Below are positions 1 to 64,000 of a DNA stretch of 64,000 nucleotides, one piece after another. Origin of the DNA: Closterium sp. NIES-65 (lineage: Eukaryota > Streptophyta > Zygnematophyceae > Desmidiales > Closteriaceae). The notes under the pieces were generated by a model that worked only from the letters and a program-made list of their open reading frames with translations, was not told the DNA's origin and searched no databases. The stretch spans positions 328,743 to 392,742 of the forward strand of contig CANXME010002473.1 in assembly GCA_948144175.1 (NCBI GenBank), read 5' to 3'. The translations under genes were made by a program, and so were the position numbers. Position 1 is the stretch's first letter. Every line of letters starts with the position of its first letter.

Positions 1-380
1 TTTGCACACGCTAGGCCCTTGTTCTTGCTATTTTGCACACGCTAGACCCTCGTTCTTGCAATTTTGCAGACGCTATGCTCTCGTTCTTGCTATTTTGTAC
101 ACGCTAGACCCTTGTTCTTGCAATTTTGCAAAAGCTAGGCCCTTTTTCTTGCAATTTTGCACACGCTAGGCCCTTGTTCTTGCTATTTTGCACACGCTAG
201 ACCCTTGTTCTTGCAATTTTGAACACGCTATGCCCTTGTTCTTGCAATTTTTCACACGCTAGGCCCCTGTTCTTGCAATTTTGCACACGCTAGGCCCTTG
301 TTCTTGCAATTTTGCACACGCTAGGCCCTTGTTCTTGCAATTTTGCACACGCTAGACCCTTGTTCTTGCAATTTTGCACA
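1..380. repeat. 31-bp satellite array (window edge)
   Basis: About 12 head-to-tail copies of a 31-bp unit that begins TTTTGCACACGCTAGG and ends CCCTTGTTCTTGCAA. Variants are CTAGGCCC/CTAGACCC/CTATGCCC and GCAATTTTG/GCTATTTTG. The array passes directly into the 17-bp array at about 379-381. No stable open frame or gene is seen. Confidence 0.95.
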
Positions 381-1787
381 AGCTCCTGGACCAGGCAAGC
401 TTGTGGACCAGGCACGCTCCTGGACCAGGCAAGCTCCTAGACGAGGCAAGCTCCTGGACCAGGCAAGCTCCTAATCCAGGCAAACACGTGGACCAAGCAC
501 ACTCCTGGACCAGGCAAGCTCCTGGACCACGCAAGCTCCTGGACCAGGCAAGCTCTTAGACCAGGCACACTCTTGGACCACGCAAGCTCCTGGACCAGGC
601 AAGCTCCTGGACCAGACAAGCTCCTGGACCAGGCAAGCTCCTGGACCAGGCAAGCTCCTGGACCAGGCAAGCTCGTGGACTAGGCAAGCTCCTGGACCAC
701 GCAAGCTCTTGGACGAGGCAAGCTCCTGGACTAGGCAAGCTTCTAAACCAGGCAAACTTGTGGACCAAGCACGCTCCTAGACCAGGCAAGCTCCTTGACC
801 AGGTAAGCTCCTGGACCAGGCAAGCTCCTCGACCATGCAAGCTCCTGGATAACGCAAGCTCTTGGACCGGGCACGCTCCTGGACCAGGCAAGCTCTTGGA
901 CCAAGCAGGCTTCTGGACCAAGCAAGCTATTGGATCACGCAAGCTCCTACACCAGGCAAGCTTCTGGACGAGGCAAACTCCTGGACTAGGCACGCTCAAG
1001 GACCATGCACGCTCCTGGACCGGCAAGCTTCCGGACCAAGCAAACTCTTGGACCAGAAAGCGCCTAGACCAGGCAAGCTCCTGGACCAGGCAAGCTCCTA
1101 GACCAGGCAAGCTCCTGGACCAAGCAAGCTCTTGGACCAGTCAAGCTCTTGGACGAGGCAAGCTCCTGGACCAAGCAAGCTCCTGGACCAGGCAAGCTCC
1201 TGGACAAGGCTAGCTCCGGGACCAGGCAAGCTCCTGGACCAGGCACGCTCATAGACCAGGCAAGATCCTAGACCAGGCAAGCTCTTGGACTAGGCACGCT
1301 CTTGGACCAGGCAAGCTCTTGGACCAGGCAGGCTTCTGGACCAAGCAAGCTCCTGGACCAAACAAGCTCCTGGACTAGGCAAGCTCGTGGACTAGGCACG
1401 CTTTTGGACCCGGCAAGCTCCTGGACCAAGCTCGCTCGTGGAACAGGCACGCTCCAGGATCACGCACGCTCCTGGACAAGGCAAGCTCGTGGACCAGGCA
1501 CGCTCCTGGACCAGGCAAGCTCCTAGACCAGGCAAGCTCCTGGACCAGGCAAGCTCATGGACCAGGCACGCTCCTGGACAAGGCAAGCTCCTGGACCAGG
1601 CAAGCTCCTGGACCAGGCATGCTCGTGGACCACGCAAGCTCTTAGACCAGGCACGCTATTGGACCAGGCAAGCTCTTGGACGAGGCAGGCTTCAGGACCA
1701 ACCTAGCTCATGGACTAGGCAAGCTCGTGGACCAGGCAAGCTTCTGGACCAGGCAAGCTCTTGGACCAGGCACGCTCCTGGACCACG

Positions 1788-4700
1788 CAAGCTCTTGGAC
1801 CGGGCAAGCTCCTTGACCAGACAAGCTCTTGGAACATGCAAGCTTTTGGACCAGGCACGCTCCTGGACCATGCAAGCTCTTGGACCAGGCAAGCTCCTGG
1901 GCCAGGCAAGCTTTTGGACCAGGCAAGATCTTGGACCAGGCAAGCTCCTGGACCAGGCACGCTCCTGGACCAGGCAAGCTCGTGGACCAGGCAAGCTCAT
2001 GGACCAGGCAAGCTCCTGGACCTGGCAAGCTCCTGGACCAGGCAAGCTCCTGGACCAGGCAAGCTCGTGGACCACGCAATCTCTTGGACCAAGCAAGCTC
2101 TTGGACCAGGCAAGCTCCTAGACAAGGCAAGCTCCTGGACCAGGCAAGCTCCTGGACCATGCAAGCTCATGGACCAGGCAAGCTCCTGGACAAGGCAAGC
2201 TCCTTGAACAGGCAAGCTCTTGGACCAGGCACGCTCCTGGACTTGGCAAGCTCCTAGACCAGGCAAGCTCTTGGACTAGGCACGCTCCTAAACCAGGCAA
2301 GCTCATGGACCAGGCAAGCTTCTGGAACAAGCAAGCTCCTGGACCAGGCACACCTCCTGGACCAGGCACCTCCTAGACCAGGCAAGCTCCTGGACGAGGC
2401 AAGCTCCTAGACCAGGCAAGCTCGTGGACCAGGCACGCTCCTGGACCAGGCAAGCTCCTGGACCAGGCACGCTCCTGGACCAGGCACGCTCTCAGACCAG
2501 GCAAGCTCCTGGACGAGGCAAGCTCCTTGACCAGGCAAGCTCTTGGACCAGGCTAGCTCGTGGATGAGGCATGCTCCTGGACGAGGCATGCTCATGGACC
2601 AGGCAAGCTCCTGGACCAGGCAAGCTCCTGGACGAGGCATGCTCCTGGACCAGGCAAGCTCCTGGACCAGGCAAGCTCTTGGACCAGGTGAGCTCCTGGT
2701 CCAGGCAAGCTTCTGGCCCAAGCGAGCTCTTGGACCAGGCACGCTCGTGGACCAGGCAAGCTCTTGGACCAGGCAAGCTCCTGGACCAGGCAAGCTCGTG
2801 GACCAGGCACACTCCTGGACCAGGCAAGCTCCTAGACCAGGCAAGCTCCTAGACCAGGCAAGCTCGTGGACCAGGCAAGCTCGTGGACTAGGCACGCTCC
2901 TGGATCAGGCAAGCTCTTGGACCAGGCAAGCTCGTGGACCAGAGCTCCTGGACCACGCAAGCTCGTGGACTAGGCAAGCTCCTGGACCAGGCAAGCTTCT
3001 GGACGAGGAAAACTTCAGGACCAGGCAAGCTCTTGGACCAGGCACGCTCTTGGACCAAGCAAGATCTTGGACCGGGCAAGCTCCAGGACCAGGCAAGCTC
3101 CTCGAACATGCATTCTCCAGGACCAGGCAAGCTCCTGGACCAGGCAAGCTCTTGGACCAGGATAGCTCCTGGACCACGCAAGATCCTGGACCAGGCACGC
3201 TCCTAGACCATGCAAGCTCCTGGACAAGGCAAGCTCCTGGACCAGGCAAGCCTCCGGACCAGGCAAACTCGTGGACCAGACATGCTCCTGGACCACGCAA
3301 GCTCCTGGACCAGGCAAGCTCCTAGACCAGGCAAGCTCCTGGACCAGGCAAGCTCCTGGACCACGCAAGCACTTGGACTGGGCAAGCTCTTGGACCAGGC
3401 AAGCTCCTGGACCAGGCAAGCTCCTGGAACACGCAAGCTCCTGGACAACGCAAGCTCTTGGACCAGGCACGCTCCTCGACCTGGCAAGCTCTTGGACCAG
3501 GCAGGCTTCTGGACCAAGCAAGCTCTTGGACCAGGCAAGCTCCTGGACCAGGCAAGCTACTGGACTAGGCAAGCTCCTACGACCAGGCACTCTCGTGGAC
3601 CATGCACGCTCCTGGAACAGGCAAGCTCTTGAACCAGGCAGGCTCGTGGACCAGGCAAGCTCCTGGACCAGGCAAGCTCCTGGACCAGGCAAGCTCCTTG
3701 ACCAGGCAAGCTCCTGGACCAGGCAAGCTCCTGAACCAGGCAAGCTCCTGAACGCAAGCTCTTGGACCAGACAAGCTCCTGGACCACGCAAGCTCCTTGA
3801 CAAGGCAAGCTATTGGACTAGGCAAGCTCTTGGACCAGGCAAGCTCCTGGACCTGGCAAGCTCCTGGACCAGGCAAGCTCCTGGACCAGGCAAGCTCCTG
3901 GACCACGCAAGCTCTTGGACCGGGCAAGCTCCTTGACCAGGCAAGCTCTTGGAACATGCAAGCTTTTGGACCAGGCACGCTCCTGGACCATGCAAGCTCT
4001 TGGACCAGGCAAGCTCCTGGGCCAAGCAAGCTCCTGGACCAGGCAAGATCTTGGACCAGGCAAGCTCCTGGACCAGGCACGCTCCTGGACCAGGCAAGCT
4101 CGTGGACCAGGCAAGCTCATGGACCAGGCAAGCTCCTGGACCTGGCAAGCTCCTGGACCAGGCAAGCTCCTGGACCAGGCAAGCTCGTGGACCACGCAAT
4201 CTCTTGGACCAAGCAAGCTCTTGGACCAGGCAAGCTCCTAGACAAGGCAAGCTCCTGGACCAGGCAAGCTCCTGGACCATGCAAGCTCATGGACCAGGCA
4301 AGCTCCTGGACAAGGCAAGCTCCTTGAACAGGCAAGCTCTTGGACCAGGCACGCTCCTGGACTTGGCAAGCTCCTAGACCAGGCAAGCTCTTGGACTAGG
4401 CACGCTCCTAAACCAGGCAAGCTCTTGGACCAGGCAAGCTTCTGGAACAAGCAAGCTCCTGGACCAGGCACACCTCCTGGACCAGGCACCTCCTAGACCA
4501 GGCAAGCTCCTGGACGAGGCAAGCTCCTAGACCAGGCAAGCTCGTGGACCAGGCACGCTCCTGGACCAGGCAAGCTCCTGGACCAGGCACGCTCCTGGAC
4601 CAGGCACGTTCTCAGACCAGGCAAGCTCCTGGACGAGGCAAGCTCCTTGACCAGGCAAGCTCTTGGACCAGGCTAGCTCGTGGATGAGGCATGCTCCTGG

Positions 4701-5563
4701 ACGAGGCATGCTCCTGGACCAGGCAAGCTCCTGGACCAGGCAAGCTCCTGGACGAGGCATGCTCCTGGACTAGGCAAGCTCCTGGACCAGGCAAGCTCTT
4801 GGACCAGGTAAGCTCCTGGACCAGGCAAGCTTCTGGCCCAAGCGAGCTCTTGGACCAGGCACGCTCGTGGACCAGGCAAGCTCTTGGACCAGGCAAGCTC
4901 CTGGACCAGGCAAGCTCGTGGACCAGGCACGCTCCAGGACCAGGCAAGCTCCTAGACCAGGCAAGCTCCTAGACCAGGCAAGCTCGTGGACCAGGCAAGC
5001 TCGTGGACTAGGCACGCTCCTGGATCAGGCAAGCTCTTGGACCAGGCAAGCTCGTGGACCAGAGCTCCTGGACCACGCAAGCTCGTGGACTAGGCAAGCT
5101 CCTGGACCAGGCAAGCTTCTGGACGAGGAAAAGTTCAGGACCAGGCAAGCTCTTGGACCAGGCACGCTCGTGGACCAAGCAAGATCTTGGACCGGGCAAG
5201 CTCCAGGACCAGGCAAGCTCCTCGAACATGCATTCTCCAGGACCAGGCAAGCTCCTGGACCAGGCAAGCTCTTGGACCAGGATAGCTCCTGGACCACGCA
5301 AGATCCTGGACCAGGCACGCTCCTAGACCATGCAAGCTCCTGGACAAGGCAAGCTCCTGGACCAGGCAGGCCTCCGGACCAGGCAAACTCGTGGACCAGA
5401 CATGCTCCTGGACCACGCAAGCTCCTGGACCAGGCAAGCTCCTAGACAAGGCAAGCTCCTGGACCAGGCAAGCTCCTGGACCACGCAAGCACTTGGACTG
5501 GGCAAGCTCTTGGACCAGGCAAGCTCCTGGACCAGGCAAGCTCCTGGAACACGCAAGCTCCTT
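1788..5563. repeat. Internal duplication, offset 2120 bp
   Basis: The variant pattern of 17-bp units at about 1788-3443 recurs at about 3908-5563 with a constant 2120-bp offset and few mismatches. The intervening segment is only partly shared; a motif near 3786 recurs near 5556 with a different offset, so the block is mosaic. The same pair exists in mirror form at about 40126-43901, so the duplication predates the palindrome. Confidence 0.85.
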
Positions 5564-6239
5564 GACAAGGCAAGCTATTGGACTAGGCAAGCTCTTGGAC
5601 CAGGCAAGCTTCTGCACCAAGCAAGCTTTTGGACCAGGCAAGCTCCTGGACCAGGCAAGCTCCTGGACCACGCAAGCTCCTCGACCAGGCACGCTTGTGG
5701 ACCAAGCACGCTCCTGGACCAGGCAAGCCCTTGGACCAGGCAGGCTCGTAGACCAGGCAAGCTCGTAGACCAGGCAAGCTCCTGGACCAGGCAAGCTTCC
5801 GGACCAGGCAAGCTCCTGGACTACGTAAGCTCCGGGACCAGGCAAGCTCCTGGACCAGGCTCGCTCGTCGACCAGGCACACTCCTAGTCCAGGCACGCTC
5901 TTGGACCAGGCAAGCTCGTGGATCAGGCATGCTCCGGGACTAGGCAAGCTCCTAGACCAAGCAAACTCCTGGACCAGGCAAGCTCTTGCACCAGGAAAGC
6001 TCCTAGACCAGGCAAGCTCCTGGACGAGGCAAGCTAACGGACCAAGAAAGCTCTTGGACAAGGCAAGCTCCAGGACCAGGCACGCTCGTGGAACAAGCAA
6101 GCTCCTGGACCAGGCAAGCTCCTGGACCAGGATAGCTCCTAGACCAGGCAAGCTCCTGGATCAGGCAAGCTCCTGGACCATGCAAGCTGCTAGACTAGGC
6201 AAGCTCCTAGACCAGGCAAGCTTCTGGACCAGGCAAACT

Positions 6240-9200
6240 CGTGGATCAGGCACGCTCCTGGACCAGGCAAGCTCCTGGACCAGGCAAGCTCCTAGACCAG
6301 GCAAGCTCCTTGACCAGGCAAGCTCCTGGACCACGTAAGCTCTTGGACCAGGCAAGCTCTTGGACCATGCAAAGCTCCTGGACCAGGCAAGCTCTTGGAC
6401 CAGGCAAGCTCCTGGACCACGCAAGCTCCTGGACCACGCAAGCTCTTGGACCAGGCACGCTCGTGGACCTGGCAAGCTCTTGGACCTCTGGACCAAGCAA
6501 GCTATTGGACCACGCAAGCTCCTGGACCATGCAAGCTGTTGGACCAGGCAAGCTACTGGACCAGGCAAGCTCTTGGACCAGGAAATCTCCTGGACTAAGC
6601 AAGCTCCTGTACCAGGCAAGCTAACGGACCAAGAAAGCTCCTAGACAAGGCAAGCTCCTGGACCAGGAATGCTCGTGGAAGAGGCAAGCTCCTGGACCAG
6701 GCAAGCTCCTGGACCAGGCAAGCTTCTGGACCAGGCAAACTCCTGGACCTGGCACGCTCCTGGACGAGGCAAGCTCGTGGACCAGGCAAGCTCCTAGACC
6801 AGGCAAGCTCCTGGACCAGGCACGCTCCTGGACCACGCAAGCTCTTGGACCAGGCAAGCTCTTGGTCCAGGCAAGCTCCTGGACCAGGCAAGCTCCTGGA
6901 CCAGGCAAGCTCCTCGACCACGCAAGCTCCTGGATCATGCAAGCTCTTGGAACAGGCACACTCCTAGACCAGGCAAGCTCTTGGACCAGGCAGGCTTCTA
7001 GACCAAGCAAGCTATTGGACCACGCAAGCTCCTGGACCAGGCAAACTCCTGGACCAGGCACGCTCGTGGACCGTGCACGCTCCTGGACGAGGCAAGCTCT
7101 TGGACCAGGCAGTCTCGTGGACCAGGCAAGCTCCTGGACCAGGCAAGCTCCCGGACCAGGCAAGCTCCTTGACCAGGCAAGCTCCTGGACCAGGCAAGCT
7201 CCTGGACCAGGCACGCTCGTGGACCATGCACGCTCTTGGACTAGGCAAGCTCTTGGACCAGGCACGCTCCTAGAACAGGCAAGCTCTTGGACCAGGCAAT
7301 CTCCTGGACCAGGCAAGCTCCTGGACCAGGATAGCTCATAGACCAGGCAAGCTCTTGGACCAGGCACGCTCCTGGACCATGCAAGCTCTTAGACTAGGCA
7401 AGCTCCTGGACCAGGCAAGCTTCTGGACCAGGCAAACTCGTGGACCAGGCACGAACCTGGACCAGACAAGCTCCTGGACCAGGCAAGCTCCTAGACCAGA
7501 CAAGCTCCTGAACCATGCAAGCTCCTGGACCAGGCAAGCTCCTTGACGGGGCAAGCTCCTTGACTAGGCAAGCTCCTGGACCAGGCAAGTTCATGGACCA
7601 GGCACGCTCGTGGACCATGCACGCTCTTGGACCAGGCAAGCTCTTGGACCAGGCACGCTCCTCGAACAGGCAAGCTCCTGGACCAGGCAAGCTCCTGGAC
7701 CAGGATAGCTCCTGGACCAAGCAAGCACCTGGACCAGGCACGCTACTGGACCATGCAAGCTCCTAGACCAGGCAAGCTTCTGGACCAGGCAAACTCGTAG
7801 ACTAGGCACGCTCCAGGACCAGGCAAGCTCCTGGACCAGGCAAGCTCCTAGACCAGGCAAGCTCCTTGACCAGGCAAGCTCCTGGACCACGTAAGCTCTT
7901 GGACCAGGCAAGCTCTTGGACCATGCAAAGCTCCTGGACCAGGCAAGCTCTTGGACCAGGCAAGCTCCTGGACCACGCAAGCTCCTGGACCACGCAAGCT
8001 CTTGGACCAGGCACGCTCGTGGACCTGGCAAGCTCTTGGACCTCTGGACCAAGCAAGCTATTGGACCACGCAAGCTCCTGGACCAGGCAAGCTGTTGGAC
8101 CAGGCAAGCTACTGGACCAGGCAAGCTCTTGGACCAGGAAATCTCCTGGACTAAGCAAGCTCCTGTACCAGGCAAGCTAACGGACCAAGAAAGCTCCTAG
8201 ACAAGGCAAGCTCCTGGACCAGGAATGCTCGTGGAAGAGGCAAGCTCCTGGACCAGGCAAGCTCCTGGACCAGGCAAGCTCCTGGACCAGGCAAGCTTCT
8301 GGACCAGGCAAACTCCTGGACCTGGCACGCTCCTGGACGAGGCAAGCTCGTGGACCAGGCAAGCTCCTAGACCAGGCAAGCTCCTGGACCAGGCACGCTC
8401 CTGGACCACGCAAGCTCTTGGACCAGGCAAGCTCTTGGTCCAGGCAAGCTCCTGGACCAGGCAAGCTCCTGGACCAGGCAAGCTCCTCGACCACGCAAGC
8501 TCCTGGATCATGCAAGCTCTTGGAACAGGCACACTCCTAGACCAGGCAAGCTCTTGGACCAGGCAGGCTTCTGGACCAAGCAAGCTATTGGACCACGCAA
8601 GCTCCTGGACCAGGCAAACTCCTGGACCAGGCACGCTCGTGGACCGTGCACGCTCCTGGACGAGGCAAGCTCTTGGACCAGGCAGTCTCGTGGACCAGGC
8701 AAGCTCCTGGACCAGGCAAGCTCCCGGACCAGGCAAGCTCCTTGACCAGGCAAGCTCCTGGACCAGGCAAGCTCCTGGACCAGGCACGCTCGTGGACCAT
8801 GCACGCTCTTGGACTAGGCAAGCTCTTGGACCAGGCACGCTCCTAGAACAGGCAAGCTCTTGGACCAGGCAATCTCCTGGACCAGGCAAGCTCCTGGACC
8901 AGGATAGCTCATAGACCAGGCAAGCTCTTGGACCAGGCACGCTCCTGGACCATGCAAGCTCTTAGACTAGGCAAGCTCCTGGACCAGGCAAGCTTCTGGA
9001 CCAGGCAAACTCGTGGACCAGGCACGAACCTGGACCAGACAAGCTCCTGGACCAGGCAAGCTCCTAGACCAGAGAAGCTCCTGAACCATGAAAGCTCCTG
9101 GACCAGGCAAGCTCCTTGACGGGGCAAGCTCCTTGACTAGGCAAGCTCCTGGACCAGGCAAGTTCATGGACCAGGCACGCTCGTGGACCATGCACGCTCT

Positions 9201-9380
9201 TGGACTAGGCAAGCTCTTGGACCAGGCACGCTCCTCGAACAGGCAAGCTCCTGGACCAGGCAAGCTCCTGGACCAGGATAGCTCCTGGACCAAGCAAGCA
9301 CCTGGACCAGGCACGCTCCTGGACCATGCAAGCTCCTAGACCAGGCAAGCTTCTGGACCAGGCAAACTCGTAGACTAGGC
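6240..9380. repeat. Higher-order 1573-bp tandem duplication, two units
   Basis: Two consecutive blocks of about 1.57 kb share the same ordered series of variant 17-bp units (for example 7012-7248 and 8585-8821, offset 1573). At the left edge the offset is 1556, one 17-bp unit less. The mirror region of the right arm holds three such blocks. Confidence 0.88.
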
Positions 9381-9812
9381 ACGCTCCAGGACCAGGCAAG
9401 CTCCTAGACCAGGCAAGCTCCTAGACCAGGCAAGCTCGTGGACCACCCAAGCTCTTGGACCAGGCAAGATCCTAGACCAGGCAAGCTCCTGGACCAGGCA
9501 AGCTCCTAGACCAGGCAAGCTCTTGGACCAGGCAAGCTCCTGGACCACGCAAGCTCTTGGACCAGGCAAGCTCTTGGACCAGGCAAGCTCCTGGACCTCG
9601 CAAGCTCCTGGACCAGGCAAGCTCACGGACCAAGAAAGCTCCTGGACAAGGCAAGCTCCTGGACCAGGCACGCTCGTGGAAAAGGCAAGCTCCTGAACCA
9701 GGCACGCTCCTCGACCGGGCAAGCTCTTGGACCAGGCGAGCTCCTAGACCAGGCAAGCTCCTGGACCTCGCAAGCTCTTGGACAGGGCAAGCTCTTGGAC
9801 GAGGCAAGCTCC

Positions 9813-12800
9813 TGGACATGGACGTAGACGTGGACGTGGACCTGGACGTGGACGTGGACATGGACATGGACGTGGACGTGGACGTGGAGGACTTGGACGT
9901 GGAGGATTTGGATGTGGATTGATGTGAACGTGGACGTGGACATGGACGTGGATGTGGACATGGACGTGGACGTGGACGTGGAGGACTTGGACGTGGACAT
10001 GGACTTGGACATGGACGTGGACTTGGACGTGGACATGGACTTGGACATGGACGTGGACATGGACGTGGACATGGACTTGGACATGGACGTGGACATGGAC
10101 GTGGACGTGGACGTGGACGTGGAGGTGGACGTGGACGTGGACATGGACGTGGACATGGACGTGGACGTGGACGTGGACGTGGACATGGACGTGGACATGG
10201 ACGTGGACGTGGACGTGGACGTGGACGTGGACATGGACGTGGACACGGACGTGGACGTGGACGTGAACGTAGACGTGGACATGGACGTGGACGTGGACGT
10301 GGACGTGGACGTGGACATGGACGTGGAGGACTTGGACGTGGACTTGGACGTGGACGTGGACGTGGACATGAACATGGACGTGGACGTGGACGTGGACATG
10401 GACATGGACGTGGACGTGGACATGGACGTGGACGTGGACAAGGACGTGGACATGGACGTGGACATGAACGTGCACATGGACATGGACGTGGACGTGGACG
10501 TGGACGTGGACATGGACGTGGACATGGACGTGGACGTAGACGTGGACGTGGACGTGGACGTCGACATGGACATGGACGTGGACGTTGACGTGGACGTGGA
10601 CGTGGACATGGACGTGGAGGACTTGGACGTGGACTTGGACGTGGACGTGGACGTGGACGTGGACATGGACATGGACGTGGACGTGGACGTGGACATAGAC
10701 ATGGACGTGGACGTGGACATGGACGTGGACGTGGACATGGACGTAGACATGGACGTGGACGTGGACGTGGACGTGGACGTGGACATGGACGTGGACGTTG
10801 ACGTGGACATTGTCGTGGACGTGGACGTGGACGTGGACGTGGACATTGTCATGGTCGTGGACGTGGACGTGGACGTGAACGTGGTCGTGGACGTGGACGT
10901 GGACGTGGACGTGGACGTTGACGTGGACATGGACATGGACATGGACGTGGACGTGGACGTGGACGTGGACGTGGACGTTGACGTGGACATGGACGTGGAC
11001 GTGGACGTGGACGTGAACGTGGTCGTGGACATGGACGTGGACATGGACGTGGACATGGACGTAGACGTGGACGTTGACGTGGTCGTTGACTTGGACGTGG
11101 AGGTGGACGTGGACGTGGACGTGGTCGTGGACATGGACGTGGACGTGGACGTGGTCGTGGACGTGGATATGGACGTGAACGTGGACGTGGACGTGGTCGT
11201 GGACGTGGACGGGGACGTGGTCGTGGACGTGGACGTGGACATGGACGTGGACGTGGTCGTGGACGTGGTCATGGACGTGGAGGACTTGGACGTGGAGGAC
11301 TTGGACGTGGACGTGGACGTGGACGTGGACGTGGACGTGGTCATGGACGTGGTCGTGGACGTGGAGGACTTGGACGTGGAGGACTTGGACGTGGACGTGG
11401 ACATGGACGTGGACGTGGACGTGGACGTGGTCGTGGACGTGGTCGTGGACGTGGACGTGGTCGTGGACGTGGTCGTGGACGTGGACGTGGTCGTGGACGT
11501 GGTCGTGGACGTGGACGTGGACGTGGTCGTGGACGTGGAGGACTTGGACGTGGAGGACTTGGACGTGGACTGACGTGGACGCGGACGTGGACAGGGACGT
11601 GGACGCGGACGTGGACGCGGACGTGGACGCGGACGTGGACGTGGACGTGGACGTGGACGTGAACGTGGACGGGGACGTGGACGTGGACGTGGACGTGAAC
11701 ATTGATACGTGGACGCGGACGTGGACGTGGTCGTGGACGTGGACGTGGACGTGGTCGTGGACGTGCACGTGGACGTGAACGTGGACGAGAACGTGGACGT
11801 GGACGTGAACGTGGACGTGGACGTGAACGTGGACGTGAACGTGAACGTGGAAGTGGACGTGAACGTGGACGTGAACGTGAACGTGGACGTGGACGTGCAC
11901 GTGGACGTGAACGTGAACGTGGACGGGAACGTGGACGTGGACGTGGACGTGGACGTGGTCGTGGACATGGACGTGGACGTGGACGCGGACGTGGACGTGG
12001 ACGTGGACGTGAACATTGATACGTGGACGTGGACGTGGACGTGGACGTGGACGTGGACGTGGACATGGTCGTGGACATGGACGTGGACGTAGACATGGTC
12101 GTGGACCTTGACGTGGACGTGGTCGTGGTCGTGGACGTGGTCGTGGACGTGGACATGGACGTGGACGTGGACGTTGACGTGGACGTGGACATGGACATGG
12201 ACGTGGACGTGGACGTGGACGTGGACGTGGACATGGACGTGGACTTGGACGTGGACGTGGACGTGGGCGTTGACGTGGGCGTGGACGTGGACGTGGACGT
12301 GGACGTGGGCGTTGACGTGGTCGTGGACGTGGTGGTGGACATGGACGTGGACGTAAACATTGATACGTGGACGTGGACGTGGACGTGGTCGTGGACGTGG
12401 ACGTGGACGTGGATGTGGACGTGGACGTGGACGTGGACGTGGTCGTGGACGTGGACGTGGACGTGGACGTGGACGTGCACGTGGACGTGAACGTGAACGT
12501 GGACGTGGACGTGGACGTGAACGTGAACGTGAACGTGAACGTGGACGTGAACGTGGACGTGGACGTGAACGTGGACGTGGACGTGGACGTGCACGTGGAC
12601 GTGAACGTGAACGTGGACGTGAACGTGGACGTGGACGTGGTCGTGGACGTGGACGTGAACATTGATACGTGGACGCGGACCTGGACGTGGACGTGGACGT
12701 GAACATTGATACGTGGACGCGGACGTGGACATGGTCGTGGACGTGGACGTGGACGTAGACATGGTCGTGGACGTGGTCGTGGACATGGTCGTGGTCGTGG

Positions 12801-13407
12801 ACGTGGTCGTGGACGTGGACGTGGACGTGGACGTGGACGTGGACATGGACGTGGACGTGGACGTGGACGTGGACATGGACATGGATGTGGACATGGACGT
12901 GGATGTGGTCGTGGTCGTAGACGTGGACGTGGACGTGGACGTGGACGTGGAGGACGTGGATGTGGAGGACGTGGACGTGGACGTGGAGGACGTGGACGTG
13001 GACGTGGACGTGGACGTGGTCGTGGACGTGGAGGTTGACGTGGACGTGGACGTGGTCGTGGACGTGGAGGACTTGGACGTGGACATGGATGTGGACGTGG
13101 ACGTGGACGTGGACGTGGACATGGTCGTGGACGTGGACGTGGACGTGGACGTGGACGTGGACGTGGACATGGACGTGGACGTGGACGTGGACGTGGACGT
13201 GGACGTGGACGTGAACGTGGACGTGGACATGGTCGTGGACGTGGACGTGAACGTGGCAAAGACGTGGACATGGACGTGGACGTGAACGTGGACGTGGACG
13301 TGGACATGGACGTGGACGTACATGTGCACGTGGAAGTGGACATGGTCGTGGACGTGGACGTGAACGTGGACGTGGACGTGGACATGGTCGTGGACGTGGA
13401 CCTGGAC
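9813..13407. repeat. Hexamer (GTGGAC)n array, 3.6 kb
   Basis: About 600 hexamers of consensus GTGGAC with variants ATGGAC, TTGGAC, GTGAAC, GTGGTC, GTAGAC and GAGGAC. Long ordered series of variants give higher-order structure. The flanking 17-bp units meet the array at the shared string TGGAC on both sides (CTCCTGGACATGGACGTAG on the left, CCTGGACAGGAGCG on the right). The hexamer has no stop codon, so frames of up to 1267 codons are open on either strand; these are not genes. Confidence 0.95.
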
Positions 13408-15335
13408 AGGAGCGTGCCTGGTCCACGACCGTGCGTGGTCCAGGAGCTTGCCTGGTCTAGGAGCTTGCCTGATATGGAGCTTGCCTGGTCCAGGAACTTG
13501 CCTGGTCCAGGAACGTGCCTGGTCCAAGAGCTTGCCTGGTCCATGAACGTGCCTGGTCCAGGAGCTTGCCTGGTCTAGGAACTTGCCTGGTCCAGGAACG
13601 TGCCTGGTCAAGGAGCTTGCCTGGTCCAGGAACATGCCTGGTCCAGGAGCTTGCCTGGTCTAGGAGCTTGCATGATCTGGAGCTTGCCTGGTCCAAGAGC
13701 TTGCCTGGTCCACGAGCCTGCCTGGTCCAAGAGCTTGCCTGGTCCAGGAACGTGCCTCGTCCACGAGCGTGCCTGGTCCAAGAGCTTGCCTGGTCCAGGA
13801 GCTTGCCTGGTCCAAGAGCTTGCCAGGTCCAAGAGCTTGCCTGGTCCAGGAGCTTGCGTGGTCCATGAGCTTGCCTGGTTCAGGAGCTTGCTTGGTCCAC
13901 AAGCTTGCCTGGTCCAAGAGCTTGCCTCGTCCAGGAGCATGCCTGGTCCAAGAGCTTGCGTGGTCCTGGAGCTTGCCTTGTTCGGGAGCATGCCTGGTCC
14001 ACGAGCGTGCCTGGTCCAGGAGCTTCCTGGTCCAGGAGCTTGCCTTGTCCAGGAGCTTGCCTGGTCCCTGAGCGTGCCTGGTCCACGAGCCTGCCTGGTC
14101 CAAGAGCTTGCGTGGTCTAAGAGCGTGCCTAGTCCACGAGCGTGCCTGGTCCAGGAGCTTGCCTTAACCATGAGCTTGCCTGGTCCAGGAGCTTGCGTGG
14201 TCCAGGAGCTTGCTTGATCCAGGAGCATGCCTGGTTCAGGAGCTTGCCTGGTCCAGGAGCTTGCCGGGTCCTAGAGCGTGCCTGGTCCAGGAGCTTGCCT
14301 AGTCCAGGAGCTTGCTTGGTCCAGAAGCGTGCATGGTGCAAGAGCTTGCCTGGTCTAGGAGCGTGCCTGGTACAAGAGCATGCGTGGTCCCGGAGCTTGC
14401 CTTGTCCAGGAGCTTGCCTGGTCCAGGAGCGTGCTTGGTCTAGGAGCTTGCTTGGTTCACGAGCATGCCTCGTCCACGAGCGTGCCTGGTCTAGGAGCTT
14501 GCTTGGTTCAAGAGCTTGCCTGGTCTAGGAGCTTGCCTGGTCCAGGAGCGTGCCCGGTCCAGGAGTGTGCCTAGTCCAGGAGCTTGCTTTGTCCAGAAGC
14601 CTGCCTGATCCAAGAGCTTGCCTGGTCTAGGAGCGTGCCTAGTCCAAGAGCTTGCCTATTCTAGGAGCTTGCCTGGTCCAGGAGCTTGCCTGGTCCAGGA
14701 GCTTGCCTAGTCTAGGAGCGTGCCTGGTTCATGAGCTTGCCTGGTCCAGGAGCTTGCCTGGTCCAAGAGCTTGCGTGGTCCAAGAGCTTGCGTGGTCCTG
14801 GAGCTTGCCTGGTCCAGGTGCTTGCCTGGTCTAGGAGCTTGCCTAGTCCAGGAACTTGCGTGGTTCAGGAGCGTGCCTGGTCCACGAATTTGCCTGGTCC
14901 AGAAGCTTGCCTGGTCCAGGAGCTTGCTTGGTCCAAGAGCTTGCCTGGTCCAGGAGCTTGCTTGGTCCAGGAGCTTGTCTAGTCCAGGAGCATGCCTGGT
15001 CCACGAGTTTGCCTGGTCTAGAAGCTTGCCTGGTCCAGGAGCTTGCCTAGTCCAAGAGCTTGCCTGGTCCAGGAGCTTGCCTGGTCCAGAAGCTTGCCTA
15101 GTCCACTAGCTTGCCTGGTCCAAGAGCTTGCCTGGTCCAAGAGCTTGCGTGGTCCAAGAGCTTGCCTGGTCCAGGAGCTTGCCTGGTCTAGGGGCTTGCC
15201 TATTCCAGGAGCTTGCCTGGTCCAGGAGCGTGCCTGGTCCACGAGTTTGCCTGGTCAAGAAGCTTGGGTGGTCCAGGAGCTTGCCTGGTCCAAGAGTTTG
15301 CCTGGTCGAGGAGCTTGCCTGGTCCAGGAGCTTGC
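13408..15335. repeat. 17-bp minisatellite array, reverse polarity
   Basis: Same 17-bp family as 379-9812 but reverse-complemented (unit GGAGCTTGCCTGGTCCA), about 113 copies. It separates the hexamer array from the 3' LTR of Copia copy 1 and is interrupted exactly at GAGCTTGC by the LTR end. Confidence 0.95.
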
Positions 15336-15629
15336 TGCGGAGATAACTACTACAACGGGAGCTAGACTACTGGCTAGGCACGTGTGCTCGTGTGATCTCT
15401 GCGTTCGTTGGTCCTTAGACGTTTTCCTAGTGCTAACACTGCTTGCTAGTTCACGGGGCAATTTGGCAAGAGTTTCACTAAGAAAAGATCACAACAATGG
15501 TACAATGAAGTTGGCAATGCAAGACTACATCAGAGCTAGCATTCAGGTTGGTCAACTGCCAGCACAGCATGGTCGACCGCATTCCAACACGACTTGGTCG
15601 ACCGCGCTCCAGCAGAGCAAAGTCGACAG
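15336..15629 (-). repeat. 3' LTR of Copia copy 1
   Basis: Partner of the LTR at 21747-22040. Its outer edge abuts the 17-bp array (GAGCTTGC then TGCGGAGA on the + strand). Inward, 15630-15647 is the reverse complement of the 18 bp that also precede the 5' LTR of copy 2. Confidence 0.9.
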
Positions 15630-16489
15630 CTTGCCAATGCTTCAGGTCGACGGTGTGCCAGCAGTGCACCCGCTTTGCAGGTGCGTGCAGATGATTGGTA
15701 TGCCGAGCCTCATCACCTGCACAGCACACACACACCACGTCAGCCTCGGGCTGACGGCTACCTTTGATCTGCCACGACCACCTCGTGATACCACCACCAA
15801 GGTCGGTCTCGCCAGCTTCGCCTGGGCGACCGTCGCACTCCTCCGCAGCACTTCGTCACCCAGGTAACCTGGTCGACCGGGCAACCACATCGACCAGCAA
15901 CTCCCGTACGTGTCCGTCGACCTCCCAAGTCGACGACCACCTCGTTGTCGACCTCACCGGGTCGACCATGCCCCTCGGTCGACGACCATGTCACTCGACG
16001 CCCGACTGCTCGACGCCCGACTGCTCGACGTCCTGACTGCTCGACGTCCTGCTACTCGACGTCGACCCCTCCTTCGTCGACCACCGGTCCAGTCAACCAC
16101 CCGCAGGTCGACCAGCACATCATCCGACCACCAAAGTCGGCTTCCCAAGTTGACGTCCTCCGCAGGTCGACGCTTAAGTCGACCTCCCCGAAGTTGGCGC
16201 CACCCCGAAGTCGGCGCCCGTGCAGTGGTCCCCGTGCAGGTCGACCTCCTCGTCGACCAGCTCGCCCACTGCTGCAGGTCAGCTGCTCCCCTAACACCCG
16301 ACCACGATGTCGGCTCCGCCCAAGCGTGGACGGGGCCAACATACAACTCCCGTTGACACTCCCCTGCCGCGTTCACGCTTGGTCCCCCTCAAGTCCACTC
16401 GGCAGTACTCCTCGGAGAATAGCTCGTCGACGTGCACCCAACACACCGCACGTCGTCCACCGCACCAGCCATGCAAGAGGGCATGGCAC

Positions 16490-19400
16490 CTACTGCTGCA
16501 CGTCGTTGTCGCCGTCGCCCACGTCGGCCAAGCGCACCTGGCCGATTGCGACGGAGCACCGGTTGAAGGCCGGATAGTGCAGCGCCTTCGTCAGGAAGTC
16601 GGCCGGCTGCTCAGTGGTTGGGATGTACCTCAACGAGAACTTCCCGCGCTTCACCATGTGCTGCAGCCAGGCCTGTCGCCGCTCCATGTGCTTGAGGTTG
16701 CCCGTCAACCCCATGCCCTCGGCGACTGAGATAGGCGACTTGTTGTCCACCCGAAGGACGGTCGGCTTCCCGGCATCCAGCTGCCGGAACTCTGCAAGGA
16801 GGAAACGAAGTCGACGTCCTTCCTTGCCGGCTTCGGTGGCTGCCACGTACTCCGACTCAGTCGACGACAACGTCGCACACTTGATGCGCTGGCTCGACCA
16901 GGAGACTGCAGCCCCTCCATAGACGAACACGTAGCCACTCGTGCTCGTCCTGTTCTGCTTGTCACCGGCGTCGTCGGCGTCCACGTAGCCGACCAGGTCC
17001 AGCGACTCAGGTCCACCGCCGAACTCCAGGGCGGTGTCACGCGTATTGGCGAGGTAGACGAGGCAGCGGGCGACCTCACGCCAGTGCTGGTCGCTCCTCA
17101 CCGTGAGACCGCTCCCCAGCTTGCTGCAGGCGAAGGCGATGTCCGGCCTCGTCGTCGTCGCCGCGAACTGCAGCGAGCCGACCTTCTGCCGGTACTCCTC
17201 CTCTTGCCGCTCCTGTGCCTCCTCATCATCGAACGTGAGCTCAGCGTAGGCGGCGACAGAGACCGGCGTCTTCGGGGTGCGCCCGGTCTGCTCCTCGTCG
17301 ATGAAGCGCCTACGCAGCTTGTCGGCGTAGCCCTGCTGGTGCAGCCACAGCTTCCCCGCCGACCCGTCGCGGACGATCTCCAGCCCGAGGTACTTCTGCA
17401 CCGGCGAGATCTCACGCAGCTCGAAGGCGGCTTCCAGCAGCTCCTTCAGCTCCTTCAACATCGCGGTGCTACTGCTGGCGGCAAGTAGGTCGTCGATGTA
17501 GACCAGCACCCAGCAGGCCACTCCGTCCTCTCCGACCTTGCAGTAGAGAGCCTCGTCGACCTGGCTCTTCTTCCACCCGGCGCCGACCTGCACGTCATTG
17601 AGCGCCAAGTACCACAGCAGCGGCGACTGCTTTAGCCCGTACAGGCTCTTCAGCAGCTTGCACACCCGGCCGATCCCGTCATTGAAGTAGTCTGGCTGGG
17701 ACATGTAGAGCACCCTGTCGAGCTTGCTCTGCAAGAAGGCGTTCTTCATGTCGAGCTGCATCAGGTTGAGGTTGCGGACGGCGACGATACTGAGGAAGAT
17801 CCTCAGCGTGACGTAGCTGCCCACCGGCGCGAACGTCTCGTCGTAGTCGGCGCCATACACCTGCGTGAAGCCCTTCACCACCAGCCTCGCCTTTTCGCGC
17901 TCGACGGTGTCGTCGACGTGGTACTTCGTCGTAAACACCCACCGGTTCTTCATGACGTTCACTCCCGGCGGACGTTCGACCAACTCCCACGTTCCCATGT
18001 TGAGGAGGCTGCGAATCTCCTCCTCCATGGCGGCCTTCACTGCCGGGCCCTTCCAGCTCGCCAACGCCTCCTTCACCGTCATCGTCGAGATGTCCCAACG
18101 GTGCTCGAGGTCGGCTAACATGTCGGGGTCGAGCTCTGGAAACTCTTCATCCTCCTCGGCATCGTCGTACAGCAGGTCGTCGGCCTCATCGTCCACGTCG
18201 TACACCGTGGTGAAGGCAGCGGGGACGAAGAAGTCAGGCGGCCTCCGAAGTCGGCCTGAATGCCGTGGTCCTGGCTGGACCTCCTCGGCGTCCCCTCCAT
18301 CATTGCCGCTGCCCTCGACGACCTGCTGCTCGTCAGCCGGCGTCCCAGCCGACTTCTCCCCTATGGTCGGCTCCCCTGCCGACTGCCCGGTCGCCGACTG
18401 CTCCTTGGTCGGCGTCATTGCTGCCTGCTCCTCTGCTGGCCGCTGGTCCTCGACCTGCTTATCGACCTGCTCCTCCCCTGTCGACGTCGACTGCAAGCCC
18501 ACGTCGCCCTGCCGCTCGTCGCGTCGGCCACCGGCGATGCATTTGGCCGAAGGCGGCGTCGCACCACTCCCCTCATCGCCGGAGGCCGACACCGAGGTCA
18601 GCCGACGCAGATCGACCACGAGGGGAGGGGCGGGGGTCGCAGGAGGAGGAGCAGGGGGGCGGACGTCCTCGACGTCCTGTACAGAAAGCTCACCGATCTC
18701 GGCAAGCAGTGGCAGCGTCGCCGACGAGGTGTCAGATGGCGGAGTGAGGGACGAACGGCCGGACACCGACCCGGACGCCGTTTTCCACTCGGCCAGCGAC
18801 ATCTCCTCGTAGAACACCACGTCCGACGTGGTGACCACCCGGTCGGTGTCGACGTCGAGGAGCTCCCAGCCCTTGCTCGCTGCCGACACGCCAAGGTGCA
18901 GACCCCACTTTGCCTTCGGCTGCAGCTTCCCACCACGCTGCTGCTCGGGGACTAAGAACTGCGCCATGCAGCCCCACACCCGCGCCAGCGACAAGTCGGG
19001 CTTCTTCCCGGTCAGCAGTTGGTACGGCGTCGTCCCCGGCGGCAGCGTCGACCTCTCAAGGCAGTTGCGGACCCAGACGGCCTGCCGGAGAGCGAGGTGC
19101 CACCAGTGGTGCTGCACGCCCATGGGCAACAGCATTGTCCGCACCGACTCCACTACCGTCCGCATCTCCCGCTCCGCCATGCCGTTCTGCTGCGGGGTGT
19201 ATGGGCAGGTCAGGTCGTGGACGATCCCTTTGTCGTTCACGAAGTCGATGAACTGCTTCCCGAGGAACTCCCCTCCCCGGTCAGAGCGCAGCATCAACAC
19301 CGACTTCTTCGTCTGCCGCTCAGCCACCGCCAGCCACTGCACAAACACCGGCAACGCGTCCGACTTCTTGGTGATCGGCTTCACCCACACGTAGCGGGTC

Positions 19401-20137
19401 TTGTGGTCCTTCAGCAACAAGAAGTACAGGCTGCCATCCTTGGCAGCCATGCGGAACGGCCCGCACAGGTCGATGTGCACGACTGCCAGCACATCGTCGG
19501 CGTCGGAGCCTTGGTCGGGGAAGGTGTGCCGCGCCAGCTTCCCGCCGACGCACAAGACACACGGGGAGTCGGCGCCCGTCGCCGACTTGAGATCCAACCC
19601 AATGGCGACCTCGTTCTTCGCCGAGCTCCGTATGGTGTCCATGCCGACATGTGCAAGCCTCGCATGCATTCGGTCCGGCGTCGACTTCGTTGTTGAGACA
19701 ATCGCCCGCAGGGCCACAACCTCCGGCGTTGTCGACGTCGACCTCGTTGGGCAGGGACGCAGGTCGGTGCAGAGGACACGCCCGGAGTACGTCGCCCGTC
19801 CGAGCACTTCTCCCGTTGCCGAGACGAGCAGCATCCCGTCGCCATCCTCTTGCAGCTTCACACCGTGCTCCTTCAGCTGGCCGGACGACAGCAAGTTCGC
19901 CCGCACACCCGGGACGTACAGCACGTCGGGGATGAGCACCTGCTTCCCGGCCTCCCCTTGCAGAGCGATGGTGCCGCGGCCCTGGACATCCTGCAGCGCC
20001 CCATTGAAGCCGCGCACGTGCTTGATGAAGCCGCTCGGCTGCAGGTCGACGAAGGCTTCCTTCGTCCCCATTAGGTGGTGGGAGCAACCGCTGTCGAGCA
20101 GGACCACCGCCGGGTTCGCCTGCACAGCCGCCGCCAC
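16490..20137 (-). CDS. pol: Pol polyprotein, Copia copy 1
   Basis: 1215 codons, open to a TAG, identical in protein sequence to copy 2. Domains run as aspartic protease (D15-S16-G17), GAG-pre-integrase zinc site (H158, H163, C193, C196), integrase core (D223, D286, E322), Pro/Glu-rich linker, reverse transcriptase (D796 and YIDD 880-883) and RNase H (D1053, E1096, D1131). The start at 20137 is only the first GTG after the gag stop; the frame is continuous with gag apart from that stop. This minus-strand copy faces away from the palindrome centre. Confidence 0.93.
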   Translation of the reverse strand: MAAAVQANPAVVLLDSGCSHHLMGTKEAFVDLQPSGFIKHVRGFNGALQDVQGRGTIALQGEAGKQVLIPDVLYVPGVRANLLSSGQLKEHGVKLQEDGDGMLLVSATGEVLGRATYSGRVLCTDLRPCPTRSTSTTPEVVALRAIVSTTKSTPDRMHARLAHVGMDTIRSSAKNEVAIGLDLKSATGADSPCVLCVGGKLARHTFPDQGSDADDVLAVVHIDLCGPFRMAAKDGSLYFLLLKDHKTRYVWVKPITKKSDALPVFVQWLAVAERQTKKSVLMLRSDRGGEFLGKQFIDFVNDKGIVHDLTCPYTPQQNGMAEREMRTVVESVRTMLLPMGVQHHWWHLALRQAVWVRNCLERSTLPPGTTPYQLLTGKKPDLSLARVWGCMAQFLVPEQQRGGKLQPKAKWGLHLGVSAASKGWELLDVDTDRVVTTSDVVFYEEMSLAEWKTASGSVSGRSSLTPPSDTSSATLPLLAEIGELSVQDVEDVRPPAPPPATPAPPLVVDLRRLTSVSASGDEGSGATPPSAKCIAGGRRDERQGDVGLQSTSTGEEQVDKQVEDQRPAEEQAAMTPTKEQSATGQSAGEPTIGEKSAGTPADEQQVVEGSGNDGGDAEEVQPGPRHSGRLRRPPDFFVPAAFTTVYDVDDEADDLLYDDAEEDEEFPELDPDMLADLEHRWDISTMTVKEALASWKGPAVKAAMEEEIRSLLNMGTWELVERPPGVNVMKNRWVFTTKYHVDDTVEREKARLVVKGFTQVYGADYDETFAPVGSYVTLRIFLSIVAVRNLNLMQLDMKNAFLQSKLDRVLYMSQPDYFNDGIGRVCKLLKSLYGLKQSPLLWYLALNDVQVGAGWKKSQVDEALYCKVGEDGVACWVLVYIDDLLAASSSTAMLKELKELLEAAFELREISPVQKYLGLEIVRDGSAGKLWLHQQGYADKLRRRFIDEEQTGRTPKTPVSVAAYAELTFDDEEAQERQEEEYRQKVGSLQFAATTTRPDIAFACSKLGSGLTVRSDQHWREVARCLVYLANTRDTALEFGGGPESLDLVGYVDADDAGDKQNRTSTSGYVFVYGGAAVSWSSQRIKCATLSSTESEYVAATEAGKEGRRLRFLLAEFRQLDAGKPTVLRVDNKSPISVAEGMGLTGNLKHMERRQAWLQHMVKRGKFSLRYIPTTEQPADFLTKALHYPAFNRCSVAIGQVRLADVGDGDNDVQQ

Positions 20138-20140
20138 CGC

Positions 20141-21640
20141 CTAGAAGTCCTCCCCAGCCTCCGGCGCCAGAGAGACGGTCGGCTCCACGATGCCGACCAG
20201 TGAGCACGACGCCGTCTTGTCGTCCCGCGCCTTGCCGCAAGCAGGGGAGTCGGCGTCCTTCGCCGAAGTCGACGTCTTGGTCGACTGCTTCTCCTTGCGC
20301 GGCCGATTTCCTCCTCGACGGGGACGATGACTGTCAGACCTCCCGCGGCCTCCCTTGTCGTCGTCGTCGGAGTCACTGCGGTCGGGGCACTCGAAGGAGA
20401 GGTGGTCGGGGTCGCCGCACAGCCAGCACTCCCGTCGTCGACCTCCTCCTCCTCGACCGCTGTTCTTGGTCGACTTCTTCTTGTCGACCTCCTTGGCCGA
20501 CTTCCAGCCACCGCTCCCGCCGCCACCAGACTGTCCGCGCTCTCCTGGTCGGCCTCCTTGCTTCGCCGGGGCGACGAAGTTGGCCTGCGCCAAGAGTTCC
20601 TGCGACCGCTCAGCCTCCTGCATCGCCTCGTCCTGCAGGATGTACGAGGTCAAGTTGTCCTCGTTGAGCGTCGCCCTCGTGCCCGGCGCCATGGACAGCC
20701 GCTTCAGGAGGTTATAGCTGCTGGAGAGTCCCTGCATGACATGGGTGATGTACGACGCCGTGGAGTACTGCGCGCCGGCCATCCTGATGGTGGCGAGAAT
20801 TCGCCGGGCCCGGTTGCAGTAGTCGGTCGCTGTCTCATCGTCACCCATACGCAGGTGCGTCAGCTGTCCCTCCAGCTGGGCGATAAACAGGTCGTCGGTG
20901 ACCTGGTACGTCGACTCGATGAAGTGCCACGCCCGGTGGCCGGCGTCGATGTACTCTCGGCACCACTTTAAGGCAATCTGCACCCCTGGCGAGCAGCACC
21001 GCGAGATGACCGCGAAGGTCAGCAGCTGCACGGCGCGAAACTCCGCCCTTAAGTCGGGGTGGTTCTCCCCACGCGTCGCCACGGTCCCTCGGGCGAAGCC
21101 GATCAGCCCGGCCATCTCCAGATGGGGCTCGATAGCTTCTTTCCAGGTGAGAATGTCGGGTCGACCGACCAGTGGGGGGGTGACCGAGATCCTGTCCGGC
21201 GTGAACTTGAAGTAGCCGTAGCTCGGTGCAATTCCACCTGCTGTCACCTGGGACGCCGACATCGGCGACAGCCCACTCCGTCGAACTCCGACGTCACCCT
21301 GCGAAGAGCCTGCAGCCGCCGATGTCTGCATCCCTCGCACCTGAACGCCGCCGACTTCACTGGCGTGTATCACACCTCTCTGCCTCGACATGCCTCCAGC
21401 ACTACTATCGACTTGACCACCCCCGGCGTTGACGCCCACGTCGACGCCGCCTTCGTTGTTCACCGGACGAGGAGAGGTAGGTCGAGACGGGTGCTCCGTC
21501 ACCCACGTGGAGCGGAGTCCAGCCTCGACGACCGCCCAGGGCAAGTCGCCATACTCATTGGCCTCATGCTTCCTCCTCGCGTTCTCCAACCGTGCCTCCA
21601 GGGTGTCCACCACCCCCGCGTCACCTACGGCTCCTACCAT
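20141..21640 (-). CDS. gag: Gag polyprotein, Copia copy 1
   Basis: 499 codons, identical in protein sequence to the Gag of the other two copies. Gag should form the cytoplasmic virus-like particle and package element RNA. A UBN2-type Copia Gag region covers roughly residues 160-345, and a CCHC zinc knuckle lies at C405-C408-H413-C418 inside a basic, Gly/Arg-rich tail. The ATG is the first in-frame start after the leader, about 106 nt from the LTR. The frame ends in TAG and continues directly, in the same frame, into pol. Several antisense open frames overlap this gene and are shadows. Confidence 0.93.
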   Translation of the reverse strand: MVGAVGDAGVVDTLEARLENARRKHEANEYGDLPWAVVEAGLRSTWVTEHPSRPTSPRPVNNEGGVDVGVNAGGGQVDSSAGGMSRQRGVIHASEVGGVQVRGMQTSAAAGSSQGDVGVRRSGLSPMSASQVTAGGIAPSYGYFKFTPDRISVTPPLVGRPDILTWKEAIEPHLEMAGLIGFARGTVATRGENHPDLRAEFRAVQLLTFAVISRCCSPGVQIALKWCREYIDAGHRAWHFIESTYQVTDDLFIAQLEGQLTHLRMGDDETATDYCNRARRILATIRMAGAQYSTASYITHVMQGLSSSYNLLKRLSMAPGTRATLNEDNLTSYILQDEAMQEAERSQELLAQANFVAPAKQGGRPGERGQSGGGGSGGWKSAKEVDKKKSTKNSGRGGGGRRRECWLCGDPDHLSFECPDRSDSDDDDKGGRGRSDSHRPRRGGNRPRKEKQSTKTSTSAKDADSPACGKARDDKTASCSLVGIVEPTVSLAPEAGEDF

Positions 21641-21746
21641 AGTGACTACTGCACAGTTGCCGGCCTGTAACTACGAAATAGGTAAGTGGTATCTACGTCG
21701 ACCTGACTTAAAGGTAAGTCGTGTGCCGTCCACGCTCACCGCACCA

Positions 21747-22040
21747 TGCGGAGATAACTACTACAACGGGAGCTAGACTACTGGCTAGGCACGTGTGCTC
21801 GTGTGATCTCTGCGTTCGTTGGTCCTTAGACGTTTTCCTAGTGCTAACACTGCTTGCTAGTTCACGGGGCAATTTGGCAAGAGTTTCACTAAGAAAAGAT
21901 CAAAACAATGGTACAATGAAGTTGGCAATGCAAGACTTCATCAGAGCTAGCATTCAGGTTGGTCAACTGCCAGCACAGCATGGTCGACCGCATTCCAACA
22001 CGACTTGGTCGACCGCGCTCCAGCAGAGCAAAGTCGACAG
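21747..22040 (-). repeat. 5' LTR of Copia copy 1
   Basis: 294 bp, starting CTGTCGAC and ending CTCCGCA when read on the minus strand. If the terminal dinucleotide TG is required, the LTR begins one base further in. It differs from its partner LTR at two positions. Directly outside it, on the + strand, begins the snap-back sequence of the palindrome spacer. Confidence 0.9.
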
Positions 22041-22055
22041 CGTGCCAGGCACGCT
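22039..22055. repeat. Perfect snap-back inverted repeat at palindrome centre
   Basis: AGCGTGCCAGGCACGCT: two 8-bp arms around a single A at 22047. The right arm continues as forward-polarity 17-bp units (GGCACGCTCCTGG) and the left arm reads into the LTR edge. The 17-bp array polarity therefore flips with a 1-nt centre only a few bases outside the 5' LTR of copy 1. Confidence 0.9.
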
Positions 22056-22105
22056 CCTGGACCAGGCAAGCTCTGCCTAAACCCTAAACCTGAAGCATTG
22101 GCAAG
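22041..22105. other. Asymmetric spacer of the giant palindrome
   Basis: 65 bp that break the symmetry between copies 1 and 2. In order it holds the right part of the snap-back, about 1.5 forward 17-bp units, a telomeric stub (22076-22090), and an 18-bp string (22088-22105) identical to the sequence just upstream of each 3' LTR. The whole spacer recurs reverse-complemented at 49736-49799. Confidence 0.93.
22076..22090. repeat. Telomeric stub, about two CCCTAAA units
   Basis: CCTAAACCCTAAACC, the C-rich strand of the TTTAGGG telomere repeat. In this orientation a chromosome end would lie to its left and copy 2 would be the subterminal sequence. Fifteen bases alone could be chance, but a longer tract of the same repeat lies at a second junction (49226-49257). 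Confidence 0.75.
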
Positions 22106-22399
22106 CTGTCGACTTTGCTCTGCTGGAGCGCGGTCGACCAAGTCGTGTTGGAATGCGGTCGACCATGCTGTGCTGGCAGTTGACCAACCTGAATGCTAGC
22201 TCTGATGAAGTCTTGCATTGCCAACTTCATTGTACCATTGTTTTGATCTTTTCTTAGTGAAACTCTTGCCAAATTGCCCCGTGAACTAGCAAGCAGTGTT
22301 AGCACTAGGAAAACGTCTAAGGACCAACGAACGCAGAGATCACACGAGCACACGTGCCTAGCCAGTAGTCTAGCTCCCGTTGTAGTAGTTATCTCCGCA
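22106..22399 (+). repeat. 5' LTR of Copia copy 2
   Basis: Begins CTGTCGAC (TG one base in) and ends CTCCGCA; the following TGG marks the primer-binding site. No convincing TATA box is seen. The LTR should carry promoter and polyadenylation signals, but I could not locate either. Homology to the 3' LTR continues 18 bp upstream (ACCTGAAGCATTGGCAAG) to the telomeric stub, which is abnormal for a 5' LTR edge. Confidence 0.9.
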
Positions 22400-22417
22400 T
22401 GGTGCGGTGAGCGTGGA
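22400..22417 (+). other. Candidate primer-binding site
   Basis: TGGTGCGGTGAGCGTGGA begins directly after the 5' LTR. TGG complements the CCA tail of a tRNA. It does not match the initiator-Met site common in plant Copia elements (TGGTATCAGAGC), so another tRNA or a tRNA fragment would be the primer. Equivalent sites are 21729-21746 (minus) and 50094-50111. Confidence 0.55.
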
Positions 22418-22425
22418 CGGCACAC

Positions 22426-22441
22426 GACTTACCTTTAAGTC
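22426..22441 (+). other. Leader hairpin (GACTTA-CCTT-TAAGTC)
   Basis: Perfect 6-bp stem with a 4-nt loop in the untranslated leader between the primer site and gag. The position fits packaging or dimerisation signals of LTR elements, but function is unproven. It also occurs at 21705-21720 and 50120-50135. Confidence 0.4.
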
Positions 22442-22505
22442 AGGTCGACGTAGATACCACTTACCTATTTCGTAGTTACAGGCCGGCAACTGTGCAGTAG
22501 TCACT

Positions 22506-24005
22506 ATGGTAGGAGCCGTAGGTGACGCGGGGGTGGTGGACACCCTGGAGGCACGGTTGGAGAACGCGAGGAGGAAGCATGAGGCCAATGAGTATGGCGA
22601 CTTGCCCTGGGCGGTCGTCGAGGCTGGACTCCGCTCCACGTGGGTGACGGAGCACCCGTCTCGACCTACCTCTCCTCGTCCGGTGAACAACGAAGGCGGC
22701 GTCGACGTGGGCGTCAACGCCGGGGGTGGTCAAGTCGATAGTAGTGCTGGAGGCATGTCGAGGCAGAGAGGTGTGATACACGCCAGTGAAGTCGGCGGCG
22801 TTCAGGTGCGAGGGATGCAGACATCGGCGGCTGCAGGCTCTTCGCAGGGTGACGTCGGAGTTCGACGGAGTGGGCTGTCGCCGATGTCGGCGTCCCAGGT
22901 GACAGCAGGTGGAATTGCACCGAGCTACGGCTACTTCAAGTTCACGCCGGACAGGATCTCGGTCACCCCCCCACTGGTCGGTCGACCCGACATTCTCACC
23001 TGGAAAGAAGCTATCGAGCCCCATCTGGAGATGGCCGGGCTGATCGGCTTCGCCCGAGGGACCGTGGCGACGCGTGGGGAGAACCACCCCGACTTAAGGG
23101 CGGAGTTTCGCGCCGTGCAGCTGCTGACCTTCGCGGTCATCTCGCGGTGCTGCTCGCCAGGGGTGCAGATTGCCTTAAAGTGGTGCCGAGAGTACATCGA
23201 CGCCGGCCACCGGGCGTGGCACTTCATCGAGTCGACGTACCAGGTCACCGACGACCTGTTTATCGCCCAGCTGGAGGGACAGCTGACGCACCTGCGTATG
23301 GGTGACGATGAGACAGCGACCGACTACTGCAACCGGGCCCGGCGAATTCTCGCCACCATCAGGATGGCCGGCGCGCAGTACTCCACGGCGTCGTACATCA
23401 CCCATGTCATGCAGGGACTCTCCAGCAGCTATAACCTCCTGAAGCGGCTGTCCATGGCGCCGGGCACGAGGGCGACGCTCAACGAGGACAACTTGACCTC
23501 GTACATCCTGCAGGACGAGGCGATGCAGGAGGCTGAGCGGTCGCAGGAACTCTTGGCGCAGGCCAACTTCGTCGCCCCGGCGAAGCAAGGAGGCCGACCA
23601 GGAGAGCGCGGACAGTCTGGTGGCGGCGGGAGCGGTGGCTGGAAGTCGGCCAAGGAGGTCGACAAGAAGAAGTCGACCAAGAACAGCGGTCGAGGAGGAG
23701 GAGGTCGACGACGGGAGTGCTGGCTGTGCGGCGACCCCGACCACCTCTCCTTCGAGTGCCCCGACCGCAGTGACTCCGACGACGACGACAAGGGAGGCCG
23801 CGGGAGGTCTGACAGTCATCGTCCCCGTCGAGGAGGAAATCGGCCGCGCAAGGAGAAGCAGTCGACCAAGACGTCGACTTCGGCGAAGGACGCCGACTCC
23901 CCTGCTTGCGGCAAGGCGCGGGACGACAAGACGGCGTCGTGCTCACTGGTCGGCATCGTGGAGCCGACCGTCTCTCTGGCGCCGGAGGCTGGGGAGGACT
24001 TCTAG
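22506..24005 (+). CDS. gag: Gag polyprotein, Copia copy 2
   Basis: 499 codons from the first ATG of the leader. Residues 1-135 are low-complexity and rich in Gly, Val and Ser. Residues about 140-345 resemble the UBN2/retrotransposon Gag region of Copia elements, including the conserved Trp near the start (WKEAIEPHL, about 166) and the helical YCNRARR and MQGLSSSYN segments. A Gly/Lys/Arg-rich stretch leads to the nucleocapsid zinc knuckle CX2CX4HX4C (C405 to C418), followed by an acidic then basic tail. The role is particle assembly and RNA binding. The stop TAG (24003-24005) is the only interruption before pol, which lies in the same frame. Confidence 0.94.
   Translation: MVGAVGDAGVVDTLEARLENARRKHEANEYGDLPWAVVEAGLRSTWVTEHPSRPTSPRPVNNEGGVDVGVNAGGGQVDSSAGGMSRQRGVIHASEVGGVQVRGMQTSAAAGSSQGDVGVRRSGLSPMSASQVTAGGIAPSYGYFKFTPDRISVTPPLVGRPDILTWKEAIEPHLEMAGLIGFARGTVATRGENHPDLRAEFRAVQLLTFAVISRCCSPGVQIALKWCREYIDAGHRAWHFIESTYQVTDDLFIAQLEGQLTHLRMGDDETATDYCNRARRILATIRMAGAQYSTASYITHVMQGLSSSYNLLKRLSMAPGTRATLNEDNLTSYILQDEAMQEAERSQELLAQANFVAPAKQGGRPGERGQSGGGGSGGWKSAKEVDKKKSTKNSGRGGGGRRRECWLCGDPDHLSFECPDRSDSDDDDKGGRGRSDSHRPRRGGNRPRKEKQSTKTSTSAKDADSPACGKARDDKTASCSLVGIVEPTVSLAPEAGEDF
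24003..24005 (+). other. In-frame UAG separating gag and pol
   Basis: The frame from 22506 to 27656 is open except for this TAG (context GACTTCTAGGCGGTG). The first in-frame ATG of pol is codon 23, which lies after the protease DSG at codons 15-17, so internal AUG initiation could not make a complete protease. A weak GCAGG/CCTGC pairing (24023-24027 with 24044-24048) lies downstream. This is either a readthrough site, a reassigned codon, or an inactivating mutation. The equivalents are 20141-20143 on the minus strand and 51697-51699. Confidence 0.7.
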
Positions 24006-24008
24006 GCG

Positions 24009-27000
24009 GTGGCGGCGGCTGTGCAGGCGAACCCGGCGGTGGTCCTGCTCGACAGCGGTTGCTCCCACCACCTAATGGGGACGAAGGAAGCCTTCGTCGA
24101 CCTGCAGCCGAGCGGCTTCATCAAGCACGTGCGCGGCTTCAATGGGGCGCTGCAGGATGTCCAGGGCCGCGGCACCATCGCTCTGCAAGGGGAGGCCGGG
24201 AAGCAGGTGCTCATCCCCGACGTGCTGTACGTCCCGGGTGTGCGGGCGAACTTGCTGTCGTCCGGCCAGCTGAAGGAGCACGGTGTGAAGCTGCAAGAGG
24301 ATGGCGACGGGATGCTGCTCGTCTCGGCAACGGGAGAAGTGCTCGGACGGGCGACGTACTCCGGGCGTGTCCTCTGCACCGACCTGCGTCCCTGCCCAAC
24401 GAGGTCGACGTCGACAACGCCGGAGGTTGTGGCCCTGCGGGCGATTGTCTCAACAACGAAGTCGACGCCGGACCGAATGCATGCGAGGCTTGCACATGTC
24501 GGCATGGACACCATACGGAGCTCGGCGAAGAACGAGGTCGCCATTGGGTTGGATCTCAAGTCGGCGACGGGCGCCGACTCCCCGTGTGTCTTGTGCGTCG
24601 GCGGGAAGCTGGCGCGGCACACCTTCCCCGACCAAGGCTCCGACGCCGACGATGTGCTGGCAGTCGTGCACATCGACCTGTGCGGGCCGTTCCGCATGGC
24701 TGCCAAGGATGGCAGCCTGTACTTCTTGTTGCTGAAGGACCACAAGACCCGCTACGTGTGGGTGAAGCCGATCACCAAGAAGTCGGACGCGTTGCCGGTG
24801 TTTGTGCAGTGGCTGGCGGTGGCTGAGCGGCAGACGAAGAAGTCGGTGTTGATGCTGCGCTCTGACCGGGGAGGGGAGTTCCTCGGGAAGCAGTTCATCG
24901 ACTTCGTGAACGACAAAGGGATCGTCCACGACCTGACCTGCCCATACACCCCGCAGCAGAACGGCATGGCGGAGCGGGAGATGCGGACGGTAGTGGAGTC
25001 GGTGCGGACAATGCTGTTGCCCATGGGCGTGCAGCACCACTGGTGGCACCTCGCTCTCCGGCAGGCCGTCTGGGTCCGCAACTGCCTTGAGAGGTCGACG
25101 CTGCCGCCGGGGACGACGCCGTACCAACTGCTGACCGGGAAGAAGCCCGACTTGTCGCTGGCGCGGGTGTGGGGCTGCATGGCGCAGTTCTTAGTCCCCG
25201 AGCAGCAGCGTGGTGGGAAGCTGCAGCCGAAGGCAAAGTGGGGTCTGCACCTTGGCGTGTCGGCAGCGAGCAAGGGCTGGGAGCTCCTCGACGTCGACAC
25301 CGACCGGGTGGTCACCACGTCGGACGTGGTGTTCTACGAGGAGATGTCGCTGGCCGAGTGGAAAACGGCGTCCGGGTCGGTGTCCGGCCGTTCGTCCCTC
25401 ACTCCGCCATCTGACACCTCGTCGGCGACGCTGCCACTGCTTGCCGAGATCGGTGAGCTTTCTGTACAGGACGTCGAGGACGTCCGCCCCCCTGCTCCTC
25501 CTCCTGCGACCCCCGCCCCTCCCCTCGTGGTCGATCTGCGTCGGCTGACCTCGGTGTCGGCCTCCGGCGATGAGGGGAGTGGTGCGACGCCGCCTTCGGC
25601 CAAATGCATCGCCGGTGGCCGACGCGACGAGCGGCAGGGCGACGTGGGCTTGCAGTCGACGTCGACAGGGGAGGAGCAGGTCGATAAGCAGGTCGAGGAC
25701 CAGCGGCCAGCAGAGGAGCAGGCAGCAATGACGCCGACCAAGGAGCAGTCGGCGACCGGGCAGTCGGCAGGGGAGCCGACCATAGGGGAGAAGTCGGCTG
25801 GGACGCCGGCTGACGAGCAGCAGGTCGTCGAGGGCAGCGGCAATGATGGAGGGGACGCCGAGGAGGTCCAGCCAGGACCACGGCATTCAGGCCGACTTCG
25901 GAGGCCGCCTGACTTCTTCGTCCCCGCTGCCTTCACCACGGTGTACGACGTGGACGATGAGGCCGACGACCTGCTGTACGACGATGCCGAGGAGGATGAA
26001 GAGTTTCCAGAGCTCGACCCCGACATGTTAGCCGACCTCGAGCACCGTTGGGACATCTCGACGATGACGGTGAAGGAGGCGTTGGCGAGCTGGAAGGGCC
26101 CGGCAGTGAAGGCCGCCATGGAGGAGGAGATTCGCAGCCTCCTCAACATGGGAACGTGGGAGTTGGTCGAACGTCCGCCGGGAGTGAACGTCATGAAGAA
26201 CCGGTGGGTGTTTACGACGAAGTACCACGTCGACGACACCGTCGAGCGCGAAAAGGCGAGGCTGGTGGTGAAGGGCTTCACGCAGGTGTATGGCGCCGAC
26301 TACGACGAGACGTTCGCGCCGGTGGGCAGCTACGTCACGCTGAGGATCTTCCTCAGTATCGTCGCCGTCCGCAACCTCAACCTGATGCAGCTCGACATGA
26401 AGAACGCCTTCTTGCAGAGCAAGCTCGACAGGGTGCTCTACATGTCCCAGCCAGACTACTTCAATGACGGGATCGGCCGGGTGTGCAAGCTGCTGAAGAG
26501 CCTGTACGGGCTAAAGCAGTCGCCGCTGCTGTGGTACTTGGCGCTCAATGACGTGCAGGTCGGCGCCGGGTGGAAGAAGAGCCAGGTCGACGAGGCTCTC
26601 TACTGCAAGGTCGGAGAGGACGGAGTGGCCTGCTGGGTGCTGGTCTACATCGACGACCTACTTGCCGCCAGCAGTAGCACCGCGATGTTGAAGGAGCTGA
26701 AGGAGCTGCTGGAAGCCGCCTTCGAGCTGCGTGAGATCTCGCCGGTGCAGAAGTACCTCGGGCTGGAGATCGTCCGCGACGGGTCGGCGGGGAAGCTGTG
26801 GCTGCACCAGCAGGGCTACGCCGACAAGCTGCGTAGGCGCTTCATCGACGAGGAGCAGACCGGGCGCACCCCGAAGACGCCGGTCTCTGTCGCCGCCTAC
26901 GCTGAGCTCACGTTCGATGATGAGGAGGCACAGGAGCGGCAAGAGGAGGAGTACCGGCAGAAGGTCGGCTCGCTGCAGTTCGCGGCGACGACGACGAGGC

Positions 27001-27656
27001 CGGACATCGCCTTCGCCTGCAGCAAGCTGGGGAGCGGTCTCACGGTGAGGAGCGACCAGCACTGGCGTGAGGTCGCCCGCTGCCTCGTCTACCTCGCCAA
27101 TACGCGTGACACCGCCCTGGAGTTCGGCGGTGGACCTGAGTCGCTGGACCTGGTCGGCTACGTGGACGCCGACGACGCCGGTGACAAGCAGAACAGGACG
27201 AGCACGAGTGGCTACGTGTTCGTCTATGGAGGGGCTGCAGTCTCCTGGTCGAGCCAGCGCATCAAGTGTGCGACGTTGTCGTCGACTGAGTCGGAGTACG
27301 TGGCAGCCACCGAAGCCGGCAAGGAAGGACGTCGACTTCGTTTCCTCCTTGCAGAGTTCCGGCAGCTGGATGCCGGGAAGCCGACCGTCCTTCGGGTGGA
27401 CAACAAGTCGCCTATCTCAGTCGCCGAGGGCATGGGGTTGACGGGCAACCTCAAGCACATGGAGCGGCGACAGGCCTGGCTGCAGCACATGGTGAAGCGC
27501 GGGAAGTTCTCGTTGAGGTACATCCCAACCACTGAGCAGCCGGCCGACTTCCTGACGAAGGCGCTGCACTATCCGGCCTTCAACCGGTGCTCCGTCGCAA
27601 TCGGCCAGGTGCGCTTGGCCGACGTGGGCGACGGCGACAACGACGTGCAGCAGTAG
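24009..27656 (+). CDS. pol: Pol polyprotein, Copia copy 2
   Basis: 1215 codons. Residues 11-90 are a retropepsin-like protease with DSG at 15-17. Residues about 150-207 are the GAG-pre-integrase zinc module (H158, H163, C193, C196). Residues about 215-380 are the integrase core with D223, D286 and E322; the spacing of 35 between the last two is canonical DD35E. Residues about 450-690 are a Pro/Glu/Asp-rich linker. Residues about 718-960 are reverse transcriptase, with QLDMKNAFL (D796), SLYGLKQ and YIDD (880-883). Residues about 1045-1185 are RNase H (D1053, E1096, D1131). It would act inside particles to process Gag-Pol, copy RNA to DNA and integrate it. No ATG exists at the start; the 5' coordinate is a GTG after the gag stop. 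Confidence 0.94.
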   Translation: MAAAVQANPAVVLLDSGCSHHLMGTKEAFVDLQPSGFIKHVRGFNGALQDVQGRGTIALQGEAGKQVLIPDVLYVPGVRANLLSSGQLKEHGVKLQEDGDGMLLVSATGEVLGRATYSGRVLCTDLRPCPTRSTSTTPEVVALRAIVSTTKSTPDRMHARLAHVGMDTIRSSAKNEVAIGLDLKSATGADSPCVLCVGGKLARHTFPDQGSDADDVLAVVHIDLCGPFRMAAKDGSLYFLLLKDHKTRYVWVKPITKKSDALPVFVQWLAVAERQTKKSVLMLRSDRGGEFLGKQFIDFVNDKGIVHDLTCPYTPQQNGMAEREMRTVVESVRTMLLPMGVQHHWWHLALRQAVWVRNCLERSTLPPGTTPYQLLTGKKPDLSLARVWGCMAQFLVPEQQRGGKLQPKAKWGLHLGVSAASKGWELLDVDTDRVVTTSDVVFYEEMSLAEWKTASGSVSGRSSLTPPSDTSSATLPLLAEIGELSVQDVEDVRPPAPPPATPAPPLVVDLRRLTSVSASGDEGSGATPPSAKCIAGGRRDERQGDVGLQSTSTGEEQVDKQVEDQRPAEEQAAMTPTKEQSATGQSAGEPTIGEKSAGTPADEQQVVEGSGNDGGDAEEVQPGPRHSGRLRRPPDFFVPAAFTTVYDVDDEADDLLYDDAEEDEEFPELDPDMLADLEHRWDISTMTVKEALASWKGPAVKAAMEEEIRSLLNMGTWELVERPPGVNVMKNRWVFTTKYHVDDTVEREKARLVVKGFTQVYGADYDETFAPVGSYVTLRIFLSIVAVRNLNLMQLDMKNAFLQSKLDRVLYMSQPDYFNDGIGRVCKLLKSLYGLKQSPLLWYLALNDVQVGAGWKKSQVDEALYCKVGEDGVACWVLVYIDDLLAASSSTAMLKELKELLEAAFELREISPVQKYLGLEIVRDGSAGKLWLHQQGYADKLRRRFIDEEQTGRTPKTPVSVAAYAELTFDDEEAQERQEEEYRQKVGSLQFAATTTRPDIAFACSKLGSGLTVRSDQHWREVARCLVYLANTRDTALEFGGGPESLDLVGYVDADDAGDKQNRTSTSGYVFVYGGAAVSWSSQRIKCATLSSTESEYVAATEAGKEGRRLRFLLAEFRQLDAGKPTVLRVDNKSPISVAEGMGLTGNLKHMERRQAWLQHMVKRGKFSLRYIPTTEQPADFLTKALHYPAFNRCSVAIGQVRLADVGDGDNDVQQ

Positions 27657-28090
27657 GTGCCATGCCCTCTTGCATGGCTGGTGCGGTGGACGACGTGCGG
27701 TGTGTTGGGTGCACGTCGACGAGCTATTCTCCGAGGAGTACTGCCGAGTGGACTTGAGGGGGACCAAGCGTGAACGCGGCAGGGGAGTGTCAACGGGAGT
27801 TGTATGTTGGCCCCGTCCACGCTTGGGCGGAGCCGACATCGTGGTCGGGTGTTAGGGGAGCAGCTGACCTGCAGCAGTGGGCGAGCTGGTCGACGAGGAG
27901 GTCGACCTGCACGGGGACCACTGCACGGGCGCCGACTTCGGGGTGGCGCCAACTTCGGGGAGGTCGACTTAAGCGTCGACCTGCGGAGGACGTCAACTTG
28001 GGAAGCCGACTTTGGTGGTCGGATGATGTGCTGGTCGACCTGCGGGTGGTTGACTGGACCGGTGGTCGACGAAGGAGGGGTCGACGTCGA

Positions 28091-28151
28091 GTAGCAGGAC
28101 GTCGAGCAGTCAGGACGTCGAGCAGTCGGGCGTCGAGCAGTCGGGCGTCGA
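28091..28151 (+). repeat. 15-16-bp tandem repeat in the 3' region
   Basis: Four consecutive units of the form GCAGTCGGGCGTCGA (15-16 bp each, the first divergent). Equivalents are 15995-16055 and 55785-55845. Confidence 0.8.
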
Positions 28152-28389
28152 GTGACATGGTCGTCGACCGAGGGGCATGGTCGACCCGGTGAGGTCGACA
28201 ACGAGGTGGTCGTCGACTTGGGAGGTCGACGGACACGTACGGGAGTTGCTGGTCGATGTGGTTGCCCGGTCGACCAGGTTACCTGGGTGACGAAGTGCTG
28301 CGGAGGAGTGCGACGGTCGCCCAGGCGAAGCTGGCGAGACCGACCTTGGTGGTGGTATCACGAGGTGGTCGTGGCAGATCAAAGGTAGC

Positions 28390-28408
28390 CGTCAGCCCGA
28401 GGCTGACG
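28390..28408 (+). other. 8-bp-stem hairpin near the 3' LTR
   Basis: CGTCAGCC, loop CGA, GGCTGACG: a perfect stem about 110 bp upstream of the 3' LTR. It could influence RNA 3'-end formation or reverse transcription; no function is shown. It is also at 15738-15756 and 56084-56102. Confidence 0.5.
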
Positions 28409-28516
28409 TGGTGTGTGTGTGCTGTGCAGGTGATGAGGCTCGGCATACCAATCATCTGCACGCACCTGCAAAGCGGGTGCACTGCTGGCACACCGTCGAC
28501 CTGAAGCATTGGCAAG

Positions 28517-28810
28517 CTGTCGACTTTGCTCTGCTGGAGCGCGGTCGACCAAGTCGTGTTGGAATGCGGTCGACCATGCTGTGCTGGCAGTTGACCAACC
28601 TGAATGCTAGCTCTGATGTAGTCTTGCATTGCCAACTTCATTGTACCATTGTTGTGATCTTTTCTTAGTGAAACTCTTGCCAAATTGCCCCGTGAACTAG
28701 CAAGCAGTGTTAGCACTAGGAAAACGTCTAAGGACCAACGAACGCAGAGATCACACGAGCACACGTGCCTAGCCAGTAGTCTAGCTCCCGTTGTAGTAGT
28801 TATCTCCGCA
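28517..28810 (+). repeat. 3' LTR of Copia copy 2
   Basis: 294 bp ending CTCCGCA and followed at once by the 17-bp array (GCAAGCTCCTGG). No polypurine tract is visible immediately upstream; the preceding bases are mixed. Confidence 0.9.
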
Positions 28811-30738
28811 GCAAGCTCCTGGACCAGGCAAGCTCCTCGACCAGGCAAACTCTTGGACCAGGCAAGCTCCTGGACCACCCAAGCTTCTTGACCAGGCAAA
28901 CTCGTGGACCAGGCACGCTCCTGGACCAGGCAAGCTCCTGGAATAGGCAAGCCCCTAGACCAGGCAAGCTCCTGGACCAGGCAAGCTCTTGGACCACGCA
29001 AGCTCTTGGACCAGGCAAGCTCTTGGACCAGGCAAGCTAGTGGACTAGGCAAGCTTCTGGACCAGGCAAGCTCCTGGACCAGGCAAGCTCTTGGACTAGG
29101 CAAGCTCCTGGACCAGGCAAGCTTCTAGACCAGGCAAACTCGTGGACCAGGCACGCTCCTGGACTAGACAAGCTCCTGGACCAAGCAAGCTCCTGGACCA
29201 GGCAAGCTCTTGGACCAAGCAAGCTCCTGGACCAGGCAAGCTTCTGGACCAGGCAAATTCGTGGACCAGGCACGCTCCTGAACCACGCAAGTTCCTGGAC
29301 TAGGCAAGCTCCTAGACCAGGCAAGCACCTGGACCAGGCAAGCTCCAGGACCACGCAAGCTCTTGGACCACGCAAGCTCTTGGACCAGGCAAGCTCCTGG
29401 ACCAGGCAAGCTCATGAACCAGGCACGCTCCTAGACTAGGCAAGCTCCTGGACCAGGCAAGCTCCTGGACCAGGCAAGCTCCTAGAATAGGCAAGCTCTT
29501 GGACTAGGCACGCTCCTAGACCAGGCAAGCTCTTGGATCAGGCAGGCTTCTGGACAAAGCAAGCTCCTGGACTAGGCACACTCCTGGACCGGGCACGCTC
29601 CTGGACCAGGCAAGCTCCTAGACCAGGCAAGCTCTTGAACCAAGCAAGCTCCTAGACCAGGCACGCTCGTGGACGAGGCATGCTCGTGAACCAAGCAAGC
29701 TCCTAGACCAAGCACGCTCCTGGACCAGGCAAGCTCCTGGACAAGGCAAGCTCCGGGACCACGCATGCTCTTGTACCAGGCACGCTCCTAGACCAGGCAA
29801 GCTCTTGCACCATGCACGCTTCTGGACCAAGCAAGCTCCTGGACTAGGCAAGCTCCTGGACCAGGCACGCTCTAGGACCCGGCAAGCTCCTGGACCAGGC
29901 AAGCTCCTGAACCAGGCATGCTCCTGGATCAAGCAAGCTCCTGGACCACGCAAGCTCCTGGACCAGGCAAGCTCATGGTTAAGGCAAGCTCCTGGACCAG
30001 GCACGCTCGTGGACTAGGCACGCTCTTAGACCACGCAAGCTCTTGGACCAGGCAGGCTCGTGGACCAGGCACGCTCAGGGACCAGGCAAGCTCCTGGACA
30101 AGGCAAGCTCCTGGACCAGGAAGCTCCTGGACCAGGCACGCTCGTGGACCAGGCATGCTCCCGAACAAGGCAAGCTCCAGGACCACGCAAGCTCTTGGAC
30201 CAGGCATGCTCCTGGACGAGGCAAGCTCTTGGACCAGGCAAGCTTGTGGACCAAGCAAGCTCCTGAACCAGGCAAGCTCATGGACCACGCAAGCTCCTGG
30301 ACCAGGCAAGCTCTTGGACCTGGCAAGCTCTTGGACCAGGCAAGCTCCTGGACCAGGCAAGCTCTTGGACCAGGCACGCTCGTGGACGAGGCACGTTCCT
30401 GGACCAGGCAAGCTCTTGGACCAGGCAGGCTCGTGGACCAGGCAAGCTCTTGGACCAGGCAAGCTCCAGATCATGCAAGCTCCTAGACCAGGCAAGCTCC
30501 TGGACCAGGCATGTTCCTGGACCAGGCAAGCTCCTTGACCAGGCACGTTCCTGGACCAGGCAAGTTCCTAGACCAGGCAAGCTCCTGGACCAGGCACGTT
30601 CATGGACCAGGCAAGCTCTTGGACCAGGCACGTTCCTGGACCAGGCAAGTTCCTGGACCAGGCAAGCTCCATATCAGGCAAGCTCCTAGACCAGGCAAGC
30701 TCCTGGACCACGCACGGTCGTGGACCAGGCACGCTCCT
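28811..30738. repeat. 17-bp array flanking copy 2, forward polarity
   Basis: Mirror of 13408-15335, about 113 units of the CAAGCTCCTGGACCAGG family, beginning at the end of the 3' LTR. Confidence 0.95.
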
Positions 30739-33700
30739 GTCCAGGTCCACGTCCACGACCATGTCCACGTCCACGTCCACGTTCACGTCCACGTCCACGA
30801 CCATGTCCACTTCCACGTGCACATGTACGTCCACGTCCATGTCCACGTCCACGTCCACGTTCACGTCCACGTCCATGTCCACGTCTTTGCCACGTTCACG
30901 TCCACGTCCACGACCATGTCCACGTCCACGTTCACGTCCACGTCCACGTCCACGTCCACGTCCACGTCCACGTCCATGTCCACGTCCACGTCCACGTCCA
31001 CGTCCACGTCCACGTCCACGACCATGTCCACGTCCACGTCCACGTCCACGTCCACATCCATGTCCACGTCCAAGTCCTCCACGTCCACGACCACGTCCAC
31101 GTCCACGTCAACCTCCACGTCCACGACCACGTCCACGTCCACGTCCACGTCCACGTCCTCCACGTCCACGTCCACGTCCTCCACATCCACGTCCTCCACG
31201 TCCACGTCCACGTCCACGTCTACGACCACGACCACATCCACGTCCATGTCCACATCCATGTCCATGTCCACGTCCACGTCCACGTCCACGTCCATGTCCA
31301 CGTCCACGTCCACGTCCACGTCCACGTCCACGACCACGTCCACGACCACGACCATGTCCACGACCACGTCCACGACCATGTCTACGTCCACGTCCACGTC
31401 CACGACCATGTCCACGTCCGCGTCCACGTATCAATGTTCACGTCCACGTCCACGTCCAGGTCCGCGTCCACGTATCAATGTTCACGTCCACGTCCACGAC
31501 CACGTCCACGTCCACGTTCACGTCCACGTTCACGTTCACGTCCACGTGCACGTCCACGTCCACGTCCACGTTCACGTCCACGTCCACGTTCACGTCCACG
31601 TTCACGTTCACGTTCACGTTCACGTCCACGTCCACGTCCACGTTCACGTTCACGTCCACGTGCACGTCCACGTCCACGTCCACGTCCACGTCCACGACCA
31701 CGTCCACGTCCACGTCCACGTCCACATCCACGTCCACGTCCACGTCCACGACCACGTCCACGTCCACGTCCACGTATCAATGTTTACGTCCACGTCCATG
31801 TCCACCACCACGTCCACGACCACGTCAACGCCCACGTCCACGTCCACGTCCACGTCCACGCCCACGTCAACGCCCACGTCCACGTCCACGTCGAAGTCCA
31901 CGTCCATGTCCACGTCCACGTCCACGTCCACGTCCACGTCCATGTCCACGTCCACGTCCACGTCAACGTCCACGTCCACGTCCATGTCCACGTCCACGAC
32001 CACGTCCACGACCACGACCACGTCCACGTCAAGGTCCACGACCATGTCTACGTCCACGTCCATGTCCACGACCATGTCCACGTCCACGTCCACGTCCACG
32101 TCCACGTCCACGTCCACGTATCAATGTTCACGTCCACGTCCACGTCCACGTCCGCGTCCACGTCCACGTCCATGTCCACGACCACGTCCACGTCCACGTC
32201 CACGTCCACGTTCCCGTCCACGTTCACGTTCACGTCCACGTGCACGTCCACGTCCACGTTCACGTTCACGTCCACGTTCACGTCCACTTCCACGTTCACG
32301 TTCACGTCCACGTTCACGTCCACGTCCACGTTCACGTCCACGTCCACGTTCTCGTCCACGTTCACGTCCACGTGCACGTCCACGACCACGTCCACGTCCA
32401 CGTCCACGACCACGTCCACGTCCGCGTCCACGTATCAATGTTCACGTCCACGTCCACGTCCACGTCCCCGTCCACGTTCACGTCCACGTCCACGTCCACG
32501 TCCACGTCCGCGTCCACGTCCGCGTCCACGTCCGCGTCCACGTCCCTGTCCACGTCCGCGTCCACGTCAGTCCACGTCCAAGTCCTCCACGTCCAAGTCC
32601 TCCACGTCCACGACCACGTCCACGTCCACGTCCACGACCACGTCCACGACCACGTCCACGTCCACGACCACGTCCACGACCACGTCCACGTCCACGTCCA
32701 CGTCCATGTCCACGTCCACGTCCAAGTGCTCCACGTCCAAGTCCTCCACGTCCACGACCACGTCCATGACCACGTCCACGTCCACGTCCACGTCCACGTC
32801 CACGTCCAAGTCCTCCACGTCCAAGTCCTCCACGTCCATGACCACGTCCACGACCACGTCCACGTCCATGTCCACGTCCACGTCCACGACCACGTCCCCG
32901 TCCACGTCCACGACCACGTCCACGTCCACGTTCACGTCCATATCCACGTCCACGACCACGTCCACGTCCACGTCCATGTCCACGACCACGTCCACGTCCA
33001 CGTCCACCTCCACGTCCAAGTCAACGACCACGTCAACGTCCACGTCTACGTCCATGTCCACGTCCATGTCCACGTCCATGTCCACGACCACGTTCACGTC
33101 CACGTCCACGTCCACGTCCATGTCCACGTCAACGTCCACGTCCACGTCCACGTCCACGTCCACGTCCATGTCCATGTCCATGTCCACGTCAACGTCCACG
33201 TCCACGTCCACGTCCACGTCCACGACCACGTTCACGTCCACGTCCACGTCCACGACCATGACAATGTCCACGTCCACGTCCACGTCCACGTCCACGACAA
33301 TGTCCACGTCAACGTCCACGTCCATGTCCACGTCCACGTCCACGTCCACGTCCACGTCCATGTCTACGTCCATGTCCACGTCCACGTCCATGTCCACGTC
33401 CACGTCCATGTCTATGTCCACGTCCACGTCCACGTCCATGTCCATGTCCACGTCCACGTCCACGTCCACGTCCAAGTCCACGTCCAAGTCCTCCACGTCC
33501 ATGTCCACGTCCACGTCCACGTCAACGTCCACGTCCATGTCCATGTCGACGTCCACGTCCACGTCCACGTCTACGTCCACGTCCATGTCCGCGTCCATGT
33601 CCACGTCCACGTCCACGTCCACGTCCATGTCCATGTGCACGTTCATGTCCACGTCCATGTCCACGTCCTTGTCCACGTCCACGTCCATGTCCACGTCCAC

Positions 33701-34303
33701 GTCCATGTCCATGTCCACGTCCACGTCCACGTCCATGTTCATGTCCACGTCCACGTCCACGTCCAAGTCCACGTCCAAGTCCTCCACGTCCATGTCCACG
33801 TCCACGTCCACGTCCACGTCCACGTCCATGTCCACGTCTACGTTCACGTCCACGTCCACGTCCGTGTCCACGTCCATGTCCACGTCCACGTCCACGTCCA
33901 CGTCCACGTCCACGTCCATGTCCACGTCCATGTCCACGTCCACGTCCACGTCCACGTCCATGTCCACGTCCATGTCCACGTCCACGTCCACCTCCACGTC
34001 CACGTCCACGTCCACGTCCATGTCCACGTCCATGTCCAAGTCCATGTCCACGTCCATGTCCACGTCCATGTCCAAGTCCATGTCCACGTCCAAGTCCACG
34101 TCCATGTCCAAGTCCATGTCCACGTCCAAGTCCTCCACGTCCACGTCCACGTCCATGTCCACATCCACGTCCATGTCCACGTCCACGTTCACATCAATCC
34201 ACATCCAAATCCTCCACGTCCAAGTCTTCCACGTCCACGTCCACGTCCATGTCCATGTCCACGTCCACGTCCAGGTCCACGTCCACGTCTACGTCCATGT
34301 CCA
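30739..34303. repeat. Hexamer array, right arm
   Basis: Reverse complement of 9813-13407 (GTCCAC/ACGTCC reading), 3565 bp. It is 30 bp shorter overall than the left-arm array. One visible difference is a missing 30-bp block near 32630-32700, where two rather than three repeats of a CCACGACCACGTCCACGACC-type unit remain. Confidence 0.95.
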
Positions 34304-34739
34304 GGAGCTTGCCTCGTCCAAGAGCTTGCCCTGTCCAAGAGCTTGCGAGGTCCAGGAGCTTGCCTGGTCTAGGAGCTCGCCTGGTCCAAGAGCTTGCCTG
34401 GTCGAGGAGCGTGCCTGGTTCAGGAGCTTGCCTTTTCCACGAGCGTGCCTGGTCCAGGAGCTTGCCTTGTCCAGGAGCTTTCTTGGTCCGTGAGCTTGCC
34501 TGGTCCAGGAGCTTGCGAGGTCCAGGAGCTTGCCTGGTCCAAGAGCTTGCCTGGTCCAAGAGCTTGCGTGGTCCAGGAGCTTGCCTGGTCCAAGAGCTTG
34601 CCTGGTCTAGGAGCTTGCCTGGTCCAGGAGCTTGCCTGGTCTAGGATCTTGCCTGGTCCAAGAGCTTGGGTGGTCCACGAGCTTGCCTGGTCTAGGAGCT
34701 TGCCTGGTCTAGGAGCTTGCCTGGTCCTGGAGCGTGCCT

Positions 34740-37700
34740 AGTCTACGAGTTTGCCTGGTCCAGAAGCTTGCCTGGTCTAGGAGCTTGCATGGTCCAGGAG
34801 CGTGCCTGGTCCAGGTGCTTGCTTGGTCCAGGAGCTATCCTGGTCCAGGAGCTTGCCTGGTCCAGGAGCTTGCCTGTTCGAGGAGCGTGCCTGGTCCAAG
34901 AGCTTGCCTAGTCCAAGAGCGTGCATGGTCCACGAGCGTGCCTGGTCCATGAACTTGCCTGGTCCAGGAGCTTGCCTAGTCAAGGAGCTTGCCCCGTCAA
35001 GGAGCTTGCCTGGTCCAGGAGCTTTCATGGTTCAGGAGCTTCTCTGGTCTAGGAGCTTGCCTGGTCCAGGAGCTTGTCTGGTCCAGGTTCGTGCCTGGTC
35101 CACGAGTTTGCCTGGTCCAGAAGCTTGCCTGGTCCAGGAGCTTGCCTAGTCTAAGAGCTTGCATGGTCCAGGAGCGTGCCTGGTCCAAGAGCTTGCCTGG
35201 TCTATGAGCTATCCTGGTCCAGGAGCTTGCCTGGTCCAGGAGATTGCCTGGTCCAAGAGCTTGCCTGTTCTAGGAGCGTGCCTGGTCCAAGAGCTTGCCT
35301 AGTCCAAGAGCGTGCATGGTCCACGAGCGTGCCTGGTCCAGGAGCTTGCCTGGTCCAGGAGCTTGCCTGGTCAAGGAGCTTGCCTGGTCCGGGAGCTTGC
35401 CTGGTCCAGGAGCTTGCCTGGTCCACGAGACTGCCTGGTCCAAGAGCTTGCCTCGTCCAGGAGCGTGCACGGTCCACGAGCGTGCCTGGTCCAGGAGTTT
35501 GCCTGGTCCAGGAGCTTGCGTGGTCCAATAGCTTGCTTGGTCCAGAAGCCTGCCTGGTCCAAGAGCTTGCCTGGTCTAGGAGTGTGCCTGTTCCAAGAGC
35601 TTGCATGATCCAGGAGCTTGCGTGGTCGAGGAGCTTGCCTGGTCCAGGAGCTTGCCTGGTCCAGGAGCTTGCCTGGACCAAGAGCTTGCCTGGTCCAAGA
35701 GCTTGCGTGGTCCAGGAGCGTGCCTGGTCCAGGAGCTTGCCTGGTCTAGGAGCTTGCCTGGTCCACGAGCTTGCCTCGTCCAGGAGCGTGCCAGGTCCAG
35801 GAGTTTGCCTGGTCCAGAAGCTTGCCTGGTCCAGGAGCTTGCCTGGTCCAGGAGCTTGCCTGGTCCAGGAGCTTGCCTCTTCCACGAGCATTCCTGGTCC
35901 AGGAGCTTGCCTTGTCTAGGAGCTTTCTTGGTCCGTTAGCTTGCCTGGTACAGGAGCTTGCTTAGTCCAGGAGATTTCCTGGTCCAAGAGCTTGCCTGGT
36001 CCAGTAGCTTGCCTGGTCCAACAGCTTGCCTGGTCCAGGAGCTTGCGTGGTCCAATAGCTTGCTTGGTCCAGAGGTCCAAGAGCTTGCCAGGTCCACGAG
36101 CGTGCCTGGTCCAAGAGCTTGCGTGGTCCAGGAGCTTGCGTGGTCCAGGAGCTTGCCTGGTCCAAGAGCTTGCCTGGTCCAGGAGCTTTGCATGGTCCAA
36201 GAGCTTGCCTGGTCCAAGAGCTTACGTGGTCCAGGAGCTTGCCTGGTCAAGGAGCTTGCCTGGTCTAGGAGCTTGCCTGGTCCAGGAGCTTGCCTGGTCC
36301 TGGAGCGTGCCTAGTCTACGAGTTTGCCTGGTCCAGAAGCTTGCCTGGTCTAGGAGCTTGCATGGTCCAGTAGCGTGCCTGGTCCAGGTGCTTGCTTGGT
36401 CCAGGAGCTATCCTGGTCCAGGAGCTTGCCTGGTCCAGGAGCTTGCCTGTTCGAGGAGCGTGCCTGGTCCAAGAGCTTGCCTGGTCCAAGAGCGTGCATG
36501 GTCCACGAGCGTGCCTGGTCCATGAACTTGCCTGGTCCAGGAGCTTGCCTAGTCAAGGAGCTTGCCCCGTCAAGGAGCTTGCCTGGTCCAGGAGCTTGCA
36601 TGGTTCAGGAGCTTGTCTGGTCTAGGAGCTTGCCTGGTCCAGGAGCTTGTCTGGTCCAGGTTCGTGCCTGGTCCACGAGTTTGCCTGGTCCAGAAGCTTG
36701 CCTGGTCCAGGAGCTTGCCTAGTCTAAGAGCTTGCATGGTCCAGGAGCGTGCCTGGTCCAAGAGCTTGCCTGGTCTATGAGCTATCCTGGTCCAGGAGCT
36801 TGCCTGGTCCAGGAGATTGCCTGGTCCAAGAGCTTGCCTGTTCTAGGAGCGTGCCTGGTCCAAGAGCTTGCCTAGTCCAAGAGCGTGCATGGTCCACGAG
36901 CGTGCCTGGTCCAGGAGCTTGCCTGGTCCAGGAGCTTGCCTGGTCAAGGAGCTTGCCTGGTCCGGGAGCTTGCCTGGTCCAGGAGCTTGCCTGGTCCACG
37001 AGACTGCCTGGTCCAAGAGCTTGCCTCGTCCAGGAGCGTGCACGGTCCACGAGCGTGCCTGGTCCAGGAGTTTGCCTGGTCCAGGAGCTTGCGTGGTCCA
37101 ATAGCTTGCTTGGTCCAGAAGCCTGCCTGGTCCAAGAGCTTGCCTGGTCTAGGAGTGTGCCTGTTCCAAGAGCTTGCATGATCCAGGAGCTTGCGTGGTC
37201 GAGGAGCTTGCCTGGTCCAGGAGCTTGCCTGGTCCAGGAGCTTGCCTGGACCAAGAGCTTGCCTGGTCCAAGAGCTTGCGTGGTCCAGGAGCGTGCCTGG
37301 TCCAGGAGCTTGCCTGGTCTAGGAGCTTGCCTGGTCCACGAGCTTGCCTCGTCCAGGAGCGTGCCAGGTCCAGGAGTTTGCCTGGTCCAGAAGCTTGCCT
37401 GGTCCAGGAGCTTGCCTGGTCCAGGAGCTTGCCTGGTCCAGGAGCTTGCCTCTTCCACGAGCATTCCTGGTCCAGGAGCTTGCCTTGTCTAGGAGCTTTC
37501 TTGGTCCGTTAGCTTGCCTGGTACAGGAGCTTGCTTAGTCCAGGAGATTTCCTGGTCCAAGAGCTTGCCTGGTCCAGTAGCTTGCCTGGTCCAACAGCTT
37601 GCCTGGTCCAGGAGCTTGCGTGGTCCAATAGCTTGCTTGGTCCAGAGGTCCAAGAGCTTGCCAGGTCCACGAGCGTGCCTGGTCCAAGAGCTTGCGTGGT

Positions 37701-39450
37701 CCAGGAGCTTGCGTGGTCCAGGAGCTTGCCTGGTCCAAGAGCTTGCCTGGTCCAGGAGCTTTGCATGGTCCAAGAGCTTGCCTGGTCCAAGAGCTTACGT
37801 GGTCCAGGAGCTTGCCTGGTCAAGGAGCTTGCCTGGTCTAGGAGCTTGCCTGGTCCAGGAGCTTGCCTGGTCCTGGAGCGTGCCTAGTCTACGAGTTTGC
37901 CTGGTCCAGAAGCTTGCCTGGTCTAGGAGCTTGCATGGTCCAGTAGCGTGCCTGGTCCAGGTGCTTGCTTGGTCCAGGAGCTATCCTGGTCCAGGAGCTT
38001 GCCTGGTCCAGGAGCTTGCCTGTTCGAGGAGCGTGCCTGGTCCAAGAGCTTGCCTGGTCCAAGAGCGTGCATGGTCCACGAGCGTGCCTGGTCCATGAAC
38101 TTGCCTGGTCCAGGAGCTTGCCTAGTCAAGGAGCTTGCCCCGTCAAGGAGCTTGCCTGGTCCAGGAGCTTGCATGGTTCAGGAGCTTGTCTGGTCTAGGA
38201 GCTTGCCTGGTCCAGGAGCTTGTCTGGTCCAGGTTCGTGCCTGGTCCACGAGTTTGCCTGGTCCAGAAGCTTGCCTGGTCCAGGAGCTTGCCTAGTCTAA
38301 GAGCTTGCATGGTCCAGGAGCGTGCCTGGTCCAAGAGCTTGCCTGGTCTATGAGCTATCCTGGTCCAGGAGCTTGCCTAGTCCAGGAGATTGCCTGGTCC
38401 AAGAGCTTGCCTGTTCTAGGAGCGTGCCTGGTCCAAGAGCTTGCCTAGTCCAAGAGCGTGCATGGTCCACGAGCGTGCCTGGTCCAGGAGCTTGCCTGGT
38501 CCAGGAGCTTGCCTGGTCAAGGAGCTTGCCTGGTCCGGGAGCTTGCCTGGTCCAGGAGCTTGCCTGGTCCACGAGACTGCCTGGTCCAAGAGCTTGCCTC
38601 GTCCAGGAGCGTGCACGGTCCACGAGCGTGCCTGGTCCAGGAGTTTGCCTGGTCCAGGAGCTTGCGTGGTCCAATAGCTTGCTTGGTCCAGAAGCCTGCC
38701 TGGTCCAAGAGCTTGCCTGGTCTAGGAGTGTGCCTGTTCCAAGAGCTTGCATGATCCAGGAGCTTGCGTGGTCGAGGAGCTTGCCTGGTCCAGGAGCTTG
38801 CCTGGTCCAGGAGCTTGCCTGGACCAAGAGCTTGCCTGGTCCAAGAGCTTGCGTGGTCCAGGAGCGTGCCTGGTCCAGGAGCTTGCCTGGTCTAGGAGCT
38901 TGCCTGGTCCACGAGCTTGCCTCGTCCAGGAGCGTGCCAGGTCCAGGAGTTTGCCTGGTCCAGAAGCTTGCCTGGTCCAGGAGCTTGCCTGGTCCAGGAG
39001 CTTGCCTCTTCCACGAGCATTCCTGGTCCAGGAGCTTGCCTTGTCTAGGAGCTTTCTTGGTCCGTTAGCTTGCCTGGTACAGGAGCTTGCTTAGTCCAGG
39101 AGATTTCCTGGTCCAAGAGCTTGCCTGGTCCAGTAGCTTGCCTGGTCCAACAGCTTGCCTGGTCCAGGAGCTTGCGTGGTCCAATAGCTTGCTTGGTCCA
39201 GAGGTCCAAGAGCTTGCCAGGTCCACGAGCGTGCCTGGTCCAAGAGCTTGCGTGGTCCAGGAGCTTGCGTGGTCCAGGAGCTTGCCTGGTCCAAGAGCTT
39301 GCCTGGTCCAGGAGCTTTGCATGGTCCAAGAGCTTGCCTGGTCCAAGAGCTTACGTGGTCCAGGAGCTTGCCTGGTCAAGGAGCTTGCCTGGTCTAGGAG
39401 CTTGCCTGGTCCAGGAGCTTGCCTGGTCCAGGAGCGTGCCTGATCCACGA
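34740..39450. repeat. Three tandem 1573-bp higher-order units
   Basis: The same ordered series of variant 17-bp units starts near 34802, 36375 and 37948 (offset exactly 1573 each time). The last repeat has a 1556-bp offset at its distal edge (37514 to 39070). The left arm has only two units, so copy number changed after the arms became inverted copies. Confidence 0.88.
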
Positions 39451-40125
39451 GTTTGCCTGGTCCAGAAGCTTGCCTGGTCTAGGAGCTTGCCTAGTCTAGC
39501 AGCTTGCATGGTCCAGGAGCTTGCCTGATCCAGGAGCTTGCCTGGTCTAGGAGCTATCCTGGTCCAGGAGCTTGCCTGGTCCAGGAGCTTGCTTGTTCCA
39601 CGAGCGTGCCTGGTCCTGGAGCTTGCCTTGTCCAAGAGCTTTCTTGGTCCGTTAGCTTGCCTCGTCCAGGAGCTTGCCTGGTCTAGGAGCTTTCCTGGTG
39701 CAAGAGCTTGCCTGGTCCAGGAGTTTGCTTGGTCTAGGAGCTTGCCTAGTCCCGGAGCATGCCTGATCCACGAGCTTGCCTGGTCCAAGAGCGTGCCTGG
39801 ACTAGGAGTGTGCCTGGTCGACGAGCGAGCCTGGTCCAGGAGCTTGCCTGGTCCCGGAGCTTACGTAGTCCAGGAGCTTGCCTGGTCCGGAAGCTTGCCT
39901 GGTCCAGGAGCTTGCCTGGTCTACGAGCTTGCCTGGTCTACGAGCCTGCCTGGTCCAAGGGCTTGCCTGGTCCAGGAGCGTGCTTGGTCCACAAGCGTGC
40001 CTGGTCGAGGAGCTTGCGTGGTCCAGGAGCTTGCCTGGTCCAGGAGCTTGCCTGGTCCAAAAGCTTGCTTGGTGCAGAAGCTTGCCTGGTCCAAGAGCTT
40101 GCCTAGTCCAATAGCTTGCCTTGTC

Positions 40126-43100
40126 AAGGAGCTTGCGTGTTCCAGGAGCTTGCCTGGTCCAGGAGTTTGCCTGGTCCAAGAGCTTGCCCAGTCCAAGTGC
40201 TTGCGTGGTCCAGGAGCTTGCCTGGTCCAGGAGCTTGCCTTGTCTAGGAGCTTGCCTGGTCCAGGAGCTTGCGTGGTCCAGGAGCATGTCTGGTCCACGA
40301 GTTTGCCTGGTCCGGAGGCCTGCCTGGTCCAGGAGCTTGCCTTGTCCAGGAGCTTGCATGGTCTAGGAGCGTGCCTGGTCCAGGATCTTGCGTGGTCCAG
40401 GAGCTATCCTGGTCCAAGAGCTTGCCTGGTCCAGGAGCTTGCCTGGTCCTGGAGAATGCATGTTCGAGGAGCTTGCCTGGTCCTGGAGCTTGCCCGGTCC
40501 AAGATCTTGCTTGGTCCACGAGCGTGCCTGGTCCAAGAGCTTGCCTGGTCCTGAACTTTTCCTCGTCCAGAAGCTTGCCTGGTCCAGGAGCTTGCCTAGT
40601 CCACGAGCTTGCGTGGTCCAGGAGCTCTGGTCCACGAGCTTGCCTGGTCCAAGAGCTTGCCTGATCCAGGAGCGTGCCTAGTCCACGAGCTTGCCTGGTC
40701 CACGAGCTTGCCTGGTCTAGGAGCTTGCCTGGTCTAGGAGCTTGCCTGGTCCTGGAGCGTGCCTGGTCCACGAGCTTGCCTGGTCCAGGAGCTTGCCTGG
40801 TCCAAGAGCTTGCCTGGTCCACGAGCGTGCCTGGTCCAAGAGCTCGCTTGGGCCAGAAGCTTGCCTGGTCCAGGAGCTTACCTGGTCCAAGAGCTTGCCT
40901 GGTCCAGGAGCTTGCCTAGTCCAGGAGCATGCCTCGTCCAGGAGCTTGCCTGGTCCAGGAGCTTGCCTGGTCCAGGAGCATGCCTCGTCCAGGAGCATGC
41001 CTGATCCACGAGCTAGCCTGGTCCAAGAGCTTGCCTGGTCAAGGAGCTTGCCTCGTCCAGGAGCTTGCCTGGTCTGAGAACGTGCCTGGTCCAGGAGCGT
41101 GCCTGGTCCAGGAGCTTGCCTGGTCCAGGAGCGTGCCTGGTCCACGAGCTTGCCTGGTCTAGGAGCTTGCCTCGTCCAGGAGCTTGCCTGGTCTAGGAGG
41201 TGCCTGGTCCAGGAGGTGTGCCTGGTCCAGGAGCTTGCTTGTTCCAGAAGCTTGCCTGGTCCAAGAGCTTGCCTGGTTTAGGAGCGTGCCTAGTCCAAGA
41301 GCTTGCCTGGTCTAGGAGCTTGCCAAGTCCAGGAGCGTGCCTGGTCCAAGAGCTTGCCTGTTCAAGGAGCTTGCCTTGTCCAGGAGCTTGCCTGGTCCAT
41401 GAGCTTGCATGGTCCAGGAGCTTGCCTGGTCCAGGAGCTTGCCTTGTCTAGGAGCTTGCCTGGTCCAAGAGCTTGCTTGGTCCAAGAGATTACGTGGTCC
41501 ACGAGCTTGCCTGGTCCAGGAGCTTGCCTGGTCCAGGAGCTTGCCAGGTCCAGGAGCTTGCCTGGTCCATGAGCTTGCCTGGTCCACGAGCTTGCCTGGT
41601 CCAGGAGCGTGCCTGGTCCAGGAGCTTGCCTGGTCCAAGATCTTGCCTGGTCCAGGAGCTTGCTTGGCCCAGGAGCTTGCCTGGTCCAAGAGCTTGCATG
41701 GTCCAGGAGCGTGCCTGGTCCAAAAGCTTGCATGTTCCAAGAGCTTGCCTGGTCAAGGAGCTTGCCCGGTCCAAGAGCTTGCGTGGTCCAGGAGCTTGCC
41801 TGGTCCAGGAGCTTGCCTGGTCCAGGAGCTTGCCAGGTCCAGGAGCTTGCCTGGTCCAAGAGCTTGCCTAGTCCAATAGCTTGCCTTGTCAAGGAGCTTG
41901 CGTGGTCCAGGAGCTTGTCTGGTCCAAGAGCTTGCGTTCAGGAGCTTGCCTGGTTCAGGAGCTTGCCTGGTCCAGGAGCTTGCCTGGTCAAGGAGCTTGC
42001 CTGGTCCAGGAGCTTGCCTGGTCCAGGAGCTTGCCTGGTCCACGAGCCTGCCTGGTTCAAGAGCTTGCCTGTTCCAGGAGCGTGCATGGTCCACGAGAGT
42101 GCCTGGTCGTAGGAGCTTGCCTAGTCCAGGAGCTTGCCTGGTCCAGGAGCTTGCCTGGTCCAAGAGCTTGCTTGGTCCAGAAGCCTGCCTGGTCCAAGAG
42201 CTTGCTAGGTCGAGGAGCGTGCCTGGTCCAAGAGCTTGCGTTGTCCAGGAGCTTGCGTGTTCCAGGAGCTTGCCTGGTCCAGGAGCTTGCCTGGTCCAAG
42301 AGCTTGCCCAGTCCAAGTGCTTGCGTGGTCCAGGAGCTTGCCTGGTCCAGGAGCTTGCCTGGTCTAGGAGCTTGCCTGGTCCAGGAGCTTGCGTGGTCCA
42401 GGAGCATGTCTGGTCCACGAGTTTGCCTGGTCCGGAGGCTTGCCTGGTCCAGGAGCTTGCCTTGTCCAGGAGCTTGCATGGTCTAGGAGCGTGCCTGGTC
42501 CAGGATCTTGCGTGGTCCAGGAGCTATCCTGGTCCAAGAGCTTGCCTGGTCCAGGAGCTTGCCTGGTCCTGGAGAATGCATGTTCGAGGAGCTTGCCTGG
42601 TCCTGGAGCTTGCCCGGTCCAAGATCTTGCTTGGTCCAAGAGCGTGCCTGGTCCAAGAGCTTGCCTGGTCCTGAAGTTTTCCTCGTCCAGAAGCTTGCCT
42701 GGTCCAGGAGCTTGCCTAGTCCACGAGCTTGCGTGGTCCAGGAGCTCTGGTCCACGAGCTTGCCTGGTCCAAGAGCTTGCCTGATCCAGGAGCGTGCCTA
42801 GTCCACGAGCTTGCCTGGTCCACGAGCTTGCCTGGTCTAGGAGCTTGCCTGGTCTAGGAGCTTGCCTGGTCCAGGAGTGTGCCTGGTCCACGAGCTTGCC
42901 TGGTCCAGGAGCTTGCCTGGTCCAAGAGCTTGCCTGGTCCACGAGCGTGCCTGGTCCAAGAGCTCGCTTGGGCCAGAAGCTTGCCTGGACCAGGAGCTCA
43001 CCTGGTCCAAGAGCTTGCCTGGTCCAGGAGCTTGCCTGGTCCAGGAGCATGCCTCGTCCAGGAGCTTGCCTGGTCCAGGAGCTTGCCTGGTCCATGAGCA

Positions 43101-43901
43101 TGCCTCGTCCAGGAGCATGCCTCATCCACGAGCTAGCCTGGTCCAAGAGCTTGCCTGGTCAAGGAGCTTGCCTCGTCCAGGAGCTTGCCTGGTCTGAGAG
43201 CGTGCCTGGTCCAGGAGCGTGCCTGGTCCAGGAGCTTGCCTGGTCCAGGAGCGTGCCTGGTCCACGAGCTTGCCTGGTCTAGGAGCTTGCCTCGTCCAGG
43301 AGCTTGCCTGGTCTAGGAGGTGCCTGGTCCAGGAGGTGTGCCTGGTCCAGGAGCTTGCTTGTTCCAGAAGCTTGCCTGGTCCAAGAGCTTGCCTGGTTTA
43401 GGAGCGTGCCTAGTCCAAGAGCTTGCCTGGTCTAGGAGCTTGCCAAGTCCAGGAGCGTGCCTGGTCCAAGAGCTTGCCTGTTCAAGGAGCTTGCCTTGTC
43501 CAGGAGCTTGCCTGGTCCATGAGCTTGCATGGTCCAGGAGCTTGCCTGGTCCAGGAGCTTGCCTTGTCTAGGAGCTTGCCTGGTCCAAGAGCTTGCTTGG
43601 TCCAAGAGATTGCGTGGTCCACGAGCTTGCCTGGTCCAGGAGCTTGCCTGGTCCAGGAGCTTGCCAGGTCCAGGAGCTTGCCTGGTCCATGAGCTTGCCT
43701 GGTCCACGAGCTTGCCTGGTCCAGGAGCGTGCCTGGTCCAGGAGCTTGCCTGGTCCAAGATCTTGCCTGGTCCAAAAGCTTGCCTGGCCCAGGAGCTTGC
43801 CTGGTCCAAGAGCTTGCATGGTCCAGGAGCGTGCCTGGTCCAAAAGCTTGCATGTTCCAAGAGCTTGTCTGGTCAAGGAGCTTGCCCGGTCCAAGAGCTT
43901 G
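40126..43901. repeat. Mirror of the 2120-bp-offset duplication
   Basis: Variant patterns at 41303-41572 and 43423-43692, among others, recur at a 2120-bp offset, as in the left arm at 1788-5563. Boundaries are estimated from the mirror coordinates. Confidence 0.8.
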
Positions 43902-45310
43902 CGTGGTCCAGGAGCGTGCCTGGTCCAAGAGCTTGCCTGGTCCAGAAGCTTGCCTGGTCCACGAGCTTGCCTAGTCCATGAGCTAGGTTGGTCCTGAAGC
44001 CTGCCTCGTCCAAGAGCTTGCCTGGTCCAATAGCGTGCCTGGTCTAAGAGCTTGCGTGGTCCACGAGCATGCCTGGTCCAGGAGCTTGCCTGGTCCAGGA
44101 GCTTGCCTTGTCCAGGAGCGTGCCTGGTCCATGAGCTTGCCTGGTCCAGGAGCTTGCCTGGTCTAGGAGCTTGCCTGGTCCAGGAGCGTGCCTGGTCCAC
44201 GAGCTTGCCTTGTCCAGGAGCGTGCGTGATCCTGGAGCGTGCCTGTTCCACGAGCGAGCTTGGTCCAGGAGCTTGCCGGGTCCAAAAGCGTGCCTAGTCC
44301 ACGAGCTTGCCTAGTCCAGGAGCTTGTTTGGTCCAGGAGCTTGCTTGGTCCAGAAGCCTGCCTGGTCCAAGAGCTTGCCTGGTCCAAGAGCGTGCCTAGT
44401 CCAAGAGCTTGCCTGGTCTAGGATCTTGCCTGGTCTATGAGCGTGCCTGGTCCAGGAGCTTGCCTGGTCCCGGAGCTAGCCTTGTCCAGGAGCTTGCCTG
44501 GTCCAGGAGCTTGCTTGGTCCAGGAGCTTGCCTCGTCCAAGAGCTTGACTGGTCCAAGAGCTTGCTTGGTCCAGGAGCTTGCCTGGTCTAGGAGCTTGCC
44601 TGGTCCAGGAGCTTGCCTGGTCTAGGCGCTTTCTGGTCCAAGAGTTTGCTTGGTCCGGAAGCTTGCCGGTCCAGGAGCGTGCATGGTCCATGAGCGTGCC
44701 TAGTCCAGGAGTTTGCCTCGTCTCGAAGCTTGCCTGGTGTAGGAGCTTGCGTGATCCAATAGCTTGCTTGGTCCAGAAGCCTGCTTGGTCCAAGAGCTTG
44801 CCTGGTCCAGGAGCGTGCCCGGTCCAAGAGCTTGCGTTATCCAGGAGCTTGCATGGTCGAGGAGCTTGCCTGGTCCAGGAGCTTACCTGGTCAAGGAGCT
44901 TGCCTGGTCTAGGAGCGTGCTTGGTCCACAAGTTTGCCTGGTTTAGAAGCTTGCCTAGTCCAGGAGCTTGCCTCGTCCAAGAGCTTGCGTGGTCCAGGAG
45001 CTTGCCTAGTCCACGAGCTTGCCTGGTCCAGGAGCTTGCCTGGTCCAGGAGCTTGCCTGGTCCAGGAGCTTGTCTGGTCCAGGAGCTTGCCTGGTCCAGG
45101 AGCTTGCGTGGTCCAAGAGTGTGCCTGGTCTAAGAGCTTGCCTGGTCCAGGAGCTTGCGTGGTCCAGGAGCTTGCCTGGTCCAGGAGTGTGCTTGGTCCA
45201 CGTGTTTGCCTGGATTAGGAGCTTGCCTGGTCCAGGAGCTTGCCTCGTCTAGGAGCTTGCCTGGTCCAGGAGCGTGCCTGGTCCACAAGCTTGCCTGGTC
45301 CAGGAGCTTG

Positions 45311-47874
45311 TGCAAAATTGCAAGAACAAGGGTCTAGCGTGTGCAAAATTGCAAGAACAAGGGCCTAGCGTGTGCAAAATTGCAAGAACAAGGGCCTAGC
45401 GTGTGCAAAATTGCAAGAACAGGGGCCTAGCGTGTGAAAAATTGCAAGAACAAGGGCATAGCGTGTTCAAAATTGCAAGAACAAGGGTCTAGCGTGTGCA
45501 AAATAGCAAGAACAAGGGCCTAGCGTGTGCAAAATTGCAAGAACAAGGGCCTAGCTTTTGCAAAATTGCAAGAACAAGGGTCTAGCGTGTACAAAATAGC
45601 AAGAACGAGAGCATAGCGTCTGCAAAATTGCAAGAACGAGGGTCTAGCGTGTGCAAAATAGCAAGAACAAGGGCCTAGCGTGTGCAAAATTGCAAGAACA
45701 AGGGCCTAGCGTGTGCAAAATTGCAAGAACAAGGGCCTAGCGTGTGCAAAATTGCTAGAACAAGGGTCTAGCGTGTGCAAAATAGCAAGAACAAGGGTCT
45801 AGCGTGTGCAAAATTGCAAGAACAAGGGTCTAGCGTGTGCAAAATAGCAAGAACAAGGGCCTAGCGTGTGCAAAATTGCAAGAACAAGGGCCTAGCGTGT
45901 GCAAAATTGCAAGAACAAGGGTCTAGCATGTGCAAAATAGCAAGAGCAAGGGCATAGCGTATGCAAAATTGCAAGAACAAGGGTCTAGCGTGTGCAAAAT
46001 AGCAAGAACAAAGGCCTAGCGTGTGCAAAATTGCAAGAACAAGGGCCTAGCGTGTGCAAAATTGCAAGAACAAGGGCATAGCGTGTGCAAAATTGCAAGA
46101 ACAAGGGCCTAGCGTGTGCGAAATTGCAAGAACAAGGGCATAGCGTGTGCAAAAAAGCAAGAACAAGGGCATAGCGTGTGCAAAATTGCAAGAGCAAGGG
46201 TCTAGCGTGTGCAAAATTGCAAGAACAAGGGCATAGCGTGTGCAAACTTGCAAGAACTAGGGCCTAGCGTGTGCAAAATTGCAAGAACAAGGGCCTAGCG
46301 TGTGCAAAATTGCAAGAACAAGGGTCTAGCGTGTGCAAAATTGCAAGAACAAGGGTCTAGCGTGTGCAAAATTGCAAGAACAAGGGCCTAGCGTGTGCAA
46401 AATAGCAAGAACAAGGGCCTAGCGTGTGCAAAATTGCAAGAACAAGGGCCTAGCGTGTGCAAAATTGCAAGAACAGGGGCCTAGCGTGTGCAAAATTGCA
46501 AGAACAAGGGCATAGCGTGTGCAAAATTGCAAGAACAAGGGTCTAGCGTGTGCAAAATAGCAAGAGCAAGGGCCTAGCGTGTGCAAAATTGCAAGAACAA
46601 GGGCCTAGCTTTTGCAAAATTGCAAGAACAAGGGTCTAGCGTGTACAAAATAGCAAGAACGAGGGCATAGCGTCTGCAAAATTGCAAGAACGAGGGTCTA
46701 GCGTGTGCAAAATTGCAAGAACAAGGGGTTAGCGTGTGCAAAATAGCAAGAACAAGGGTCTAGCGTGTGCAAAATTACAAGAACAAGGGCCTAGCGTGTG
46801 CAAAATTGCAAGAACAAGGGGTTAGCGTGTGCAAAATTGCAGGAACAAGGGCCTAGCGTGTGCAAAATTGCTAGAACAAGGGTCTAGCGTGTGCAAAATA
46901 GCAAGAACAAGGGTCTAGCGTGTGCAAAATTACAAGAACAAGGGTCTAGCGTTTGCAAAATAGCAAGAACAAGGGCCTAGCGTGTCCAAAATTGCAAGAA
47001 CAAGGGCCTAGCGTGTGCAAAATTGCAAGAACAAGGGTCTAGCGTGTGCAAAATAGCAAGAGCAAGGGCATAGCGTATGCAAAATTGCAAGAACAAGGGT
47101 CTACCGTGTGCAAAATAGCAAGAACAAAGGCCTAGCGTGTGCAAAATTGCAAGAACAAGGGCCTAGCGTGTGCAAAATTGCAAGAACAATTGCCAAGCGT
47201 GTGCAACATTGCAAACACAAGGGCCTTGCGTGAGCGAAATTGCAAGAACAAGGGTCTAGCATGTGCAATATAGCAAGAACAAGGGCATAGCATGTGCAAA
47301 ATTGCAAGAACAAGGGTCTAGCGTATGCAAAATGGCAAGAACAAGGGCCTAGTGTGTGCCAAATTGCAAGAACAAGGGTCTAGCGTGTGCAAAATAGCAA
47401 GAACAAGGGCCTAGCGTGTGCCAAATTGCAAGAACAATGGTCTAGCGTGTGCAAAATAGCAAGAACAAGGGCCTAGCGTGTGCAAAATTGCAAGAACAAT
47501 GGTCTAGCGTGTGCAAAATAGTAAGAACAAGGGCATAGCGTGTGCAAAATTTCAAGAACAAGGGTCTAGCGTGTGCAAAATAGCAAGAACAAGGGCCTAG
47601 CGTATGCAAAATAGCAAGAACAAGGGCATAGCGTGTGCAAAATTGCAAGAACAAGGGTCTAGCGTGTGCAAAATTGCAAGAACAAGGGCCTAGCGTGTGC
47701 AAAATTGCAAGAACAAGGGTCTAGCGTGTGCAAAATAGCAAGAACAAGGGCCAAGCGTGTGCAAAACTGCAAGAACAAGGGCCTAGCGTGTGCAAAATTG
47801 CAAGAACAAGGGCCTAGCGTGTGCAAAATTGCAAGAACAAGGGCCTAGCGTGTGCAAAATTGCAAGAACAAGGG
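45311..47874. repeat. 31-bp satellite array, reverse polarity
   Basis: About 83 copies of the 31-bp unit seen at 1-380, reverse-complemented (GCAAGAACAAGGGCCTAGCG within each unit). Only the first 380 bp or so are covered by the visible left palindrome arm. Internal blocks recur (for example the CTTTTGCAAAATTGC variant near 45552 and 46611), indicating secondary duplication. No gene is present. Confidence 0.95.
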
Positions 47875-49225
47875 TTGAACACACGGTGGGTTGATCACAC
47901 CGTGAGTGGAACACACGGTGGGTTGAACACACGGTGGGTTGATCACACGGTGGGTTCAACACACGGTGCGTTGAACACACGGTGGGTGGAACACACGGTG
48001 GGTTGAACACATGGTGGGTTGAACACACGGTGGGTTGATCACACGGTGGGTGGAACACACAGTGGGTTGAACACACGGTGGGTTGAACACACGGAGGATT
48101 GAACACACGGTGGGTTGAAGACACTGTGGATTCAACACACGGTGGGTTCAACACACGGTGCGTTGAACACACGGTGGGTGGAACACACGGTGGGTTGAAC
48201 ACACGGTGGGTTGAACACACGGTGGGCTGATCACACATTTGGTTGAACACACGGTGGGTTCAACACACGGTGCGTTGAACACACGGTGGGTGGAACACAC
48301 CGTGGGTTGAACACAAGGTGGGTTGAAGACACGGTAGGTTGAACACACGGTGAGTTGAACACACGGTGGGTTGATCAGACGGTGGGTTGAACACACGGTG
48401 GGTTGAACACATGGTGGGTTGAACATACGGTGGGTTGATCACACGGTGGGTTGATCACACGGTGGGTTGATGACACGGTGGGTTCATCACACGGTGGGTT
48501 GAACACACGGTGGGTTGAACACACGGTGGGTTGAACACACGGAGGGTTGAACACACGGTGGGTTGAACACACGGTGCGTTGAACACACGGTGGGTTGAAC
48601 ACACGGTGCGTTGAACACACGGTGGGTTGAACACAAGGTGGGTTGAACACACGGTGGGTTGATCACATGGTGGGTGGAACACACGGTGGGTTGAACACAC
48701 AGTGGGTTGAACACACGATAGGTTGATCACACGGTGGGTTGATCACACGGTGGGTTGAACACACGGTAGGTTTAAGACACGGTGGGTTGAACACACGGTC
48801 GGTTCAAAACACGGTGGGTTCAACACACGGTGGGTTCAACACACGATGCGTTGAACACACGGCGGGTGGAACACATGGTGGGTTGAACACACGGTGGGTT
48901 GAAAACACGATAGGTTGAACACACGGTGAGTTGTACACACGGTGGGTTCAACACACGGTGGGTTGAACACACGGTGGGTTCAACACTCGGAGGGTGGAAC
49001 ACACGGTGGGTTGAACACATGGTGGGTTGAACATACGGTGGGTTGATCACACGGTGGGTGGAACACACGGTGGGTTGAACACACGATAGGTTGAACACAC
49101 GGTGGGTTGTACACACGGTGGGTTCAACACACGGTGGGTTGAACACACGGTGGGTTCAACATACGGTGGGTGGAACACACGGTGGGTTGAACACACGGTG
49201 GGTTGATCACACGGTGGGTTGATCA
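47873..49225. repeat. 16-bp satellite array
   Basis: About 85 tandem copies of GGTTGAACACACGGTG. Recurrent variants are GGTTGATC, GGTTCAAC, GGGTGGAAC and GTGCGTTG. This family occurs only once in the window. It joins the 31-bp array through a shared GGG on the left and the telomeric tract through a shared C on the right. The open frames here (Cys/Pro/Thr-rich) are periodic artefacts. Confidence 0.95.
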
Positions 49226-49257
49226 CCCTAAACCCTAAACCCTAAACCCTAAACCCT
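49226..49257. repeat. Interstitial telomeric repeat (CCCTAAA)4
   Basis: Four perfect CCCTAAA units (49226-49253) plus CCCT, which overlaps the CCCTTGTTC of the following 31-bp unit. The C-rich strand orientation means a former chromosome end would point left, with the 31-bp array as its subterminal sequence. It lies between arrays of different families, as expected of a telomere-involving fusion scar. Confidence 0.92.
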
Positions 49258-49738
49258 TGTTCTTGCAATTTTGCACACGCTAGGCCCTTGTTCTTGCTAT
49301 TTTGCACACGCTAGACCCTTGTTCTTGCAATTTTGCACACGCTAGGCCCTTGTTCTTCCAATTTTGCACATGCTAGACCCTTGTTCTTGCTATTCTGCAC
49401 ACGCTAGACCCTTGTTCTTGCAATTTTGCACACGCTAGGCCCTTGTTCTTGCTATTTTGCACACGATAGCCCCTTTTTCTTGCTATTTTGCACACACTAG
49501 GCCCTTGTTCTTGCAATTTTGCACACACTAGGCCATTGTTCCTGAACTTTTGTACACGCTAGGCCCTTGTTCTTGCAATTTTGCACAGGCTCCGCCCTTG
49601 TTCTTAATATTTTGCACACACTAGGCCCTTGTTCTTGCAATTTTGCACACGCTAGGCCCTTGTTCTTGCAATTTTGCACACGCTAGGCCCTTGTTCTTGC
49701 TATTTTGCACGCGCTAGGCCCTTGTTCTTGCAATTTTG
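49254..49738. repeat. 31-bp satellite array, forward polarity
   Basis: About 15.6 units in the orientation of 1-380 and opposite to 45311-47874, so the 16-bp array and telomeric tract are flanked by inverted 31-bp arrays. Several units are more diverged than elsewhere (for example near 49540-49600). Confidence 0.95.
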
Positions 49739-49799
49739 CCAATGCTTCAGGTTTAGGGTTTAGGCAGAGCTTGCCTGGTCCAGGAGCGTGCCTGGCACG
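49736..49799. other. Second occurrence of the palindrome spacer, reverse-complemented
   Basis: Matches the reverse complement of 22041-22104 (coordinate sum 71840). It includes the telomeric stub as TTTAGGG (49750-49764), the 17-bp stub and the snap-back next to the LTR. Its outer end meets the 31-bp array at the shared bases TTGC(C). Confidence 0.93.
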
Positions 49800-50093
49800 C
49801 TGTCGACTTTGCTCTGCTGGAGCGCGGTCGACCAAGTCGTGTTGGAATGCGGTCGACCATGCTGTGCTGGCAGTTGACCAACCTGAATGCTAGCTCTGAT
49901 GAAGTCTTGCATTGCCAACTTCATTGTACCATTGTTTTGATCTTTTCTTAGTGAAACTCTTGCCAAATTGCCCCGTGAACTAGCAAGCAGTGTTAGCACT
50001 AGGAAAACGTCTAAGGACCAACGAACGCAGAGATCACACGAGCACACGTGCCTAGCCAGTAGTCTAGCTCCCGTTGTAGTAGTTATCTCCGCA
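49800..50093 (+). repeat. 5' LTR of Copia copy 3
   Basis: Sequence as in the 5' LTR of copies 1 and 2. It is preceded by GGCACG of the array rather than by the 18-bp internal string that precedes copy 2. Confidence 0.9.
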
Positions 50094-50199
50094 TGGTGCG
50101 GTGAGCGTGGACGGCACACGACTTACCTTTAAGTCAGGTCGACGTAGATACCACTTACCTATTTCGTAGTTACAGGCCGGCAACTGTGCAGTAGTCACT

Positions 50200-51699
50200 A
50201 TGGTAGGAGCCGTAGGTGACGCGGGGGTGGTGGACACCCTGGAGGCACGGTTGGAGAACGCGAGGAGGAAGCATGAGGCCAATGAGTATGGCGACTTGCC
50301 CTGGGCGGTCGTCGAGGCTGGACTCCGCTCCACGTGGGTGACGGAGCACCCGTCTCGACCTACCTCTCCTCGTCCGGTGAACAACGAAGGCGGCGTCGAC
50401 GTGGGCGTCAACGCCGGGGGTGGTCAAGTCGATAGTAGTGCTGGAGGCATGTCGAGGCAGAGAGGTGTGATACACGCCAGTGAAGTCGGCGGCGTTCAGG
50501 TGCGAGGGATGCAGACATCGGCGGCTGCAGGCTCTTCGCAGGGTGACGTCGGAGTTCGACGGAGTGGGCTGTCGCCGATGTCGGCGTCCCAGGTGACAGC
50601 AGGTGGAATTGCACCGAGCTACGGCTACTTCAAGTTCACGCCGGACAGGATCTCGGTCACCCCCCCACTGGTCGGTCGACCCGACATTCTCACCTGGAAA
50701 GAAGCTATCGAGCCCCATCTGGAGATGGCCGGGCTGATCGGCTTCGCCCGAGGGACCGTGGCGACGCGTGGGGAGAACCACCCCGACTTAAGGGCGGAGT
50801 TTCGCGCCGTGCAGCTGCTGACCTTCGCGGTCATCTCGCGGTGCTGCTCGCCAGGGGTGCAGATTGCCTTAAAGTGGTGCCGAGAGTACATCGACGCCGG
50901 CCACCGGGCGTGGCACTTCATCGAGTCGACGTACCAGGTCACCGACGACCTGTTTATCGCCCAGCTGGAGGGACAGCTGACGCACCTGCGTATGGGTGAC
51001 GATGAGACAGCGACCGACTACTGCAACCGGGCCCGGCGAATTCTCGCCACCATCAGGATGGCCGGCGCGCAGTACTCCACGGCGTCGTACATCACCCATG
51101 TCATGCAGGGACTCTCCAGCAGCTATAACCTCCTGAAGCGGCTGTCCATGGCGCCGGGCACGAGGGCGACGCTCAACGAGGACAACTTGACCTCGTACAT
51201 CCTGCAGGACGAGGCGATGCAGGAGGCTGAGCGGTCGCAGGAACTCTTGGCGCAGGCCAACTTCGTCGCCCCGGCGAAGCAAGGAGGCCGACCAGGAGAG
51301 CGCGGACAGTCTGGTGGCGGCGGGAGCGGTGGCTGGAAGTCGGCCAAGGAGGTCGACAAGAAGAAGTCGACCAAGAACAGCGGTCGAGGAGGAGGAGGTC
51401 GACGACGGGAGTGCTGGCTGTGCGGCGACCCCGACCACCTCTCCTTCGAGTGCCCCGACCGCAGTGACTCCGACGACGACGACAAGGGAGGCCGCGGGAG
51501 GTCTGACAGTCATCGTCCCCGTCGAGGAGGAAATCGGCCGCGCAAGGAGAAGCAGTCGACCAAGACGTCGACTTCGGCGAAGGACGCCGACTCCCCTGCT
51601 TGCGGCAAGGCGCGGGACGACAAGACGGCGTCGTGCTCACTGGTCGGCATCGTGGAGCCGACCGTCTCTCTGGCGCCGGAGGCTGGGGAGGACTTCTAG
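50200..51699 (+). CDS. gag: Gag polyprotein, Copia copy 3
   Basis: 499 codons, protein identical to copies 1 and 2, with the CCHC knuckle at 405-418 intact and the same TAG ending. The absence of any amino-acid change in three copies shows that the duplications are recent. It does not by itself show selection on Gag. Confidence 0.93.
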   Translation: MVGAVGDAGVVDTLEARLENARRKHEANEYGDLPWAVVEAGLRSTWVTEHPSRPTSPRPVNNEGGVDVGVNAGGGQVDSSAGGMSRQRGVIHASEVGGVQVRGMQTSAAAGSSQGDVGVRRSGLSPMSASQVTAGGIAPSYGYFKFTPDRISVTPPLVGRPDILTWKEAIEPHLEMAGLIGFARGTVATRGENHPDLRAEFRAVQLLTFAVISRCCSPGVQIALKWCREYIDAGHRAWHFIESTYQVTDDLFIAQLEGQLTHLRMGDDETATDYCNRARRILATIRMAGAQYSTASYITHVMQGLSSSYNLLKRLSMAPGTRATLNEDNLTSYILQDEAMQEAERSQELLAQANFVAPAKQGGRPGERGQSGGGGSGGWKSAKEVDKKKSTKNSGRGGGGRRRECWLCGDPDHLSFECPDRSDSDDDDKGGRGRSDSHRPRRGGNRPRKEKQSTKTSTSAKDADSPACGKARDDKTASCSLVGIVEPTVSLAPEAGEDF

Positions 51700-51702
51700 G
51701 CG

Positions 51703-54700
51703 GTGGCGGCGGCTGTGCAGGCGAACCCGGCGGTGGTCCTGCTCGACAGCGGTTGCTCCCACCACCTAATGGGGACGAAGGAAGCCTTCGTCGACCTGCA
51801 GCCGAGCGGCTTCATCAAGCACGTGCGCGGCTTCAATGGGGCGCTGCAGGATGTCCAGGGCCGCGGCACCATCGCTCTGCAAGGGGAGGCCGGGAAGCAG
51901 GTGCTCATCCCCGACGTGCTGTACGTCCCGGGTGTGCGGGCGAACTTGCTGTCGTCCGGCCAGCTGAAGGAGCACGGTGTGAAGCTGCAAGAGGATGGCG
52001 ACGGGATGCTGCTCGTCTCGGCAACGGGAGAAGTGCTCGGACGGGCGACGTACTCCGGGCGTGTCCTCTGCACCGACCTGCGTCCCTGCCCAACGAGGTC
52101 GACGTCGACAACGCCGGAGGTTGTGGCCCTGCGGGCGATTGTCTCAACAACGAAGTCGACGCCGGACCGAATGCATGCGAGGCTTGCACATGTCGGCATG
52201 GACACCATACGGAGCTCGGCGAAGAACGAGGTCGCCATTGGGTTGGATCTCAAGTCGGCGACGGGCGCCGACTCCCCGTGTGTCTTGTGCGTCGGCGGGA
52301 AGCTGGCGCGGCACACCTTCCCCGACCAAGGCTCCGACGCCGACGATGTGCTGGCAGTCGTGCACATCGACCTGTGCGGGCCGTTCCGCATGGCTGCCAA
52401 GGATGGCAGCCTGTACTTCTTGTTGCTGAAGGACCACAAGACCCGCTACGTGTGGGTGAAGCCGATCACCAAGAAGTCGGACGCGTTGCCGGTGTTTGTG
52501 CAGTGGCTGGCGGTGGCTGAGCGGCAGACGAAGAAGTCGGTGTTGATGCTGCGCTCTGACCGGGGAGGGGAGTTCCTCGGGAAGCAGTTCATCGACTTCG
52601 TGAACGACAAAGGGATCGTCCACGACCTGACCTGCCCATACACCCCGCAGCAGAACGGCATGGCGGAGCGGGAGATGCGGACGGTAGTGGAGTCGGTGCG
52701 GACAATGCTGTTGCCCATGGGCGTGCAGCACCACTGGTGGCACCTCGCTCTCCGGCAGGCCGTCTGGGTCCGCAACTGCCTTGAGAGGTCGACGCTGCCG
52801 CCGGGGACGACGCCGTACCAACTGCTGACCGGGAAGAAGCCCGACTTGTCGCTGGCGCGGGTGTGGGGCTGCATGGCGCAGTTCTTAGTCCCCGAGCAGC
52901 AGCGTGGTGGGAAGCTGCAGCCGAAGGCAAAGTGGGGTCTGCACCTTGGCGTGTCGGCAGCGAGCAAGGGCTGGGAGCTCCTCGACGTCGACACCGACCG
53001 GGTGGTCACCACGTCGGACGTGGTGTTCTACGAGGAGATGTCGCTGGCCGAGTGGAAAACGGCGTCCGGGTCGGTGTCCGGCCGTTCGTCCCTCACTCCG
53101 CCATCTGACACCTCGTCGGCGACGCTGCCACTGCTTGCCGAGATCGGTGAGCTTTCTGTACAGGACGTCGAGGACGTCCGCCCCCCTGCTCCTCCTCCTG
53201 CGACCCCCGCCCCTCCCCTCGTGGTCGATCTGCGTCGGCTGACCTCGGTGTCGGCCTCCGGCGATGAGGGGAGTGGTGCGACGCCGCCTTCGGCCAAATG
53301 CATCGCCGGTGGCCGACGCGACGAGCGGCAGGGCGACGTGGGCTTGCAGTCGACGTCGACAGGGGAGGAGCAGGTCGATAAGCAGGTCGAGGACCAGCGG
53401 CCAGCAGAGGAGCAGGCAGCAATGACGCCGACCAAGGAGCAGTCGGCGACCGGGCAGTCGGCAGGGGAGCCGACCATAGGGGAGAAGTCGGCTGGGACGC
53501 CGGCTGACGAGCAGCAGGTCGTCGAGGGCAGCGGCAATGATGGAGGGGACGCCGAGGAGGTCCAGCCAGGACCACGGCATTCAGGCCGACTTCGGAGGCC
53601 GCCTGACTTCTTCGTCCCCGCTGCCTTCACCACGGTGTACGACGTGGACGATGAGGCCGACGACCTGCTGTACGACGATGCCGAGGAGGATGAAGAGTTT
53701 CCAGAGCTCGACCCCGACATGTTAGCCGACCTCGAGCACCGTTGGGACATCTCGACGATGACGGTGAAGGAGGCGTTGGCGAGCTGGAAGGGCCCGGCAG
53801 TGAAGGCCGCCATGGAGGAGGAGATTCGCAGCCTCCTCAACATGGGAACGTGGGAGTTGGTCGAACGTCCGCCGGGAGTGAACGTCATGAAGAACCGGTG
53901 GGTGTTTACGACGAAGTACCACGTCGACGACACCGTCGAGCGCGAAAAGGCGAGGCTGGTGGTGAAGGGCTTCACGCAGGTGTATGGCGCCGACTACGAC
54001 GAGACGTTCGCGCCGGTGGGCAGCTACGTCACGCTGAGGATCTTCCTCAGTATCGTCGCCGTCCGCAACCTCAACCTGATGCAGCTCGACATGAAGAACG
54101 CCTTCTTGCAGAGCAAGCTCGACAGGGTGCTCTACATGTCCCAGCCAGACTACTTCAATGACGGGATCGGCCGGGTGTGCAAGCTGCTGAAGAGCCTGTA
54201 CGGGCTAAAGCAGTCGCCGCTGCTGTGGTACTTGGCGCTCAATGACGTGCAGGTCGGCGCCGGGTGGAAGAAGAGCCAGGTCGACGAGGCTCTCTACTGC
54301 AAGGTCGGAGAGGACGGAGTGGCCTGCTGGGTGCTGGTCTACATCGACGACCTACTTGCCGCCAGCAGTAGCACCGCGATGTTGAAGGAGCTGAAGGAGC
54401 TGCTGGAAGCCGCCTTCGAGCTGCGTGAGATCTCGCCGGTGCAGAAGTACCTCGGGCTGGAGATCGTCCGCGACAGGTCGGCGGGGAAGCTGTGGCTGCA
54501 CCAGCAGGGCTACGCCGACAAGCTGCGTAGGCGCTTCATCGACGAGGAGCAGACCGGGCGCACCCCGAAGACGCCGGTCTCTGTCGCCGCCTACGCTGAG
54601 CTCACGTTCGATGATGAGGAGGCACAGGAGCGGCAAGAGGAGGAGTACCGGCAGAAGGTCGGCTCGCTGCAGTTCGCGGCGACGACGACGAGGCCGGACA

Positions 54701-55350
54701 TCGCCTTCGCCTGCAGCAAGCTGGGGAGCGGTCTCACGGTGAGGAGCGACCAGCACTGGCGTGAGGTCGCCCGCTGCCTCGTCTACCTCGCCAATACGCG
54801 TGACACCGCCCTGGAGTTCGGCGGTGGACCTGAGTCGCTGGACCTGGTCGGCTACGTGGACGCCGACGACGCCGGTGACAAGCAGAACAGGACGAGCACG
54901 AGTGGCTACGTGTTCGTCTATGGAGGGGCTGCAGTCTCCTGGTCGAGCCAGCGCATCAAGTGTGCGACGTTGTCGTCGACTGAGTCGGAGTACGTGGCAG
55001 CCACCGAAGCCGGCAAGGAAGGACGTCGACTTCGTTTCCTCCTTGCAGAGTTCCGGCAGCTGGATGCCGGGAAGCCGACCGTCCTTCGGGTGGACAACAA
55101 GTCGCCTATCTCAGTCGCCGAGGGCATGGGGTTGACGGGCAACCTCAAGCACATGGAGCGGCGACAGGCCTGGCTGCAGCACATGGTGAAGCGCGGGAAG
55201 TTCTCGTTGAGGTACATCCCAACCACTGAGCAGCCGGCCGACTTCCTGACGAAGGCGCTGCACTATCCGGCCTTCAACCGGTGCTCCGTCGCAATCGGCC
55301 AGGTGCGCTTGGCCGACGTGGGCGACGGCGACAACGACGTGCAGCAGTAG
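51703..55350 (+). CDS. pol: Pol polyprotein, Copia copy 3
   Basis: 1215 codons. The only protein difference seen from copies 1 and 2 is Gly925 to Arg (GGG to AGG at 54475), between the YIDD motif and RNase H, in the segment IVRDGSAGKL. That is not a catalytic residue, so all active-site motifs remain. As in the other copies, the frame follows an in-frame TAG and lacks an ATG before the protease DSG. Confidence 0.93.
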   Translation: MAAAVQANPAVVLLDSGCSHHLMGTKEAFVDLQPSGFIKHVRGFNGALQDVQGRGTIALQGEAGKQVLIPDVLYVPGVRANLLSSGQLKEHGVKLQEDGDGMLLVSATGEVLGRATYSGRVLCTDLRPCPTRSTSTTPEVVALRAIVSTTKSTPDRMHARLAHVGMDTIRSSAKNEVAIGLDLKSATGADSPCVLCVGGKLARHTFPDQGSDADDVLAVVHIDLCGPFRMAAKDGSLYFLLLKDHKTRYVWVKPITKKSDALPVFVQWLAVAERQTKKSVLMLRSDRGGEFLGKQFIDFVNDKGIVHDLTCPYTPQQNGMAEREMRTVVESVRTMLLPMGVQHHWWHLALRQAVWVRNCLERSTLPPGTTPYQLLTGKKPDLSLARVWGCMAQFLVPEQQRGGKLQPKAKWGLHLGVSAASKGWELLDVDTDRVVTTSDVVFYEEMSLAEWKTASGSVSGRSSLTPPSDTSSATLPLLAEIGELSVQDVEDVRPPAPPPATPAPPLVVDLRRLTSVSASGDEGSGATPPSAKCIAGGRRDERQGDVGLQSTSTGEEQVDKQVEDQRPAEEQAAMTPTKEQSATGQSAGEPTIGEKSAGTPADEQQVVEGSGNDGGDAEEVQPGPRHSGRLRRPPDFFVPAAFTTVYDVDDEADDLLYDDAEEDEEFPELDPDMLADLEHRWDISTMTVKEALASWKGPAVKAAMEEEIRSLLNMGTWELVERPPGVNVMKNRWVFTTKYHVDDTVEREKARLVVKGFTQVYGADYDETFAPVGSYVTLRIFLSIVAVRNLNLMQLDMKNAFLQSKLDRVLYMSQPDYFNDGIGRVCKLLKSLYGLKQSPLLWYLALNDVQVGAGWKKSQVDEALYCKVGEDGVACWVLVYIDDLLAASSSTAMLKELKELLEAAFELREISPVQKYLGLEIVRDRSAGKLWLHQQGYADKLRRRFIDEEQTGRTPKTPVSVAAYAELTFDDEEAQERQEEEYRQKVGSLQFAATTTRPDIAFACSKLGSGLTVRSDQHWREVARCLVYLANTRDTALEFGGGPESLDLVGYVDADDAGDKQNRTSTSGYVFVYGGAAVSWSSQRIKCATLSSTESEYVAATEAGKEGRRLRFLLAEFRQLDAGKPTVLRVDNKSPISVAEGMGLTGNLKHMERRQAWLQHMVKRGKFSLRYIPTTEQPADFLTKALHYPAFNRCSVAIGQVRLADVGDGDNDVQQ

Positions 55351-56210
55351 GTGCCATGCCCTCTTGCATGGCTGGTGCGGTGGACGACGTGCGGTGTGTT
55401 GGGTGCACGTCGACGAGCTATTCTCCGAGGAGTACTGCCGAGTGGACTTGAGGGGGACCAAGCGTGAACGCGGCAGGGGAGTGTCAACGGGAGTTGTATG
55501 TTGGCCCCGTCCACGCTTGGGCGGAGCCGACATCGTGGTCGGGTGTTAGGGGAGCAGCTGACCTGCAGCAGTGGGCGAGCTGGTCGACGAGGAGGTCGAC
55601 CTGCACGGGGACCACTGCACGGGCGCCGACTTCGGGGTGGCGCCAACTTCGGGGAGGTCGACTTAAGCGTCGACCTGCGGAGGACGTCAACTTGGGAAGC
55701 CGACTTTGGTGGTCGGATGATGTGCTGGTCGACCTGCGGGTGGTTGACTGGACCGGTGGTCGACGAAGGAGGGGTCGACGTCGAGTAGCAGGACGTCGAG
55801 CAGTCAGGACGTCGAGCAGTCGGGCGTCGAGCAGTCGGGCGTCGAGTGACATGGTCGTCGACCGAGGGGCATGGTCGACCCGGTGAGGTCGACAACGAGG
55901 TGGTCGTCGACTTGGGAGGTCGACGGACACGTACGGGAGTTGCTGGTCGATGTGGTTGCCCGGTCGACCAGGTTACCTGGGTGACGAAGTGCTGCGGAGG
56001 AGTGCGACGGTCGCCCAGGCGAAGCTGGCGAGACCGACCTTGGTGGTGGTATCACGAGGTGGTCGTGGCAGATCAAAGGTAGCCGTCAGCCCGAGGCTGA
56101 CGTGGTGTGTGTGTGCTGTGCAGGTGATGAGGCTCGGCATACCAATCATCTGCACGCACCTGCAAAGCGGGTGCACTGCTGGCACACCGTCGACCTGAAG
56201 CATTGGCAAG

Positions 56211-56504
56211 CTGTCGACTTTGCTCTGCTGGAGCGCGGTCGACCAAGTCGTGTTGGAATGCGGTCGACCATGCTGTGCTGGCAGTTGACCAACCTGAATG
56301 CTAGCTCTGATGTAGTCTTGCATTGCCAACTTCATTGTACCATTGTTGTGATCTTTTCTTAGTGAAACTCTTGCCAAATTGCCCCGTGAACTAGCAAGCA
56401 GTGTTAGCACTAGGAAAACGTCTAAGGACCAACGAACGCAGAGATCACACGAGCACACGTGCCTAGCCAGTAGTCTAGCTCCCGTTGTAGTAGTTATCTC
56501 CGCA
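56211..56504 (+). repeat. 3' LTR of Copia copy 3
   Basis: Carries the T and G alleles typical of the 3' LTRs and is followed by GCAAGCTCC of the 17-bp array. Confidence 0.9.
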
Positions 56505-58432
56505 GCAAGCTCCTGGACCAGGCAAGCTCCTCGACCAGGCAAACTCTTGGACCAGGCAAGCTCCTGGACCACCCAAGCTTCTTGACCAGGCAAACTCGTG
56601 GACCAGGCACGCTCCTGGACCAGGCAAGCTCCTGGAATAGGCAAGCCCCTAGACCAGGCAAGCTCCTGGACCAGGCAAGCTCTTGGACCACGCAAGCTCT
56701 TGGACCAGGCAAGCTCTTGGACCAGGCAAGCTAGTGGACTAGGCAAGCTTCTGGACCAGGCAAGCTCCTGGACCAGGCAAGCTCTTGGACTAGGCAAGCT
56801 CCTGGACCAGGCAAGCTTCTAGACCAGGCAAACTCGTGGACCAGGCACGCTCCTGGACTAGACAAGCTCCTGGACCAAGCAAGCTCCTGGACCAGGCAAG
56901 CTCTTGGACCAAGCAAGCTCCTGGACCAGGCAAGCTTCTGGACCAGGCAAATTCGTGGACCAGGCACGCTCCTGAACCACGCAAGTTCCTGGACTAGGCA
57001 AGCTCCTAGACCAGGCAAGCACCTGGACCAGGCAAGCTCCAGGACCACGCAAGCTCTTGGACCACGCAAGCTCTTGGACCAGGCAAGCTCCTGGACCAGG
57101 CAAGCTCATGAACCAGGCACGCTCCTAGACTAGGCAAGCTCCTGGACCAGGCAAGCTCCTGGACCAGGCAAGCTCCTAGAATAGGCAAGCTCTTGGACTA
57201 GGCACGCTCCTAGACCAGGCAAGCTCTTGGATCAGGCAGGCTTCTGGACAAAGCAAGCTCCTGGACTAGGCACACTCCTGGACCGGGCACGCTCCTGGAC
57301 CAGGCAAGCTCCTAGACCAGGCAAGCTCTTGAACCAAGCAAGCTCCTAGACCAGGCACGCTCGTGGACGAGGCATGCTCGTGAACCAAGCAAGCTCCTAG
57401 ACCAAGCACGCTCCTGGACCAGGCAAGCTCCTGGACAAGGCAAGCTCCGGGACCACGCATGCTCTTGTACCAGGCACGCTCCTAGACCAGGCAAGCTCTT
57501 GCACCATGCACGCTTCTGGACCAAGCAAGCTCCTGGACTAGGCAAGCTCCTGGACCAGGCACGCTCTAGGACCCGGCAAGCTCCTGGACCAGGCAAGCTC
57601 CTGAACCAGGCATGCTCCTGGATCAAGCAAGCTCCTGGACCACGCAAGCTCCTGGACCAGGCAAGCTCATGGTTAAGGCAAGCTCCTGGACCAGGCACGC
57701 TCGTGGACTAGGCACGCTCTTAGACCACGCAAGCTCTTGGACCAGGCAGGCTCGTGGACCAGGCACGCTCAGGGACCAGGCAAGCTCCTGGACAAGGCAA
57801 GCTCCTGGACCAGGAAGCTCCTGGACAAGGCACGCTCGTGGACCAGGCATGCTCCCGAACAAGGCAAGCTCCAGGACCACGCAAGCTCTTGGACCAGGCA
57901 TGCTCCTGGACGAGGCAAGCTCTTGGACCAGGCAAGCTTGTGGACCAAGCAAGCTCCTGAACCAGGCAAGCTCATGGACCACGCAAGCTCCTGGACCAGG
58001 CAAGCTCTTGGACCTGGCAAGCTCTTGGACCAGGCAAGCTCCTGGACCAGGCAAGCTCTTGGACCAGGCACGCTCGTGGACGAGGCACGTTCCTGGACCA
58101 GGCAAGCTCTTGGACTAGGCAGGCTCGTGGACCAGGCAAGCTCTTGGACCAGGCAAGCTCCAGATCATGCAAGCTCCTAGACCAGGCAAGCTCCTGGACC
58201 AGGCATGTTCCTGGACCAGGCAAGCTCCTTGACCAGGCACGTTCCTGGACCAGGCAAGTTCCTAGACCAGGCAAGCTCCTGGACCAGGCACGTTCATGGA
58301 CCAGGCAAGCTCTTGGACCAGGCACGTTCCTGGACCAGGCAAGTTCCTGGACCAGGCAAGCTCCATATCAGGCAAGCTCCTAGACCAGGCAAGCTCCTGG
58401 ACCACGCACGGTCGTGGACCAGGCACGCTCCT
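56505..58432. repeat. 17-bp array after copy 3, forward polarity
   Basis: Same length and unit order as 28811-30738, with a few substitutions (for example AAGG for CAGG near 57833). Confidence 0.95.
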
Positions 58433-61400
58433 GTCCAGGTCCACGTCCACGACCATGTCCACGTCCACGTCCACGTTCACGTCCACGTCCACGACCATGT
58501 CCACTTCCACGTGCACATGTACGTCCACGTCCATGTCCACGTCCACGTCCACGTTCACGTCCACGTCCATGTCCACGTCTTTGCCACGTTCACGTCCACG
58601 TCCACGACCATGTCCACGTCCACGTTCACGTCCACGTCCACGTCCACGTCCACGTCCACGTCCACGTCCATGTCCACGTCCACGTCCACGTCCACGTCCA
58701 CGTCCACGTCCACGACCATGTCCACGTCCACGTCCACGTCCACGTCCACATCCATGTCCACGTCCAAGTCCTCCACGTCCACGACCACGTCCACGTCCAC
58801 GTCAACCTCCACGTCCACGACCACGTCCACGTCCACGTCCACGTCCACGTCCTCCACGTCCACGTCCACGTCCTCCACATCCACGTCCTCCACGTCCACG
58901 TCCACGTCCACGTCCACGTCTACGACCACGACCACATCCACGTCCATGTCCACATCCATGTCCATGTCCACGTCCACGTCCACGTCCACGTCCATGTCCA
59001 CGTCCACGTCCACGTCCACGTCCACGTCCACGACCACGTCCACGACCACGACCATGTCCACGACCACGTCCACGACCATGTCTACGTCCACGTCCACGTC
59101 CACGACCATGTCCACGTCCGCGTCCACGTATCAATGTTCACGTCCACGTCCACGTCCAGGTCCGCGTCCACGTATCAATGTTCACGTCCACGTCCACGAC
59201 CACGTCCACGTCCACGTTCACGTCCACGTTCACGTTCACGTCCACGTGCACGTCCACGTCCACGTCCACGTTCACGTCCACGTCCACGTTCACGTCCACG
59301 TTCACGTTCACGTTCACGTTCACGTCCACGTCCACGTCCACGTTCACGTTCACGTCCACGTGCACGTCCACGTGCACGTCCACGTCCACGTCCACGACCA
59401 CGTCCACGTCCACGTCCACGTCCACATCCACGTCCACGTCCACGTCCACGACCACGTCCACGTCCACGTCCACGTATCAATGTTTACGTCCACGTCCATG
59501 TCCACCACCACGTCCACGACCACATCAACGCCCACGTCCACGTCCACGTCCACGTCCACGCCCACGTCAACGCCCACGTCCACGTCCACGTCCAAGTCCA
59601 CGTCCATGTCCACGTCCACGTCCACGTCCACGTCCACGTCCATGTCCACGTCCACGTCCACGTCAACGTCCACGTCCACGTCCATGTCCACGTCCACGAC
59701 CACGTCCACGACCACGACCACGTCCACGTCAAGGTCCACGACCATGTCTACGTCCACGTCCATGTCCACGACCATGTCCACGTCCACGTCCACGTCCACG
59801 TCCACGTCCACGTCCACGTATCAATGTTCACGTCCACGTCCACGTCCACGTCCGCGTCCACGTCCACGTCCATGTCCACGACCACGTCCACGTCCACGTC
59901 CACGTCCACGTTCCCGTCCACGTTCACGTTCACGTCCACGTGCACGTCCACGTCCACGTTCACGTTCACGTCCACGTTCACGTCCACTTCCACGTTCACG
60001 TTCACGTCCACGTTCACGTCCACGTCCACGTTCACGTCCACGTCCACGTTCTCGTCCACGTTCACGTCCACGTGCACGTCCACGACCACGTCCACGTCCA
60101 CGTCCACGACCACGTCCACGTCCGCGTCCACGTATCAATGTTCACGTCCACGTCCACGTCCACGTCCCCGTCCACGTTCACGTCCACGTCCACGTCCACG
60201 TCCACGTCCGCGTCCACGTCCTCGTCCACGTCCGCGTCCACGTCCCTGTCCACGTCCGCGTCCACGTCAGTCCACGTCCAAGTCCTCCACGTCCAAGTCC
60301 TCCACGTCCACGACCACGTCCACGTCCACGTCCACGACCACGTCCACGACCACGTCCACGTCCACGACCACGTCCACGACCACGTCCACGTCCACGACCA
60401 CGTCCACGACCACGTCCACGTCCACGTCCACGTCCATGTCCACGTCCACGTCCAAGTCCTCCACGTCCAAGTCCTCCACGTCCACGACCACGTCCATGAC
60501 CACGTCCACGTCCACGTCCACGTCCACGTCCACGTCCAAGTCCTCCACGTCCAAGTCCTCCACGTCCATGACCACGTCCACGACCACGTCCACGTCCATG
60601 TCCACGTCCACGTCCACGACCACGTCCCCGTCCACGTCCACGACCACGTCCACGTCCACGTTCACGTCCATATCCACGTCCACGACCACGTCCACGTCCA
60701 CGTCCATGTCCACGACCACGTCCACGTCCACGTCCACCTCCACGTCCAAGTCAACGACCACGTCAACGTCCACGTCTACGTCCATGTCCACGTCCATGTC
60801 CACGTCCATGTCCACGACCACGTTCACGTCCACGTCCACGTCCACGTCCATGTCCACGTCAACGTCCACGTCCACGTCCACGTCCACGTCCACGTCCATG
60901 TCCATGTCCATGTCCACGTCAACGTCCACGTCCACGTCCACGTCCACGTCCACGACCACGTTCACGTCCACGTCCACGTCCACGACCATGACAATGTCCA
61001 CGTCCACGTCCACGTCCACGTCCACGACAATGTCCACGTCAACGTCCACGTCCATGTCCACGTCCACGTCCACGTCCACGTCCACGTCCATGTCTACGTC
61101 CATGTCCACGTCCACGTCCATGTCCACGTCCACGTCCATGTCTATGTCCACGTCCACGTCCACGTCCATGTCCATGTCCACGTCCACGTCCACGTCCACG
61201 TCCAAGTCCACGTCCAAGTCCTCCACGTCCATGTCCACGTCCACGTCCACGTCCATGTCCACGTCTACGTCCATGTCCATGTCCACGTCCACGTCCATGT
61301 CCATGTGCACGTTCATGTCCACGTCCATGTCCACGTCCTTGTCCACGTCCACGTCCATGTCCACGTCCACGTCCATGTCCATGTCCACGTCCACGTCCAC

Positions 61401-61973
61401 GTCCATGTTCATGTCCACGTCCACGTCCACGTCCAAGTCCACGTCCAAGTCCTCCACGTCCATGTCCACGTCCACGTCCACGTCCACGTCCACGTCCATG
61501 TCCACGTCTACGTTCACGTCCACGTCCACGTCCGTGTCCACGTCCATGTCCACGTCCACGTCCACGTCCACGTCCACGTCCACGTCCATGTCCACGTCCA
61601 TGTCCACGTCCACGTCCACGTCCACGTCCATGTCCACGTCCATGTCCACGTCCACGTCCACCTCCACGTCCACGTCCACGTCCACGTCCATGTCCACGTC
61701 CATGTCCAAGTCCATGTCCACGTCCATGTCCACGTCCATGTCCAAGTCCATGTCCACGTCCAAGTCCACGTCCATGTCCAAGTCCATGTCCACGTCCAAG
61801 TCCTCCACGTCCACGTCCACGTCCATGTCCACATCCACGTCCATGTCCACGTCCACGTTCACATCAATCCACATCCAAATCCTCCACGTCCAAGTCCTCC
61901 ACGTCCACGTCCACGTCCATGTCCATGTCCACGTCCACGTCCAGGTCCACGTCCACGTCTACGTCCATGTCCA
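58433..61973. repeat. Hexamer array, third copy
   Basis: 3541 bp, 54 bp shorter than the left-arm array. It keeps the 30-bp block missing from the right-arm array and instead lacks hexamers near 61240-61300. Each of the three arrays therefore has its own indels. Confidence 0.95.
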
Positions 61974-64000
61974 GGAGCTTGCCTCGTCCAAGAGCTTGCC
62001 CTGTCCAAGAGCTTGCGAGGTCCAGGAGCTTGCCTGGTCTAGGAGCTCGCCTGGTCCAAGAGCTTGCCTGGTCGAGGAGCGTGCCTGGTTCAGGAGCTTG
62101 CCTTTTCCACGAGCGTGCCTGGTCCAGGAGCTTGCCTTGTCCAGGAGCTTTCTTGGTCCGTGAGCTTGCCTGGTCCAGGAGCTTGCGAGGTCCAGGAGCT
62201 TGCCTGGTCCAAGAGCTTGCCTGGTCCAAGAGCTTGCGTGGTCCAGGAGCTTGCCTGGTCCAAGAGCTTGCCTGGTCTAGGAGCTTGCCTGGTCCAGGAG
62301 CTTGCCTGGTCTAGGATCTTGCCTGGTCCAAGAGCTTGGGTGGTCCACGAGCTTGCCTGGTCTAGGAGCTTGCCTGGTCTAGGAGCTTGCCTGGTCCTGG
62401 AGCGTGCCTAGTCTACGAGTTTGCCTGGTCCAGAAGCTTGCCTGGTCTAGGAGCTTGCATGGTCCAGGAGCGTGCCTGGTCCAGGTGCTTGCTTGGTCCA
62501 GGAGCTATCCTGGTCCAGGAGCTTGCCTGGTCCAGGAGCTTGCCTGTTCGAGGAGCGTGCCTGGTCCAAGAGCTTGCCTAGTCCAAGAGCGTGCATGGTC
62601 CACGAGCGTGCCTGGTCCATGAACTTGCCTGGTCCAGGAGCTTGCCTAGTCAAGGAGCTTGCCCCGTCAAGGAGCTTGCCTGGTCCAGGAGCTTTCATGG
62701 TTCAGGAGCTTCTCTGGTCTAGGAGCTTGCCTGGTCCAGGAGCTTGTCTGGTCCAGGTTCGTGCCTGGTCCACGAGTTTGCCTGGTCCAGAAGCTTGCCT
62801 GGTCCAGGAGCTTGCCTAGTCTAAGAGCTTGCATGGTCCAGGAGCGTGCCTGGTCCAAGAGCTTGCCTGGTCTATGAGCTATCCTGGTCCAGGAGCTTGC
62901 CTGGTCCAGGAGATTGCCTGGTCCAAGAGCTTGCCTGTTCTAGGAGCGTGCCTGGTCCAAGAGCTTGCCTAGTCCAAGAGCGTGCATGGTCCACGAGCGT
63001 GCCTGGTCCAGGAGCTTGCCTGGTCCAGGAGCTTGCCTGGTCAAGGAGCTTGCCTGGTCCGGGAGCTTGCCTGGTCCAGGAGCTTGCCTGGTCCACGAGA
63101 CTGCCTGGTCCAAGAGCTTGCCTCGTCCAGGAGCGTGCACGGTCCACGAGCGTGCCTGGTCCAGGAGTTTGCCTGGTCCAGGAGCTTGCGTGGTCCAATA
63201 GCTTGCTTGGTCCAGAAGCCTGCCTGGTCCAAGAGCTTGCCTGGTCTAGGAGTGTGCCTGTTCCAAGAGCTTGCATGATCCAGGAGCTTGCGTGGTCGAG
63301 GAGCTTGCCTGGTCCAGGAGCTTGCCTGGTCCAGGAGCTTGCCTGGACCAAGAGCTTGCCTGGTCCAAGAGCTTGCGTGGTCCAGGAGCGTGCCTGGTCC
63401 AGGAGCTTGCCTGGTCTAGGAGCTTGCCTGGTCCACGAGCTTGCCTCGTCCAGGAGCGTGCCAGGTCCAGGAGTTTGCCTGGTCCAGAAGCTTGCCTGGT
63501 CCAGGAGCTTGCCTGGTCCAGGAGCTTGCCTGGTCCAGGAGCTTGCCTCTTCCACGAGCATTCCTGGTCCAGGAGCTTGCCTTGTCTAGGAGCTTTCTTG
63601 GTCCGTTAGCTTGCCTGGTACAGGAGCTTGCTTAGTCCAGGAGATTTCCTGGTCCAAGAGCTTGCCTGGTCCAGTAGCTTGCCTGGTCCAACAGCTTGCC
63701 TGGTCCAGGAGCTTGCGTGGTCCAATAGCTTGCTTGGTCCAGAGGTCCAAGAGCTTGCCAGGTCCACGAGCGTGCCTGGTCCAAGAGCTTGCGTGGTCCA
63801 GGAGCTTGCGTGGTCCAGGAGCTTGCCTGGTCCAAGAGCTTGCCTGGTCCAGGAGCTTTGCATGGTCCAAGAGCTTGCCTGGTCCAAGAGCTTACGTGGT
63901 CCAGGAGCTTGCCTGGTCAAGGAGCTTGCCTGGTCTAGGAGCTTGCCTGGTCCAGGAGCTTGCCTGGTCCTGGAGCGTGCCTAGTCTACGAGTTTGCCTG
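61974..64000. repeat. 17-bp array, third copy, truncated by the window edge
   Basis: Reverse-polarity 17-bp units collinear with 34304 onward. It contains the first 1573-bp higher-order unit and runs off the right edge at the position equivalent to 7786 of the left arm. Confidence 0.95.

What the first reader, a model, noticed from the sequence alone, without database searches (positions are those of the whole stretch)
1..45688. A near-perfect palindrome of more than 44 kb with a 65-bp spacer
Retrotransposon, 17-bp, hexamer and 31-bp arrays mirror each other around 22,073 with nearly constant coordinate sums. Such structures arise by fusion of broken sister chromatids (breakage-fusion-bridge) or intrastrand fold-back. 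They are hard to maintain because they can extrude as cruciforms. The arms differ by array indels, SNPs and a 1573-bp unit, which argues against a simple read copied onto itself. A fold-back sequencing or assembly artefact is still the main alternative.
Basis: partly seen in the sequence, partly recalled or inferred. Interest (0 to 1): 0.8.

Follow-up and report, generated by a model that had tools for sequence, protein, structure and literature searches.

The report
Mirror-image chromosome-end duplication with telomere scar
In DNA whose retrotransposon best matches the green alga Closterium, a segment of about 22,000 bases stands next to its own mirror image, with a scrap of telomere sequence at the joint and a third copy that carries the same joint, so damaged chromosome ends were likely copied and fused more than once.

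Summary
The palindrome is in the sequence. Arms A (1-22041) and B (22105-45688) mirror each other around 22073: 19 substitutions in 22,004 aligned bases and four indels (6, 30, 6, 1573 bp; none of one base). It runs off the window start. The 'spacer' is about 28 bp of 17-mer satellite plus a 15-bp plant-type telomere tract that abuts the exact TG end of arm B's copia LTR; arm A's LTR is cut short. A third copy, C (49736-64000), begins with at least 95 bases identical to that joint, including 14 bp of arm B's LTR, then meets a 31-mer array capped by a second telomere tract (49226-49256). The repeated joint, the arm differences and the lack of adapter argue against a simple fold-back read, but no reads or genome could be checked. 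Best reading: serial terminal duplication and fusion at eroded chromosome ends, as in telomerase-deficient nematodes or breakage-fusion-bridge cycles, in likely subtelomeric satellite DNA of a Closterium alga. Order of events and molecular pathway are inferred. New member of a known kind.

The parts
1..22041 (-). Arm A, reading from the centre outward on the minus strand: copia element, inner 17-mer array, hexamer array, outer 17-mer array, 31-mer array
   Evidence: Mirror of arm B, 19 of 22,004 substitutions; continues past the window start
22105..45688 (+). Arm B, same order of parts outward; carries one more 1573-bp unit in its outer 17-mer array
   Evidence: the 1573-bp unit 35043-36615 is an exact tandem copy of the next 1573 bases
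22042..22104 (.). Unpaired centre of the palindrome
   Evidence: Sequence; first paired differing column at A 22042 / B 22104
22048..22075 (.). About 28 bp of 17-mer satellite joined to arm A's truncated LTR (about the first 8 bp of the LTR are missing; LTR position 14 is C instead of A; 17-bp hairpin AGCGTGCCTGGCACGCT at the joint, found in the window only here and in copy C)
22076..22090 (+). Interstitial telomere tract CCTAAACCCTAAACC (TTTAGGG type), oriented as the cap of arm B
   Evidence: mean 0.00 in 100 shuffles
22091..22399 (+). Arm B 5' LTR, intact TG...CA, 309 bp; its first base abuts the telomere tract
22476..24005 (+). copia gag reading frame (stop to stop), ending at TAG
   Evidence: Pfam Retrotran_gag_2 27.7 bits against cut-off 27
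24006..27656 (+). copia pol reading frame (integrase, reverse transcriptase)
   Evidence: Pfam RVT_2 E 1.4e-53, rve, Pol_BBD, SH3_retrovirus; top hit is from Closterium sp. NIES-64, 1168 of 1216 identical
28502..28810 (+). Arm B 3' LTR, 2 of 309 differences from the 5' LTR; identical to the 3' LTRs of A (15336-15644) and C (56196-56504)
28811..30739 (+). Inner 17-mer array of arm B (mirror 13407-15335)
30739..34303 (+). Hexamer array of arm B (mirror 9813-13407)
34299..45310 (+). Outer 17-mer array of arm B (mirror 379-9817)
45305..47874 (+). 31-mer array at the outer end of arm B (mirror 1-384, cut by the window)
47872..49226 (+). 16-mer array GGGTTGAACACACGGT
49226..49256 (+). Second interstitial telomere tract, four CCCTAAA plus CCC, oriented as the cap of the segment to its right
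49254..49739 (+). 31-mer array between the second telomere tract and copy C; 91-92% to B's array in each of the 8 best registers listed and at most 90.5% to A's, so no preferred register
49736..49830 (+). Copy of the palindrome joint in C: 14 bp of arm B's LTR end (inverted), telomere tract, 17-mer piece, arm A's truncated LTR; at least 95 bases identical to 22104-22010 (run limited by the slice compared)
49736..64000 (+). Copy C of the unit, same orientation as arm B, cut by the window end
   Evidence: 11 of 14,195 substitutions against A, 11 of 14,165 against B, plus unit-sized indels in the hexamer array

Best explanation
A unit of about 22 kb (copia retrotransposon plus satellite arrays), likely subtelomeric, stands as an inverted pair and a third copy, with a short telomere tract at the palindrome centre and another before the third copy, and this was likely built by successive copying and fusion of chromosome ends whose telomeres had worn down. 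Shown: the arms, the telomere tracts, the exact LTR terminus on the arm B side, the truncated LTR on the arm A side, and the reuse of that joint in C. Inferred steps: (1) an end capped by a short telomere directly on a copia LTR (arm B) was joined to a telomere-less copy of the same end (arm A), giving the palindrome, either by fold-back or template-switched synthesis or by joining of sister ends; (2) a copy of the joint broke about 14 bp inside arm B's LTR and gained a 31-mer array plus telomere through a 4-bp shared TTGC, giving C; (3) that capped end was in turn joined to the 16-mer array at the outer end of arm B.
For: Telomere motif at the palindrome centre and at the 49.2-kb join (mean 0.00 in 100 shuffles), each oriented as the cap of the segment on its right. 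Arm B's LTR is intact to its first base, with LTR position 14 = A as in all three 3' LTRs, whereas A and C have C there, so B does not look like a mere copy of A's modified end. C carries at least 95 identical bases of the joint, 14 of them B's inverted LTR end, so an inverted LTR-telomere joint likely existed before A and C were separated. The copies have the same 3' flank and identical 3' LTRs, so they likely derive from one copia insertion. Arm differences are spread over the satellites and all four indels are whole array units. Precedents: synthesis copies subtelomeric segments onto uncapped telomeres, in about 5% of cases starting at interstitial telomere tracts, in telomerase-deficient C. 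elegans (review PMC9071541, passages seen); telomere loss induces palindromes in yeast (PMC4981268, abstract and start of introduction, Discussion). The top protein hit is from Closterium sp. NIES-64, in a species complex with more than 2-fold genome size variation and about 30% of genes varying in copy number between strains that can mate (PMC10407611, abstract); desmids are described as holocentric (PMC3897674, passages), which would let fusions survive.
Against: No read, coverage or genome evidence could be obtained. C shares only the first 14 bp of arm B, so it supports the inverted LTR end at the joint, not the whole of arm B. If C had simply been copied from A after the palindrome formed, A-C should differ less than A-B, but over the shared span A-B differ at 7 sites of 14,219 and A-C at 11 of 14,195; arm-to-arm conversion, a C-first order or chance could explain this. 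The 15-bp tract could be repair filler; the same review notes that interstitial telomere tracts in Caenorhabditis are unlikely to come from head-to-head telomere fusions. That the unit is subtelomeric rests on the telomere tracts alone. Kawaguchi et al. [quoted passage not shown] The copia bodies and the 1573-bp unit are so identical that polishing or misassembly could have levelled them.
Confidence: 0.55

Rival explanations
1. A fold-back read or misassembly: the true genome holds C-type units only, and a chimeric molecule or a false join made the palindrome, its arms then being extended by different real copies.
For: If the source is one of the long-read assemblies of this species complex, these are PacBio Sequel/Canu or Nanopore/Platanus-allee assemblies (PMC10407611, section read). 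Fold-backs make up about 0.55-0.6% of ONT genomic reads and can recur at one place; some carry sequence between the two halves (PMC12870357, Results read). A 5-bp inverted pair, TGCCA at 22043-22047 and TGGCA at 22099-22103 (sequence), could prime a snap-back. C shares only 14 bp of arm B. The copia bodies are identical.
Against: The centre holds 63 bp of satellite and telomere sequence with no SMRTbell adapter (score 5 against shuffled mean 6.8; adapter letters recalled). Arms differ by 19 substitutions and four unit-sized indels with no single-base indel. The joint recurs in C. A proofreading fill-in from A's end would be expected to give C, not A, at LTR position 14 (inference; extension of a mismatched primer would still give A). 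The same paper saw virtually no fold-backs in its PacBio HiFi data, but it examined only three PacBio samples and, in the section read, no raw-subread genomic data.
Confidence: 0.2
2. A pre-existing pair of inverted copia elements, unrelated to telomere wear, suffered a break and fold-back repair; the telomere tract is filler added by telomerase at the break.
For: An exact LTR end at the joint suggests an integration or cDNA end; inverted repeats are found between the arms of yeast palindromes (PMC4981268). A review lists work on telomerase-RNA retrotranscription at mammalian breaks (PMC6410037, for this point only its reference entry seen).
Against: A and B share the same 3' flank (GCAAGCTCCT), so B looks like a copy of A's insertion and not an independent insertion, unless recombination later replaced its far side. 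A second telomere tract marks the next join too.
Confidence: 0.15
3. Classical breakage-fusion-bridge: simple end joining of two sister chromatids, anaphase breakage near the fusion point, then capping of the broken end (copy C).
For: Palindrome, breakage point 14 bp from the LTR end in C, and recapping with satellite and telomere are the expected sequence of events.
Against: Does not by itself explain satellite filler and truncated LTR on one side only. In yeast without telomeres and in telomerase-deficient C. elegans, palindromes or duplications at lost telomeres were attributed to DNA synthesis rather than simple joining; whether that holds for algae is unknown. It is a sub-case of the best explanation rather than its opposite.
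Confidence: 0.1

Closest known systems
Terminal duplications sealing end-to-end chromosome fusions in telomerase-deficient C. elegans (Lowden et al. 2011; title seen in the reference list of PMC9071541; paper itself not held)
   Same: Subtelomeric segment copied at a fusion point, in a minority of cases (about 5%) starting at an interstitial telomere tract, in a holocentric organism
   Different: Here in a natural, likely algal sequence, with a 22-kb unit dominated by satellites and a copia element, and three copies in view; telomerase status and chromosome position unknown
Yeast telomere-loss palindromes (short-inverted-repeat-induced synthesis, PMC4981268)
   Same: Long inverted duplication close to a lost telomere, short inverted sequences between the arms
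   Different: Yeast palindromes arise in cells without telomere maintenance; here a telomere tract remains in the joint
Template for ALT (TALT) of C. elegans, suggested also for wild strains (PMC9071541)
   Same: A segment near interstitial telomere tracts is multiplied
   Different: Spread to many or all chromosome ends not shown here
Breakage-fusion-bridge palindromes
   Same: Inverted duplication, reuse of the joint after breakage
   Different: No centromere, bridge or copy-number evidence
Ty1/copia retrotransposons of Closterium
   Same: gag, pol domains, 309-bp TG...CA LTRs
   Different: In-frame TAG between gag and pol in all three copies; it is a passenger in the duplicated unit

Membership tests
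Long inverted duplication (palindrome) | Two adjacent arms, reverse complementary at high identity, short spacer | tested here: met
   19 of 22,004 substitutions, 63-bp spacer
Terminal duplication at a telomere fusion (C. elegans type) | Telomere repeats at or near the join (a subset of the C. elegans cases, per the review) | tested here: met
   22076-22090 and 49226-49256
Terminal duplication at a telomere fusion (C. elegans type) | Duplicated segment comes from a chromosome end | tested here: inconclusive
   31-mer array meets CCCTAAA at 49254-49257; no chromosome-scale genome could be searched
Terminal duplication at a telomere fusion (C. elegans type) | Arises when telomeres are uncapped | not testable with these tools
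   Needs cells
TALT | The bounded segment is present at many or all chromosome ends | not tested
   The genome search 'own' did not complete
Breakage-fusion-bridge | Dicentric bridge and asymmetric copy gain | not testable with these tools
   No copy-number or cytological data
Sequencing fold-back artefact | Arms from one molecule, hence identical | tested here: not met
   19 substitutions and four unit-sized indels between arms; a chimeric read extended by other copies is not excluded
Sequencing fold-back artefact | Adapter remnant, or little sequence, at the centre | tested here: inconclusive
   63 bp of satellite and telomere, no adapter match; but some artefact reads do carry sequence between the halves
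Ty1/copia retrotransposon | Integrase before RVT_2 reverse transcriptase, gag, LTR pair TG...CA | tested here: met

The most novel reading that the evidence does not exclude
Chromosome ends of this Closterium are rebuilt in nature by a TALT-like process: a 22-27-kb retrotransposon-satellite cassette bounded by telomere scraps is copied onto worn ends and the ends then fuse, again and again, which would supply part of the chromosome-number turnover of the species complex.
Probability: 0.15. Interest if true: 0.85.

Novelty: new member of a known kind. Interest (0 to 1): 0.5.

Why it matters
The sequenced examples of palindromes and duplications at lost telomeres that I met here come from telomerase mutants or cells without telomere maintenance (PMC4981268, PMC9071541), with tumours mentioned as well. 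A natural, nested example in a lineage sister to land plants, in a complex known for large genome-size variation, would give a concrete molecular trail of how its chromosomes fuse and grow, testable by reads or PCR across three short joints.

Tried and rejected
Considered and rejected: missed-adapter PacBio read (no adapter match at the centre); structural RNA or rRNA in the window (Rfam, 0 matches at gathering threshold); an older in-register palindrome around the hexamer array (inner against outer 17-mer array 85.2% in the best-scoring register, against 83.4-86.3% for other registers of the outer array with itself once the three higher-order registers at 100, 99.1 and 94.9% are set aside); C's 31-mer array as a copy of A's or B's (91-92% to B in all 8 registers listed, at most 90.5% to A). 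My first three-way MAFFT alignment misaligned the hexamer arrays and gave 33 A-B differing columns there; the anchored alignments replace it (5 substitutions). A 1-bp gap in the hexamer alignment was an off-by-one of my own segment border and is gone. Literature: searches. Among the rows listed (15 of 53 papers, 10 of 12, 3 of 3) no title or abstract start concerned Closterium telomeres or palindromes, and the main text of PMC10407611 holds 'telomer' and 'palindrom' 0 times; this is not proof that nothing is in print.
Full report
What was checked. The window was compared with itself on both strands, tandem arrays were mapped, and the three copies of the large unit were aligned piece by piece between fixed anchors. 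Arm A (1-22041, minus strand outward) and arm B (22105-45688, plus strand outward) contain, from the centre: a Ty1/copia element, a 17-mer array of 1.9 kb, a hexamer array of 3.6 kb, a 17-mer array of 9.4 kb (A) or 11.0 kb (B), and a 31-mer array. They differ by 0 of 6705, 1 of 1925, 5 of 3558, 12 of 9438 and 1 of 378 substitutions, 19 of 22,004 in all, and by four indels of 6, 30, 6 and 1573 bp. None of the four indels is a single base; three are multiples of the hexamer and the fourth is an exact extra copy of a 1573-bp higher-order unit (0 of 1573 differences to its neighbour). The 31-mers at the window start mirror the first 384 bases of B's 31-mers in register (99.74% against 97.1% for the next register), so the palindrome runs out of the window.

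The centre. Reading the plus strand: arm A's copia LTR, lacking about its first 8 bp and with C instead of A at LTR position 14; about 28 bp of 17-mer satellite; CCTAAACCCTAAACC; then TGAAGC, the exact first bases of arm B's intact 309-bp LTR. The telomere motif is of the TTTAGGG type (recalled as the usual plant and green algal type). With up to one mismatch it is found in the window at three places only: here, in the tract at 49226-49256, and in copy C's repeat of this joint (49750-49764); the mean in 100 shuffles is 0.00. Its orientation at the centre is that of a cap on arm B. A 17-bp hairpin, AGCGTGCCTGGCACGCT, sits between satellite and A's LTR and is found only there and in C; it may record a templated correction of a near-palindrome, which is speculation.

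The third copy. C (49736-64000) lies in the orientation of arm B. Over the shared span it has 11 of 14,195 substitutions from A and 11 of 14,165 from B, against 7 of 14,219 for A-B; in the hexamer array it also differs by indels of 6, 36 and 24 bp from A and of 6, 30, 36 and 24 bp from B, and it lacks B's extra 1573-bp unit, as A does. It starts with the palindrome joint itself: TTGCCAATGCTTCA, which is the inverted LTR end of arm B (exact at 5 places in the window, four of them LTR ends), then the telomere tract, satellite piece and truncated LTR, at least 95 bases identical to the centre (the run was limited by the slice compared). To its left stand a 31-mer array, then (CCCTAAA)4CCC at 49226-49256, then a 16-mer array that follows arm B's 31-mers. 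So there are two joins in the window where a short telomere tract, in the orientation of a cap for the right-hand segment, is fused to something on its left.

What it is. The pol frame matches a protein of Closterium sp. NIES-64 at 1168 of 1216 residues, and all 120 homologues listed, out of 2343 found, are named Closterium. The strain is not known. The published assemblies of this complex that I read about are PacBio or Nanopore based (PMC10407611: abstract, sections 7, 11, 19 and 25 and passages); whether the window comes from one of them I cannot say.

Artefact or real. A missed adapter would leave adapter sequence; none is found. A single folded molecule would give arms without these differences. 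A C-type molecule folded back at the 5-bp TGCCA/TGGCA pair with a proofreading fill-in would be expected to carry C at LTR position 14 of arm B, but B has A, like all three 3' LTRs; extension of a mismatched primer could still give A. The joint recurs in C, although C vouches only for the first 14 bp of arm B. Against this: fold-back artefacts make up 0.55-0.6% of ONT genomic reads, can recur at one place and sometimes hold sequence between the halves; the paper saw virtually none in PacBio HiFi but examined only three PacBio samples (PMC12870357, Results read). What remains is a rare chimera extended by two different real copies, or levelling by the assembler; I give artefact explanations 0.2.

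How it may have formed (inferred). Telomere tracts at both joins, a joint reused after breakage 14 bp into the LTR, and recapping with satellite plus telomere suggest repeated loss, copying and fusion of chromosome ends. In telomerase-deficient C. [quoted passage not shown] about 5% of uncapped telomeres start synthesis at interstitial telomere tracts, and the resulting duplications lie at fusion points; two tracts with the DNA between them can also be copied to all telomeres (TALT), and wild strains are thought to show this (review PMC9071541, passages only). The same review says that interstitial tracts in Caenorhabditis are unlikely to come from head-to-head telomere fusions, so such tracts are not by themselves proof of fusion. 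In yeast without telomeres, palindromes arise by a proposed synthesis from short inverted repeats (PMC4981268, abstract and start of introduction, Discussion). Desmids are described as holocentric (PMC3897674, a Micrasterias paper, passages), so fused chromosomes could survive; this was not shown for Closterium here. The C. psl. complex has more than 2-fold genome size variation, and its authors cite chromosome-number differences within one mating group; they also report that repeat proportion does not explain genome size and that duplicated genes are spread genome-wide, so this structure need not bear on genome size.

Limits. The order palindrome-then-C is favoured by B's intact LTR but not by the A-B/A-C distances, which lean slightly the other way (7 against 11); with so few differences neither is decisive. 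Subtelomeric location rests on telomere tracts alone.

Noticed in passing
24003-24005 (and the matching sites in A and C): gag and pol of the copia element are separated by one in-frame TAG in all three copies, where the NIES-64 relative P0001 has a glutamine; either a shared mutation or stop-codon readthrough as known for some retroelements (recalled).
   Followed up: partly
28811-45310: The two 17-mer arrays of each arm run in opposite orientations on either side of the hexamer array, without detectable in-register homology.
   Followed up: partly
35043-38188: A 1573-bp higher-order unit of the 17-mer array is present in an extra, exactly identical tandem copy (0 of 1573 differences) in arm B only.
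   Followed up: yes
47872-49226: 16-mer array GGGTTGAACACACGGT meets B's 31-mer array at a shared GGG, as the telomere tract does at the other 31-mer array; its GGGTTGA looks like a degenerate telomere repeat.
   Followed up: no
22039-22055 and 49785-49801: Perfect 8-bp hairpin with a 1-base loop at the satellite-LTR joint, with an A-to-C change that completes it, as expected of near-palindrome correction.
   Followed up: partly
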